From Sclerodactyla briareus (lineage: Eukaryota > Echinodermata > Holothuroidea > Dendrochirotida > Sclerodactylidae): a stretch of DNA of 64,000 nt. Positions within the stretch are counted from its first letter, which is position 1, and every line of letters starts with the position of its first letter. Shown piece by piece: positions 1 to 64,000 of the stretch. The notes beneath the pieces are model-generated. The model was not told the DNA's origin. It was given only the letters and a program-made list of their open reading frames with translations, and ran no database searches. Location of the stretch: the NCBI GenBank assembly GCA_026419785.1, contig JAODTK010005883.1:124001-188000 (forward strand), read 5' to 3'. Made by a program: the position numbers and the translations under genes.

Positions 1-247
1 ACTTGCCGGATGGTTTAAAATCCCGCATTTTAACCAAGTTGACTATTGTCCAAGTTAAGTCCAATTACGCTAACCGGCAAGTAGAGTCAAGTCACAGCGA
101 CAGAAGGCAAAATTCAGCCAAGTAGGATGCCTGGCTCAAGTAATTCAGGTCAGGTATTTTATTCCTGGACTTTTCAAGTCACCTTAAGATAAATGTTATT
201 TTGAACGGAGGGTGCTATTAAGGTGTGCACCTTATATTTGGAGATAA

Positions 248-277
248 GATAATAATAATAATAATAATAATAATAAT
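248..277. repeat. (ATA)n microsatellite
   Basis: About ten uninterrupted copies of the trinucleotide ATA/TAA are visible. Confidence 0.95.
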
Positions 278-426
278 CCACAATGGTCGCTCAAGAGCAA
301 GACATAGGGATGATTTAAATGCAATGAGGCATGTTATGTATCGTATGCAATGATGAGAAGTGAGAACAATGAAGCCATTTGAATGTAAGTGTATTCATGA
401 CTCTGCTATCTACTGCAAAATATTAG

Positions 427-430
<4 letters not shown>

Positions 431-471
<41 letters not shown>

Positions 472-487
472 GGGGAGAGGGGGGGGA
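431..487. repeat. (GA)n followed by poly-G microsatellite
   Basis: About 15 GA units (to position 460) run directly into a G run of about 15 bases, then a second short GA/G run. The G-rich strand could form a G-quadruplex and is a likely site of length errors in sequencing. Confidence 0.95.
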
Positions 488-870
488 CAAGAGTCATCTC
501 CAACATAGGTGAGACCGAAGGCAAATGGTGTAACTTAAAGCTTAAAGAAGGCATTACAAGGGGATTGGATAAATGTGTGTACTGTTGACCAGCTGTCGCT
601 ACTTTTATGTATGTTCTGAAATGCGGCCAGATGTCTTACCTCGATTTCTGCATCTACCACTCTTATTATTTCCTAATTTCCATTGTACTAAATAAAATGC
701 TATCATTAGAATCACCTCCCTACACTTTTCAACATGATATCAGGTTCGAAAATTTGTTCAGAATGAGCCTATTGAAAAAGGGACTGAACCTATCCTCAAT
801 GTTCAACCAACGACAAGACGTGGTATCCAGTTTTGCAAGCAGTTTTTACGCGTATCCATTGTGTTTCCTT

Positions 871-918
871 GTATATATATATATATATAATATATATATA
901 TATTATATATATATATAG

Positions 919-955
<37 letters not shown>

Positions 956-959
956 ATAT

Positions 960-1042
<83 letters not shown>

Positions 1043-1050
1043 ATATATAT
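871..1050. repeat. (TA)n microsatellite with periodic phase breaks
   Basis: About 180 bases of TA dinucleotides, interrupted several times by TAAT/TTAT phase shifts (for example near 888, 902, 944, 958, 980 and 1031). The tract is self-complementary and could extrude a cruciform or hairpin. Confidence 0.95.
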
Positions 1051-1379
1051 CAGTGCCCGTTCCGGAAATGTCAACCCAGTCGCCCTTCAAGTGCGTTTAT
1101 TCAGGATCATAGAAGCGCCTATTTGTGGGTGTTTTCTTCGAAGTGTATTGGTCATTGTATTGGTATTCAAGATCACCCACATTTGGTTAACCTCCAGTAT
1201 ATCTGTATTAACCTCTACATGTTTGCTTTGTCCTAACGATACAGCAGTCGCCATCGTCGCCACAACAGCAGCCTCTTAATGAGCCGACCGATAGTAGAGA
1301 GCATTGTCTTGTGGAGGCTACGGTTACGATGACTCAACTATTGGATGCTCCATGTTCATACATGAATGTACTTTTATGT

Positions 1380-1835
1380 TTCAAATGGCTACTCGCCCCC
1401 TTTCCGTTTCATGAGAACTAAACCCGAGTAGTCTTGAACATCTCGTACACTTCTCGTACACTTTTCTATACACTTCTAACTCTCTGAAGGAAACCCTCAA
1501 TACACATATAAACATTGACCAAACTTATAATGTAAAGTCTCGTTACTTTTGAACTAATACAGGTTGCATTTTGATAGGAATGTTGAAGTTAAACAGTGCA
1601 GGCTCCAAACCGGTAGCTTTGGTGTAAAAACATACTGATGATCAAATATTGGTGAAACCAAGCTATGCCCCCCTGCTCATATATAAATTTTCATTTATGG
1701 CTGGAATGGCTACTCGCCCGCTTTTGCTTCCGTGTAGTCTTGAACATCTCTATACACTTCTAACGCTATTAGGGAAACCTTCAATAAGCTACGCATATGA
1801 ATCTTGACCAAACTTTCGATGTAAAGTCTGGTCAC
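1380..1835. repeat. Diverged direct repeat, two copies
   Basis: A block beginning ATGGCTACTCGCCC and containing GTAGTCTTGAACATCTC, then TATACACTTCTAAC, then a segment around TTGACCAAACTT, occurs at about 1385-1550 and again at about 1700-1835. The spacing is about 310 bases. The first copy has a small internal duplication (CTCGTACACTT twice near 1440). It does not look coding. It may be two units of an old tandem repeat or a duplicated transposon end. Confidence 0.75.
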
Positions 1836-3345
1836 GTCGTTACGAGTGGGAACATACGAATTCAGTAGTGAGAAGTACAATAAGTTATTAATGTGCTGTT
1901 TGTCCTCATCATTGTACTTAGGAGGCAGAACATATTGCAGGGTTCACTTCATGCAGTATTGACAAAATTCCAAAACCAATTAGCTTCTTCCTTTTACGTC
2001 ATTTCAAGAGACATTCTCGGTATATAGGGTGCACTTATTAGCCTTGACCTGGAATAACGAAGATGAATGAGGCATCATGCTTTACATGTTTGCTATACTG
2101 AAAACCATGCCTTCCTTAGTTTCGGACAGCTTTCGCATCACTAGTCTTAAGGAGTTCAAATTGTTCAGTCACTGTCTCAGACTCGAACGTATCTGTTAGA
2201 TGCGAATGATTATATTGATCAGAATATAGTCTTGTCTACTCTCTTCCTAAATGCACCTCATCCTCTGGGTGGCATCAAGCTGTTACAATACAAACTCAAA
2301 TCGCGAGCAACCGTATTCCATTCGTAATCGATATCGACCCTGTCGTGGATGACTTTATCTTTAGAGAGAGTTTGCCATTCTCAATGATAACGGTAGGCTT
2401 GAAGGTCCTTCTGACGAACTGGCAATACTCAACCAAGCGCGGCAACCCCTAATTTAAGACGCATACTCATTGGCGAGCCACAGCAATGATGGCGTTAACA
2501 GGAAGTGCTTGATACGAAGCTGCCAAAGTTGTGAACAGATAATACTGGCAACAGCTTATCCATTCCTTAGGACGAATTCCTCATAGGACCCCCATCTCTC
2601 ACATGCGCTACCAGCACTGGTGTATAATACTGCCTAATTGATGTATATGTGAAGAGGGAAACTATGTAGGAAAAAAGTACGAGATTCCGAGGAAGACTTA
2701 ACCATTTTAAGCGCACGGTACGGAACAATGGGCTGGGTTTCCCTGTAAAACATATTTTCATGGTCACCTAACGGCTAATATGAAACAAACGATGTAAACA
2801 ACCGCTCTGAGATGTATTGGATTGTGGGCCTGAAAACACACATCACTGGGCTGGGCCTTGATTTAGGACCACTCAACGCATGCAATTTCTACAAGGGCGC
2901 GAAGTATCAGGGCAACTTTTACGTAGTAGTTATCATCACATGTTACTCTCAAATCATGTAGCCATTTGATTGTGGAGCTACACTAGCCTGGTGTCTGTTA
3001 CTGCAGAAATAATAGATGGCCATGTAATCGTGATTGGTTCATCAGAAACCAGTTTGAGCAATAGCGTATAGCTGGAGTTTGCCGAATCGAGAGATGAAGC
3101 GTTACTGTGGCTCTATCAGGAAATATACAGTCGTGACTCGAGCCAGAGCCGAGTATTATCAGCTGAATTTGGAGTAAGCTAGACAGTCGAGCAATCAGAA
3201 TAGAGTAAATTCGATGATGGATAGCTAGAGGTTGTAGCGTAGGAATGACAGAATGTTTAATTCACAATGTGCATGCTCCTAGGCGTAAGGGTCAAATGGT
3301 TTAATGAGTTTCTAAAGGAACCAGCTTCTATTCTTCATTGTGTAG
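1836..3345. other. No recognisable gene
   Basis: I find no domain-like translation with confidence. One short plus-strand frame at about 3065-3175 ends at a donor-like G|GTAAGC, but its translation is not recognised. This region should hold upstream exons if the death-domain exons at 3.35-4.1 kb belong to a ZU5-UPA-death type gene, but I could not identify them. Confidence 0.4.
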
Positions 3346-3594
3346 AAGCATCGAACTAAATGAAGCATCTTGAATGAGAATATTCTCTAGTAGGACCATA
3401 AAGGCCCACCTGACATCTTCCGCCTGGCAATGTTGCTGGCCATCCACCGATTCGAATTATCCGGGTTAAACGGGATCACACTCAAGGAAAGACATGGTGT
3501 ATACCTGTGTTTCCAAAGATGGTGGACGATATATTCCAGAATCCCGCATGGTATGGAAGTAATTAGGCGACTGAGCGATCTGGAATTGAGATAA
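3346..3594 (+). CDS. Death-domain-like exon (first of two), partial
   Basis: A plus-strand frame open from 3394 to the TAA at 3592-3594 translates to a segment resembling the second half of a death-fold domain. It has a DIFRLAMLLAIHRFEL helix-like stretch, then CFQRWW followed by a final helix containing EVIRRLSDLEL. Death domains typically carry a conserved Trp near helix 5 in just such a context. The segment is preceded by a good acceptor: a pyrimidine-rich run ending in TGTAG at 3341-3345. The 5' part of the exon (3346-3393) is not open in the same frame, so an indel is likely there. These domains mediate homotypic assembly in apoptosis and innate-immune signalling. The identification is by eye, and a death-effector-like fold is the main alternative. 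Confidence 0.45.
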
Positions 3595-3854
3595 GAGAGA
3601 CTTAGCGATCACTTTGTGTCAATGTGTGCTCGCTTGAGACAGATTCCGATGGAATTTCGTTTGTATCTGGAGTAGGTGATATAGGTCGCAGGTACTGAAC
3701 CTCGTAGGTTCTTGACGTGAACTATTCTTTTTACTAATCAAGAACTCTCAAGTCTTTGGTATACTGTTGGGAAGTCAGAGGTCAAATAATATGTCTGATC
3801 AAATTGCACTCAACAATTCCTGCCACAGCTGCTGTTTAACTCTATCTTTCGCAG

Positions 3855-4106
3855 AACATCTCACAAAAGATTACTAGAAATGGATGTTCATTGGCAGATA
3901 TTTGGGCCTAACGGAGGAAGATCTGGAAACGATTTCCAGCAAGTATGAGGGGACTAAAGGCGTCGAAGAGGCCAGTTTCCAAATGTTGCTCCAATGGAGA
4001 AGAAAGCCAGTAGCAAAGCATATGTTAAAATCCTGGCGAATGCGTTGACCAAGTCGGGATATACGAATGTTAAAGAGAAAAAAACACATTGCTACAGTTA
4101 CGGCTG
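3855..4106 (+). CDS. Death-domain exon (second of two), probable 3' end of a gene
   Basis: A 3' splice site (pyrimidine-rich, TTTCGCAG ending at 3854) opens onto a clear death-domain pattern. A helix ending NGCSLA (frame from 3855) is followed, after a one-base frame change near 3893, by RYLGLTEEDLETISSKYEG, then VEEASFQMLLQW. After a second frame change near 4005 comes VKILANALTKSGYTNVKEK, the usual last helix, and a stop at 4104-4106. The order and spacing of LA..LGL.EED...I, LL.W and L..AL...G are characteristic. It is likely the C-terminal domain of a receptor or adaptor (UNC5-, PIDD- or MyD88-like proteins carry it there). It lies 260 bases after a first death-like exon on the same strand. 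The two frame breaks make it either a pseudogene or an assembly-damaged exon. Confidence 0.6.
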
Positions 4107-4159
4107 ACGGCGAATAGTGAATTAGCGATCGTATCAATGTTATTTTCCGTGGGTTTCTT

Positions 4160-4535
4160 GAAACTAGACATACTATGGGAAAGAGAAGAGCCCTGGTCAT
4201 GAAAATGGAGTACTACAAGAAAACCAGAGAAATACACAGACGGACGAGGAAGTCGACAGTGAGAGCCAGCGGAAAATGGACGATTGTCCAGAAACGAAGG
4301 CTGGGGCGGTATGGCCATGTTTCAGGGACGACAGGATCCACACTCCAAGAAACCGTGGAAAGTTCACGAAGGTTAGGAGACATCATAAATGAGTGAAGTG
4401 GATTGACCATTGAAGGATCCAGGATAGCGATGGAAGGTAGATCTAGTTTGGTGAAAGATTGCCTGTCAAGTCTTCGATAGCGCCCCAAATGACCTCTATG
4501 GTCATTGGATGAGACAATGATCAGACATACCGTGG
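4160..4535 (+). mobile_element. LINE ORF2 3'-terminal relic
   Basis: The plus-strand translation carries the end motif of a non-LTR retrotransposon ORF2. KRRLGRYGHV (about 4291-4320) is a version of the R.L.W.GHV motif after the reverse transcriptase. It is followed by LQETVESSRR, an NEWSGLT segment (about 4387-4407, with a stop codon in place of the Trp) and SAPNDLYGHWMRQ with a stop at about 4520. Those closing motifs recur in LINEs of cnidarian and echinoderm genomes. At least one frame change and one in-frame stop show it is dead. It sits about 55 bases downstream of the death-domain stop codon, so it may have inserted in that gene's 3' UTR. Confidence 0.55.
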
Positions 4536-7239
4536 ACTATTTTACTGCTCGTCGAGTTCGCATTCATTAACTAGATTCTGTATTTTGATTCAATTTCCAA
4601 TCTAGTTCCACCCATGATTGTATATCAGCAACAACACAATTTGACGCTTAATTCATCTCTATTCATTACGTATATTAGGGTAAGCTGACTAGGTCCCATA
4701 CGGTTAACCAACCGTGACCCAGATGGAAGAACACAGATATGTGACGTATGTCACAACATAAACTAATAAAATTCGTTGCCCGTAAACAATCGTACAAAAG
4801 TACTACAAAAGCAGTGTTACATTGATTGATTACAACATATTGAAGAGGTTAGCGAGAGCAGCAGATGTAACAGTTGTATATTGTTGCATCGTCATTCACC
4901 AATGAAAGCCACTCATCGGAGAATGTCTAATTATAGCTAATAACCACCAAACTGGATGTTTCAACCTACAATGTATCACCATTTAAGGCTAGAATCAACG
5001 TTCTACAAATTATAACCCCTATGAAGAGGGGAATTCATCGACTTAAACCAGCCACTAGGACCGAAACTACGACACTCGAGCTTCAGTGTAAAACATTAGT
5101 GATGGGTGTTTTTGTTTTGCTCGAAATGACTGTATTCGGTGAAATTGACTCTCCGGTATTGGTATTAACGGGATGTTTTATATTCCTTTACTGACACATT
5201 CCTTACCAACAGAATCCTGGAACTAACCAGTAGCGTTAATGAAACGATATCGCTGGTCATGTTTAACCCATAGAGGTGATAAATGCGTGGCATATACGTT
5301 GCTAAGGCGGGTGGCTCCGCATGTGGATCGAGTTCACAATAAAAACCTCAGGAATATGCTTTATAGTGCTGCCCCACTCCCTGGTTCATTAATTTCATCA
5401 CGTCCGAGTATCACATATGTATGGCTAAGAAACTCCTGGTGGGGCTGTTGACTGAGACTCCCTGAACATTCAATTGTGCCATTGTGTATTGTTGTTGCCT
5501 AAAATAATATGATATGGGTAATATTCGCTTTGTTTCATTCACAATTGATCAATATGTGCACACAGTTTATGGTGAATAATTTTTTCATATTTTACTATGG
5601 TCTGGGTTTGTTACGAATATCCACTAGAAATATGCTGGAAATGCCGAATAATCCCTTCCACGAAGCGAGGGCAGCCAATTCCTTGTGGTTTCATGACTTC
5701 GGAAAACTGGCTAACTCATTCCCGAATCGGCCAAATCGTTGTCCGTTCTGCGTGTGACCACACTCTCCAATGTTGAACTACGAACACTGCGAAACACTAG
5801 GTTTATTGCCTAGTGGGTGATTGAACTTCTTCATATAATGTCCAGTGTTTAGGGGATAATGACATTATTTTCGCTTCGTTTCACTCACAATTGTTCAATA
5901 TATGCCCACTCTTGAACATTTGGTGTGTGGATCTTTTTTAACTTTTCTTCGTTCATTTTTTAGGTTCTCCTATTTTTAATCGTTCCTTCCCATAACTTTC
6001 CTTTACCCTTGTATATATTTCTTTTTAGCCTTTAGATATTCTCAAATTAGATCACTGATCGTATGCATGAGAACGATTACAATGTGACAAAGACAACAAG
6101 GTCCGTGAGATAATAGAGATGTCCCAATATACTTTTTTCCAATTATCAATATTGGAAAATGGAGGTTCAAGTGCAAAGGTCTCCTGAATTATGTTTGACC
6201 TCCTCAAATTAGTGAAGACAAAACCAATTGGTAACCGAATTTTTTGAAGATCACTTAATATCTGTTTCAGAATTCCAGTAAACAATATGCGCATAGCTAG
6301 TAGACATGTTTAATATGAAGCACAATTTTTTCGCCAAATTTCTCGTTTTTCTTGCTATACCCGTATAAAAAAAAAATGATATCACATTACTTATGAATGC
6401 AAATGAATTGCCATCTATAGTATTCACATTAAAGTCCCCAAGATGAAGTAGTCCCACATCTCATTGCTAACCGCACACAGTGTACATGCTATTGAACCGT
6501 TTGAAAACATAGATACACTGCTTGGGATGGGTTTACGTTTCAAACGTTGCCGCCTACGCGCTATGCTATCGTTAAAAAAATATGCGCTAATCGACTCATG
6601 AACGTATCGACACTTGATCGTTTACCTATACTCTCAAACTGAAGGTCAGGGAATCAAAGTTCGTTTCACAAGATCTCGTAGGAATTTAAATTGTGAGTAC
6701 ATTGCCTCTTTCAATTCAATGCCGTCATGCTCCACAGTGTAGGCCTATACATATGACAACTGCATTCAGTACGCTTTTCCCTGCCGCGGGCATGATATTC
6801 CTCTAATAATCTTTGCCACATTCCTAAAGAAGTGTTCGTCTCTTTGATAGCCTTCTGATGTGACGTTCACCTCTTTTTCATCACCTTATTTGTATAGTAT
6901 CTATACCATGGTGAATCGTTGGCTTAAAATATGTCGTATAGAAACAATGAAGAAAATTGCATGAAATAATTATTCCTCTGTGTTTATTTTGGTTGTGTGT
7001 TTGTGTTCATTCTATTACTTAGACAACTTGGTTGTATACATATGTTATATGCTATGATTTTAAATATACATGATACGTATATTGCCGAGCGGACTATCAC
7101 AAACCCTTCCAGTATTGGTTGTGGTGTGAATAATAAATTATACATACAACATCACTTAGTGGCAACATTCTGTGATAACATCCCGATTCTCGTCCTCACA
7201 CACTGAGGCCTACAGTTTCGAATTGGACCAAACATATTA
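4536..7239. other. No recognisable gene; weak direct repeat only
   Basis: Only short non-conserved open frames are present. A roughly 45-base segment centred on TTTCGCTT.GTTTCA.TCACAATTG.TCAATAT occurs at about 5525-5560 and again at about 5870-5905, a diverged direct repeat about 350 bases apart. Nothing else stands out. Confidence 0.5.
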
Positions 7240-7440
7240 CCGTCTGGTTGGCTTGGTAGTGCCTTTTACCATGGAGTTCAGGAGTCGAATCTCTGTCGGT
7301 TTGGGGCTCGGACGAACGGGGGTAGCACCCCCCATTAAATACTTGGCCAAGAGCCATTGTCCCGTGTACCGGTGGAAAAAAGAATTTCGCAGCTGATGCG
7401 AAACGTGCAGTATTCAAGTCTGCACCTACCGGGCGTGAAT
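7240..7440 (+). mobile_element. Possible tRNA-derived SINE fragment
   Basis: The segment TTGGCTTGGTAGTG (about 7248-7262), followed about 30 bases later by GGAGTCGAATCTC (7281-7293), resembles the A and B boxes of a tRNA-like SINE head. No poly-A tail or target duplication was found, and the boxes match poorly, so this is a tentative call. Confidence 0.25.
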
Positions 7441-8174
7441 GGTTAGAATATCAACACGGCAAGTATATCATAATAAAAATAAAAACGACCAAGGGACATA
7501 AGCCTACGACCGCCTTATCCACCAATCCCTGGTTTTTAGTTCAATGAAACTGGGGTGAAACATATCTGTTGATGTTAGATCAAATAAACTTATTCACACG
7601 TCTAACCAGTTACATACTCGAAACACTGGTTGCAAGGCTCACTCGCTACAGACAGCGTTTTCAGTGGGTCTTGTCTAATAATTTTCTGACTATAGACCCC
7701 CTGTATGGGGGAATAGGCGAATAAACAAATTCCACAATGACTCGCTTTGTCGACTAAGTTGTTATACTTAACATGACAAAAGGCGCGCTCTTAAGGATGG
7801 GACACACGTCTCCGTTTTTAGCGACAAACCCTGTGAAATGGTGGAAACATCCTGGGATGACTTGAAGGCTATATTTTCTTCTTTTAAATACAACAATTTA
7901 AAGTACACGGCGTGCATATATGAAGATAATGGCTTCTCGAAGGGGGGGGGAGTGCATTTTCCGTTTCATTACCAAGTGATTGTTGATGGGAGCTATGGTA
8001 TCCGTGAAATTGACCACTTTTGAGCCATGCTATATCAAAATATTCATCGTCTGGGTACACTAGCAGGGTATTTATCGCGTCTATCTTTCGGGGTTATTTT
8101 ACTAAAACAATCGTGTACACATCGCGCCAACTTATGATGGGGCTCGCCTGGTTATTGCAATTTACTATTTAAGT

Positions 8175-8620
8175 GAGGCGATCAGCTTCAGTCGGTAAAG
8201 CTGCAGCTGCGAAACCACTGATTGCGACATCCAGAGTCATTGGAAGCCGGTTCCTTTTCGTAGTGGTGTTGGACAAGGCATTATCGAAATTGGCACGCCA
8301 ACCACGTGGTAAAAGTGGGACTTGTGATGTGACTTGATTGTGAAAAGTAGCGAGCGCAGTATGGGCAGCTCTATTCGGAAGACCTACAGGCGGACACGGA
8401 TGACCTGACGTACTGAAATGGGCGTCGGGGGGGAGGGAAGAGAACAAGCAGAGGTGCGTGGCGTTGAGTTACGGGTGACAACACTCATAGATCAGAGGTG
8501 CGTGATGTGGTACGGGTGGTGACAAGACACTCTAATGATCAGAGGTCATATCTTTGATGAAGCGCTTCGAGCATGTCCTCAACATGGAAAGCGCTTTATA
8601 AGAACGAGATGAGCCTATCA
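8175..8620 (+). mobile_element. SINE-like element with conserved tail
   Basis: A tRNA-like head with CAGTCGGTAAAGC near 8190 is followed by a GGACAAGGCATTATC block near 8270, both familiar from invertebrate and vertebrate SINEs. The element ends with AAGCGCTTCGAGC, then GGAAAGCGCTTTATAAG (8585-8602), a tail type seen at the 3' end of many retroposons. Between body and tail lies a short tandem duplication of about 52 bases (about 8450-8545: AGAGGTGCGTG, ACGGGTG, GACA, ACTC, TAATGATC). The overlapping minus-strand 92-residue open frame is not believed to be a gene. Confidence 0.5.
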
Positions 8621-11600
8621 TTAATAATATTAGTGGGCCCAACACACACATCGGATAAATCTACCCTGGCTCCGGTGGACGAAACTCAAATACTATAAGG
8701 CAAAGTATTTTTCAAAAGTTGAGGATCAATAGAAGTATAGCAGTTTCTGGAGGTGAGTAAACGAGCTATGGCATTGAAGGCCACGTATGAACGTTTGAAC
8801 AATTCGTTACAACACTCACTCCGTGCGGCTCCAGAAACCGGGTCGTTTTCGTTATGGACCCATGCTAGAGAAACCGAGCCAATTTCAAAACGAAGGAGGG
8901 GGGGGGGGTGTTTTCTTCCTATACCAGAGGCGTACTGTACCGTAATTGTGTTCCTGTCGAAGGTTCGATAATAGCTTTACAGTAACATTCGCCTAAGTCG
9001 GTTGTTTAGGTACATCTTCTTGAACTGTCCAAACAGGGGTTGGTTCGGTCGCGGAACACCTTCTCCCTTCGTAGGACCTCGATGGTTTCCCTATACAATT
9101 CCCCCAGTGCATGATACCCCGCATCACCTTCTGATGAGTGATTATAAGTCTGTTCGCGTTTGGCGTTCAAATGTACATGCTGTTTGTTATGAAATACACT
9201 CCGAATAACACGTGCACTTTACGGACATATTCGTATATCTTTACTAAGTCACCTCAAGCATGCTCGCGATCATTAGTACAGTTACGAGCGATTTTAGCTT
9301 GAAGATAAGAACGAATTCTTCTTAAGTCGCCTAATTAAATAGAAATGAAATAGAAGTGACGATTGTAAAATTTAGGGACGCTCTGAAATTACGACCACAT
9401 GCTTCCGTAAGGCGGAGATAAGAATGTTTCTTATATTTTGTGAAATAGGGCTGGTCTTCCAAACGTCTGGTTACAGCTTGCGAGGGATGAAATAATTTTG
9501 CGTTCAGTCCCTGTCAATCCTTTACTGATGTTTCAACTCTGTTGAACGTTGTTATAGCGGTTTGAACCCATCAAATTAAGGGCTGGATATGTAAGATACA
9601 GATTATATGGCTCAGAAGAAATAAATGGCTTAGTATACTCAACCAGTGTCAGAAGAATGTGGATTTATGCTCATTTGTCAATATGTGTGTACTGCGCCGA
9701 TGAAAAGCAACCTAAACCACAACTTGAACTTAGGTCAAAGGCTGGATGCTAGTACAAATCTATGCGAAATAACACAACCCTGGGCATCCCCTGACACTCT
9801 CCAAAAGCGCTTTCATCAATCAGTCAACCCCAATAAACAAGGCATTTGTTAAGTGATTGGTGGGTCGATTTAAGTCTTTCCAGGGGTGAAGTTCATTGAA
9901 GAGGGCAAGGTAGAACTTACTGGTTGGTACAGGGTAATGAACATCCTTGTTTCTTCTGGGAGAGCGCCGACAATCTATAATTGAAGAGGGTGGACAATGG
10001 GTGTCCGAGGCATTAAACGTCAAGGCAGAAGGATTTTGTCCATGCGCGTCATGTACATCTCAATAGTGAGCTTCTTCCGATAAGCACCAGCCACACTGGA
10101 GTGTCGGTGATCGGATTCCAAACCTTCCGATTCTCCCGAGCAATTACAAGTTCCAAAGTGGCAGAGTACCCAGGTTGCCACATACCAAATGCGACTACCA
10201 TTCGACGTCGCTTGGAGAAGTGTCTTGTCCTCTGTATTTTTCACGATAAGCTCTGGGCACTTCGATCGTGAGGAAAAATGAGGTTCATGTTAACAGCGAA
10301 ACTCTAAAAGAGTTTAAACGTGAACCGAGGAGCTTCTATCAATCATGGACCACAACATTAAACCCAGCTTTCAAAGGTTGGCGTGATTCAGTTCCAGTTG
10401 ATATTTTGCGACTGAAGATCCAGAAACTAGAGGGGCTACTTTCGGGTCGTTTTTTCAATCGCAATCTCTACAACAACAATCTCTCCGCACCGCCTATTGA
10501 GGTAGTTCAATTTTCAATTGCGTCACGGATTGACGGAAAAACCCAGTTCTATGCAGAGCAAGGGTAGAAATGTTAATGAATTTGAAATTGGGTGGAAAAG
10601 GGTTCATTTTCCTTGAAAAAATCCAAATAGATGGTCGCATTTACTTCTATAGTTCTGGTAACTGGTTAAGTCCTTGTCAAAGAGTTGCGCTCGGCAGCAA
10701 GGCGCTGATTGCAAATAAAATTCAGCTCCGGCTTGCAACAAGTTTAACTGAAAGAATCAAATAACAAGTTTTTGTAGGTATCGGTAGAATCTCCTGGTAC
10801 GTTTCACCTGGCAGGGAAAAAATCGAAATGTAAGACTGGAGTTGTTATTCAAGTATCATATTAGTGGAACTGGATTCCGGAGAAATTCCAATTGAATAGT
10901 CGCAACTCGTAATTGACAAAAGGGACTTGGCAGTGTAGGCTATCATAAGTAGCCAAGGTGCCATGGTCCATGAGAAGTAGGGTTCTCCATCAATACCTTT
11001 CCAACTGTATATTGGTCAGAATTGAATATTACTGTGTATTATTCATATCAGTTACTATAGGTAACCCATTATTATTATTTGTGGAGTAACATGAACCATT
11101 CGCTAGTAAACTAAGGGTATTCCTATTTATTGAACACGTACATGATCTGTAGATGTTATGGATGATGTGACCACAGAAAAGGAGTGAAACCTGATTAAAT
11201 ATTGGTAATGTAATTGCAGTACCAAGAGAAGATGCGTGGGAAGAGTGTGGCAGTCATTATGTTAAATAGAGTTGGTGGCGGAACTATACGCACAGCCAAC
11301 CCTGCGCTACTGAACAATTGAAGAGATGTTTTTGGTTCAATGTCTTCATAATGGCCAACTGTATATATACCCGTAGACTGTTCTTGTATATATTGGATAG
11401 CAGTGGTTTTAGACCACGGGACCAAAATGGTAATAGTATAGTACACAGAATAATAACACAGCACGACATTTCAAAGTTAGCATTTATGTTTTCAACAGTG
11501 TATGTCACGGCATCCTGCTGTGGCCTTATGACTATCTAATCCCCAAAAATTCCATCAAGAGGTCTGTCAATGGTTTCGTAACCTACTGAATGCAATTAAT

Positions 11601-12384
11601 AGCAGGAAGAAAGTCTACCAAAATCTGGACTATGGGAAGTGATTCAAACAACAAAGTCAAAATGACCCGCAGCAAGCCATATTAAAATGAGAAATGCAAT
11701 GCAATTGGCCAGACGTTGCACTGGAGTGGCGATTGAAGTGTTAGTTCCAACTAATTATGCTAGGGTGACTAATGGATTGAGTCGGCATAGTTTGGTATTA
11801 TCTCACCACCAAACAAGCACTACCGCGGCCTTCGGCCATCTTGAAATTATGAAGTATAGTTATTCCAAAAACCTTGTATGCATAATATTTACCGGCTGTG
11901 AGTCTGTGATAAAAATTAAGATTGAGTAAATTCAAGTGAGGTAAATGGCCTTCAAATTTGTATTCACAGGACCTATCCATTGATTTGTTTATTTGATTTA
12001 TTTGAATGCTACGGGGTCAATAAGTCTTATTAGGGCTCATAGAGGGGGATCCTGGCCGCGTGAACGTGGGTGAAACCGGCGAAACTTCGCCTTCTCTCTT
12101 CGACTAGGCCGAAGGTTATGAGGCAGGCGTGTACGCAACCCCACCTTGAACAAAATCCATGTTCCAGGTGGAACTTTCCAGGGATTTGAATAAGTGTATA
12201 TGAACTTGATTGTCATTCATGATAATAAACATTTTTCGAGTTACAACCTCATGTTTTCGGGTTTTAATGTCACGCTGGTGTATTGCGTTCCATTTAAAAT
12301 GCATGGCAGTGTCCATAGTCGATCCGTTGGCGGGTTTTGTTTATAGTTGTGTTCCTTGATAATTTTGTCCCAGCTCGATGGCGC
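8621..12384. other. No recognisable gene
   Basis: Several open frames of 60-99 codons occur, including adjacent plus-strand ones at 10268-10567 and 10570-10764 with no recognisable family motif. Their spacing and composition do not separate them from chance. There is a poly-G run at about 8899-8908. I see no convincing promoter, exon boundary or repeat. Confidence 0.45.
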
Positions 12385-13200
12385 GTTGCTATAGTACCGG
12401 TAAAGAAGTCCAAGCCAACACACGAGGATCTCCATACCACGTTGTCCCCGATGTCGAAAACCTGTACCCGAGACGATCGTGGGTGAGGTCTGCCTGACTG
12501 GGAGGAGACACGTTTAAGAAGAGCCTGAAAAGACTCCGGAGATCCATGAGCTGCGTTCTGACCCTACAAACCGTGCTCCACAGCCACACGAGTACCGTCG
12601 CCGGGTGGGCCCTCCGGCTCCCACGACGCCATGGTGAAGGGAGAGACTTCCCGAGTGAAGGGGGAAGAATTTCTGTCCTGCTGTCGTCCCCGGCATTAAT
12701 ACCGGAAACATGGCGGCGATGCAGGCGACAGGGTATGGCCCATACATGAGGACCCGTTTGCCCGATCAGACCTGCATATCTGGGTCGGTATGAAGCCGTC
12801 AGGAGCGAGGTTTTGCTAGAGGCCCCGAATCTGGGTTGGAAACCCAGAGAGGTTCCGCCAGTACCCGCATGTTTACGGTTCAGATTTCTATGACGCTCAG
12901 ACCCAGGAGTGCGGTGAGCAGACTACTCCAATGCGCCACCCTCACATTTTTTGGGTTCAACACGCACCGGGTCGGCCTCCTCCGGCCCTCGAGCTTTTGA
13001 AGGTTTTCCTCCCTCACCGCGTAGCCTCCCCCAGAATTGCGTCCAGTCCCCCCCTAGGCCACCAGGGAGATGCTCAAGTGGCGCTTACCTCCCGAGCAAG
13101 GCTCTGCCCCGATACAACCGCCGTCGTTCCCGCCTGGAGGAGAGCAAGCATGGGCAGGAAAGCAATCAAAGTTATATCCTGGCAACTCCTTTCTATGGCT
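12385..13200 (+). mobile_element. GC-rich decayed segment, possibly 5'/gag part of the DIRS-like element
   Basis: This block is much more GC-rich than its flanks and matches the composition of the DIRS relic at 14.8-15.6 kb. A plus-strand frame from about 12704 reads DPFARSDLHIWVGMKPSGA, then a stop, then continues open through RFRQYPHVYGSDFYDAQTQE to about 13266. Such extended near-open frames suggest former protein-coding sequence. I cannot name the domain. Linking it to the DIRS element rests on composition, strand and position only. Several stops and frame changes are present. Confidence 0.3.
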
Positions 13201-13581
13201 TTTAGAAATTCACATGGCCATAAGCCATTACCAAAAACCAAGTCGTACACAAGCACAGACCTGTGATGGCGGCCAAAGCCCTGATATGAAAGAACTGCCT
13301 ATTCTGACTAAAATACAGAATAACATATTCAATCTAAGAAAACGAGATGAAATAAGTTAAGAGGGGCTTTGTGAAATATGATGCATCATGATGGGTGAAG
13401 GAAAGGAAGAGATATTCGAATCTGATGTATGGAACATACATTATATAATATAAATTTGGATGGGATTTGGGGTTCAAAAGCTGATGGTATGAATAACTTT
13501 TCAGCCGATTTGATCTCTTTGGAAATCTCGAATCCCTATCATACAACAGTCAAATCAAATCTTGATATAAAAACACATCCA

Positions 13582-14720
13582 TGCTATAGACCATGTTATA
13601 TAAGGCTTTATTTGTCCAATAAAATTTTATACCGATATCTGGGTAGGATCCAATCACGTTTGATCAGGGCTTTATATGGCCAATATAAAACACTATACCT
13701 ATATCTGGGCCGCCTCTATAATCAACTTATTGGGTGCTCTATGGCCATATAAAAATTTATCCCTATATCTGGCAGCCTCGATATCAAGTTATATAAGGCT
13801 TTATATGGCCATATAGAACTTTATACCTATATCTGGCAGCCTCTATATCAAGTTATATAGGGCCTTATATGGCCATATGACACTGTATACCTATATCTGA
13901 GCAGCCTCTATATCAACTTATATAAGGCTTTATATGGCCATATAGAACTTTATACCTATATCTGGCAGCCTCTATATCAAGTTATATAGGGCCCCCATAT
14001 GGCCATATATAATTGTATATCTTGGTAGGCTCCATATCAAGTTGGATCGGGCTTTATATGGCCATATCAAACTGTAAACCTATATCTGAGCAGCCTCTAT
14101 ATCAACTTATATAAGGCTTTATATGGCCATATAAAAAGGTATACATGTATCTGTTCAGCCTCTATATCAACTTATATAAGGCTTTATATGGCCATATAGA
14201 ACTTTATACCTATATCTGGCAGCCTCTATATCAAGTTATATAGGGCCTTATATGGCCATATGACACTGTATACCTATATCTGGCAGCCTCTATATCAACT
14301 TATATAAGGCTTTATATGGCCATATAGAACTTTATACCTATATCTGGCAGCCTCTATATCAACTTATATAAGGCTTCATATGGCCATACAGAATTGCGTA
14401 CCTATATCTGGGTAGGCTCCATATCAAGCATAATAGGGCTTTATATGGCCATATAAAAATGTATACCTATATCTGGCAGCCTCTATATCAACTTATATAA
14501 GGCTTCATGTGGTCATATGAAAATATATATCCATATCTGGGCCGCCTCTATATCAACTTATATAAGGCTTTATATGGCCATATAAAAATGTATACCTATA
14601 TCTGGCACCTCTATATCAAGTTATATATGACTTTATATGGCCATTTACAATTGTATACCTATATCTGGGTAGGCTCTATATCAACTTATATAAGGCTTTA
14701 TATGGCCATATCCATTCTTT
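13582..14720. repeat. ~64-bp satellite array, about 17-18 units
   Basis: The unit has four recognisable parts: TATATCAACTTATATAAGG, CTTTATATGGCCATATA, GAACTTTATACCTATATC and TGGCAGCCTC. The palindromic core TATATGGCCATATA recurs at about 13672, 13801, 13866, 13930, 14053, 14118, 14182, 14249, 14313, 14442, 14569, 14633 and 14697, an average spacing of 64 bases; other copies are mutated. Units differ by small substitutions and CTGGC/CTGAGC/CTGGGTAG variants, so higher-order structure is possible. Two units (13863-13872 and 14246-14255) contain a perfect CC(A/T)6GG box. The array is flanked on both sides by GC-rich retroelement-like sequence. Confidence 0.95.
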
Positions 14721-14867
14721 ATTTAACCAGATCTATCCAGTCATAATGCCATACATGGCATTTCAGTGAGGGCTCACTGTGCCCAATATCGCTTCTTTTC
14801 TATGACCAGTTTGTACAAGTGTCCGTTCGGGTCACACGTGAACGTCACGCCAACGTCATAACCCATG

Positions 14868-15189
14868 GATGCTATCCAGTGGCTTCCCCGATCCCCCCAG
14901 AGCGTCGTTCCAGGACCTACCAGCCACGGGTACGGACATCGTGGCGAAACAGTTCACTGTGAACCTCAGGGTGGAATCCGAACGCCGTCGTAAGACGTTC
15001 CAGGAGGCTAACCTGGGATTGAGACGCCAAGGCGGTGCATCGGAGGCGATCCCGGCCCCGCGAGGTCGTGGTAGGAACAACCGCGGCCAGGGTTCCTCCA
15101 GTTCTAGGAGCCGTGGTTTTGAACGGGATTCAGCCAGAGGCTCACAGAGGATCTTCCAACCGAGGCCGCGGCCAGGAAGGACGACCTAA
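14868..15189 (+). mobile_element. DIRS-like retroelement: gag-like C-terminal region
   Basis: An open frame of about 106 codons ends in an Arg/Gly/Ser-rich basic tail (APRGRGRNNRGQG near 15052-15092, then QPRPRPGR). Such tails occur at the C-terminus of DIRS-type gag-like proteins, immediately upstream of the reverse transcriptase. The preceding part (DIVAKQFTVNLRVESERR) is amphipathic and helical-looking. Position directly upstream of recognisable DIRS pol motifs on the same strand is the main support. Confidence 0.4.
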
Positions 15190-15209
15190 CGCCTATCGCC
15201 CATAGGGAT

Positions 15210-15560
15210 ACCCAACCCGTCGGGTTTTCTCAGCAGCTGTTCGCGCAAAAAAATGGACCGAATGGCTTCCGAGGGCCGTGGGTGCTGGAGGTAGTGGCAC
15301 AAGGTTATCCGCTGGAGTTCACCTCACCACCTCCACTCTCAACCTACGCCAGAGGTAGAGGATTTACTCCGGAAACAAGTCGCCACAATACTTCCTGCGG
15401 ACGATCAACGAGAGCCTTTTCCTCCGCTCAACTTTCTTCCTCTTCCTGGCGCCAACGAAGGGAGGCTCGTGGCGCCCATCCCTCAACCGTCCGCCCTCTC
15501 CACCATTGTTGATCGCTTTTCCATACAATGCCTACTCAAGCATAGTAGCGCACAAACAGG
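15210..15560 (+). mobile_element. DIRS-like reverse transcriptase, N-terminal relic
   Basis: One frame from 15222 reads through PWVLEVVAQGYPLEF and TSPPPLST (about 15276-15345), matching the W-V-L-..-V-.-G-Y-.-.-.-F-...-P-P block just before the reverse transcriptase of DIRS retroelements. In another frame, FFLFLAPTKGGSWRPSLN (about 15437-15490) matches the first palm motif, usually LFLVPKK.GG.RP..NL. The two blocks are in different frames and the rest of the domain, including the catalytic YxDD, is absent. The relic is cut off by a poly-G-rich repeat at 15572. DIRS elements normally carry RT, RNase H, a methyltransferase and a tyrosine recombinase; none of the later parts was found. Confidence 0.65.
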
Positions 15561-15564
15561 GTGG

Positions 15565-15700
15565 CGATCATGGGGGGGGGGGGGGGGGGGCGGTGGACGG
15601 GGCGGGGGAACGGCGTCCCCCCAATATTTTGGTGAGGGGGGGGGGGGACGCAAGCATGTTGTCCCTCCCAATATTGAGCCCGACTGCTAATTCGCTGACA
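15565..15700. repeat. G-run repeat of the GGCGATC...CCCCCCAATATT type
   Basis: GGCGATCATGG is followed by a 19-base G run, CGGCGTCCCCCCAATATTTTGG, a second G run and TTGTCCCTCCCAATATTG. The alternating G-run/CCCCCCAATATT layout can fold on itself. Related blocks occur near 25640 and 26860. Overlapping proline- or glycine-rich open frames are artefacts of the runs. Confidence 0.6.
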
Positions 15701-17082
15701 CGTATCCCGACTATCCAGCAGCAACCGTGTTTATACAAATGCATAATGACCCTGAATGATCAAGTTGAGTGAATTCTGATGTTCCATTTTCGATTTTTTT
15801 GCGCGCTACGGGCGCGAGTATAATGTGTATCGGTGGTGTTTAGATACATATTGTGCTTCGTGCAGACATATGATGTTCCTTAACAAGGAATGCCTGAGTC
15901 TGGTTGTTCTAATTATCAATGAAAGAAGGGTTCTCCTTCAATCCCTATCGTTTACATAAGACTGGCTTCATCAGCTTACTGTGTCGCTCCATCATTGGAC
16001 GTTGGTTGATTTCCAGCTATGGGACCATTTCACTTAAATGAACAACGAACTAACATACAATTCTCTATCTTGAGATGAAGGGGGTTTTGAGGCGACGGGG
16101 TAGGTGTACTGCCCTGCGGATCTGTGAGATTTCATTTATTTATGGTGCTAACACTCTTTGAAAATTAGGTGGCACGGTGCATCATACCATGCTATGAGGC
16201 ACACGGTGCGGCATGAATGCAAACCAGAACGCCACACAATGCGTTGGTCAAAAAATCATGATCAATTAAAGTGAAAAAGGCTGTCAAAGTTAAGTCCGGA
16301 TATCGCTTGAAATTGGCCATTGAATGGCACCAAGAAGGGAAGGGTGTTGAGGCACGGGAGCCTACCACCTGACTGGACCTGTGATTTTTGGGGAATATGG
16401 CACTTTTGCAAATTTAAAATAGAGGATTCGGCAATCAATTCATTTTGTGCGACCACTGGTTTGCAAGTTTGGGTGCAATGCACGTGCACATACTAAGGGA
16501 CAGGCACAAACGTTGCGCGTGGAAACCCCATAAAATACCCATCGAAGATTCGGGCCAGGGAACACCACGAATTCGTTCAAAGACCTATTCAAGATTCAGA
16601 TGAAGTTAAGTTCATATCCAAAGATTGCCTGACTTTTCCGATGGAACGTCCGAGAGTGTGACATTTTCGAGTTGGAATTTTACTTTTGTGTTACACTCAT
16701 TGGCCAAGCCTGGCCCCAACTGAAGTGTCCCTCCCATGCGCCTGTGGTTGCGCCGCAAGAAAATGGGGGCCGTAATCTTTTAGTAAGAAACTATCTAAGA
16801 TGCTAGGGCAGAGAGGTGGTCAGTGCAATGTCGATCGTTGTTCGAATTGGACCTCTACAAAATCTCGCGCGTCGCGCGAACGTAGGGGGATTTTTGCAAT
16901 TGCCCATTTCCATTGTCCCTTTCATGCCCTACCATGCTTGCATCGTATTTTAGAAGTCACAGGCCTCACAGAACCCAACGAAAAACTTGAACTTGGATTC
17001 CCTTTAATGTTTAAAGAACTTTTTTTTCTAAATAGTATTTTGTTATCATTTTAGGAATGCTGCTGAATGTCCCATGGGTGAG
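15701..17082. other. No recognisable gene
   Basis: Only short frames without family resemblance are present. Confidence 0.5.
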
Positions 17083-17260
17083 AAGTGCCGTTTCTTGCAA
17101 TCTAGGGGGTCATTCAAATGAAAATTGTTTGTACGCCTCCGCGTCAACCTTTGGTGGCACTCCGCTTAGATAGTATTCCTATTGTCCGTCCCCCCCCCCC
17201 CCCCTCACGACCGCCAACACAAATCGCCACCCTTGCGCACAAACGTGTGAATTGCGTAGG
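17083..17260 (+). repeat. Interspersed repeat ending in a poly-C tract (copy 1)
   Basis: The series GAAGTGCCGTTTCTTGCAATCT, GTCATTCAAATG, GTACGCCTCCGCGTCAACC, GGTGGCACTCCGCTTAGATAGT and a C run (about 17190-17204) is repeated in the same order at 29215-29600. Two collinear copies at separate loci indicate a dispersed repeat family. Confidence 0.7.
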
Positions 17261-18734
17261 CTCAATGGTGTAGGCTCGCTGGTCAATCAGTAGGTATTAT
17301 AGCTGCTCTTGGGACTAATCAAGTGGGCCTGAAACACGGCATGCATAATATGGGCTGCGATGAGGACGAACGCATCGAATGACAGAGAAGCATAGGCCTA
17401 CATCGTCTAATCCCATTCAACAATATCGTCACGTGCAGCGCATGCCTACATTCAGGCCAGTGCCGAGGCAAACTCGGTAGAAAAGTCTAACTAAACGATC
17501 GCATTTCAGGGATACCCACCAAAACCATGGAAATGGTCACAGTTTCAGATAATAGATTAATATATTTTACCCTTAGTCGGGAAATTTTGTAGTTGTTTGA
17601 TCGGTAAACTCGTAAATTTCTTGTGTTTTTTTTTTATTTTTTTATACAGCATAACCCTACAATGCGTCGCATTCCCGAATATCGTGGGCAATAGCAGCTA
17701 TAAGGAGCCAATATGAGACAGAGCTATGTTAACAGACGCAGGTCAACATACTGTAGTTAACTATCGCACCTACGGAGTCTTCCGTTGACATAAAATGACG
17801 GTCATACTGCATTGCAGTGTACACAAGTTACCAGCATATCCGCGATCCTGGAGGGGAGGGGGGAAAGCAGGTCCCACTAGAGCCTATTTTAAAAATTCGA
17901 TGATTTTTACACGGTAACTTTTTTGCAAAAGTGGTGTGACCCCAATATTGTTTGTATGGTGGCACGCATGGGGAAGGCGGGGTGGGGGTCGAGTGGGTGG
18001 ATAAGTGGATAATTCAAACAAAACGTGTGAAATAATCAGAGTTAACTATTGTAGTGTCAAGTGTGGGAAGCATGGGAACTGGGACGGAGTGAACAAGAAA
18101 AGTTCCTGCCCTATTGGGGTTTTCCCCAATTTGGAGCGTTCAGCGGTATTTGAATTCGTCCTAATGAAACACGTTCCCGAAGTCAGATTTTGGTAGGCCT
18201 TTTCCCTGCTAGGAACCACAGCTCGGAGATTATGATAACAGTGAAAAAAGTTTCTTTTGGAATTTGGAGGGTTGGGATGTTTTCGAGACTAAATCGAACC
18301 TCTATAGGTGTGTAGATTAGCGTTGGCGTCTGCGCCCGTACTTTGCTACCGGGCCGCTGCCGTCGCTCGTTGATCGATATTGTGTACAGTTCCATGGATT
18401 AGTGTTTCGCTTGGGAGGGGAGTGGAGGTTGTAATGACCTGGTCAGGATTGGTTCTGTCGGATAGTTATACTTGCGTAGTTCAATCACTGTCTGATTAGT
18501 GTGAGCGCGATAGGATTATAGCATTTTTCCATTTAATATTCCGTTGCTGCCTAGGATTTTTTTATAGTTGCCGTGGGGTTTTTGCTGGTGGTATGTCGGG
18601 GAATGACCTGTTCTCGGCCGTTTGTAGTCTCGGTGCGGGTGTGGTTGTAAATTGCGAGTGAGTTTTTTAGGTATATGAGATCGGGGGCTGTTGTTAATTA
18701 GCCTGTTTCTGAAGGCTCCCTATTTTTATTTAAT
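17261..18734. other. No recognisable gene
   Basis: T/G-rich stretches occur at 18400-18700. An acceptor-like TTTAATTTGGCAG ends near 18739 and is followed by a short open frame, but that frame runs into the repeat block at about 18880 and is not recognised. Confidence 0.4.
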
Positions 18735-18879
18735 TTGGCAGATCTGGAACGGCTGAAGAGGCAATGCTGCTATGAAGGAAATGCCAAACAGTACAATTTG
18801 AGAGCCGTGGTAAACAAGCACATTGCTAACGTGACCCTTCTGCTCGTAGGGCTGTGGACTTTGAATCCGGGATCTTCGG

Positions 18880-19420
18880 GATCCTTCGACATGGTCCAAA
18901 GGAAAGTGATAATCTATGCCAAATGGCGACCCTTCATGCGAACCATGAACTCTATACATTCATTCAGTTGCACAGTTATATGCTTTTTTCGCCGTTGACC
19001 TCCGTTGCCTTCGGTGATTTGGGACTCACCCCAAAAAACAATAGGGTTAATCTACACCACCAAGTGGCAACCCTTCGTACCAAGTATGAGCTCTTCTAAA
19101 CATATCGTGCCAAAGTTTCTCATTTCACATGGTTTAAGACTTTGACCTCTGTTGGCCCCATGTGACCTTGGATCTGACCCGTAACCAGTAAGGATCACCT
19201 GCTCCAGATGACAACCCTTTGTGCAAGTATGAATCTTGCTACACATTTTCAGTTGCACAGTTAGTGTGCTTACAATCTTTTAAGACGTTGACCTTTCTCG
19301 ACCTTTGGTGACTTGGACCTGACCCCAGAACATGGGCACATCTACTTCACATAGGAATCCTCATGCTAAGATGTGAGACTCTATACATTTTCCGTTGCAC
19401 AGTTATCGCTGTATGAATAG
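18880..19420 (-). repeat. TGACCT-rich tandem repeat block, about 3 diverged units
   Basis: Units of roughly 170-200 bases share CTCTATACATT..CAGTTGCACAGTTA, then GTTGACCT..GTTG.., GGTGA.TTGGACCTGACCCC, a GGGATCA-like stretch and CAACCCTT.GT.CAAGTATGA. Starts of the TTGACCT part lie near 18998, 19140 and 19287. The family resembles the blocks at 40.7 and 45.1 kb. I use minus because the AGGTCA reading lies on that strand; the repeat has no known function. Confidence 0.7.
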
Positions 19421-20379
19421 GGAATTATATTTTGGATCGCCCAAACTTCTATTTGAAATCGCCCAAGGAGTAGTTCTAAAAACAAGTATAGTCACGAACA
19501 AAACTGTTAATGATACTTCATGTCGCGTCCACGTGGGGCTCTCCTCTTTCCTTAGGCGGGTGAATACAAAGGTACGTTTATTGCTTGTTTATTGCGAATA
19601 GGTTACTGTCTAGCATAGCCTGTGCCAGTTTAGGTGTCCCCTTTGCGTCTGGTTTGGGGATGGTTTCAGGGATTGTGTATTTGCGGGGGGAACTTGGGTT
19701 CCCATATGTGGTTTGCGTTATTTTGCGGTCATGCTTGAGATTTGCGTCATTTGCCCGGGGTCCTTCCTGACATAGCTGTCTCTGCCGATTTCTGTAAAAA
19801 CATGTGAGAAAAATTGCGTGTTTATGCTTTACAATATGTAAGTTTGCGTGCACTATCATTTTCAAAAGTCCTAAATAGATCTTTTATTATTTTGTTATTG
19901 TATTATCGAATTGGAGATCGAGGATTGAAGGTGCGAAATAAAGATCAGTCCCGTCGCGACCTTGAGTTACTCCCGTATTTGCGTTAATTCTCTCAGCGAC
20001 GTCTAAATTGGACAACAGTGAAAAACTCTGAAGTTGAACCCTGCGTAGCGGTTATAGCCATCAGCAGAAATAAGTGGGCTGGGGAATGTCTACACCTGAT
20101 CGCGCTTGGGAAATGATGTCCTCTACTACTACGAGCTTGCGCAATATGATTGTCCACTCCGCTTCCACGGCTTCTCTATTTGCTGGTTTATTGTCCAATA
20201 TACTACACGCGCTGGCCACTTACGATGTAACGAGGCTATTGTGATGTTTGATCCCTTGGTACGTTGGGTCTTCCGTCGTCCTTGTGCTCGTACGGCTTCA
20301 CGTTTCACCTATAGTGCTACCTCATTCACTTGAATGGTCTTTACTACGTCATTGCATGGTTGTGTCCAAACTACTGATT
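19421..20379. other. No recognisable gene
   Basis: A 95-codon minus-strand open frame (19578-19865) has no recognised motif and overlaps an unremarkable plus-strand frame. Nothing else is supported. Confidence 0.4.
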
Positions 20380-20540
20380 GTGCTCGTCTACGCAGCGTCC
20401 GTGCTAGCGACTGCCACGTCCGCGCCTCCGCGCCGCGTAGATGTCCTCGAACATTTCATTCGCGAAGAAGTTGATTCGGTCCAATGCTGCCCTGTGCAGT
20501 TTCTTCGATATTTTGCGCCCAAGATGTCTGAAGATTGACA
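20380..20540 (-). pseudogene. Very tentative histone-fold (H2B-like) relic
   Basis: On the minus strand the frame starting near 20538 contains INFFANEMFEDIYA. This resembles the alpha-2 helix of histone H2B (M-N-S-F-V-N-D-I-F-E-R-I-A): N, F, N, F, E and I coincide and two more positions are conservative. A different frame about 90 bases later reads STISSLDTTMQ, where H2B has a STI(S/T)SREIQ stretch. Frames are broken and the rest does not align clearly, so chance similarity is quite possible. Confidence 0.2.
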
Positions 20541-22439
20541 GGAAATCAACGTTATGCTGCAGTGATGGTATAATGGTGTTGTTTGTCAGAAATGTTCATG
20601 AAATGTCAAATGTGTAATTTAGATCATAATGTGTAGTCTTGCATTTTGATTTGAGATTAGCCTAAGTTCCCTTGTCATAGCACTGTTTATAGTACGTTAA
20701 TATATGATGTGCCGGTATTTCCCGCCCGGGAAATATTACCCCTAAACGGGAAAATTGGGAAATATTGAAGAGAGTAAAAATTTTATATTTCTACTTTATT
20801 GATGTAAATTTGTCTTTACCTAAACCGAGCTGGTAAATACAATGAGAGTTAGGTAATGCACGCACATGGGTGTGGGCCCATATGGAAAGATATGTTGACA
20901 TCATAGTCAAGTATTATGACAGAATTGGAGTGCCACCAAGTATCACGTCATTAAGTTACAAGTGAAGTGCCACAATAGCTATGTTGTTCAGTCTCAAGAA
21001 TGACAATATAGGAAAAATATCCTAATCTAGAATTTTTATAATAATCTAGTTTTCAATTGAGTGCTACTGTAGGACTCGTTTAATTGTGAGATTAACAATT
21101 CCTTTATAGTTCCGAGGTTACAGAGTACCCGATACCAGTTCAGCGAACATACTGAATGTGAGACAGTTCGGGTGATTCGTTCAAGTAGCGAATACTCTAT
21201 CGTCCGAAGTAACCGACACCTTAGGAAACGACTGTGGTTTCAGTCACTCATGAAAATGAATGTGTAAACTAATGCAGGTCCTTTGATAGTGATAGCATCT
21301 ACGCTAGTTGCGATGTAAATGAGACGGTTCCAGGTGGATGGCTATTGTTAGTGGACTTGTAAAACCGCAGGTGCGTAGACTTCACGTAACAGTATCACGA
21401 ACTGATGTGAGGTATCACGCATTTACATGCATAATGTAGAAAAATCACGTAATTATATATCGCTATTACGTACACACGTATAGTATACCTGGGTAGTCCC
21501 GGACACCTGGTAAAAAGCGGACACTGCGTCTCGATCGAATGTGCCAGTAACACAATGATAGAACATTTTCGCGGGACTAATGCAGGGAGGAATAGTATCC
21601 AGCGAAATGGGACCGATTACGAGTGAGTATTTGACACAAAAAAATGCTGAAAGAGGATTTAGACTCTCGTAGCACTATAAAAAAATTATATTTCAAATAG
21701 GCCTAAATACGGGTCAGAAGACTCGAGAGATTTCACCAATTGGGCCCTCCCGATCTTTACTCCAGCACGTAGTATCAACAATATATTTTTTATGGGCTAG
21801 GTTAGCTACCTTTGGCTAACGCCAACGTTGGGGCGTGGCCTAAACTTAAGTTAAAGGGTCGACGTGATCTTAGTTATTTCTTTCAGTGTTACAGTAAACA
21901 TTACAACAGGGTGTGATAAATGATGATAGAAGAGCCCAGGGGGAATTACACGAGCCTCAGTCTAATCTGCGTAATACCTTAGACCTCAAATTAGCAAAAC
22001 AACACCTGAATTCTCAATTTTCAGACAAAAAGAGTCCGTAATTTTCCACCGTAGGTCCGTAAGTACATTTTCAGTGTGTGTTTGCCTGGTTTCCAGACAA
22101 GCGTCGGTGAATATCAGGCCCGGTTGAAAGAGCACTCCTCTTGTGAAGAATAAACAATTCGGATGGATAGTATGGAATTGCATATGGATGCATGCATCAG
22201 TCGTATGCCTCAGGTGGAAAGTGTCCTGCTTTTAGCAAGGTAGGGATCGGATGTCATCGACGGGACGGCCTGGGAATCTTGAAATCCACCTTGAATTAAT
22301 CATTTTGGAAAGGTCGATCGATCTAAAAAGTTGTAAACCACCCTACTTGACCATTGAGTGCATTTTCTCGGTATTTGCTATTGGAATCTTCGAAAATTGA
22401 CGAAATCGCTTAAGAAGGTACGTCATTGCCAGTACCATT
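20541..22439. other. No recognisable gene
   Basis: Apart from an inverted-repeat-like segment at 20712-20760 (TATTTCCCGCCCGGGAAATA followed by GGGAAAATTGGGAAATATT), this stretch shows no motif. A CpG and TACGTA increase begins at about 21400. Confidence 0.45.
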
Positions 22440-24245
22440 ATACATGGTAACAGTCCAAGTAGTGTCAAATAATAATCGTGGGTCTACGATAACATAACAC
22501 GGACGTATACTGTTCTAATTAGACCTGCGTTCAGACATGAACGTATGGGGATAATTGCTATGCGCGTATTTCACCGAACGCGGTTTTTCGTTAGCAACTA
22601 ACGCGCGTACGTAAACCTCGATGGTAAGGACTATACTGGTAGAACGTATGCGCACCAAATTGATATGTGTTATTATAATGTATATATGTAATATTACCAG
22701 TATGTATGCGAGTAATTGATACGTAGACGATACGTGCCGGATCCTGTTTATGGTGCATAACTCTAATAATTACGTAAGTACCACGAGTATGGTGAATAAA
22801 TATTCGGGGAATCACTCACCAGACTAACGTGACTTACGCAGTTGAACCAAAAAAAACGCGGATAATTTTGTCTCGTACTTATTTGCCGTGTATCTATATC
22901 ATCACTTACGTCACATATCTGTATAGTACGTCCGCACGTACGTAATCCAATAAGTTACTACGGGGGCAGTATGACTTAGTTTCGTTGGTATTCCTTTACA
23001 TGGGGATGATATACTACGCTGGCTAGGATATTGTGTCGAGTTCTAAATCTGTAATTAACGTATGTTCATTTAATTACGTGCCTGTAATTCTTCCCCTCTG
23101 ATTGGCGATAGTCAGCTGACCGTGCATTTAAAAAAAAAAACCGGAGTAAGCCGGTGTTAATGACGGTAGTTCGGCGGCGGGGCGATGACTGGTGTATGAA
23201 TTTTGATTGTATAAATGGCCATGCAGATTGTTACATCATTACAAATGGAACGCGCTACTCACGTCAGTGTCGATACGGAGCAACGAGTTAGAAACGTTGT
23301 AAGAAACGTTCAAGTACATAGGGTGCGGGTTAGTCGACTGTTAGCGGTCAGAGATTTTCCGCGACGACTCGAACGAAAAACATGCGCGTATGCAACTTTC
23401 GGGGAGCTTATTATTCGCGTGTTCGTTGCAGCACATATTACTGGCTGCTGTGGCAGGACGTTGACGACGTGCAACGAAAACATTGCTGTGCGCTTCATAT
23501 AGTGGGCATGGCTTAACGTATCAGTTGGTTGCGTCTGCGTGAAGAAAGCGTTGTTCACACGCGCCTAAAAAATCATGTACAAAATCCAGATGCTTGCGTC
23601 TAAGCAAGTGCCGCGCGGTAGCAGTTATATTATACGCCTATGTACAAAACCAAACTGCAATTGATACATGGTTTTATACGCGCGCTATTCGAGCAGAGCA
23701 TTACAAGTTGTAATTATGTTTGTGTGTGTGAGGCTCTTCCTTGACGCGCGCGGTCGACAGCCTACTCTATTCTAAATTATGCTCTAGAGTATAATATAAC
23801 TAAATATGCTCTAAATGATTATGTTATGTTTCCACGTAAAACAACGCGCCGAATGAGAAGTTCACGTGCAATGCAAGGACGCGTAATGGGTTGTACACAA
23901 TTATTTCTAACGCGTATTCGTAGACGATCAGCCACGCGCTTTTTGCGCGCCTCTATATTCCAAGATGATTTGAAGACTCCCCTCAAATCCCCCCGTTTTG
24001 TGTTTATCCACCTGCAATGCACTCCTCGCGGGTTACTTCCAACGCTTGATGCATTGGACTGCGACCGTCGTGCATCGCTTGAATTAACCCCGGAGTGCAT
24101 TCCAGTGGATAAAGGAGGCAGCTGGGCGGCGACCGTTGATTAAACCCCGGCCTCGACTACATTACGTATACTACGTACGTTACGCATGATATGTGATAAC
24201 TACACACGCATCAAATAGGTTGCGTAAGTTTTTGCGTAATATGAA
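22440..24245. other. CpG- and ACGTA-rich island
   Basis: Within an otherwise CpG-poor neighbourhood, about 1.8 kb is dense in CG dinucleotides and in ACGTA/TACGT words, for example CGCGCGTACGTAAAC near 22602, ACGTACGTAATCC near 22934 and TACGTACGTTACGC near 24172. Open frames here (23215-23502, 23826-24143) are Arg/Val/Thr-rich because of this composition. It could be an unmethylated promoter-like island, a diverged mobile element or a locally unusual mutation pattern. TTACGTAA-like words match PAR-bZIP/CREB-type sites, but no core promoter was identified. Confidence 0.5.
23184..23290 (+). pseudogene. Possible EGF-like domain relic
   Basis: A frame from 23184 to the TAG at 23288 reads CMNFDC, then INGHADC, then NGTRYSRQCRYG. 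EGF-like domains show C-x4-C, NG.AxC and CxCxxG. Here the first Cys of the CxC pair appears as Arg (CGT in place of TGT). No flanking splice site or further module was seen, so this is a weak call. Confidence 0.25.
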
Positions 24246-25637
24246 CCAAGGCCCCAGACCTTAAGTCTTACTTTTTTCATTCATGTCTTTCTATTGTACA
24301 CGACTTCGCACGTTCTGAACGCAACTGTTGATCCTGCTACAATTGCTCTACAAGGAACGACTGTGCTGGTTCTACTGATTTGAAATGACATTGTTTAAAT
24401 ACAAAATGTTGAATTTCGAACACGGCGTGGCGAGCTCTTAACAAGGCAAGGTTTTTTAACTTTTTTTTTTGTAGATTGATAGCATCTTCACTATCGTGAC
24501 TTTTCCTACGATTTAAACAGACCAACGCCGGATTGTAAAGAAGATTTTGAAAAGACCCAATTGACTACAACACAAATGCAGCGTGGAATTCTGGGTAATG
24601 TCGATTAACTGTCGGCGCCCATGCACAGTTATCGTTAGCAGTAAGGATATTTTGGTTGGTTAGTTCTGACGAATCACCCTGAATCTAGAGGGGTGTTACT
24701 TCGCCCGAGTTTGTTGAATAATTTGGGCCATAGATGGAATCCAGTCGTATTCTTTTTTTCTTAGGTAGCGCTGGCTAACCGCTGACATAAAACTCCATAA
24801 TTTTTGGATTTTTTTTAATTGGGAACTAAGACAGGTTTTTCCCTCCATCAAAAGGAACATTCTGAATTGCCACAATCGATCGAGAAAGAATCTACGAATA
24901 AAGGGCTACACTCTTGGGTTCGCTTGTCTTCCAATTCCCAATCATATCTCTCAAGAAATTGGTTTCGCACCGACACTTTCCATGGCAGTTAAAAAATTCG
25001 GATTGCGCCAGAGTGCTATAAAAAAAAACCTCAGTTCTGATTGGATTTTAACGTAGATATAGAAAGTTTCATACTCTTTCAAATCAGTGAAAAAAAACAG
25101 TTTTTCCTTCTCAACATCTCCAAATACATTGTCACAAAACCATATCGAAAGCAACTTCTATAGTTTTAGATACTCGTTGGCAGAACTGTCGTTCGGCGGC
25201 GCGGCGCTGCTGGCACCTGAATTTCGTCCGGACAACGTATCTTGAATTGTTTTCAATACCGAGTTAGGAACTGAATTCACAAACCAGACCACATCATTGA
25301 AAAAGGTTTTCTGGCAAAATTCGAAATGAAATGATCACCACTCGAACTGACACAGGGGCTGTTATGATTTTTGTTCCTGGGTGGGCATAATAAGTGTCAT
25401 GAACCCTGTGAGGTGCTCTCTATCAATTCCTCCCTGTCGGTATTCTAAAAAACCCAAAATTGCACATGTTCGAGTGCCAAGAACATTTTCAATAACTAAG
25501 ATTATTCTATTTGATTACAAATGTACTTCGTACAGTGTACACATATTGGGGATGATGTTGACCCAATAACAAACATGAAACCCTCCAATTAAATACAGGT
25601 AATGAACTGTAATTAACTAAAGGGATTATGATAGTCA
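24246..25637. other. No recognisable gene
   Basis: AT-rich DNA with homopolymer T/A runs (near 24457, 24815, 25020). Nothing coding or repetitive was recognised. Confidence 0.5.
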
Positions 25638-25760
25638 CCATGGGCGTCAATCCTGCGGGGGGGGGGGCGCGTCTCCCCCACATTTCGATGGGTGGGGGAC
25701 AAAATATAAAATGTCCCCCACGTTTTTGGCGTATGAGGGATATGAGGTCGCTTGACATTG
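25638..25760. repeat. G/C-run repeat with hairpin potential
   Basis: CATGGGCGTCAATCCTGC plus a G run is followed by GTCTCCCCCAC, ATTTCGAT and GGGTGGGGGAC, which form a near-perfect stem-loop (about 25670-25699), and then TGTCCCCCACG. The GGGCGTCAATC start resembles the blocks at 15565, 26862 and 47990. Confidence 0.55.
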
Positions 25761-26375
25761 CTCTGGGTTCTGTGATATCTCCATTTAGGCGCGGGAATTG
25801 AAGCACTTAGGCAATAGCAAGATGATGGGCCAATTAAGGTCCTAAACGCTCAATTTTTATCCGGAAATGGCCGCGAGTTAGGCAAAACTTTTCAAATTTT
25901 CACGCGCATCCGCGCGCATTTGCCTGGGTGTACAATTAGGTTTCGACTTCGCAGTTCAACTATTTACAAGGCCCTGAATCACGTTCACAACACTTTACAG
26001 TAGCTGAAATTCCATAGGACTCCCCCCCCCCCCCCCCCCCCAATTAGCCGGCCCATTGACTCAGACTTCCACGCTAAATTGACTTCCTTCGATGAGTTGC
26101 TGAGCCCAGGAGAAGTTCTCGTCCAATTCACTGTATCCTTGACCGCTCAGAATTTCGCTATGGTCGCCTTTTTTCTCTTGGCGAGCTTCGCGCGAAGTTA
26201 TGTTTTTCTTCGTTTGCAATGCCAAGTATGGAGCATGAGTTTTGTCACCAGTTCCAGAAGAATAATATGTATGCTCCAAAAAGTTAAAAAAAAACTAATC
26301 ATTAACTGACTCGATCAAAGCAACATGATTGATGGCATTATTCTTCGAACGATTTACCTTTAGTTATAGCCTCCC
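25761..26375. other. No recognisable gene; poly-C tract
   Basis: A 20-base C run lies at 26022-26041. A CACGCGCATCCGCGCGCATTTG segment near 25901 resembles the poly-C repeat family at 17.1 and 29.5 kb but is too short to be sure. Confidence 0.4.
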
Positions 26376-26526
26376 AGGGATGTAGTCGAGACCGGATAGC
26401 CCGAGGCCAGCCTTACATTTTGAGTCTATATACACTGTAGGTATGGCGGTCTCGGTCTCGAAAGTCGAAACCGAGACCAGTTATCGAGAATAATTCAAGA
26501 CCGAGACCGGTCTCTACTACATCCCT
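26376..26526. mobile_element. Small MITE-like element with terminal inverted repeats
   Basis: AGGGATGTAGTCGAGACCGG (26376-26395) is matched by its inverse at 26507-26526 (read on the other strand as AGGGATGTAGTAGAGACCGG), with one mismatch in 20. The interior repeats GGTCTCGGTCTCG and its complement GACCGAGACC. At 151 bp and without coding capacity it fits a non-autonomous DNA element. Flanks share GCCT but no clean target-site duplication was found. Confidence 0.7.
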
Positions 26527-26861
26527 GCCTACTCCATCTGAATAGCTTTTCACTCACGTTTCCAAACTTGATTAACTAATAGCATTTATCGACATCTTCG
26601 AATTGAAGAATATACCCCAACATAACAATTTGCAATGTGCCGAATCGATTAGGAGGATCATTCCAGCCGTCCAGGCAACTGCAGAGCCTACGATCAGTGT
26701 GTTTACATTAATCGTTTATTGCTTGACGTGTGTAAACTGCTCAAAAGTTTGACCAATCAAAGTCCGAATTCTAAAGAATATAGTTTCCTTTATATTCATC
26801 CAATACGTACAGTCGTGTTCATTGCCCTGAAACCAATTCATCAGAACGCGGTTCGACCAAG

Positions 26862-26955
26862 GGCGTAGGAATCGGGGCGCTGCCCCCAGTGATATATGTG
26901 GGGCGGAGGTACCATTCATCCCCCCTCTCCCCTCCTCGAGTGTGAAACCCCTTTT
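26862..26955. repeat. G/C-run repeat, third copy type
   Basis: AAGGGCGTAGGAATCGGGG, CGCTGCCCCCAGTGATATATG, GGGGCGGAGG and a long CCCCTCTCCCCTCC part resemble the GGGCGT.AATC...CCCC family seen near 25640. Confidence 0.4.
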
Positions 26956-27639
26956 TTTTAATGTGCACATATTTTGCAATAATAATACTTTTTTTCGTCA
27001 ATTAACACACATATGATTGATTGGCTGTCGGTATTGTAGAGCAACCGATTGTGTCTATTGTTATGATTAAGAATGAGGGTAGGAAATAGATTCACGTACA
27101 ACCAATGCGGAAATAGCTTGTGTCAAAATCTGCAATATGACCGCAAGCATTTTTTCTACAATAGGCTAGTGCAATTTTATAATTCTGCAATGGACTAAAA
27201 TATACAAATCGCGTCCTGGTTAGTCAGCTGAAGGCGTGGACATACGAGGGGGAAGCTCTTGCCTCCCATCTTAGCACTCCAATTCGGACAAAAGAAGTTT
27301 ACCATGGTCCGAATGAGACAGCTGGAATGGATATAAGAAAAATGAGAGAGAGAATATATCAACAGAATTGATCAAAATTTCAAACCGACAATGCGAAATT
27401 CAGGAAAAGATGAGACGAAGGTATTTTTTTTTTAAATTAAATGTAACAAAATTGTGCAAACGTTTTAGCGCGCTTCGCACGCAATATCCTTAGGTGTATT
27501 TTACGTAACGGTTCCCTTTATCTGTGAACTCAATGGAAAAACCTTATGATTTTCGGGCGATCTTTTTCAGAGATTTACGTCGGAAGAAAGGGGAACTTGG
27601 CAAAAAAATATGACCTGGGTCATCTAGTATGGACTGACG
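26956..27639. other. No recognisable gene
   Basis: AT-rich unique-looking sequence without coding or repeat signals that I can support. Confidence 0.5.
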
Positions 27640-28460
27640 GAGGATCTTGATGGTCCCTGAAAAGTGAGATTTCGACCAGCTTACAACGATGGGCACTCAC
27701 TGCCCATGTGCGTACACATTTTTCTGAGATAAGAAATTCGGGCAAAAATGACAAACATTCGTGAACATTTGGGCCGCGAAAAGGCAGAAGTGAAAAAAAA
27801 AAATGTCGACATTTCGAATCCTCTTCTGACTGGCAACTTTATTGTTAAATGGCGCGCGGTACGAGTCTTCCGGGCAAATTTTGTGGGTCCCTAAATAGGA
27901 ATGGTCCCGTATGCCAAGTTGGCGGTCCGCTGTTAGGTAAAAATCACACCAACTCCCAAACAAAAGCCTACTCACTCCACATGGAGCTCAGTATAATTTG
28001 GCAGAAAACAATCAAGAGATCAATCCTCAGACTGGAGTAGCAAGTCGCAAGACGTGAAAATAAAAAAATTATTTCCTGTGAACAAATGAGTGTTTTGGAG
28101 TGTCCTAATGCATCAGACTGCATTTGATGCCACCGAAATCAAAACATTTTCTAGAGTGGGAGGATGGGGATTAGAGCGGTCCTCTGAAAATGAGATTTAG
28201 ACTTACTCAATCTTACGCCCTCGATTCGATTGGCAGAGAAGGCCACAAGATTCCAAGCAGCAAATCGCATCTCTGAGGACATGTGAAAATCGAATATTAT
28301 TTTGGAATGACTGATGGGTTTTGTGGAGTGCTAAAATGCATCAAATTGCACCTATGGCCACCGGGAAAATCTTGACGGGGGGGGGACTCCCCCACCCTTC
28401 AATCACGTTCCTACGGCACTATGGTTCTATACCCCCCCCCCCCCCTCAAACAAATTCCTT
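27640..28460. repeat. Irregular tandem duplication block
   Basis: GGAGGATCTTGATGGTCCCTGAAAAGTGAGATTTCGAC (near 27639) matches GGAGGATGGGGATTAGAGCGGTCC..TGAAAATGAGATTTAGAC (near 28160). TTTTGGAGTG..TAATGCATCA (near 28093) matches TTTTGTGGAGTG.TAAAATGCATCA (near 28319), each followed by a GCCACCG segment. The copies imply at least two rounds of local duplication of a unit of about 230-520 bases. The last copy runs into G and C runs at 28375-28445. Confidence 0.6.
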
Positions 28461-29214
28461 CGGTTCTTTCATCAAATTTCCGCCTGGCCATATCGCGAAA
28501 GCGTTCATATATCGGCAGTAACATTAACAACGCTTAGCGCTATTTCGCGTCCATTCCTGTTGACGGCGTGGACGCCCATGATGTATGAAGACTTTATAAA
28601 TGGTGTGACGATGTTTCTTGAACCCAAACTATTTTTCTAGTCTATTGTGGCCTTACACCGACTTTTACATTTTCGAAATTAATACCCGCCTAACTGGACA
28701 TCGTATATAATAACTAGCTCGCCTATTCCGTAAACCTTAAACACCTTGAGTATCTTGTTCACGAAGGGTAAATATTTTCCGTGAGATCGGGTCAACGTTC
28801 CTGCCATCTAGTCAATACAGTCATCACCAGGCATCCGGGTCATTGCATAGGCCTAACTCAAGTTGAGATCGATTCGAGAACTCGAATAGTGCAAGTGAAA
28901 CTAATTCGGGGGGAAATGGGAGAATACGAGCAGGGTGAAGCTAAACTGAAATGTTTAACCCTCAATGCATACAAGAACTCAAATGAAATTGAGGCAACCT
29001 TTTTTGAGATTTGGGAAATTTTAATTGATAGTATGACCGCCCACCATTCCAATACACGAGCCTCTTACTAAACCATGGCCGCGCCACTTGCATCCGCTCG
29101 TAAAATAGGTCAAGAAAGACCCGATAACTATTTCATTCAGCCCAACCCCCCCCCCCCTCCCCCCCCCCGTGCGCCGCCCACTGCAGAAGAATCACAGCTA
29201 CGCCGCTGGATTCA
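28461..29214. other. No recognisable gene
   Basis: A 96-codon plus-strand frame (28781-29071) is open but matches nothing I know and has no splice or promoter context. C runs lie near 29147-29168. Confidence 0.4.
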
Positions 29215-29600
29215 GCTTTGTGTTCCGAAAGTACCGTTTCCTGCAATCTGAATGACCTTTCATTCAAAATTCCTCAATGGTCTGTTTCCAAGGTACCCAA
29301 ATTGTAACCTGCAGTGGTTCTTGGTATTATTTGGTTTGTAGTCACTTGCCTACATTTTCTTTCTTTCACAACATATAAAGAGGTCGTAGATGCGTGGCAA
29401 TTCTTCAACATTTTCCTCCACTAAAATTGCACACTTAGGATGTTTTCAATTAGGCACGGCAAGTCCAGTTCCAGCGATCTGTGAGGTATAGCATCCAAAA
29501 TTTCCCCGATTCGCTACGCGCCAACCCATGGTGGCGCTCCGCTTATATAGTGTATCGCAGTCGCCTCGTCCCCTCACGTTTCGATGGATGACTCCCATGA
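29215..29600 (+). repeat. Interspersed repeat (copy 2 of the 17.1-kb family)
   Basis: GAAAGTACCGTTTCCTGCAATCT (near 29225), CATTCAAAA, then after a roughly 200-base interruption CAAAATTTCC, TACGCGCCAACCCATGGTGG and CGCTCCGCTTATATAGTGTA, CCTCGTCCCCTCACG. The order matches copy 1 at 17083-17260, with an insertion here or a deletion there. Confidence 0.6.
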
Positions 29601-30320
29601 TAGTCCACTGTACTTGAACAGATTGGCGGCACGATACCACCTCCTCCCGCGTCCTCCACCCCCTCTACCCTACCCCACCTCTCTCCAGTTTACAGTCCAG
29701 GCAACATACCTTGATGGCGGTAATATTCATACAATCGTAAAGTTTGAAAACGTTAATTACCGAAATATATTATGTGGCCCATAGGACATGTCAGTATACA
29801 CTCGGCTAACATATAATCGGTAGTGAGTTCTTCTGGCTTCTGGGATAGTGGTCATTGCATAAGCCAATCCAATCATATTGTAAAATTGAATAGCACAAAT
29901 CAAACCAACTTGAAACCTAGAACATTGGCTGATTCGTCGTAGCCTCCAGGGGTCCACTCACGTGGGGCGGGTCGGTTAAGAGCACCAGCGACCCAATTGA
30001 ACGACCAAGCCCCAACACTATTTGGGGGGATACTGGGGGGGTCATCAACGGATCCGATAGCATATGTCGTTTATCTCGATACTTCTGATCACGTCGATAA
30101 CTATTTAGCTTGAGCGTAAATGGTACCATAGTTTCGCATTTTCTGTATCCCTGGGCTGATGTGTTCCGTCGCCAAGCTTATACAAGGCTGTTTTGAAGAT
30201 CTAATATAAAATACATCATACACAAATAAACGATGCATGAACATGAATGGGGTACACCATTGACATCCAGAAGTGATAACGGATAACGCATGACCAAACT
30301 GCTAGCGGGTATTAATGACT
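29601..30320. other. No recognisable gene
   Basis: A plus-strand frame at about 29980-30110 (PATQLNDQAPTLFGG onwards) is open but unrecognised. It could be an upstream part of the Gypsy relic that follows. Confidence 0.35.
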
Positions 30321-30394
30321 GCTCGTTCCGGAGAGGAACGGGCAACTGGGCTTATGTGACCCATCACGCATACAAGTCATGTTGAATACCAATT

Positions 30395-30870
30395 TGCACG
30401 ATTCTTACAGGTTGACCCCGAACAAAAGGATGTCCGTTAAACCCACATTAATGACATGCTGTTCCAGGATATCATCGAAGAGTCCAACGGCCCATGGGCG
30501 GCCTCCGTGCCTGTTTGTGTCAAGTCAAAGGAAATAACACATACATTGTTTGGGTTTTGACTATCGTCGCTAAATGCATGAGTCCAAGATGGGACAGAGC
30601 GAGTGATCTCGTATGCGTGGACCTTAAGTTTGCAGAACAATACTATGATAAGAGAAGGAATGTCCCAGGCATTAGGATATGACTCAAGCATCTTCCGTGT
30701 TATCTCAGACAAGTGTATTATTTCGTCGTTGTTGATCATATGATTATTATCAACGAGGGAGCCGTTGGTAAGTTTGCCTGATAGCTTACCAACAATTCTT
30801 CGACTTCAAGTGACTACAATCGCCCTGAAGGTCATTCCAATGCAGATGCCTTAAGTCGCCTGTTACAATA
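30395..30870 (+). mobile_element. Ty3/Gypsy-type pol relic (RT start plus RNase H end)
   Basis: YRLTPNKRMSV (from 30406) corresponds to the YR.sP..r linker before Gypsy reverse transcriptase. After a one-base frame change, INDMLFQDIIEESNGPWA and ASVPV (30447-30518) match the ML..GIIEPS.SPWASPV motif. About 290 bases later YNRPEGHSNADALSRL (30815-30862), followed by a stop, matches the YRPG..N.ADALSR block at the end of RNase H. Everything between, including the YxDD catalytic site, is missing, so an internal deletion has removed most of the palm and connection. No integrase or LTR was found. Confidence 0.75.
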
Positions 30871-31739
30871 GCGAACATACGTAGGTTTTGTTGAATCCCA
30901 TCAACCCGTCCATGGTTTCATGTTAAACTGAGGATATATTTTGATAATGAAATTGTATTGGTCTATGTTAGCCCGATTAAACCACGATTGTTTTCGGCTG
31001 ATATTGGACCGACAAGCCACCCCCCCCCCCAATTCGGATTCGGACTCATGTATACTTTCAATTTGGGTTAATTCAATCATTTGAACAATGTCATGGATAA
31101 TTTTGTGAGGAATTCTCATGAATCATTACGGACGGTCAAAAAGGGTCAGCTAGTCGATTTAAGATGGCCTTGCTGTGTATTAGGAGTTTCTCAGCAATAT
31201 GAATGTTTGCGTATAGCCAATTTATTCCAATTACCCATGTGGATTTTTTTTCGTTGACATAACGGTATACTGGAGATTCGATTTGGTATATCTATGTCAC
31301 GTGTAGACATTACTCAAATTAACTCAAATAGTATTTCAGTAAAACTCGCTCCTTCACGAGACGGGTGGTGTCATACGTGACTGAATGCCTCGGCCTGTTT
31401 TGGGTGAATGGTGTTGTTTGAGTGAGCACCTCCACCGGGCGCCCAATGAGCGGAAGAATTAACGTACAGTTAATGTACAGTTGTAACTTGGTTAACTGTG
31501 TAGTTTATTTGTGATTTAGGGAGCATTTAGTCGCACATGTAGTGATATTTCCCGTAACAATAACACTGAATATGTTAAGGGATGTATACCGCATGCAAGA
31601 AGGTTATTCAGGTAGTTGCTGCGGCATGTGCAACTTTCCAGAAGTCGAAGTGTGGACCTAATATATGCATCAGTTGGGGAAAGACACAGACAAGTTTTTA
31701 CAGATAGTTTCGGTTGACATTTGTGTTGTTTTTTTACAA
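30871..31739. other. No recognisable gene
   Basis: No integrase, LTR or other part of the Gypsy element was found here. A C run lies near 31020-31030. Confidence 0.45.
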
Positions 31740-31880
31740 TTACTTCCTTGTTTAGGGCCCTCTTCGATGTCTTCCCTGTCCTCTTCCCCGTTCTCCACCC
31801 CTCTTCTCTCTTTCCATTCCCGCTTTCCTTTCCTCATTTCTTTCTCCCCCCGAGCCGAAGGCGAGGGATTTTGCCTCTAC
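31740..31880 (+). repeat. Polypyrimidine repeat (copy 1)
   Basis: TTTAGGGCCCTCTTCGATGT, CTTCCCTGTCCTCTTCC and a long C/T tract parallel AAGACCCTCTTCGTGATC, TTCCCTCTTCCTCTTC at 46.97 kb. The plus strand is nearly free of purines for about 90 bases. It is preceded by T-rich DNA, so it also looks like a strong polypyrimidine tract. Confidence 0.5.
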
Positions 31881-32482
31881 GATGACGTCTTCAGAGGTTT
31901 TAAATGCAACAAGAGACCGAGGCAACCTCGTTTTTAATCCCCATTCATAAATACACAACTCGAAAAAGTATAAGAAGAACTCTGAAAAAAGGCGTTTTAC
32001 TTCGATTTGTTGTTGTTCAATAAACGTTCTCCTAAATCAGGTCAGTAACATCATAATAGCTGAATCCGTATATAACAATATAGTTCGAGTCAGAGGCTGG
32101 GTTGTCTAGGCTCATTCACACAACATACACGAATCCATTGCATGCAGTTTCTACACTGTTTATGCTTAATCTGCGCTTGAAGAGCTGAACTATGTACTCG
32201 AAACTTTAAACCGACCTCAGCTAGATCACAATTTAGAAGATATCGATCATGTTACAACACCGGATTACAGTTGGACAACCTCTCAGTTAGATATCCGAGA
32301 CATAACAGGTAACTTCTGCTGAATGAAAATAATGTATTTTCATGATTTTTTCAAAGTTTACTCACTTCGAAACCGACGAGGCTTGTGCCTAACGTTGTTA
32401 ACGTTGAGCGTCAACTGTATCACATACGCAGGTCAGTGACCCCTCAAACATGTAACCGTATTTTGCCTGATCGTGAGGTCAA
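31881..32482. other. No recognisable gene
   Basis: No coding or repeat signal is supported. Confidence 0.5.
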
Positions 32483-32862
32483 TCAAGTCGGGTTTATCAC
32501 GCCTAATACATATTTGAAGCTGTTTGCATTTTTCAGGGTTGGGTAGAGGTAGTTTTCCTCTGCCCCATCAACGAGTCTCTTGACATCATCTGCAATCAGA
32601 GCTCGGCTTTCAACATGCTTGGTCCCACCAAAGCTCATATAATCAACATACTTGGCATAATGAGAGTGTGCAGATGTACTGGCAATCGTTTTAATGTTTT
32701 TCAGAGGAAACCCACCTGGGCCAAACTTGTGCCCTGAGATGCACCACATGTAAGCGTTCCTCAATTAGATAATTTCATTGAAGCTGTTGACACAACGGAA
32801 TACTTGGAGTCGGATGAATACGTCAATAAAATCGTGAATAAGAGCAAACAGCGCCCCCACAT
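32483..32862 (-). CDS. Candidate secreted-protein gene fragment, unknown family
   Basis: On the minus strand an ATG at 32862 starts a 33-codon frame. It begins MWGRC, then a hydrophobic core LLLFTILLTYSS, then D, a textbook-looking signal peptide. It ends at a stop at 32761-32763. Overlapping it in another frame is a 92-codon frame (32764 to 32483). That frame has an even, protein-like composition, with FGPGGFPLKNIKTIAS, DYMSFGGTKHVESRAL, DDVKRLVDGAEENY and a stop after VINPT. A single-base frame change would join signal and body. I recognise no family. It lies directly beside an oppositely oriented CR1-like relic. Without a homologue, chance cannot be excluded. Confidence 0.3.
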
Positions 32863-32894
32863 GTTAGTAGGTTATAAAAAAAGTTCAGGATACC

Positions 32895-33300
32895 ACCAAG
32901 TGATTTACATACTGCGTATAAGTTCTGTGTGCGTCCTCCAATTGAATATGCAGCTGGCAACCTGGGTTGACATGCAAAAATCGCAAGGCGTCTGGAGAAT
33001 ATCCAAAGCGTGCACTCCGTTCCATCTTGGTGCGAACCATGGGGATATCCCAGGCTATGGAAACCCTATCAGTAAATAGTACAAAGGATCGCAGAAACAA
33101 AATCTGTGCAAAGTTTGCTTCTTCTTGCCAGAGTTCTGTGTGGTATTCTGCGTGGTTCGATGCCAACCGCGGGCAGCATGGTATGCAATGCGCAACAATC
33201 GCAGATATGATGAAACCAGGGGCAGGACAGTAGTCGGTTCCCCCACCCACACTATACCGTTCAATACCATTTTTCCTCACCCCAAGGCCTCACCTCAAGC
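32895..33300 (+). mobile_element. CR1-like LINE reverse transcriptase C-terminal relic
   Basis: YKFCVRPPIEYAA (about 32913-32955) matches the Y...VRPvLEYAa.vW motif near the end of LINE RT domains. After an in-frame stop, ARRLENIQ is followed, one base out of frame, by KRALRSIL (about 33007-33032). Then come AMETLSVNSTKDRRNKICAK and FASSCQ, equivalent to the ALe.LgL..L..RR...C.KFA block. A last piece, TLYRSIPFFLT near 33250-33285, matches the T.RY..S.iP.lTr ending. At least three frame changes or stops show it is not functional. Confidence 0.7.
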
Positions 33301-35679
33301 GTACATTGCCCATTTGCCTCTGTTGCAGGTGATTTGGGACTCATCTTTTATATAGTTGTAAGTAATTTAAGTATTGTTTCATCATAATTTTGATTTCATT
33401 TGTAATAGTCATGCAATTCGGCTTTTAGCTGCAAGATGAATAAAGTCAAATCAATTTTAATTCTGAATTCTAATATATAGAGAATTCTAATATTGAGTCC
33501 CGCCACATCCCACATCCGCCCATATATATTCACACTTCAGGCCATGTTTACACGCGCTCATCACGGAATCCTAAAATCCACGGAAAATATCCCGCTGATC
33601 TTCTTGTGTGCATACATGGTATGGTACGCACTTTTTCGCTATACATTTCGTTTTAATCGAACTAACATGGTTAGAGATACCTTCAAAGATATAAATATTT
33701 TAATGTGGCGCTTCACAACATTTACTGTCAAATGAACTCGACTTTTGCACAGGAATAATGATATCGTAAATCCAACTTCGGCAATGTTATTGTGTAATAG
33801 TCCATAAAAACTACTGATGGTTAGTCCTCCATTATGAATACACATCTAATCACGCTGGTAATATTTGTGACATACCAGGATAAAGGTATATAGGCACAAC
33901 GGTCTTTAATAATTAAAGCTCTTAGCTATACTCCTAGGAAAGAAGGTTTGGCGCCACAAACACGGTCACTCTAAAGGAAAGACAGTTAACTGTAAATAAG
34001 AATCACGAACTTAACAGTAGAGATACAGATCCCCATATTAGAAAGCTAGTCCAGCAGCAAGTAATAACCATCCCATCCAATAAAATAAAAACGTCGTTAG
34101 GGCTGTTGTCTCCGGAGGAGGAGTATCGGAGTGGTTAGCGGGTTGGCAGAGTAAAGGGGGTGGGGAGGGGGAGGCTGTTTAGTCTACGGAGAGTCTTCTC
34201 TCTTCGTCTCCTGCCTCCCCATCCTTATCCCTTTCCAATTGGGCATACCTTCCCTTCCACGGGTTTGGTAGGAATCAGTAATTGTCCTTCTGGTTTCCTG
34301 CCCCTGCCATCAGGGAGAAAACATGAAATAATATTTTTTTTAGGGTTTTTTTCTCGGTTCTCCCCCCAAAGTGCATCCCACTTTTTATTCTTCATTTACA
34401 GTAAATATGGAAAAAGACTCCATAAAAATCAGCCAAGTATACAAGAAAGAAATCCACTATAGGAGAAGAGGAGGCATCAGGTGTCCTGACCTCTTTCACA
34501 CCCATTACCATCCATATCGAAGGCAAGTTTGCTTCCACTCTGACTCTTTCGTTGTGAAGCGAGTAGGAATATCAGTAGGATATGATGATGAAGTTTTGTC
34601 TAATATCCATGTCAGTTTGATAATGAATAGTTTCACTGCTGTAGCCAAAAATAATGTCATAATAGACGTATTAACAAACTCTAGACCACTTATGAATTAA
34701 CCACAAGCGTATGTTTTGCCGACCATAGCTTTTGTAACACTTCTGTTTTATTTTGGCGTATGTGATGGTATTACGTGGTGTCAAACGTCTGAAGGGAAAT
34801 TAGTCGATTTCATTAGCAAATAGAATAATTTATTTCCTACCAATACTCATGTTACACAGATTTGATGCATACGGATCATTTGTGTTGAAATATTACGAGT
34901 GATTGCAAAAAGCGTGTGAAAAAAAAAAAAAAAAAAACTATGTGAGCCCCCATATTGGGTTCAGGTTCCAATTTCGATTTCTTTGTTTGTTATAATGAAA
35001 TTATAGTCCATAATGTCTATTCATCAAAAGATTAAGTAGGCTTTACAAAGACAACAATACCTTTTGACAACAGTAAGTGATAACTCTCAATATATCGAGT
35101 TGAACGTTTCGATTTCACCTTTTTACACAATTTAGACACAGAGCCACGACAGTAATAGAAGGAGTGGTCCAGCAAAGAAGGAAAATAATGTAGGTAATAA
35201 AACAAAGTAAGTGGGTACGATCCGTCGTATACGCACTCCCCCCCTTTTCACAATACAGACAGACTTCTGTAAAAAGTTATTATACTACAGAGCAGCGAAC
35301 ACAACGGTATATAGACCATATTAACTGTCATGGTGTTGGTGCTGTTTAAGGTTTTTCGAACATGCTTCAAAATTTACAAATAGGTAAATCGACAGCCCTG
35401 AATTTATATTTTAAGTGGCCGTTACTAGGACAACAATAGTCGGCAATAGTATATATACACCGCACTTTGCGACTGTACTTCTTCTTTTCATTCTGGTACC
35501 CACATTTGGACATCATTTCACATGAGTTGGTTAATAACTTATTCGGATATGCATAAGAAATGAGATTACATATGCATTAGAATTACAATAGCATTATGTC
35601 GATTTTTTTATTCATTGCTGAAAGCAAAATGGATCTATTCAGTCATGCGTCGTGCGTATGTGTGTATATGGGTGTGTGG
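33301..35679. other. No recognisable gene
   Basis: GA/TC-rich sequence at 34140-34330 vaguely recalls the polypyrimidine repeats at 31.7 and 46.9 kb. A 19-base A run occurs at 34919-34937, possibly the tail of a retroposed sequence, though no body was recognised. The two ~100-codon open frames at 34160-34700 are not supported. Confidence 0.45.
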
Positions 35680-36560
35680 GTGTGACACCCCTTGTGAGCA
35701 AAATATCTACAGAACGCGACCATGTATCAAGTTCAAATTAGGCACGTGGGTTGCCCATGTGGTGAGGAAGAACCCTATTATTTAATGCCAGTTCAAGGTC
35801 ATTCGAGGTCACGACAGGGCAAAGTCTGAAAGCTTCAGCCACGAATTCGTTAAAAAAAAAATAATGCGTTTCAAGTTCTATTAGTATGTGGGGGCACATC
35901 TGGTGAAAATGAACCCTGTTGTTTATGGTGTCAGGTCAAGGTCATTGACGGTCACCATAAGGCAATTCTCCTATATCTTGGCAACGAAACATGTCAGAGC
36001 GATGTCGTAAGAAGAGTTTGTTCGTCAAGATGATCTACCTCAGGTGACCTACTTTGACCTCCTTTGACCTTCTTTTACCTTATTGACCTCATTTGACTTA
36101 ATGACCTCGTTACCTTCGGGGTCATTTTTGTGACGACCAGATTCGTCTCCTTGCAAAAAAAACAATAAGTCAATTGCACTGACGTACTAAAACACTTCTA
36201 TCACACGCTATCTCTAGCTATGTCCTCTGTAAAAGTGTGAAGCAGCCTCTAAAATACTGATGAAACATTTTAGGGGGTAGTGAAGAATTTTGTTCTTACC
36301 ACCTTCTGTGCATACCCCAAGTGACCTACATTGGCTTCCCTTGACCTCTTGACCTCATTTGACCTAATGGTCTTGTGACCTCCTGGGTCAATTCTTCGTG
36401 ACGACCGGACTCGTCTTGTTGCAACAAACCAATGAGTCGATTGCACTGATGTACTAAAACACACTTGTCACACGATACCCAGTTATGTCCACTGTAAAAA
36501 GGTGAAACAGCTCTGAAGAAACTGATAAATTTCATGTTTGACATTGACTCCTCGAAACTG
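35680..36560 (+). repeat. TGACCT-rich repeat block with a 268-bp direct duplication
   Basis: From 35700 there are two units with AAGTTC, CACGTGGGTTGCCCATGTGGTG, CCCT.TT.TTTA, AAGGTCATT.GAGGTCAC. From 36030 the sequence becomes dense in GACCT: GTGACCTACTTTGACCTCC, TTTGACCTTC, ATTGACCTCATTTGAC, AATGACCTCG. This whole segment, with GTGACGACC.GA.TCGTCT, GTCGATTGCACTGA.GTACTA and GTCCTCTGTAAAA.GTG, is repeated at 36300-36540; equivalent points 36132 and 36400 are 268 bases apart. TGACCT is the complement of the nuclear-receptor half-site AGGTCA; many copies occur here, but no function follows from that alone. Confidence 0.8.
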
Positions 36561-38905
36561 AAACATATATACATATAGCGGAGGGGAAAGTTCTATTCTA
36601 CAGTGTGGCTACCACTAGACCCCACTCTCCATGTACACACAAATGTCCAGATCTCAGAAGTAGACAATGCAGTAATTTCAGTCTATTAAACCAGTAGTGA
36701 AGTGTCCAGTAGCCAGCTACTGTAGATTTGTTGTTATCACTCGTCAGTTGAAGACACACAAATATACATGAACTGCTCAATGTAAGTCCCTACCGAAGTT
36801 TATTGATTCATTCAGCTCTTCGTGATATAGCCAAACTCACTTCTCTTAATTTATGATGGACTTGTGAGCAAAAGTTCTTTCGTTCACCCAGCAACCTTCA
36901 CTTCCTGTTGCTCAGCGGAGAGGATACATGAGCCTTGACGGAGGGGGAAGCTTCAGTGAAGCCGATCCCCACTCCAATTATTTTGCCTGATTTTGTCGAA
37001 GAGCCCGGTCGGGTATACTTACATGTGTAATATTCCAGGAATTTATCAAATGAAATTCTTGGAAAGAGAGAATGAGAAGGGAGGGCGGTCTGCGTGTCGG
37101 GCACCTTGCTCACTCTTTTCCAAATCTGGCGGATCCTGAGCCCCCCGTTAGGTGTGTAATCACACCTAACATTTTGCCGGTTGCAAAATGTGCAAACAGT
37201 ATGCAAGATTGGGTTGCCAACTGTAGATTTTCTGTTTAGAGGTCTTTGTGTGCCTCAGTGTTCATGGATCTCTGAAATCTCCGGCTAATTTTATTGAACC
37301 CGCCGAATGATATTCGATAGCAATTAAAAACCACAATCATATCTTCCCTACTCTGGGTCAAAGAACATATACAACTGACATTAGTGTGTGGTTTGTTAAT
37401 TATTCGACTGCTTGCCTACTTAGAATGAAAATTCAGATTTTTTCTTAGTTTTTCTTACTGTTTACCCTGTTCACCTCGCTGTACTTGTAGGAGCAGGTAT
37501 ATGCGTAACTCCCTCTTAGTTCCGTCTTCGGAGTAAGGGACTACGTCGACGTCTGCCCGTTTGACAGTCAGCAACACATTACCTTAGTTCCCTTTCCCAG
37601 CGGCGCCACTTTCGTGAATACCATTCTCCATTGCCAGGTATAAAGAATAGGTAATAGAATATGGTGTCTTGCCGCATACGACATCCGCATCAATGGGATC
37701 CCAACCATCGTGTTTTATAAGGGTTGAGTACACGACATGAATTGTTAAGCAATAAGTGTAATTTCAATATCATTCATTATTGAAATTGGACCATAACCCG
37801 TTATTGTTGGCTCTCAAGTTTTCTCACGCTTTGCAATCGCTCGTAATATTTCAACACGAATGCTACGTAAGAGATCGAACATGTGTGTATCCTGAGTACT
37901 GATAGAATATAAATAATTCATACTGTTTCTCGAAAGTGAATCAAATATCAATTCAAAGAATCCGGGGAACAATTTATTTGCCAGTTCAATTCATTCGATT
38001 CATCTTCAGACGTTGGGCATACATAGACAAATACCTTTGTATTACCATCACATACGTGAAATAATGACCTTTTTTATACGTTAATATCCAATGTGATATC
38101 ATCCACTACTCATGTCTTCACGTTCAGGATAATATAGATGCGTATGCGGCATAACTTCATTTATAATAAAAAAGAGGGGCAAACATTTATCGATCATTTA
38201 CCAATGCGGTATAGATGGTGCTGGCGCATAACCTCAAAAATATGAATTAACGTCCATATACATGGACCCATGTATCTCATTAGTCTTCCCGCAGCAGTAT
38301 ACAGCTGTTGTTCCATTATATCGCTTGGCATCTACCTCCGCCACCATCATGAAGTACTTCGATTATTTCCTTCCGATGGATCCCGTCGGGCAGTCTAACG
38401 TTACTACACTACTATCTAATGTGAAGTCTGATTGTGCAGAAACTGCGACGAGAGTGCCATTTTCTCAGCAATGCATCTCTTCGGTGCACCATTTGCCAAA
38501 ATTCCTTGCTCCAAAAAAAGATGATGGGAACCCAGTTTCATGACGCCATCATCGCGCAACTATTTGACTGATTTCTATTAAGACATAGATAGGTGTATGC
38601 GTTCGAGTAATTCTTCTAAGTGAATGTTAACATCATTTGTATGGCGGGGGAAGTCATGGGGTGCAACGAAATTCGTACGATTCATCACGTGTATGACACC
38701 GTTAAAACAGGATAATTTGCGGCATTTGACTGTACACTCACTACACTGTGACAATTGTGCGAATCCCCGTAACCGACATGGCAGTGTATTAAATACCGTT
38801 AGGTAATCGTGACGTCATAAACTAAGTATATTCCTCATTTGTTGAAAATAATATAAACGCAAATACATGTACAATACTTCACGACTTCTATTTCTTTCTT
38901 TGCAG
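36561..38905. other. No recognisable gene; paired hairpins
   Basis: Only the double hairpin at 37147-37189, listed separately, stands out. A 93-codon plus-strand frame at 38262-38543 has no motif. Confidence 0.45.
37147..37189. other. Two adjacent perfect hairpins
   Basis: GTTAGGTGTG, loop TAAT, CACACCTAAC (37147-37170) forms a perfect 10-bp stem. Immediately after, ATTTTGC, loop CGGTT, GCAAAAT (37171-37189) forms a perfect 7-bp stem. No T run follows. They could be a folded RNA element, a small transposon end or a protein-binding palindrome pair; the sequence does not decide. Confidence 0.8.
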
Positions 38906-39213
38906 TGCTTTATGAGAATATGAGAATGCATCCACTGTTGGACAACTGCATGCCTCATGATCCTTTCACTGGCATTCCGCCAATTCCGCCAAGCAGGCAA
39001 ATAATGCCTGATGTATGGGACATTTGCATCACCGGGATGATCAAGCTTCGAGCTCTTTCCATCAGTCCCGCCGGCTTGGTGATGGCTGGTATGGTTATCC
39101 ATGACGGTTGCCAGCATCCATCTCGCATTGTCCATTCCCATCCCGGAGTAGGAGTCGCTGTTTGGTCCCGAGGCTGTCGTCCAGTTACCACTCGCGGTAT
39201 ACCACTCGCTTGA
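38906..39213 (+). CDS. Candidate exon behind a good splice acceptor, unknown product
   Basis: A strong acceptor (TTCTATTTCTTTCTTTGCAG ending at 38905) is followed by a frame that stays open for about 100 codons to a TGA at 39211-39213. It contains Met/Pro/His-rich runs (MRMHPLLDNCMPHDPFTG). Two minus-strand frames across the same span are also open for over 100 codons, and the longer one (138 codons) has a protein-like look. The segment is less AT-rich than its flanks. No family is recognised and the strand is undecided. If the acceptor is real, the plus strand is right. Confidence 0.25.
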
Positions 39214-40030
39214 TATGCAGTAGAAACGCATCCAGTGTAAATATAAATTTGAACAACCATTGGTGAATATAGTTCAGCGCATACAATGAGGCAAAATGTC
39301 CATATTGGTCTTCCACATCAGTCGATGAAGCAACGTCGGAAGCTTGCCAATGAGTAGGACCACATCATCGATGTTCACGGTCCGGATCAGATTTCCTGGA
39401 CGCTGATTGCTGATTCTAGTGGCTGCTTCCCCGTGATTATATTTCCCATGGGTTCACACATACATCCTTGTCCTTCGGCTCCTTGGAACTCTAGCAGCTC
39501 CGACTTTCATCGTAACTTTCCTGAGTATGAGATATATGGAGAGTATGGCTGGTTCTCGCGAGGAAAAAGGATAAAAAAACACCAGGGTCCCTCCTCGCAA
39601 CTGGTTTGCGATGTATAGAGACGACCGAAGAGACTATAACGTCGTTCTGGAGAGTAGCTTTCGAATTCCTCTTTACCTTCTGTGGCGTATTGAAGAGAGA
39701 GAGATTGAATTCTCCTTGATTGGTGCATGAAGACCCCCTAAATGCATGAAACCGCTCGGAACCGATTGCCTCGATTTCTGAATTGTTTTCAAAACTGATT
39801 CGTCAGTACAGTTGCGAGAGTGAAGAGCAAGCAAGTCATCATGATCGGCAAGTGAAAGGATCACCGTATTTACGGATCATCCAAACTAACCTTTTGGTTT
39901 GATTCCGGGGAGTCGCTTGCGCTGATTGATCTTCCCGTGTCCTTGTGCTGATAATTCACTTTGGTGTCATCTTCCTGGTAGGTACTCACTCTAAGTTATA
40001 CGAAGCACCCCCGTACCGGCAGAGCTTAGT
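39214..40030. other. No recognisable gene
   Basis: Nothing supported; short frames only. Confidence 0.45.
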
Positions 40031-40036
40031 GGAGAG

Positions 40037-40400
40037 GACAAACCACCAACAAACTTCAAAGCACTCTCAATTACGGAATACATAGAGAATAGACGCACGG
40101 GACGGGTTGGTACACTATACTGCTCGGGTAGTCGTAAGCGTAAGGCTACACGAAATCCCATACAGAATCCCTGGCCTCTCTGTGGTTATTGCAGTTCCGA
40201 GCATCACCCTTTTCTTTCTAGATCGGTACAATAAGTTTTCCCAGTCATTTGGGATCACACTATAGCTAAGTCGAGTTGGAAGACTATGGGACTACTCAAC
40301 GACCTGGCCACCAAGTCAGTTTCTTCGGTAGCAGGAATGTCACAATTTGGAGGCGGTTCAGCCACCAGAGATAAAGCACTGTTCATCTGAATTCCCGAGC
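40037..40400 (+). mobile_element. BEL/Pao-type gag zinc-knuckle relic
   Basis: A frame open from 40037 (DKPPTNFKALSITEYIENRR) runs into CGYCSSEHHPF (40181-40213), matching the C.fC...Hh...C start of the BEL/Pao gag zinc knuckle. After a stop and a frame change, PGHQVSF, GSRNV and a final STVHL (about 40309-40390) line up with the remaining CL..GH....C.s...C..C...HH..LH pattern. Several knuckle Cys residues are replaced (Phe, Ile), so the motif could not bind zinc. The aspartic protease expected downstream was not recognised. Confidence 0.5.
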
Positions 40401-40679
40401 TTGGGATTCCAATCCGCCTTGTGTAAATACTCAAAGTACCCAGCCCGGAAGACCTAACACAGACCCATCAATAAAGAACTAGTCGTCATCCGCCTCCACA
40501 GCTGATCTTATCGTTACAGAAGCGCTGTTACGGAGTTTCCAGATTACTCCGAGAGGCGACTCACAGGAACACAGTACGTCCACTTACCGGTCACGATACA
40601 GTTCTACCAGTGCTATGCGCCGAAGCTCCCTAGAAAGCCGAGTCTTACCATTGAGTCCAGTCTGGCGACAACAATGTTA
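40401..40679. other. No recognisable gene
   Basis: May contain further decayed BEL/Pao sequence, as CTGATCTTATCGTTACAGAAG near 40504 keeps a long open frame, but no motif supports it. Confidence 0.3.
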
Positions 40680-41265
40680 GAAAGCTACACACCAAATTTC
40701 AACTTGATTGAACCAAGCATTCTGGACTTATCCTCTTCACAAGATTTCAGACTTTGACCTCTAATGACCTCATATGACATTTGACCTGACCCCCAAACCA
40801 TAGGGATCATGTACTCATTATGAGGAACCCATATGGCAAGCATGAGCTTCGTTATCTCAGGTGGGTTCGAGGTATGCTCTCCACGAGCTGAAATTGCCCA
40901 AAATATCATTTTTTCACATTTTTCCCATCTTTCCCCAGAAATGACCAGTGGTCTGCATCAAAAATAACAGGGGGCTTGTACTCCCCATAAGAAAGCTACA
41001 CAGCAAATTCAACTTGATGGGACCAAGCATTCCGAACTTATTCTCTTCACAACATTTTCAGACTTTGACTTCTAATGACCTCAGGTGACCTTTGACCTGA
41101 CCCCAAAACTAAGGGATCATGTACTCATTATGGGGAACCCACATACCAAGTATGGGCTACATCCATCCAGGTGGGGTTTGAGTTATGCTCTTCACAAGCC
41201 AGGCGTCACACACACCACACCACACACAAATACCTACATACATACATACATACCAGTCATACGCA
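40680..41265 (-). repeat. Two-unit 311-bp repeat of the TGACCT family ending in (CATA)n
   Basis: GAAAGCTACACA.CAAATT (40680 and 40991) begins two collinear copies containing CAACTTGAT, GACCAAGCATTC, ACTTATTCTCTTCACAA, TCAGACTTTGAC.TCTAATGACC and TTTGACCTGACCCC. They continue with AGGGATCATGTACTCATTATG and GGAACCCA.AT. Copy two continues into AAGCCAGGCGTCACACACACC and a CATA run at 41236-41252. Such units ending in a microsatellite are typical of echinoderm and hemichordate repeats. Minus orientation is assigned by the AGGTCA reading. Confidence 0.85.
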
Positions 41266-42639
41266 CGTTCGAAGCGGTAAGGGGTACCAGCAAAGTAATG
41301 TTTTCCCTAAGGGGAACCGGCAGCCCCGAGCGGGGCGTGGCGGCACAGCTCTTTATAAGAGACGTTCGCGGGAGCCTACTGCTAAGTGTCAATTGTTCTT
41401 GACACCCCCCCCCCCCCCCCCCAACGTCCAGACAGTGGCAGGAGACGGTCTAGATTCTGGTGTGAGTCTTCCAGGACGATTTGGCTTAGTTTAAAATTGA
41501 AGTCTTTGAGGTTGTCGAACTCTTCCAGATCGGCTGGGAGATGATTTCAATCCGCGGATAGTGAATGCATGGGTACAGCGAAATATTGTAGCATCATTCT
41601 CCAAATATTTTTTTCAAATATCATTAGGCTAAACTTCTTACCCGGGTTTTCTCTGCTCACGAGAGTGACGAGCGGTGGAGGGGGAGGAAGGGCGAGGGGG
41701 AGGCGGAGGGGAAGGGTGACCTCTAACTTTATGAGAGCTCCATAAAGGCAGGCTTCCGTACCTGACTATACCCCCATTACACTCAATTCCATTGGGGTGG
41801 GCCCACCAATTTCGAGATTCTCCAACTTTCGATTTTTATAGCCAAGTTCCCTTTTTTCGGCTTCCTTTTCCCCCTTTCCCTCCTCTCCCATTTCCTTATT
41901 GATCGTCCATTTCCCTCAGACTGCACTATCAATTCTCATGTTCTCTCGAGTAACACTGAATAGGGCACACACCACCTTTAAAAAAATAGACCTATATTGT
42001 TTTCCCTTTTTGGCCAAATTGGGGGCATTAGCCTCCTTAGCTGAATCCATTCTGCCCTCATCGAAGAACAAATTTTTTCTGTGCATTTGTACCCATTCCA
42101 TGTCTGGCTGTATTTCATGTATTTTCTTTCCAAAATATTTCCTTCTTCATGATATGGGATTCCATCCTGTGACAGTATGTACGAAAGTGTCTGCTAACTT
42201 CAAGCATCACGAAGCGCAAAACATCTTCATTCGTTGGTCCTACTCAGAGTTAAAGATGCCATGCTGGGTTTGGTTGTTAGCTTCAAACGGAGGATGGAGT
42301 ATCTTGTATACTTGCTCTGGGCTCAGGAGAAGGCGTGAAGCTCTTATTACTGTGGTGCCATTTTTGTCCAATACAGTATTTATCTTGACTAATAGTTAGG
42401 GCTATAACACTCAATGTGAAGTTCGAACTTGGGCTAGGCCTGGCCTGGATCATATTCGCTATATCCATACTGTAGGCAAGGCCGAGGCTAGTATGACTGT
42501 TGCTGTAAAAAGATGAATTCACACTGCTAGCTGTAACATTATCCTAGGCTAGGCTAAATTGGTATGAGTGTATAAATAATGTGTAGCCGTGCCTACCTGG
42601 ATGCATGGCATTAATGTTAGTAATTAGGGGTGGGGTTAC
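41266..42639. other. No supported gene; longest open frame of the window
   Basis: The frame at 41899-42399 (166 codons, plus) is the longest in the window. However, its translation is rich in Phe, Cys, Ser and Leu without motif, and minus-strand frames overlap it. An 18-base C run lies at 41405-41422. A CCTTTTTTCGG..CC..TTTTCC pyrimidine-rich stretch at 41848-41895 recalls the polypyrimidine repeats. Confidence 0.4.
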
Positions 42640-44040
42640 TGTTAGATTCCAATTCCAGATGTACATAATCCACTCTATCGTTACAAACAACCTAAACCTA
42701 ACCCTTGATCCTCACTAACACCTTCGCGAGTGCACCCATTCTTGCTGGGACCACCCGACACCCATGGGCCCCCCACCATAGGTACACGGTACCCGCCTCA
42801 GCGATAGTTCCTAACTCCCTATTGCTAAAAAAAATTGGCCGGCAGGCCTGACATTGGATTATATTTTATGAATGATAAATGAGCGCTTGTTCCAATTGTA
42901 TTTCACTGTTTGGTTCCAATTTTCTCTCAAAGAATGATATTCAGTCGAAAATGGGCAGTTAGGTCCCATAAATGGCCTATTTTAAGAGTCCTTGTATTGT
43001 GGATCAATGGTTTGAATTAGCCAACAATGGTTGAATGATAATATTCTATTCAGGTTGGAACGGTTAAGGTCAGATTCTAATTCCGTGTAGCATCAGAATC
43101 TTCTCGGTTTGCCCACACCTAAACCTAACCCTGATCCTGACTAACCTCAAGCTTACCCCTTATCCCATAACAATAATAACATATACAGCTCTACCGCTAA
43201 ATCAGCCATGGTAGTCAGCCGTAGCATGATAGCTGACGTTAATACCCGCCTATGAGTCTCCATCTCGGGGTTTGTCTGCCTGATTTGAATTATGTGGTAA
43301 CTAACCAAAGGAAGAATCATTTTAATTCTCGCCACTACCGCCCCCCCCCCCCTCTACTCAGTCATGCCTAGTCAAGTCCAGTTGAGGTGGGGTATTAAAT
43401 GAGGATTTTCTCTCCCAAGTTCCGACACTATAATAAAATTCACTAGAAGTAAACTTAAATTGAAATTGTTATTCTGGGATTTTGTCTTATCCAATTCACT
43501 TATGGACCATTCAGTCGTTCCAGTCGCCAGATATTTTTAAAAAAACTTACAATTTTGCCCCAAAAGGGTGCGTTTCTCTCTAATTTCAAAAAAACGAAAG
43601 TCTAATGCAAGGAAACAGTCATATTTTGTGACGTTCCTTGCCTTGTTGAGGAAATCTCAAACATTATTCGGTTATCGTTTTGTCTAATCACCGCAAATCT
43701 TGAACAACAGTGAGAAATGGGCAAAAAAAAAATGCCTTTTTTCTCCAAAATGACCTTTTTTACTACCCTGATTTCATGATTCTGAAAGAAATGTGTACAA
43801 TTTGGAGAGTAAAAACGTGTATGTCGTGACTATTCAGGAGTGTGCAGAATTTGACCATGCTTCGGCAAGCTCCAAGTGGAAATATTTGCGAAAAAACCAT
43901 CATATATCCGACGGACACGCAAACGCACACCTCGAGAGTGCACCCCATAGCTGGACCAACCGACACCCATGGGCACCCACCATAGGGTACACCTCAGCGG
44001 ATAATTCCTAACTACCCCTATTGTTACCATAGCCACCGTT
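42640..44040. repeat. Dispersed local repeat, three partial copies
   Basis: GATTC.AATTCC...CCTAAACCTAACCC.TGATCCT (42648-42715 and 43073-43138) and GAGTGCACCC, GCTGG.ACCA, CCGACACCCATGGGC, CACCATAGG, GTACAC, CCTCAGCG, TTCCTAACT.CC.TATTG (42727-42825 and 43935-44030) recur in the same orientation. The copies are mosaics of one repeat. CCTAACCC words superficially recall telomere repeats but are not tandem. Confidence 0.65.
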
Positions 44041-45099
44041 GCTATGTCAAAATCAACAGTTATATAGGTGAATGATAAACTGACTACAATCGGGACCGAT
44101 GTGTTAACAATGGCGGGGCCTCACAGGGATCGAACATAAACAACTTAGGATCTAGGTTAGCCCCTAGTCCACAATAACAGTGCTCGGAGATAACTGTAGT
44201 CGTAACTCCAAAGTTAATGAGTCCTTGTTCACCTCAAATTTGGGCTTCTACTGAGTGTTTACTGTTAGTGTTAGTGTTCGTACATGAAATAAACGTAGCC
44301 TCAGCACTAGGCCTATTCAGCCTTTAGTGTAGGCCTAATGTGAGTGTTACTAGGGAGAGAAGAGGCACATCAGTGTTCAGTGTTTGAGCCTTTGAGGAAG
44401 AATAATATTGTAGCTAGCGATGGAAATCACTTGCTTACAATAGTAGTCTGTCTATGATTTTGTGTATTATTCGCTGCTGACCTCCCCGGCCTCTAACACC
44501 ACCTCTCTCGAATAAGGATATTCGGAACCTCAGTAAATATTGAACAAAATCGACTCCAGCAAAACATTCACATTACAGTTATATATCACTGATCAAAAAT
44601 ATATTACCCATTTGCCCACATGTTGGTTAATAGTAATATTTTCTGTCAATACCACTCTACAAACATTATTGCACAAATGGCTGTGCATCCCCATTCACCA
44701 GTTTTCAATCCACGTTATTCTCCCCATTACCCCAATTCATTAATCCCATACTATCATCAATCCCTGTAGTAGAGTTAGGATACCTCAACATTGAAACGTG
44801 CTTATTGATTGAAAATAAAATGTCCACTACCTTACTCTGGGCTGAAAACAACCTGCTACATGACCAATCTAAGTGCAAATACTAATTCATCAGGAAGTTG
44901 TTTTGTACACTTTATTCTCTTACATTTCCTGCATACACAGTGATTCAGTAAGATATTTCTAAAACAACATTGCTTTCATTTAACTTTGTACAATCACTCA
45001 GAAGTTACAAAACAACAACAGAGGTTCTTCCTCTTCATGTTTGCTACCTATGTGGCAACATTTCAATTTCATGCATGAACAATACTTCAGCTGTGTGTG
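44041..45099. other. No recognisable gene
   Basis: Nothing supported. Confidence 0.45.
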
Positions 45100-45945
45100 T
45101 GTGTATGTGTCTCATGCCCCTTGTCGTATACTTATGACAGCAAATGTGTGAACGATTCATACTTAGTATGTAGGTTGGTTTACTATATGAAGTGAATTAC
45201 CCCATTGTTTTCCGGTATGAAGCAACCTTGTAAATACGATAACTAATGAAGGAAAAGGTGCACTACAACTGTACTTGGTGTGTAGCTTGACCATATAGAG
45301 TAGATGATTCCTATTGTTTTGGGTATTTATGGCACAGGTCATCCGAAGTCAACAGAAAACAAGTCTGGAAAAACCTTGTAAATATGATAACTACTGAATA
45401 CAGAAGTGTGGAGAAGTGACACTTATTGCTATATAGTACATGATCCCCATTGTTTCAGGTCAGGTCAAAGGTCATTGAAGTCAACAGAGGTCAAAGACTG
45501 AAAACCTTCCAAACATGACAACTAGTGAACAAGAAGGTGTAGGTGGTCCATACTTGGTATGTAGGTTGGCCATATGTAGTTGATAATCCCTATTGTTTTT
45601 TAATCGGTTCATGTCATCTGAGGCCAATAACAAGTGAAGAAAAGTGCACTCAACCATACTTGGTATGTAGTTTGCCCACATGTCGATCCCTAATTGTTTT
45701 GGGTCTGGTACAAGTCATCTGAAGTCAGCAGACAACAAAGTCTGAAAACCTTTAAATAATAATTATGAAATGCAACGTATATCAAGTTCATACTTGGTAT
45801 GGGGGTAGGCCATATCGAGTGGATTATCCCCATTGTTTTTAGGTCTGGTCCAAGTTCATTTGAGGTCAACACAAGATCAAAGTCTAAACACCTTGTGAAC
45901 AGGATAAACTACTGAGCACAAAGGTGTAGAAGGCCCATACAATCA
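45100..45945 (+). repeat. Tandem AGGTCA-rich repeat, about five diverged units
   Basis: The unit of about 150-180 bases reads CATACTTGGTATGTAGGTTGG, CCATAT.GAGT.GAT, ATCCC.ATTGTTTT, GGGTCTGGT, CAAGGTCATCTGAGGTCAAC, AGAGGTCAAAGTCTG, AAAACCTTGTAAA, CATGATAACTA.TGAAC and AAGGTGTA. Starts lie near 45158, 45268, 45551, 45656 and 45791. The best half-site pair, AGGTCA-n-TTGAAGTCA / AGAGGTCA, lies near 45463-45495. Confidence 0.8.
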
Positions 45946-46780
45946 CAACTTAATCAATTATAATTCCTCAAATTCACTCTTAATGTTAGAATCTTCTCAT
46001 GTCGAAATACTGCACTGCATTCTGTTTTCCCCCGGTTCGAGCTAAGTCTGGCTTAGAGAGAAACCCCACGTGAAGGCTGCGCGGACTTCCTTGTTTATAT
46101 TGGTCGCGCTGAACTGCAGTAAAAATAAATGTCACCTCGAGTGGCTGAAACTGAACGCGAAACCAGGTGAAAAGCCCACAGCCTATAAATAGTCCACAGC
46201 CTTGTAAAACATCGATTGCTTTCGGTTGGGATGCCGATTTCTCTTTTCCCGGTTCGAGCTCGAATGGATTAGGTCTGCTCTTGGAGAGGTAGCCTACGTA
46301 CTGTTTCAGAATAGAAAATTTATTCGTGTCAGGCCTACTAGTGTGTATTAATAGGTGTAATTATTCATTAAACTGACTGCAAGGTTACCTAATGTGTTTT
46401 CGAAGCATCGTCTAAATTACCACAAGACATGTTATTAACGGACACTCAACATTCAATTAGCAATTGTTACTCACAGCATTGGTCCCGAAGTACAATGGAC
46501 ATGTAAAATGAACTTGTCATAGAATAATTCTGTTGGCAGTGTTATAATAACCCATTTGATGTATGAGGTCCGTGGAATTGCGACAATTAAGCTAGGTTCA
46601 CGGACAGTGGAAAAGAAAAACCGCACGTTTTCAGTGGGGTAGCCGTTGCCTTTCTGTTAGATTGTTTCGTTCCGGTAAAACGTGCTGATAATTGCAAGCC
46701 AAGAAATAATTGATTGAAGGCGTATTTCACCATGGCTGCGTCCACCTATCGATTTTTGGTGCGCGCCTAAATAACTTTTT
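45946..46780 (+). promoter_or_regulatory. Promoter-like region with TATA box and optimal Kozak mini-ORF
   Basis: TATAAATAG at 46184-46192 is a consensus TATA box in a region with raised CpG. Two similar segments, TTTTCCCCCGGTTCGAGCT (46025) and TTTTCCCGGTTCGAGCTCG (46243), flank it as a direct repeat about 216 bases apart. At 46729 CACCATGGCTGCG is a near-ideal vertebrate-type start context, opening a 12-codon frame (46732-46770) that ends in TAA. No donor site follows that would clearly extend it. It may be a promoter with a 5' leader, or coincidence. Confidence 0.25.
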
Positions 46781-46899
46781 TTTTTATTGCAATGTCCTCA
46801 CAGCTTTATATAACTACTAGAGTGCGCGTTGTATGCACATGAGTGCTGTAATCGAGGACCAATGAATAAGAGATGGGGAATTATTTTTCGGACTTTTCT

Positions 46900-47180
46900 G
46901 TTGACCAAAGGTGTGGTTGTTGCTGTTTAGAGGTTTGAGGTTGTTCATCGATTTTACTTTTTTGTTCAAGACCCTCTTCGTGATCTTCCCTCTTCCTCTT
47001 CTCATGCCTCCCTTTTTTTCCTTTTGTCACCATTTCCTTCTCTTTCTTCTCCCTTATCTCTTCTTAATCATCCTTCTCTTTCTTGCCTTTTTTAATTTAA
47101 TTTTATTTCATCATTTCACTTTTTTTTCTCTTCTATTTTTCCGCCCTTTTTTCTCCTCTTATCTCTTTTCCTATACGTGG
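46900..47180 (+). repeat. Polypyrimidine repeat (copy 2)
   Basis: AAGACCCTCTTCGTGATC, TTCCCTCTTCCTCTTC and about 180 bases of C/T-rich sequence match the start of copy 1 at 31.76 kb. The Phe/Leu-rich open frame across it is a composition artefact. Confidence 0.5.
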
Positions 47181-48449
47181 AGCCGCCCAATGCAGGTGCG
47201 ATCGCGTATGAAGTGGAGAACCCCGGAGGGATAATGAACCTTCACCTTATCTGTATCTGCTCCATTTTATATGACAACCTCTAATTATGGAAGGCTGACC
47301 GGCCGCGATTCGGGTGTATACATCGGCAAGCCCTGGGAAACCCGTGTGTGTATATATAAATCGTTAATAAGTCTTGGTAATGTTTGCTGCTGAATACTAA
47401 TATCCTAATAGCGTCGCAGTCAGTATTTCTCACACAGTGACAGAATTGATGGTTTTGCCGACGTGGTTCCAGTCTAGACTATTGCCCGTAGCCTACTTTC
47501 ATTGACTCCGTTCTGTACGATACTACGCTGTTGGAATATTCCAATGCTATTATGGTTTATGGCGGTGCAGAATAGCAGTTAACACGTAGACCTTCAGCCC
47601 TTCACTAGGAAGTGAAGGAAGTGGTTCTGCAGGTAATACCAAGAGCCAAACAGTGAAGTGTATGTGTGTGTGCGAGAGGGTATGAAACCAATGAAAGTTC
47701 CTGTAGCAGGACAATTGATATTGTGACACCAATGAACCTATGCTCTAGTTCAATGTATATGTTAGTCTTGTTCAAGACTCGATGAATCATCTTGCGATCC
47801 AGCAAACGTCGAACGTTTATTGCGCGCGGCAACTACTCCACCTACAGGCTAGACCCCGACTGTGAGAAGCTACCACTGATTGGCATATTATTAAAAACAA
47901 CTGGACGGGAACTGGATGGTTTGTATTACGCGTAAGCCAGGGCAATTAGAGACACAGTCGTCTATACATTAGACTATGTATATGTAGGCATGGGCGGCGA
48001 TCGTAAGGGGGTATACATATCCTCAACTTTTTTTTTTCTTTTTTGGCGAGGAAGGGACCAAAATTTTATTAAAAAATGCGTTTTCTCCAAATTCGGTGAA
48101 GTGTTGAAGAAATTGCAACATTCAAAGGTGCTCTAGAGGTTGACGAAAATGTAACAGGTTGAATTGGTCCGAAATGCAGCCATTTTTCTGCCCACATTAT
48201 GAGACGGTACTAAAAAATAATCCAAGATAGATGACATATGTTGTTGAAGTGTCATAACCTAACCAGGTAAGGTCGGATCGGTCAATAATAGTAATGTCAT
48301 TGCCTTCGAATATATCTGTCCTAAGTATGCTCGCGCGCGATATTTCATATCAAATATACCATAGCGCCCACCAATTGACCAACATGCAGTCATTACAGCT
48401 CAAGACTTATACAGGCCGAGAACATGCGAGAAAATAGCGATCTGGATAT
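47181..48449. other. No recognisable gene
   Basis: GGCATGGGCGGCGATCGTAAGGGGG at 47990-48013 resembles the start of the G-run repeats at 15.57 and 25.64 kb but lacks the rest. Confidence 0.4.
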
Positions 48450-48800
48450 CACTATTTGGCATTTGAGAAGACCCAAATGCGAAATTTTCGCGATTTGCGA
48501 CTAAGTGTGTGCTTACGATGGATAGTTATAAGCTGCTCGAACATACGGTGGTTGAGATGAAATTCATTTTAATTTGTCAAATTTAATTTTCAATTTATTA
48601 CATGAAAAATGGCATTCGGGGCTTCACCGTGCATCTGAGAAGACCATAATTTGAACTTTTCGCTAAGCTTCGCGGCATCCAATGGTTCCGCTCTGCTTTC
48701 ATATGATATAATCTTACCAACATACTGTGGCTAATGTGAAATTCCTTTTTATTTCATTTCAAATTTAAATTCATTTTATTTATTTTGAATGGAAAATGAC
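48450..48800. repeat. Two-copy direct repeat, about 170-bp spacing
   Basis: TGAGAAGACC.A (48466 and 48635), AATTTTCGC/ACTTTTCGC, AACATAC.GTGG.T.A.ATG and AAATTC.TTTTAATTT occur twice in the same order. An A/T-rich TTTAATTTTCAATTTATTA spacer separates the units. Confidence 0.6.
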
Positions 48801-50769
48801 CATCGATTGGCAACGGAGAACACTTTACTAAATTTTCGAGCGCGGCAATCAATGTTGTCGTGCAGCTTATATGGATCACGACATTTAGATCAGTGGCACA
48901 CTAATTTATGCACATAACTTTCTGGCCCCGCTGGCACCCATCATTGGGAACCATTGGGGAATCCTCTCTGATGCATAAACTTTAGAGGTGTTTCAGGCAG
49001 GTCCTAGCTCACCCCGCCCCATGTATAGTACAAAACCACTACTCCACGTCACGGTCACGGACCTCCTGGTCACGCAACGAACATATATCCATCAAGAACA
49101 TCGGAATTCTTGGTACATGGGTAAAGGGTATATGATGAGGTCTTATACTCCCATGGGCAATGTATCGTATGTATTGTACAATGATTGCCTAAAACGTATA
49201 TAAAGTGTGGAAGCCTACAACTTTGAGCCAGGAAGAGGTGCTAGTTAGTACAGAGTGGAGGATATTGTATGATCATGGGAAATGTCCACGACACTGGAAT
49301 GTATAACTTATGTTCTCAAATAAGTGACATAATTTATGCCACCCCTCTCTCGGTGTGAAGCTGTAATGTTAGGTATACAAGTTTGCCATACATTGGAGGA
49401 ATGTAGAGCCAAAGCCTGAGGAGTGGGTATTAAATGGGTATGATTTCAATATAGAAAAGTCATAAATTTTCTCACAGGTCCTATTACAATGTAATTTTTT
49501 TTAGCAAAGAATCACTTCACTCCGCCTTCTCTGGTAACACTTCATATATTTCTTCCCTCGGAAAATTCCCCTCAAATACCCCCGATTAAATATCAATTGT
49601 CTCCAAGGGTGCTTACTAGAGCTCATGGATTTCAAACTCTTTCTCTGGTGAAGCTTCAATAGGTCCACCATTTTGGGGCCCACATGACCTACTTCTTAAA
49701 TTGCTTCTCCACTTTTTCATCTAAAAAATTGAAAGCCGGAAGTTAAATGTCCTGTTCGTTATGTCCCGTCCGCCACGTCCTGCCAGTCACATTTCCTGTT
49801 TGGAATGATTAGAGATTTTTTTTACAATACTTTGATGTTTGTCGTATTGAGCCATGATTTATTTCCTCCTGATGATAATTTGATGGTTTAAAATTCTAAC
49901 CAAGGTAGGATGAAAAAGCGTGACAAAAGTCCTCGTTCGTAAGTCGTTCGTTTTAACATCCCCAGTTTTACAAGGGTAGCATATCACTAGTTGAGTTTCA
50001 TTTTCTGTGATAGTTCATATAACAATAAGTACTTTGCACAGTTGTTTGAAATAACTTAGAGTTAACAACATATAGTATCTCGGAGAAGTAAGTGTTTTTT
50101 CAGGAAATTGAGTGTTGTTTTGTCCCGACCGTCACACTGATTGCAAATAGGAAGCATGCATGCAGCCACTGAATCACTCATTTCATTTATTTTGTTTCTA
50201 ATTGAAATTTCATTTATTTTGTTTCGCTTCCTTGAGCGTGTGTGAGGCCCTGCTCTCACCCTCAAGGAGTGCCCTCCCAAAACAATGGAACGCAGATTTT
50301 CATGCAATCTGCAAAACCCAGGCCCTTCAACACTCTAAGCATTTGGAAACAACGTAGTTCGCAAAATTCATTGATTTTCTAATTTTAGTGGCTTCTTTAA
50401 ATTGTTCTTGGGGCCCGTAACAAAAGAAGGATCTGTTATAATCGTTCAGTTGAAGTATATGTGCACCAAGCACACATTATGGCTCCCTATATTTTTTGTA
50501 GTACACCAGTACTATGTCAACCAACCTTCCTATCCCTCCTCTAACCCCCCCCCCCCCCCCTCTCCACCTTGATAATTATGTGAAGTCCTGGTGCTGCCAT
50601 AAATGAGTACAATAATGTGGGTTATCTTAAAAAGCTCTTAAGAAGGCCCAGTTAATATAAATTCAGAACAATTGTCCGTGTCAGCACCCCCAGTGTTTAT
50701 AAGTCATGGTCAGTGCAGGAGGGCCAAGAAGAGGTGTTGACAGGCTGAAGTGAAAAAATGTATCCTCGG
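48801..50769. other. No recognisable gene
   Basis: A 16-base C run lies at 50545-50560. Repeated TTTCATTTATTTTGTTTC near 50180-50224 (two copies) is minor. No gene is supported. Confidence 0.45.
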
Positions 50770-50840
50770 CCTCAAGTGGTAAAGTGTAGGTTTTATGGAA
50801 AATCCTAGTTTGATTGTTCCTATAGATTAAACGATGATAT
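50770..50840 (+). mobile_element. Possible tRNA-like SINE head
   Basis: CGGCCTCAAGTGGTAAAGTG followed about 30 bases later by GTTTGATTGTTCC resembles degenerate A and B boxes. Spacing and matches are poor, so this is a weak call. Confidence 0.2.
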
Positions 50841-51109
50841 GAATATGACAAAAACGGAAAATGGAGGTAAAGGAATACTACAGTAGTTAATGATTAAATG
50901 AAAATATGTTATTAATAGCATGCTTTATCATAGTGATGCTGAGCTAGGGTGTCCCAAGACTATACCGTTCTTAAATAGGTAGCTGGTACTAGAATACACA
51001 TTTGGGTGGATAATATTAGTAAAAAGGGATCGATGGTTTGGTTTAGGGGCTATTTTTTTTATTTTTCGGGTCCTGCAACCCTAAAATAAAGACCAGTCTT
51101 TTACGACTC

Positions 51110-51905
51110 CAACCTTTGACCTTTGACCGCGTCATTAGATGTTGTTTGATCTACCGAATCAAAAAATCGCCATGACAAATATATACGAACCACCCTCAAA
51201 TGCATAATTTCGATCGTTATTGTCCTTTTTAACAAAACTTAGTCACATTCAATGACTCCAGTGACCTTGACACTGTTGTGAAATTGCTCAGACTGAAGGG
51301 TACCATTCCCCAAGGTGCATGAAAATTCACCAACTCACAATCTACATGGATTATGCAAATAATACTACTTAGATGCAAATTAGTCACATTAAATGACCTC
51401 TGGTGACCTCGTCATTACTGCAGAAATTATCGGGACTATAAAGAAACCATCTCCACCAAGTTTTCATAAAAATCCAACAAACTTTGCGAAAAATCGATAT
51501 AATTATACAAATTGGACTATTAATTAGCGCATATAATGCTGGAAAACTAATCAATTCATCGACAATTCATAGTTGTTATATATGCTGAGCTGCCATCACC
51601 AATGCATCTACGATCAATAAATTATAGTGTGTCACAGCTTCCGGGCCCACATTCCCTTTAAATATGCAAATTTTATGCACCTATGGTATGTTTATTTCGG
51701 GACGAAAGGTGGTATGCACATCGGCACTCTTCACGTACAAAAAACTCCACACGGAAGTGTCAGAATGGCGTTCATGGTTGAGGAGATATCGAACCGCCAA
51801 TAACGGTGACGACGGACAGACAGACATACGGACAGAGTACAGACAGACAGACAAACAGACTAACCGGGAAGACGGACAGACGGACAGACAGACACCCAAC
51901 AAAGT
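51110..51905. repeat. TGACC-rich repeat ending in (CAGA)n
   Basis: TTTGACCTTTGACC (51114), ATTCAATGACTCCAGTGACC (51248) and ATTAAATGACCTCTGGTGACC (51388) start successive diverged units. Each continues into CATGAAAATTC or CATAAAAATCC and an AATTATGCAAAT-type stretch. The block ends TGTCAGAATGGCGTTCATGG, TTGAGGAGATATCG, then a GACAGACA microsatellite at 51811-51897. The ending resembles repeats widespread in marine invertebrate genomes. Confidence 0.75.
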
Positions 51906-51962
51906 GTTCACTATTTCTCCTTGAAACAACAGTGTTCAAAAATACTATGCACCTCCCAGCAA

Positions 51963-51999
51963 CCCCCCCCCCCTCTCCCCCCCCCCCCCCCACCCCCCC
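51963..51999. repeat. Long poly-C tract
   Basis: Thirty-seven bases that are C except for two Ts and one A, one of more than a dozen C/G runs in the window. Confidence 0.95.
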
Positions 52000-52059
52000 A
52001 CGACAAGGAGGGGTACGGGAATTTTCTCATAAGTCAATATTTGGCAATCTGGCTGTAGA

Positions 52060-52570
52060 TCACGATAACTCAACCCACATGGATGTATGAAGCTAAACTT
52101 GGTCTGTGTGTACCATGTAAGTACAGGACACTAGTGATTGGGGGCAGGTCAGAGCAGAGGTCATCTGAGGTCACCAGAGGATGAAGTCTGAACTTGGAAC
52201 ACGATAAGTGTGGAATTTAGTCAAAAATATCATAAAACTGTGAAAAGTGAAAGTTAAAAATGGTTGGTCTGATCAAGGTAACATTTTGGGCGTAGCTTCC
52301 TTATTGGGAGTACAGGAACCCTATTGTTTTGGTTTAGGTTGGGGGGAATTTTGTTTTTAGAAAATAACGAAAATTGTGAACGTTCATATTTTGGCCAGTG
52401 GCTTGTAAACATGATAACTGATCACCTAATTGATTGAAGCCCATACTTGGTATTGTGTTCCCATGATGAGTAAGAACCCATAGTTTGTGGTCAGGCCAGA
52501 GGATTGAGGACAACACTAGAGGTCCAAAGTCTGAAGCATGGAATTAGGTGTAGTTCATTATCGAAGTATA
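52060..52570 (+). repeat. AGGTCA-rich repeat, diverged units
   Basis: CACGATAACT, CATGGATG, AACTTGGTCTGTGTGTACC, GAGGTCATCTGAGGTCACC, AGAGGATGAAGTCTG (52063-52193) and later CATGATAACTGATC, CCATACTTGGTATTG, AGAGGTCCAAAGTCTG (52413-52532) match the unit at 45.1-45.9 kb. Confidence 0.65.
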
Positions 52571-54609
52571 GGGAACCCTATTGGTTGGTGGGAAAAATTG
52601 GACATTTGCCAGACAGATGTTGTCCATAATGAGCTGGTACAATCTCCCATTTGCCACTTTGTCTGGCCATAGCGTTGTCAGAAAGAGTCAAGGAATCATT
52701 GACCTTTTGGCTTTCTGATTCCCATCGCCTCAAATAAGGGAAAATACCAAGAGTGTTGTCACGCCTACTGTAAAAATTTTTTTACGATATTATAGTGATG
52801 TTTTCATATTTCAGGGAATTTCCATCCTACTTGACATTTCTCCATTTTATTTCCCGGATTTCAAACGTAAGGTTTTTCGAACTTTGAAGGCGTTACTGGA
52901 ATGTGATGAAGTGACTTGCAGTAGTATTAATACGTACATATATTACAAGGGTAAACCAACCCCCGTCCGCAACGTGTTGTGTACCCGAACAGTCAATTTC
53001 CTAGCGGTGAAGAATCTGAAACAAACGGCGCCACCGATATATGACTCTCGACAGCCTTTGAACCCATTCAGAGAGTTCATAACACAACCGCATGCATGTG
53101 TCCAAGACACACCCACGTTCTTCCCTATCTTACCTATTTTTGCTCAAGGTTCCGTTCTCCACCAAGTTATAATCAGCAAATTTACTTATTCAAGTTCAAT
53201 GCTCTTCAAAACTTTGTATTGTGAAACGCTTTGGTCAGCAGTGGGGAGAGAGCGCTATATAAAGTATAGAAGGAGACAGTATAGTTAATTTTATTTTACT
53301 CCGTAGCCCGTGTGTACTTTGCACCCATTAGACTGAAACCGTGGAAGGGCAATCTATTACTAGTCTATATCTACGGTGATCATCGTTTGTTGGGGTTATG
53401 CACTATACCTACTACTGCTACGAGTCAGACACACTAGTGTGAGCAGCACTACTATCGTTTTCTATCAGGGCGCAACAATGGAGAGAAATGTAAGTACCAG
53501 TTGGAATATGACGTTCTTGTCGGAACTCTCAGACTCTCGAGAGTCGCGGCAAGACATGGAAACAATCTGAGAGAAAATATTTCAGGCCAGTGTGAAATAC
53601 GAACATCAGACATGGCAGGCTCGTGTGGAGGGAGAAGTGAAAATTACAGTCTGGGGCGTTGGGCTATCAATTTCATTAGCGTGTTGATGCAATATACATT
53701 AATAAATCTTGGATATTCACCAAGTGTTAGGCTGGGATTCCATAGATTGCGTATGCGTATGTGAAAAATCGCCAAGTTACGTAAACTGGCGGGGGGAGGG
53801 GTCGTGTTTGAAGATATTTAGTTAGTTTTGGAAAGATAGCATACGGGTTCCACAGAAGCCAACAAATCATAAAATGAAGGCAAACCACGTTGGAATAGGC
53901 GAAGAAGCACATGTACCAATGCTTATGCAGATGCGTATCATCGCGAATTATTCTAGGAATATCTTCCTTTAAAAGCTAGCAACGACGATAGGTATGGGCG
54001 AAGGTTGATGCCTTTTATTGCTAAACCTTTTCATCGCTGGTCGAGAGATGGGAGCTAAGCCTGCTGGTTGAAGAGTAACCAAATTGACGATGTAGGACTG
54101 TCGGGTATTCCGCCAGACATATGGCATGGTAGCGGAGTGACACAGGGAGTGGTGACTCCTGAAAGATTATGGTTTTCTTGTGTGTGTTTACTGTATAATT
54201 GGCAGTGTCAGTTGAAAGCGGTCCAGCCAGACCGTTTAATGAGTCAAGTACTTGGAAGTATTTATTTTTAGGACAGTATTCAATTTCGAATATAAACGAA
54301 AACCGTGACAGTATTACTATTGACCACACGTGTTGTCGTTTCTACTCGTCGGCCCCCTTATGGAATTGTCTCCTCTGCTCTGGTCATCAACGACCGACGG
54401 CCTCATGCAGCTAACTCCCTGAAGCGTTATTAGGATTGTGCAGACAATATGAAGAAAAAAGACGGGGGGGCCTGTTTGTCCGTATGAAAGTTTGTAACTC
54501 AAGTGGGTTGTTAAAGTAAAGTTTTCTGTACCCTCTTATTATTAATTAACATTCTTTAGTAACGATGTTTCCAAGCCTCCGTAGATTGCAGTGATGTGCG
54601 AAAGTTGTC
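52571..54609. other. No supported gene; retroposon-like tail at 53220
   Basis: TGTGAAACGCTTTGG, then GAGAGAGCGCTATATAAAG (53220-53263), is the same kind of AGCGCT..GCGCTATATAA tail as in the SINE-like element at 8.6 kb. The 134-codon frame 52884-53288 overlaps it, so it is probably not a gene. ATGGAGAGAAAT|GTAAGT at 53478-53495 is a start codon followed by a consensus donor; it could be a tiny first coding exon but has no partner. Confidence 0.35.
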
Positions 54610-54830
54610 GATAGTATGTCGCCAAACGTAGCTCAGTGGTTACGATTAGACGGTGAAAACATTCGCTTCCGTACTCTGTCAAGGTTTACAGCAATAGTCC
54701 CACGAGGGATAAATCTGTGCACGAGTGCTGTTTATCTGCCAGAAGTTGAAATTGAGTGTGTTGAGATGAATTTGACACGGTGTTAAATCATTTGTATCAT
54801 TTAATTTATGCTTTGCAAAGTCTTCGCTTC
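54610..54830 (+). mobile_element. tRNA-derived SINE
   Basis: CGTAGCTCAGTGGTTACGA (about 54628-54646) is a strong match to the tRNA A-box (TRGCNNAGTGG). About 45 bases later, GGTTTACAGCAATAGTCCCACGAGGG (54684-54709) occupies the B-box position but is decayed. A tRNA-unrelated body with GTTGAGATGAATTTGACACGGTG follows. No poly-A tail or target duplication was identified, and the B-box decay makes transcription unlikely. Confidence 0.55.
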
Positions 54831-55497
54831 AAGGGACCGATTAACACTAGGTTGCCATGGGTTACTATGTTTATCATGTATTGCTGTGAGGTCATTAATG
54901 TTTGTATGTTAGGCACGACATGTGTTGTGGGTTAGAGAAAAGTCCATGCAATGTGTGTTGATCGAGTTGAAGCTGGCTAAATGCTAGAATGAGAAGTGAA
55001 CTAAGATTCAGCAACAGTCTTGACATCTTTGTTTTGTCAGTACGGGTGTGGTAGTTGGTGTGCCCATATATATTGGTCTATTTCGTGGAATTACGTGATT
55101 AGAGGAAATTCGTGCAGGGTTTCATTAGAATGCTTTGATTGGAAGAGTGTTGTTACATTGGGGATAGTAGGTAGTCATGTTAGTGTGGCCATGTTCAGGG
55201 CAAATTTTAGATAGTGGAGATATATGCTCCAGTGTTCAGATGTGTGACTGTCTATTACTGGATGGTAATTGGTTATTTCCGCTTCTAAAAAAATGGATGG
55301 ACGGGTTAGCAGTTCATTTGTAATGCAGTCAAGTCAATGTTTGTCAGTGCATGATGTTACCAAAGTCATATTCATGGTATTATTTTGGGTGTTATTCGTG
55401 TATGAGCGCACCGATTTAGAGGTCAGTCACATCTTCCTTTTTTAAACAGTTGCATTCCCATTGGAACTTTGGATGTGTTCTTTCTTTTTTGTTACAG
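54831..55497. other. No recognisable gene
   Basis: If the exon that follows is real, this is intron sequence; nothing else is seen. Confidence 0.4.
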
Positions 55498-55665
55498 ATT
55501 GAATGTGAAAATAAAGAAGACGGTCTTCAGTTCAACTCGGTTGACCGTCATCATACAATAACAGGTATACAGACTGTAGCCGGTCTTCTTTTCAGTGCGT
55601 CACAAGTTTCAAAACAATCTCAAGTTTCAAAACAATTTCTACGCGTTGCAAGTGCTCAGAAGTAG
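55498..55665 (+). CDS. Candidate 3' exon behind a strong splice acceptor, unknown product
   Basis: An excellent acceptor (TGTTCTTTCTTTTTTGTTACAG ending at 55497) opens on a frame IECENKEDGLQFNS that continues to a TAG at 55663-55665. Inside it an 18-base unit CAAGTTTCAAAACAATCT is duplicated (55607-55642), giving a tandem QVSKQS/QVSKQF. An alternative donor is AACAG|GTATAC near 55561-55570, which would end the exon earlier. I recognise no domain, so support is the splice site plus the open frame only. Confidence 0.3.
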   Translation: MECENKEDGLQFNSVDRHHTITGIQTVAGLLFSASQVSKQSQVSKQFLRVASAQK

Positions 55666-58600
55666 GGAGTCTTAAAACAGACGCTCGACGTTTTCAATGT
55701 AGTCAATAAATCAAAATTCGAATGTGGCAAAATGGAAAGTCCATATAAGTTGAGATATTTAGCCGCATTACTGCTCTATGCCGTCTCTTAGTGTCATTCC
55801 CGTCCAATTACCTCAAATACTTAGCCAGTGATGGTAACAAAACGGCCAGGACTCCGGAGGAGAGAAGGGACCGTTTCTGATCAAGAAAACAGCGTGACAA
55901 ATTGAGAAGTTGCCGTTGAAACCTACTCAGACTTACAATACCTCTATAGTGCCTCATATGTCGCATTCCGAAATTTGCGCAGCATAGTTAGGTGAAAACA
56001 GTGTGTACCCATAGATGAATGTATCATGGTCATATAGTTCACTGACGTACTCATGTAGAGTAATCGAATCCTCAAATGACTAAATCAATGACTATCTGAG
56101 TAGTTTTGTACCACGGTACTGATAAAACAACATGCTTATTTCAATAAACCGCCGGCAGAACCTCCCATGACCCCAGTGATCAATAATTTTTCCAACACGA
56201 AAAACTGAATTTTTGCAGTCGTATAAGTTGTGGCAGCTGTTTATTTGCAAATATTGGCAGCAGCATGTGCCTGGGCCATAAATTGTACTTCTTGCCAGAG
56301 TTGTGAGGGGTGAGCCCATAAGAGTGGGCGCATTTGGGTCCCGTTGGGGATCGGCGAGGAGTCTCACCCCCCCCCGCCCCCCCCTCGTGGCCACCACCGC
56401 CCCCAATACATATCTCTCAGTACGCGCCTGGTTGCCGTGGTACGGGTCTATTTGTTGTTTGGTCACCGTACAACGCTAGTTTGTACCAACTCCATAATAC
56501 TAGATAATATCTTTAACATCCCCGATGAGATCACCATAATCTTTTTATCGTAGATCATACGCTGGCGCCCGATATGCTATATGGGAATTTACTTGTGTTA
56601 ATGGCTAATAGAGTTGGCGATTTTGTTGACAATACACCGACGCCGTTGTCCCTCTGATTGCCCTTGATGGATGTTATTGATTATACAATCAGATGGTATT
56701 CTTCGAAACCGCCCACAAATTTCTGAGTGCATATAGCAAATTCGGATAATCAATGCGCATTCCGATAACTGGTCACCGCCGTACAAAGTACAATAGAGGT
56801 GTTAATGGCAAATAGATGACCAACAAAATACCATAGGTGTGTTCTGTAATAATTTGAGATGTTTATTGAGCTTTACCAATGGCATAAAGGAAAATAATTG
56901 CTTTCGGTCGTACCCCGACGACGTATCTGACTGGCGAGGTGATAACCAGCTGCGATAACAATTGTATTGTAAATGTTGTGTAGAAAATGGCACATAAACG
57001 CATATATATCATTGAACTAATTCCGCCATGAGAGCCGAAATCGAATATCTGGAGCAATCGCGGCCCCACAGCGGCGCAAACTGTCTACGCTTCAGGCGCT
57101 CGGCAACCCCCACTTATTGCCTTTTCCGGATTGTAGCATTATTTGAATTAATATAATTTTTTTTTTAACCGTTCACATCATCATAAATTTTGAATTCCTG
57201 AATCATGCTCTTTGTTAGGCCTATCACTGTCCAAAATGAAAAAACCATTTCCCGACTGAACAAGCACTTTTTTTCTCGAACTCAAAATTCGAGAGCTCTA
57301 AAGTGATCGATTCGTGTTGGTCTGGGTCATATTTGGTTGAATTATCGTGTATCTGACTTGACATACATCTTTTTTATCTAGTTTCTATAACCTTCTATTC
57401 GCTTGTCACAGAGGTCCGGGCTGGTGGGATTCGTGTACCCTGGGCAGCCTTCTCTACTAGAATATGGTATGGACCGATGTGTGATGTGGGTGAGTTAAAC
57501 TAACATTTGCAGTGGCCCTAATAAGGATTACATGCTCGAATTTTAAAACTCCTACTTTCCCGACATATTTGGCGGAAAAACTGCTAGTGTGTCTATCCCC
57601 GTGTATCACCGTAGATTTTTGTGTTGGTAAAATACCCTGAAACTTGTGAAGTGATTTGTCTCCAGGTAAAAAAAAGTCCGGAAAACGTATTACTTAGATG
57701 ATCCATCTTGCAATTATCGGTTATCAGCAGATAACGAACATAACTGAGTCGCCGCCTCGTTGGCAATAAGGCGAACCTAAAGAAGAAATGCACTATCTCT
57801 CCAACAGGTAGCAAGTGTACCTCCTAAATTGGAGAATTCCTGATTGGTGAACACAATATGATAGCCAATTATGATGCTATCAACTGTAAATAACTATGTA
57901 TGATTATTCAACTCCTATTAATTGAAGCGGAGAACGGCTAAATAGGAATGGGTTCACATCATATTACACCCCTCCCACATGAAATACAATCACACTGCAC
58001 GAACTGTGAAACCCTGCAGAGTAAATACTAATCAATAGAACCTGCCTTGGTTTGCAGAACGAGCACACGGGTTTGATACATCCTTATCACATCACGATAT
58101 ATATTATTTGAGGTTGGAACCTTGATGTTGGATGTCCTTCTTGTCACCTTGACAGTCGCATCAGACTCATCATCGAAAATCAGGGTCACAGTTTCCATTA
58201 CCTCTCTCCTCATGTCACTACGTTTTCCTGAGAATTCCAGATTGCATGCTCACGCACATAGGACCTTGATGATTTTTTTTTTTTTTTTTTTTTGCCCAAT
58301 TTTGCCAGTGACCACTTGCTAGTGTCCTGATTCTGAACATAACATCCTCCCCTACGGAGACGGACCTGTTTTCCAATACGACAGTCGGCACATGACCGCT
58401 CATGAAACCGTTGACTCCCTAAATCTTGGACTAGAGGTCACATGATCACAGACCATCCTTCATTAACAATTGCTCGAAAGAGCATGACTTGTAATCTGAC
58501 CTGCCATTGCTATATCATTTCTCTGGATACCATGCTCTGAAATATGCGTTTAACTGTATAACACACCTACACTTGTCTATTGACCCGCGTGGTGGACCTA

Positions 58601-58990
58601 TCACCGAAACTTATTTCACTGTACGGACACGAAACATTTTGATAATGGAGAATCAAGCTATATATGAAGTTGCGTTCGCCCCCGGCTCTACAATATGGGT
58701 ATGTAATTCAGCCCACCTTACCCACCTGACCCAACGTCATACATTTCAATGCATGCATGAAAACGTTTGCACAAAATTGTGTACTCTTAGTTCCAATGGC
58801 AGTATCTTCGATCTATAGGTAATAACAGTTGAGAAATTTTTGAGAACATCAATAGGAAATACGGTGAATGTGAGAACGACTGAGAAACATTTGGGAAAAG
58901 TGGAATGGGAGCCATAGATGGATCGAGTAAGGCACTAGGGAAACAGGGAAAAACATGAAACCTGATCAGTAGCTATTTAACTTTCGTTTC
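55666..58990. other. No recognisable gene
   Basis: C-rich run near 56367-56384 and a poly-T run at 58273-58293. On the minus strand CCGTAGGGGAGGATGTTATG (58337-58357) resembles a polypurine tract followed by an LTR start TGTTATG, but no matching LTR was found. Other frames are unsupported. Confidence 0.4.
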
Positions 58991-59086
58991 TATGCCCGAA
59001 ATGGTGGTCCGTTGTTTATTGATTTAGATAGTTCCTTCACGGCACAGCATACATTTATGATGTACATGATGTTACCGAGGGCTCAT

Positions 59087-59420
59087 TCAGTTCACGTTCG
59101 AGACATTTCGGGAATTTGGATCTGGTGAGTACAGAAGCTCCAAGCATAGAGTATCGGGAATGACCTCGCTCACATGGTCACTGATCTGTTTCAGTAGTGT
59201 TCTCAATAGTTTTCTAGCCTGGTGTGGAGTTGCTTGCCGGATCATGTCCATATCGTAGATTAATTGGCTCGTCTCCGTCTTCCCCGCGTAGCCAGAAATA
59301 TCCAAACTGTGGTAGGCCAACCTCATCAGTCACTGGGGCCGTTTGGATGTCGCGAATCTTCAGATCACTTCGGATGGCCCATAAAAGGGAGTCGGTTAGC
59401 TCTTGTGATCTGACAATTTA
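59087..59420 (-). pseudogene. Candidate decayed coding segment, unknown family
   Basis: Two overlapping minus-strand frames have protein-like composition. One (from about 59418) reads ELTDSLLWAIRSDLKIRDIQ and then TDEVGLPQFGYLWLRGEDG. The other continues as LIYDMDMIRQATPHQARKLL and QISDHVSEVIPD to a stop at 59087. A one-base frame change would join them. I do not recognise the family; a transposon-encoded protein is possible. Confidence 0.25.
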
Positions 59421-60299
59421 ATGCGTGAGCCCATGTATGGGTTATACTGCAATATTTTCTCAGCGCTGTAGCGTTAGGCAATCTTGATTTAGTAATTGCT
59501 GAGCTGTCTTGTTGATCGCTAAACTATTCACGAACTATACTCATTGGTACAGGTATTATCCATTTTCCGATACTTCTATAAATTTTACCATTTTACCATT
59601 TTTGCACTTCTTGTGTGATTCCATTATGATTTAAAAAACCCGTGAAGCTATTTTGGATAAGGTGAATTGTTGCAGTCTTGTAAAATACATTTTATATAAA
59701 AATAAAGAAATAAAAATCCGGAGAAACAACGCCCTATTCATAGTCCATTTCAACGTGGGATACCTCTTGTATTTGAACAGAGAAGCCAGATTCGGCCCAA
59801 CCCTCTGAAAGAGTAGGAACCAAACTGCCAAGCAGAATAACATCATCGGAGCACGAACGTTCATCCAATGTCATGTGAAAACAGGGGAGGAAAATGTTTC
59901 CAAAACAGAATGGGTATTTAGGTGTGCTATATCGCACCAAATTGCATCTGAAGTGTCTGGAAATACAGCCCCCCCCCATCATCCTTTCATTGAATTGCCA
60001 ATTTTATTCACAAAATATTTGTACTTGAAAAAATGGGGCCAGGAAAAATGGCATATATAACCCGAAGTATATTTATTTATATGAAGCGAAGACGTAGTAA
60101 CAACGGTGATTCCCAAAATATACATTTGAGGAGAGAGAAAATAACCCCATGAAAATAACCTAATAATCGGATGAATGTCGTGTGTCTTTACACCAAGTGT
60201 TTTCGTCAATGCGTTGAGTTCCTTTTTTGGTTGTTGTAAGATGACCCACTGATTGCCCAACAAAGTGAAACACTAATGGCGGCCCCTTGTTCTGTTCAG
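59421..60299. other. No recognisable gene; probable intergenic or intron sequence
   Basis: Nothing supported before the ZU5-gene exon. Confidence 0.4.
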
Positions 60300-60369
60300 G
60301 TCGATGACCGCACCGATGTCACTAGAAGAACGTTGCAGCCAGAAGATCCGGGAGTGTCCATTGAACCCG
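60300..60369 (+). CDS. Exon of ZU5-type gene (linker upstream of ZU5)
   Basis: A 70-base exon bounded by a consensus acceptor (CCTTGTTCTGTTCAG, ending 60299) and a consensus donor (GTAAGA from 60370). It translates as VDDRTDVTRRTLQPEDPGVS then IEP, a hydrophilic linker, and leaves one base over. The next recognised exon at 62913 begins with two bases that complete the codon and continue in the ZU5 frame. This phase match is strong evidence that the two are spliced together. No domain is recognised in the exon itself. Upstream exons (transmembrane or ectodomain, if UNC5-like) were not found. Confidence 0.55.
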
Positions 60370-62286
60370 GTAAGATTATTGATGGTTAAACTAAGCAAGT
60401 TCTAGTACTATGCCATAACGAATATCTGGTCAGCCCCAAATTGACACAGGAATGCCGATGTAATGACAATGATGGTGGTAATTATAGTGATTATAACGAG
60501 GAAATAATAGTATTATAATTATTATAATAATAATATTTTGTTGCACCTTCAGAAGAAAAAAAACAGATAGTGTTGCTCTCGCGTCTGAATTGGAATTTAT
60601 GTTGCCTTTACAGTTCAGCAGAGCCGTACGTCCAAGCTTCGTACACTCTAATTCAGTATTGTACGTTCTCCCACCAAAAAATGGTAAGAGCGTTAGTAAA
60701 TTGCCCCTACACAGCATTCGTTTCTGCGAGAAGAAGGTGCAAAATGGCTGGGGGAATTTTGTTATCAAAAATGATTACCGCGCAAGTTCGTCACTCCTTA
60801 GGAATGGTTGAAAAACCGATGACGGTGAACGGCATGATGCTTGACTCGTCTAAATCTCTGAGTATAAATTTCTGCTTATCGATGGGTTCTTGCTCTTGCG
60901 TTTTGGGTATTTCACACAATGTTGTTCATGAACCTATGGACAATATCATGGTTCATACGTAGTAGGAACTAGCTTAGAATACTAGATCACAACGGCCGTT
61001 TAGACAATGACAGATGAAAAACTCGCTAAAACTACTGCGAGCTTGCCCCATACCTTTTGGCCATCTGCGAAGACTCAAATGTCTATATACTCGATCAACT
61101 TCCTAACTCTACTCACAACGAAGTACGTTTGCTGCTGTTATTCTGCAAGTAAAGTAGAGCACCGATGGTGCTGTGGATCAAACCATAAAAATCAATTATA
61201 TTGTTGCAAACTGATCGGCATAGGATATCTTTAATTTGCCCCCCCCCCCCTCCAAGAACTAGCGTATTAGCTCAGGGAGACATTTATCTACGGACGCTAC
61301 CTAATTCCTGAACATCAGTTTATACAATTGGTCACCGATGACGACGACTATCCTGATTAATCTGCCGTGTTGTTTTTTTTAAATTGTAAAGGGCCTTTGG
61401 GTAGAAAACACAAAGAATTTTGGTTTTGTAGCAATTATGTCCTGACAGCGACAATATTTGAAACACTGGGATCAATATTTGGTGCACGACGCAGACAAAC
61501 AGCTAGAGGAAAACACTGCATGAACGTATCACATTACCATGTAATCCAACGCACTGCCCAAGCCTAACATTTCTCTATAGTATCCTACTGAACCAAATCA
61601 ATTATTAATGAACAAGTGGTTGGGAAGAAACTTTTGATGCGGAGGAACATTTTTCTGTGACAGCAAAATGTTTGGACTACCCCTACTAGTCCCATAACAC
61701 GTTAAATATATTAAATGTGGTACAGTTTAAGACACGTTAATCATCTGTCATATTCACACAGCAATGGTATGTTCTGACCGCAACAATATGCGGAAAACAC
61801 TGGGATCAATGTTGGGTGCGCTACACAGACAAACACTAGTGGAGAGCACCAGAATAAACGAATCACATAATCTTGGAGTTCAAATTTGTCATTTACTATT
61901 GATTTCATCTACATCAATTGATGATTGTTCAATGTGCAGGCTGTCCCGTCCGGACAGCAACTGCTCCTTTTAACCGATTACTACCTTTGTAAACATCTTC
62001 ACCACAGCATCTAGGGGAATCCACGCAGGTACATTGGCGCTGCCTTAAAGGAGAGAAGTATAACGTAAGCGTGAACGTCTACACCTTTTTTTAGTTTATT
62101 TCACTTTTGGACTTCCAATGATCCGTGGTGAAAACCAATTGAATATTATCTTTTGATAGGAACAAGCATTGCCTAAGAAACATTCTGATGCAACTCATCC
62201 TTCTTTTTTACATTTTTATGGAAGAGCATGTTTCGAAAGTTTATAATATTGTCTCGAAGTGACTATCTATCGATAGATGATCGATC

Positions 62287-62334
<48 letters not shown>

Positions 62335-62912
62335 CTAGCTAGATAGATAGGTAGATAGGAATACTACCATCGGTCAGTCAGGACTTGTTGTTGCCAAAAG
62401 CCTGTACCTTAACTTGTAAATAAGTGTTCAACAAGCCCGTCAGGGAAAGGTTATATCGACGGTGACTCTTTGCAGCACGCAAGTGATTCAATTGATGGCG
62501 ATGATCCTGGTGTCGGTTTCTTGCTTTTGTTCCATTATAACTATTAACGTTTGCCAATAATTTGCTGCGCATATAATGATTCATTTTTGATGAATATATC
62601 ATATTATTGATTTCCATTTGGAATTCTTTTCACTTCTATAATCTACAAATTCTCAAAACAGGCCTACAATGAGTGAGATTGGTGGCATATTTATTCGGGG
62701 CTAAGCATCAACTGATTCATGCCCAAATCCCGGCATGCCGAGGAGCTCGGGCTTGATGTAAGCCAATGGTAAGTGAGAATGTTAAGCATGTTTGTCGCCT
62801 GCCACTGACGATCTCACTAGGAATGTAGAATGTTCCATACTGAACTGCTAGAAAAAAAAAAAAAACAATAATGTCCATACTATCGACTAAAACGTCTCTC
62901 TTTCATCGACAG
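60370..62912. other. Probable intron with local direct repeat and GATA microsatellite
   Basis: Between the two exons, ACACTGGGATCAAT.TT.GGTGC with CAGACAAACA and AACG.ATCACAT occurs at about 61440-61560 and again at 61770-61885, a direct duplication about 330 bases apart. A GATA run of about 17 units lies at 62287-62360. A C run lies near 61241. The 130-codon frame at 60570-60962 lies wholly inside this interval and matches nothing. Confidence 0.5.
62287..62360. repeat. (GATA)n microsatellite
   Basis: About 17 tetranucleotide units with a few interruptions (GCTA, GGTA) at the 3' end. It is preceded by an imperfect palindrome around CTATCTATCGATAGATGATC. Confidence 0.95.
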
Positions 62913-63240
62913 CCGCCCGCAACACCAACTTTCAGACGCAGGCCGATATCAGCAACGAGGGAGGAACTTTAGAGATTCCAAACACTGGTATCAAGTTGGA
63001 ATCCCGGAAAATGCAGTAGCTGGAAAGTTCACTTTCAAAATGAAACTGATCGATCCACGTTTGGCGGATTTACATCTAAGTCATTCTCTAGCAATTCAAC
63101 GGCAACGGTGGAACTCCTTGCAGCAGGTTTCCGAAGTTTCTCCGACCAGCCGAACTTATCCTCCCACACTGCCTGTACCTCAAGACGGGATTTGAGGAGG
63201 GGGCCAACAACGTTACAGTCTACTAAAGGCCATCAGACGT
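62913..63240 (+). CDS. ZU5-domain exon, frame-broken
   Basis: A good acceptor (TCTCTCTTTCATCGACAG, ending 62912) is followed by ADISNEGGTLEIPNTGIKL (frame 1). Then, after one-base frame changes near 62998, 63082, 63150 and 63222, come GIPENAVAGKFTFKMKLIDP, SNSTATVELLAAGF and ELILPHCLYLKTGFEEGANN, then VTVY and KGHQT. The G.LEIP.TG...IP..A..G shape and the LILPHC block are hallmarks of the ZU5 domain of UNC5, ankyrin and PIDD-type proteins, which packs against UPA and, in UNC5, restrains the death domain. Conservation is high on both sides of each break. The 3' end is approximate; a GT donor near 63235-63241 is possible. Confidence 0.7.
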
Positions 63241-63607
63241 TGGTTGGTATCCCATAAGAAAAAAACAATAGTAGATAACTATTTGTTTTCCCCTTTCTTC
63301 TCTCTATATTCATCCTATTGATCACCGATCTTCCATCCACCACCTCCCCTCCTCCTTTCATCTACTCACACAGCCTACATGCCTGTTTCACTATCCACGG
63401 GTATCGTATATTAAGTGTGTTCCTAGATTCGGATTAGACCCTTGGTTGATTCATGATGTAGCCCCACTAAATGGAGTTTGAATGAACCGTGAGGCACTTA
63501 CTTATTTAGTTTGCTGATTATCAAATCTTAATAACAACCTGTCCTGTAGTCACCTGAAGTAATTAAATTGTGGAACGTTTGCCATTAAATTGTTTTTGCT
63601 TCGGTAG
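63241..63607. other. Probable intron
   Basis: C/T-rich and AT-rich sequence between the ZU5 exon and the acceptor at 63607. Nothing else seen. Confidence 0.4.
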
Positions 63608-63824
63608 GAACACACCACTTTAAGAGAGGCTAGTGACATCAAGTATACGCTCTCCGAATCCGGATGTCTTTAATTCCTTTGGGGTTTCTCTTGGAAGACT
63701 ACATGTCACGATAAAAACTCGAGCCAGACATCAACCTGATGCATCCAAACGCTCTCCAGACTTCGCAACCCCTCTGTTGATTGACGTTGTATACTACCCA
63801 GGAGCCCCAGGTGCGGTATCACAG
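63608..63824 (+). CDS. Probable UPA-region exon of the same gene
   Basis: An acceptor (TTTTTGCTTCGGTAG ending 63607) precedes a frame reading EHTTLREASDIKYTLSESGC. After a frame change near 63668 comes a second stretch, NSFGVSLGRLHVTIKTRA, and then TPLLIDVVYYPGAPGAVSQ, ending at a consensus donor ACAG|GTGGGT (63825). The beta-strand-like alternation and position right after ZU5 fit a UPA domain. I infer this from context rather than a firm motif. The donor shows the gene continues beyond the window, where a death domain would be expected. Confidence 0.5.
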
Positions 63825-64000
63825 GTGGGTATTTGGTCCAATACGGCCAAATTGAATTGCATTTGTATTTGCGTGCTTGTAGATATATGGTGTAGGCAGG
63901 GTCAGTGTCACCTCCTTCGTTGTAGGTTTTACCCTTCGTTAGAAGATGATGCTGTTTTCTAGAGAGCATTGATCAGAAGCCCTCCTTCAGTCCTCAAAAA
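63825..64000. other. Probable intron start
   Basis: Sequence downstream of the donor at 63825; no further exon recognised before the window ends. Confidence 0.4.

Follow-up and report, generated by a model that had tools for sequence, protein, structure and literature searches.

The frame breaks that interrupt the ZU5 and death-domain exons of this window are most likely an artefact of a known kind and not a real feature of the DNA. With a probability of about 0.9, we attribute them to indel errors that were left uncorrected in an assembly of long reads. The window is the whole stretch that was analysed, 64,000 nucleotides corresponding to bases 124001-188000 of contig C3126 (271,044 bases), and the assembly that holds it has 319,486,128 bases in 3171 contigs. 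Its UNC5-like and actin genes contain introns, from which we take it to be an animal assembly. For these exons the first-pass annotation had already judged uncorrected indels of long reads more likely than an old pseudogene, and this preference is supported by control genes of the same assembly, which show breaks of the same kind.

On this explanation a long-read consensus would have been left uncorrected, or would have been corrected unevenly, giving rise to the frame breaks. The slips would be of one and two bases, would run in both directions and would be scattered over coding and non-coding DNA alike. The neighbouring residues and splice sites would be kept because the real DNA of the animal would not contain the slips. 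The ZU5 and death-domain exons would belong to a small and partly tandem gene family, in which such errors would occur as they do elsewhere in the assembly.

The ZU5 and death-domain exons

A death-domain exon lies at one end of the window and a ZU5 exon with the exon that follows it at the other, all on the + strand. We refer to the ZU5 gene of the window as gene B, to a paralogous exon pair upstream as gene A, and to a third copy as C. The first ZU5 exon of gene B occupies 62913-63246, with limits taken from AG and GT, and its second exon, which follows the ZU5 core, occupies 63608-63824. The ZU5 exons of gene A lie outside the window, upstream on the same contig, at L005:8918-9240 (C3126:112918-113240) and L006:555-732.

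On the + strand of 62898-63901 none of the three frames gave a Pfam match by itself. With successive frame pieces joined by X, the ZU5 domain (PF00791) was matched with E = 1.6e-8 and 35.1 bits, against a cut-off of 21. The frames joined in this way were chosen by eye, and we therefore added an independent frameshift-tolerant alignment using the gene A peptide (from L005). This aligned with the first exon of gene B at 62933-63223 with a score of 244 and 62% identity, whereas the maximum score in 120 random 400-base windows was 36. The alignment requires three breaks within its length. Four had been counted previously; three are recovered, and the fourth (near 63222) falls at the end of the aligned part. 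At the level of DNA, the exon is 72% identical to L005:8932-9237 over 311 columns.

The second exon of gene B, aligned over 63617-63824, contains one break, in agreement with that annotated near 63668. Its long open piece matches no Pfam family. Genes A and B differ here by 21 indels and 44 substitutions over 208 aligned bases, and they have in common a frame change that agrees in both size and position (near 63665 in the window and near 600 in L006). Given four to five breaks in each gene, the chance of such a shared break is 0.20-0.30 if a distance of 7 bases is tolerated and 0.10-0.16 for a distance of 3. The shared frame change is either a coincidence, with a chance of 0.10-0.30 depending on counts and tolerance, or one real event common to both genes.

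The death-domain exon (PF00531) lies at 3855-4080 on the + strand, and the two breaks claimed for it are both counted in the frameshift-tolerant alignment. In a single frame it gives E = 7e-4 and 20 bits, under the cut-off of 22.6; read through the breaks it gives E = 2.1e-5 and 25 bits, above that cut-off. Judged from its order, strand and distance, it is probably the end of the upstream gene A. When death domains belonging to genes B and C were sought in L006-L009 and L037, the best score was 37, which is like the random scores of ZU5 queries, and a genome search for the death exon returned only the window's own exon among the matches listed.

The splice sites of these exons had been described as intact. 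We find AG and GT at the two ZU5 exons of gene A and at the two in the window, and for the death-domain exon an acceptor AG. In copy C, on contig C2886, the acceptor of the first exon and both splice sites of the second look present, and one or three breaks are needed depending on the query. The frame is broken in each of the three copies of this ZU5 type that we found. In the ZU5 and death-domain pieces zero stops occur at aligned codons. The stop counts of the aligner, here and in the control genes, omit stops in inserted codons, such as those in L039, L043 and copy C (the last in an inserted stretch with gene A as the query).

These exons resemble UNC5 and its relatives in the Pfam ZU5 match of the read-through sequence, in a weak likeness to UNC5B in the PDB, and in having a death domain nearby. 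The read-through peptide matched UNC5B and ZO-1, both weakly (E about 0.01). In UNC5 and its relatives ZU5 and death domains occur together; the ZU5 and death-domain exons seen here may or may not belong to one transcript. The UNC5-like ZU5 exons of this genome (L001-L003) are of another type, with L001 24% identical to the read-through peptide. The family that is unlike them comprises C3126:112918-113240 (L005), 62913-63824 of the window, and a copy on C2886 near 137556 (L012). Copies A and B are about 74 kb apart on C3126, and the contig of copy C also bears the UNC5-like ZU5 exon L001. As a check we looked for another, nearly identical copy of the ZU5 region, and there was none among the three matches listed.

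Essential genes of the same assembly

As controls we have taken essential genes from the same assembly. Genome searches gave at least 16 matches of 18 candidates for actin, at least 7 of 11 for tubulin, at least 4 of 7 for histone H3, at least 4 of 7 for the TCP1 chaperonin and at least 14 of 21 for HSP70; these counts are lower bounds, and unlisted intact copies may exist.

The last exon of actin (172 codons) is broken at all six loci compared, with 1, 4, 2, 13, 14 and 11 breaks. In the same order the identity of aligned codons is 100, 92, 90, 81, 78 and 76%, with the first locus itself serving as the reference, and stops number 0, 0, 0, 0, 0 and 1. Over a 133-residue stretch of that first locus, about eight residues, counted by eye, differ from those of Drosophila actin 5C. 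Among the other actin exons, two at the reference locus are unbroken, a further two have 0 and 1 breaks, a partial match has 1 and another exon has 2. All four histone H3 matches listed are broken, with 1, 7, 8 and 8 breaks at identities of 82, 63, 77 and 74% to a reference verified against the PDB, the first covering half of the protein only. One tubulin exon of 183 codons was compared at three loci, and has 0 (the reference locus), 3 and 6 breaks, so that two of the three are broken.

Stops are found in three of the four TCP1 chaperonin matches. Animals have about nine TCP1-type chaperonin genes, and most of them seem to go unrecognised in this assembly. Among the 14 HSP70 matches six contain stops and eight do not. 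Three HSP70 pieces that were aligned further have 3, 1 and 2 breaks, and the piece with two (L060) is free of stops by its match.

The lesions are not confined to the ZU5 gene of the window, being present in actin, histone H3, tubulin and chaperonin, and in the ZU5 paralogues A and C. Since these essential genes show the same kind of breaks and cannot all be pseudogenes, the explanation by assembly errors is supported. Because essential genes carry breaks of the same kind, the breaks are not evidence of a pseudogene. The error load removes them as such evidence; it does not follow that the ZU5 and death-domain genes are intact in the animal.

In the whole assembly four histone and four chaperonin matches are listed, as lower bounds, and both numbers are below the expectation for an animal. 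The small numbers may come from broken frames or from collapsed repeats, the counts being lower bounds.

Selection, the kind of break and duplicated DNA

Constraint can be read from paralogous pairs in which one member carries breaks. Actin L031 has four breaks, and its comparison with L032 gives 58 silent and 13 replacement codon changes, with 9, 6 and 64 differences at the first, second and third codon positions. Tubulin L043 has three breaks, and differs from L042 by 65 silent and 18 replacement changes. Genes that appear from such codon comparisons to be constrained as these are should not be expected to carry four and three real frameshifts. The aligner itself introduced 0.0 false breaks in simulations with substitutions only, at 77% and at 68% identity.

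We have examined 90 breaks in 17 alignments, comprising 15 control pieces together with genes A and B. One base is missing in 38, one is extra in 27, two are missing in 14 and two are extra in 11. A run of three or more identical bases adjoins 21 of the 90, compared with 31% of positions drawn at random from those stretches and their flanks, and no homopolymer bias is seen among these breaks. This lack of bias would favour CLR over nanopore sequencing. Both the sequencing technology and the absence of the breaks from accurate reads are what we infer.

Duplicated sequences reveal a similar pattern. In 13 filtered duplicate pairs, some of which are actin exons, we count 526 substitutions and 155 indels over 4609 bases, 117 of the indels being of a single base. 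An intronic tandem pair of 287 bases in gene A, 2% diverged, has six substitutions and six indels. The inverted pair L009:6348-6907 and 7487-8054 differs, across 532 aligned bases, by 44 substitutions and 45 indels, and 34 of these indels are single-base. Four further pairs are less extreme, with substitutions and indels numbering 33 and 12, 15 and 7, 26 and 6, and 38 and 9 (indel to substitution ratios of 0.23-0.47). Single-base indels are thus in excess relative to substitutions in non-coding DNA too, by comparison with the ratio expected of neutral sequence. Taken together, the selection on the broken genes, the kind of break and the duplicates are indicative of uncorrected long-read consensus errors.

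Uneven load and alternative explanations

The observations that count against our explanation are an uneven load of breaks, the frame change shared in the second exon, the moderate constraint between genes A and B, and the eight of 14 HSP70 matches that are free of stops. Ten control alignments of at least 90% identity, of which three are unbroken by construction, contain 13 breaks in 3873 bases. Eight alignments of less than 90% identity contain 68 in 3577 bases, and all 18 contain 81 in 7450. Outside both groups are a middle exon of actin (L033; 82% identity, one break in 122 bases), three HSP70 pieces, and chaperonin pieces whose frames were inspected by eye. Compared with the controls of at least 90% identity, P is 0.022 if the ZU5 exon has four breaks and 0.089 if it has three, and for the two in the death-domain exon it is 0.18. 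Compared with all 18 controls the values for the ZU5 exon become 0.44 for four and 0.66 for three, and all the counts are ordinary at the pooled rate.

At the histone H3 loci, with 63-82% identity, and at the worst actin loci, where 76-81% of aligned codons are identical, more residues have changed than indels by themselves would account for, and this surplus indicates that there is also substitution error or real decay. In the three worst actin loci 69-74% of all residues are preserved. Simulated decay leaves 66% at an indel to substitution ratio of 0.2 and 80% at a ratio of 0.5; the actin values lie between these, so that those loci alone cannot separate error from decay. It is possible that the ZU5 and death-domain family includes a recent pseudogene beneath the error layer, and the breaks cannot decide this.

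The ZU5 and death-domain exons might be true pseudogenes of a small family, with assembly errors merely added to real breaks. This would accord with all three ZU5 copies being out of frame, with the second-exon break common to A and B, and with four breaks being somewhat many beside the best-conserved controls. It would also accord with the moderate constraint between A and B, where 22 codon changes are silent and 36 are replacements. Yet the differences between A and B fall mostly at third positions, 39 of 97, compared with 17 and 22 of 98 at the other two positions, a moderate excess. The aligned codons are without stops, the splice sites are preserved in both A and B, and the same breaks are found in essential genes. 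We consider this alternative unlikely, and retain uncorrected consensus errors as the explanation.

Finally, the breaks could be real in the DNA, those of the essential genes included, with frames restored throughout the genome, either through programmed ribosomal frameshifting or through insertion and deletion of bases by RNA editing, as the breaks written in the strongly constrained actin L031 and tubulin L043 and the one common to two paralogues might suggest; but this is highly improbable, since the breaks run in both directions (52 with missing and 38 with extra bases) rather than in one direction at a recurrent motif, their contexts share no motif discernible by eye, a stop triplet is nearby in 17 of the 90, single-base indels are abundant between non-coding duplicates where there is no frame to restore, and other matches of the same gene families are open.

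Comparison with other assemblies

The commonest errors before polishing have been described as short indels that stem from the CLR contig consensus and cause frameshifts (PMC8081667), and residual indel errors have been described in long-read assemblies (PMC12007338). Poorly polished PacBio CLR and nanopore assemblies share with the present one short indels, frameshifted conserved genes and kept residues (PMC8081667, PMC12007338). The density here differs: well-conserved exons have 3.4 breaks per kb and the worst actin locus has about 27, far more than corresponds to the accuracy of Q30-35 given for the state before polishing in PMC8081667.

The data from this assembly should be treated with care, and a broken frame within it cannot serve to call a pseudogene or the loss of a gene. 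Profile searches also overlook real exons, as none of the three ZU5 exons of the family was among the matches listed in a search of the genome with the Pfam ZU5 profile. The tests used here, essential-gene controls and silent to replacement ratios beside the breaks, are free of reads and can be transferred to other assemblies.

Other sequences in the window

Gypsy and CR1-like reverse transcriptases interrupted by breaks had been reported, with no coordinates, and neither was found in the approximately 52 kb that we scanned. Ten segments of 5 kb (4501-9500, 9501-14500, 14701-19700, 19701-24700, 24701-29700, 30701-35700, 37701-42700, 42701-47700, 52001-57000 and 57001-62000) were searched in six frames against Pfam, giving no reverse transcriptase at E values up to 0.05 in eight and 0.1 in two, where scans of single frames might overlook a relic with many breaks. 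The regions 3300-4501 and 62898-63901 (2.2 kb) were covered by Pfam on the + strand only, and about 11.8 kb of the window lies outside the Pfam scans. Comparison of 47701-52000 with the PDB in one frame per strand gave no match, and a motif scan for reverse transcriptases found none. Stray matches to zf-CCCH_DUS3L, RasGEF, FKTN_N, Cadherin_C_2 and MotCF (E = 0.017-0.053) were under the cut-offs and were taken as chance. A search of Rfam gave no match at the gathering score.

The window contains a 64-base tandem repeat at 13596-14711, with 17.4 copies and 81% matches, for which a period of 129 is also read. A dispersed repeat with TGACCT-like words has several copies on contig C3126, located at 19124-19211, 40679-40888 and 40990-41199 in the window and at L004:5185-5314 and L007:2523-2726.
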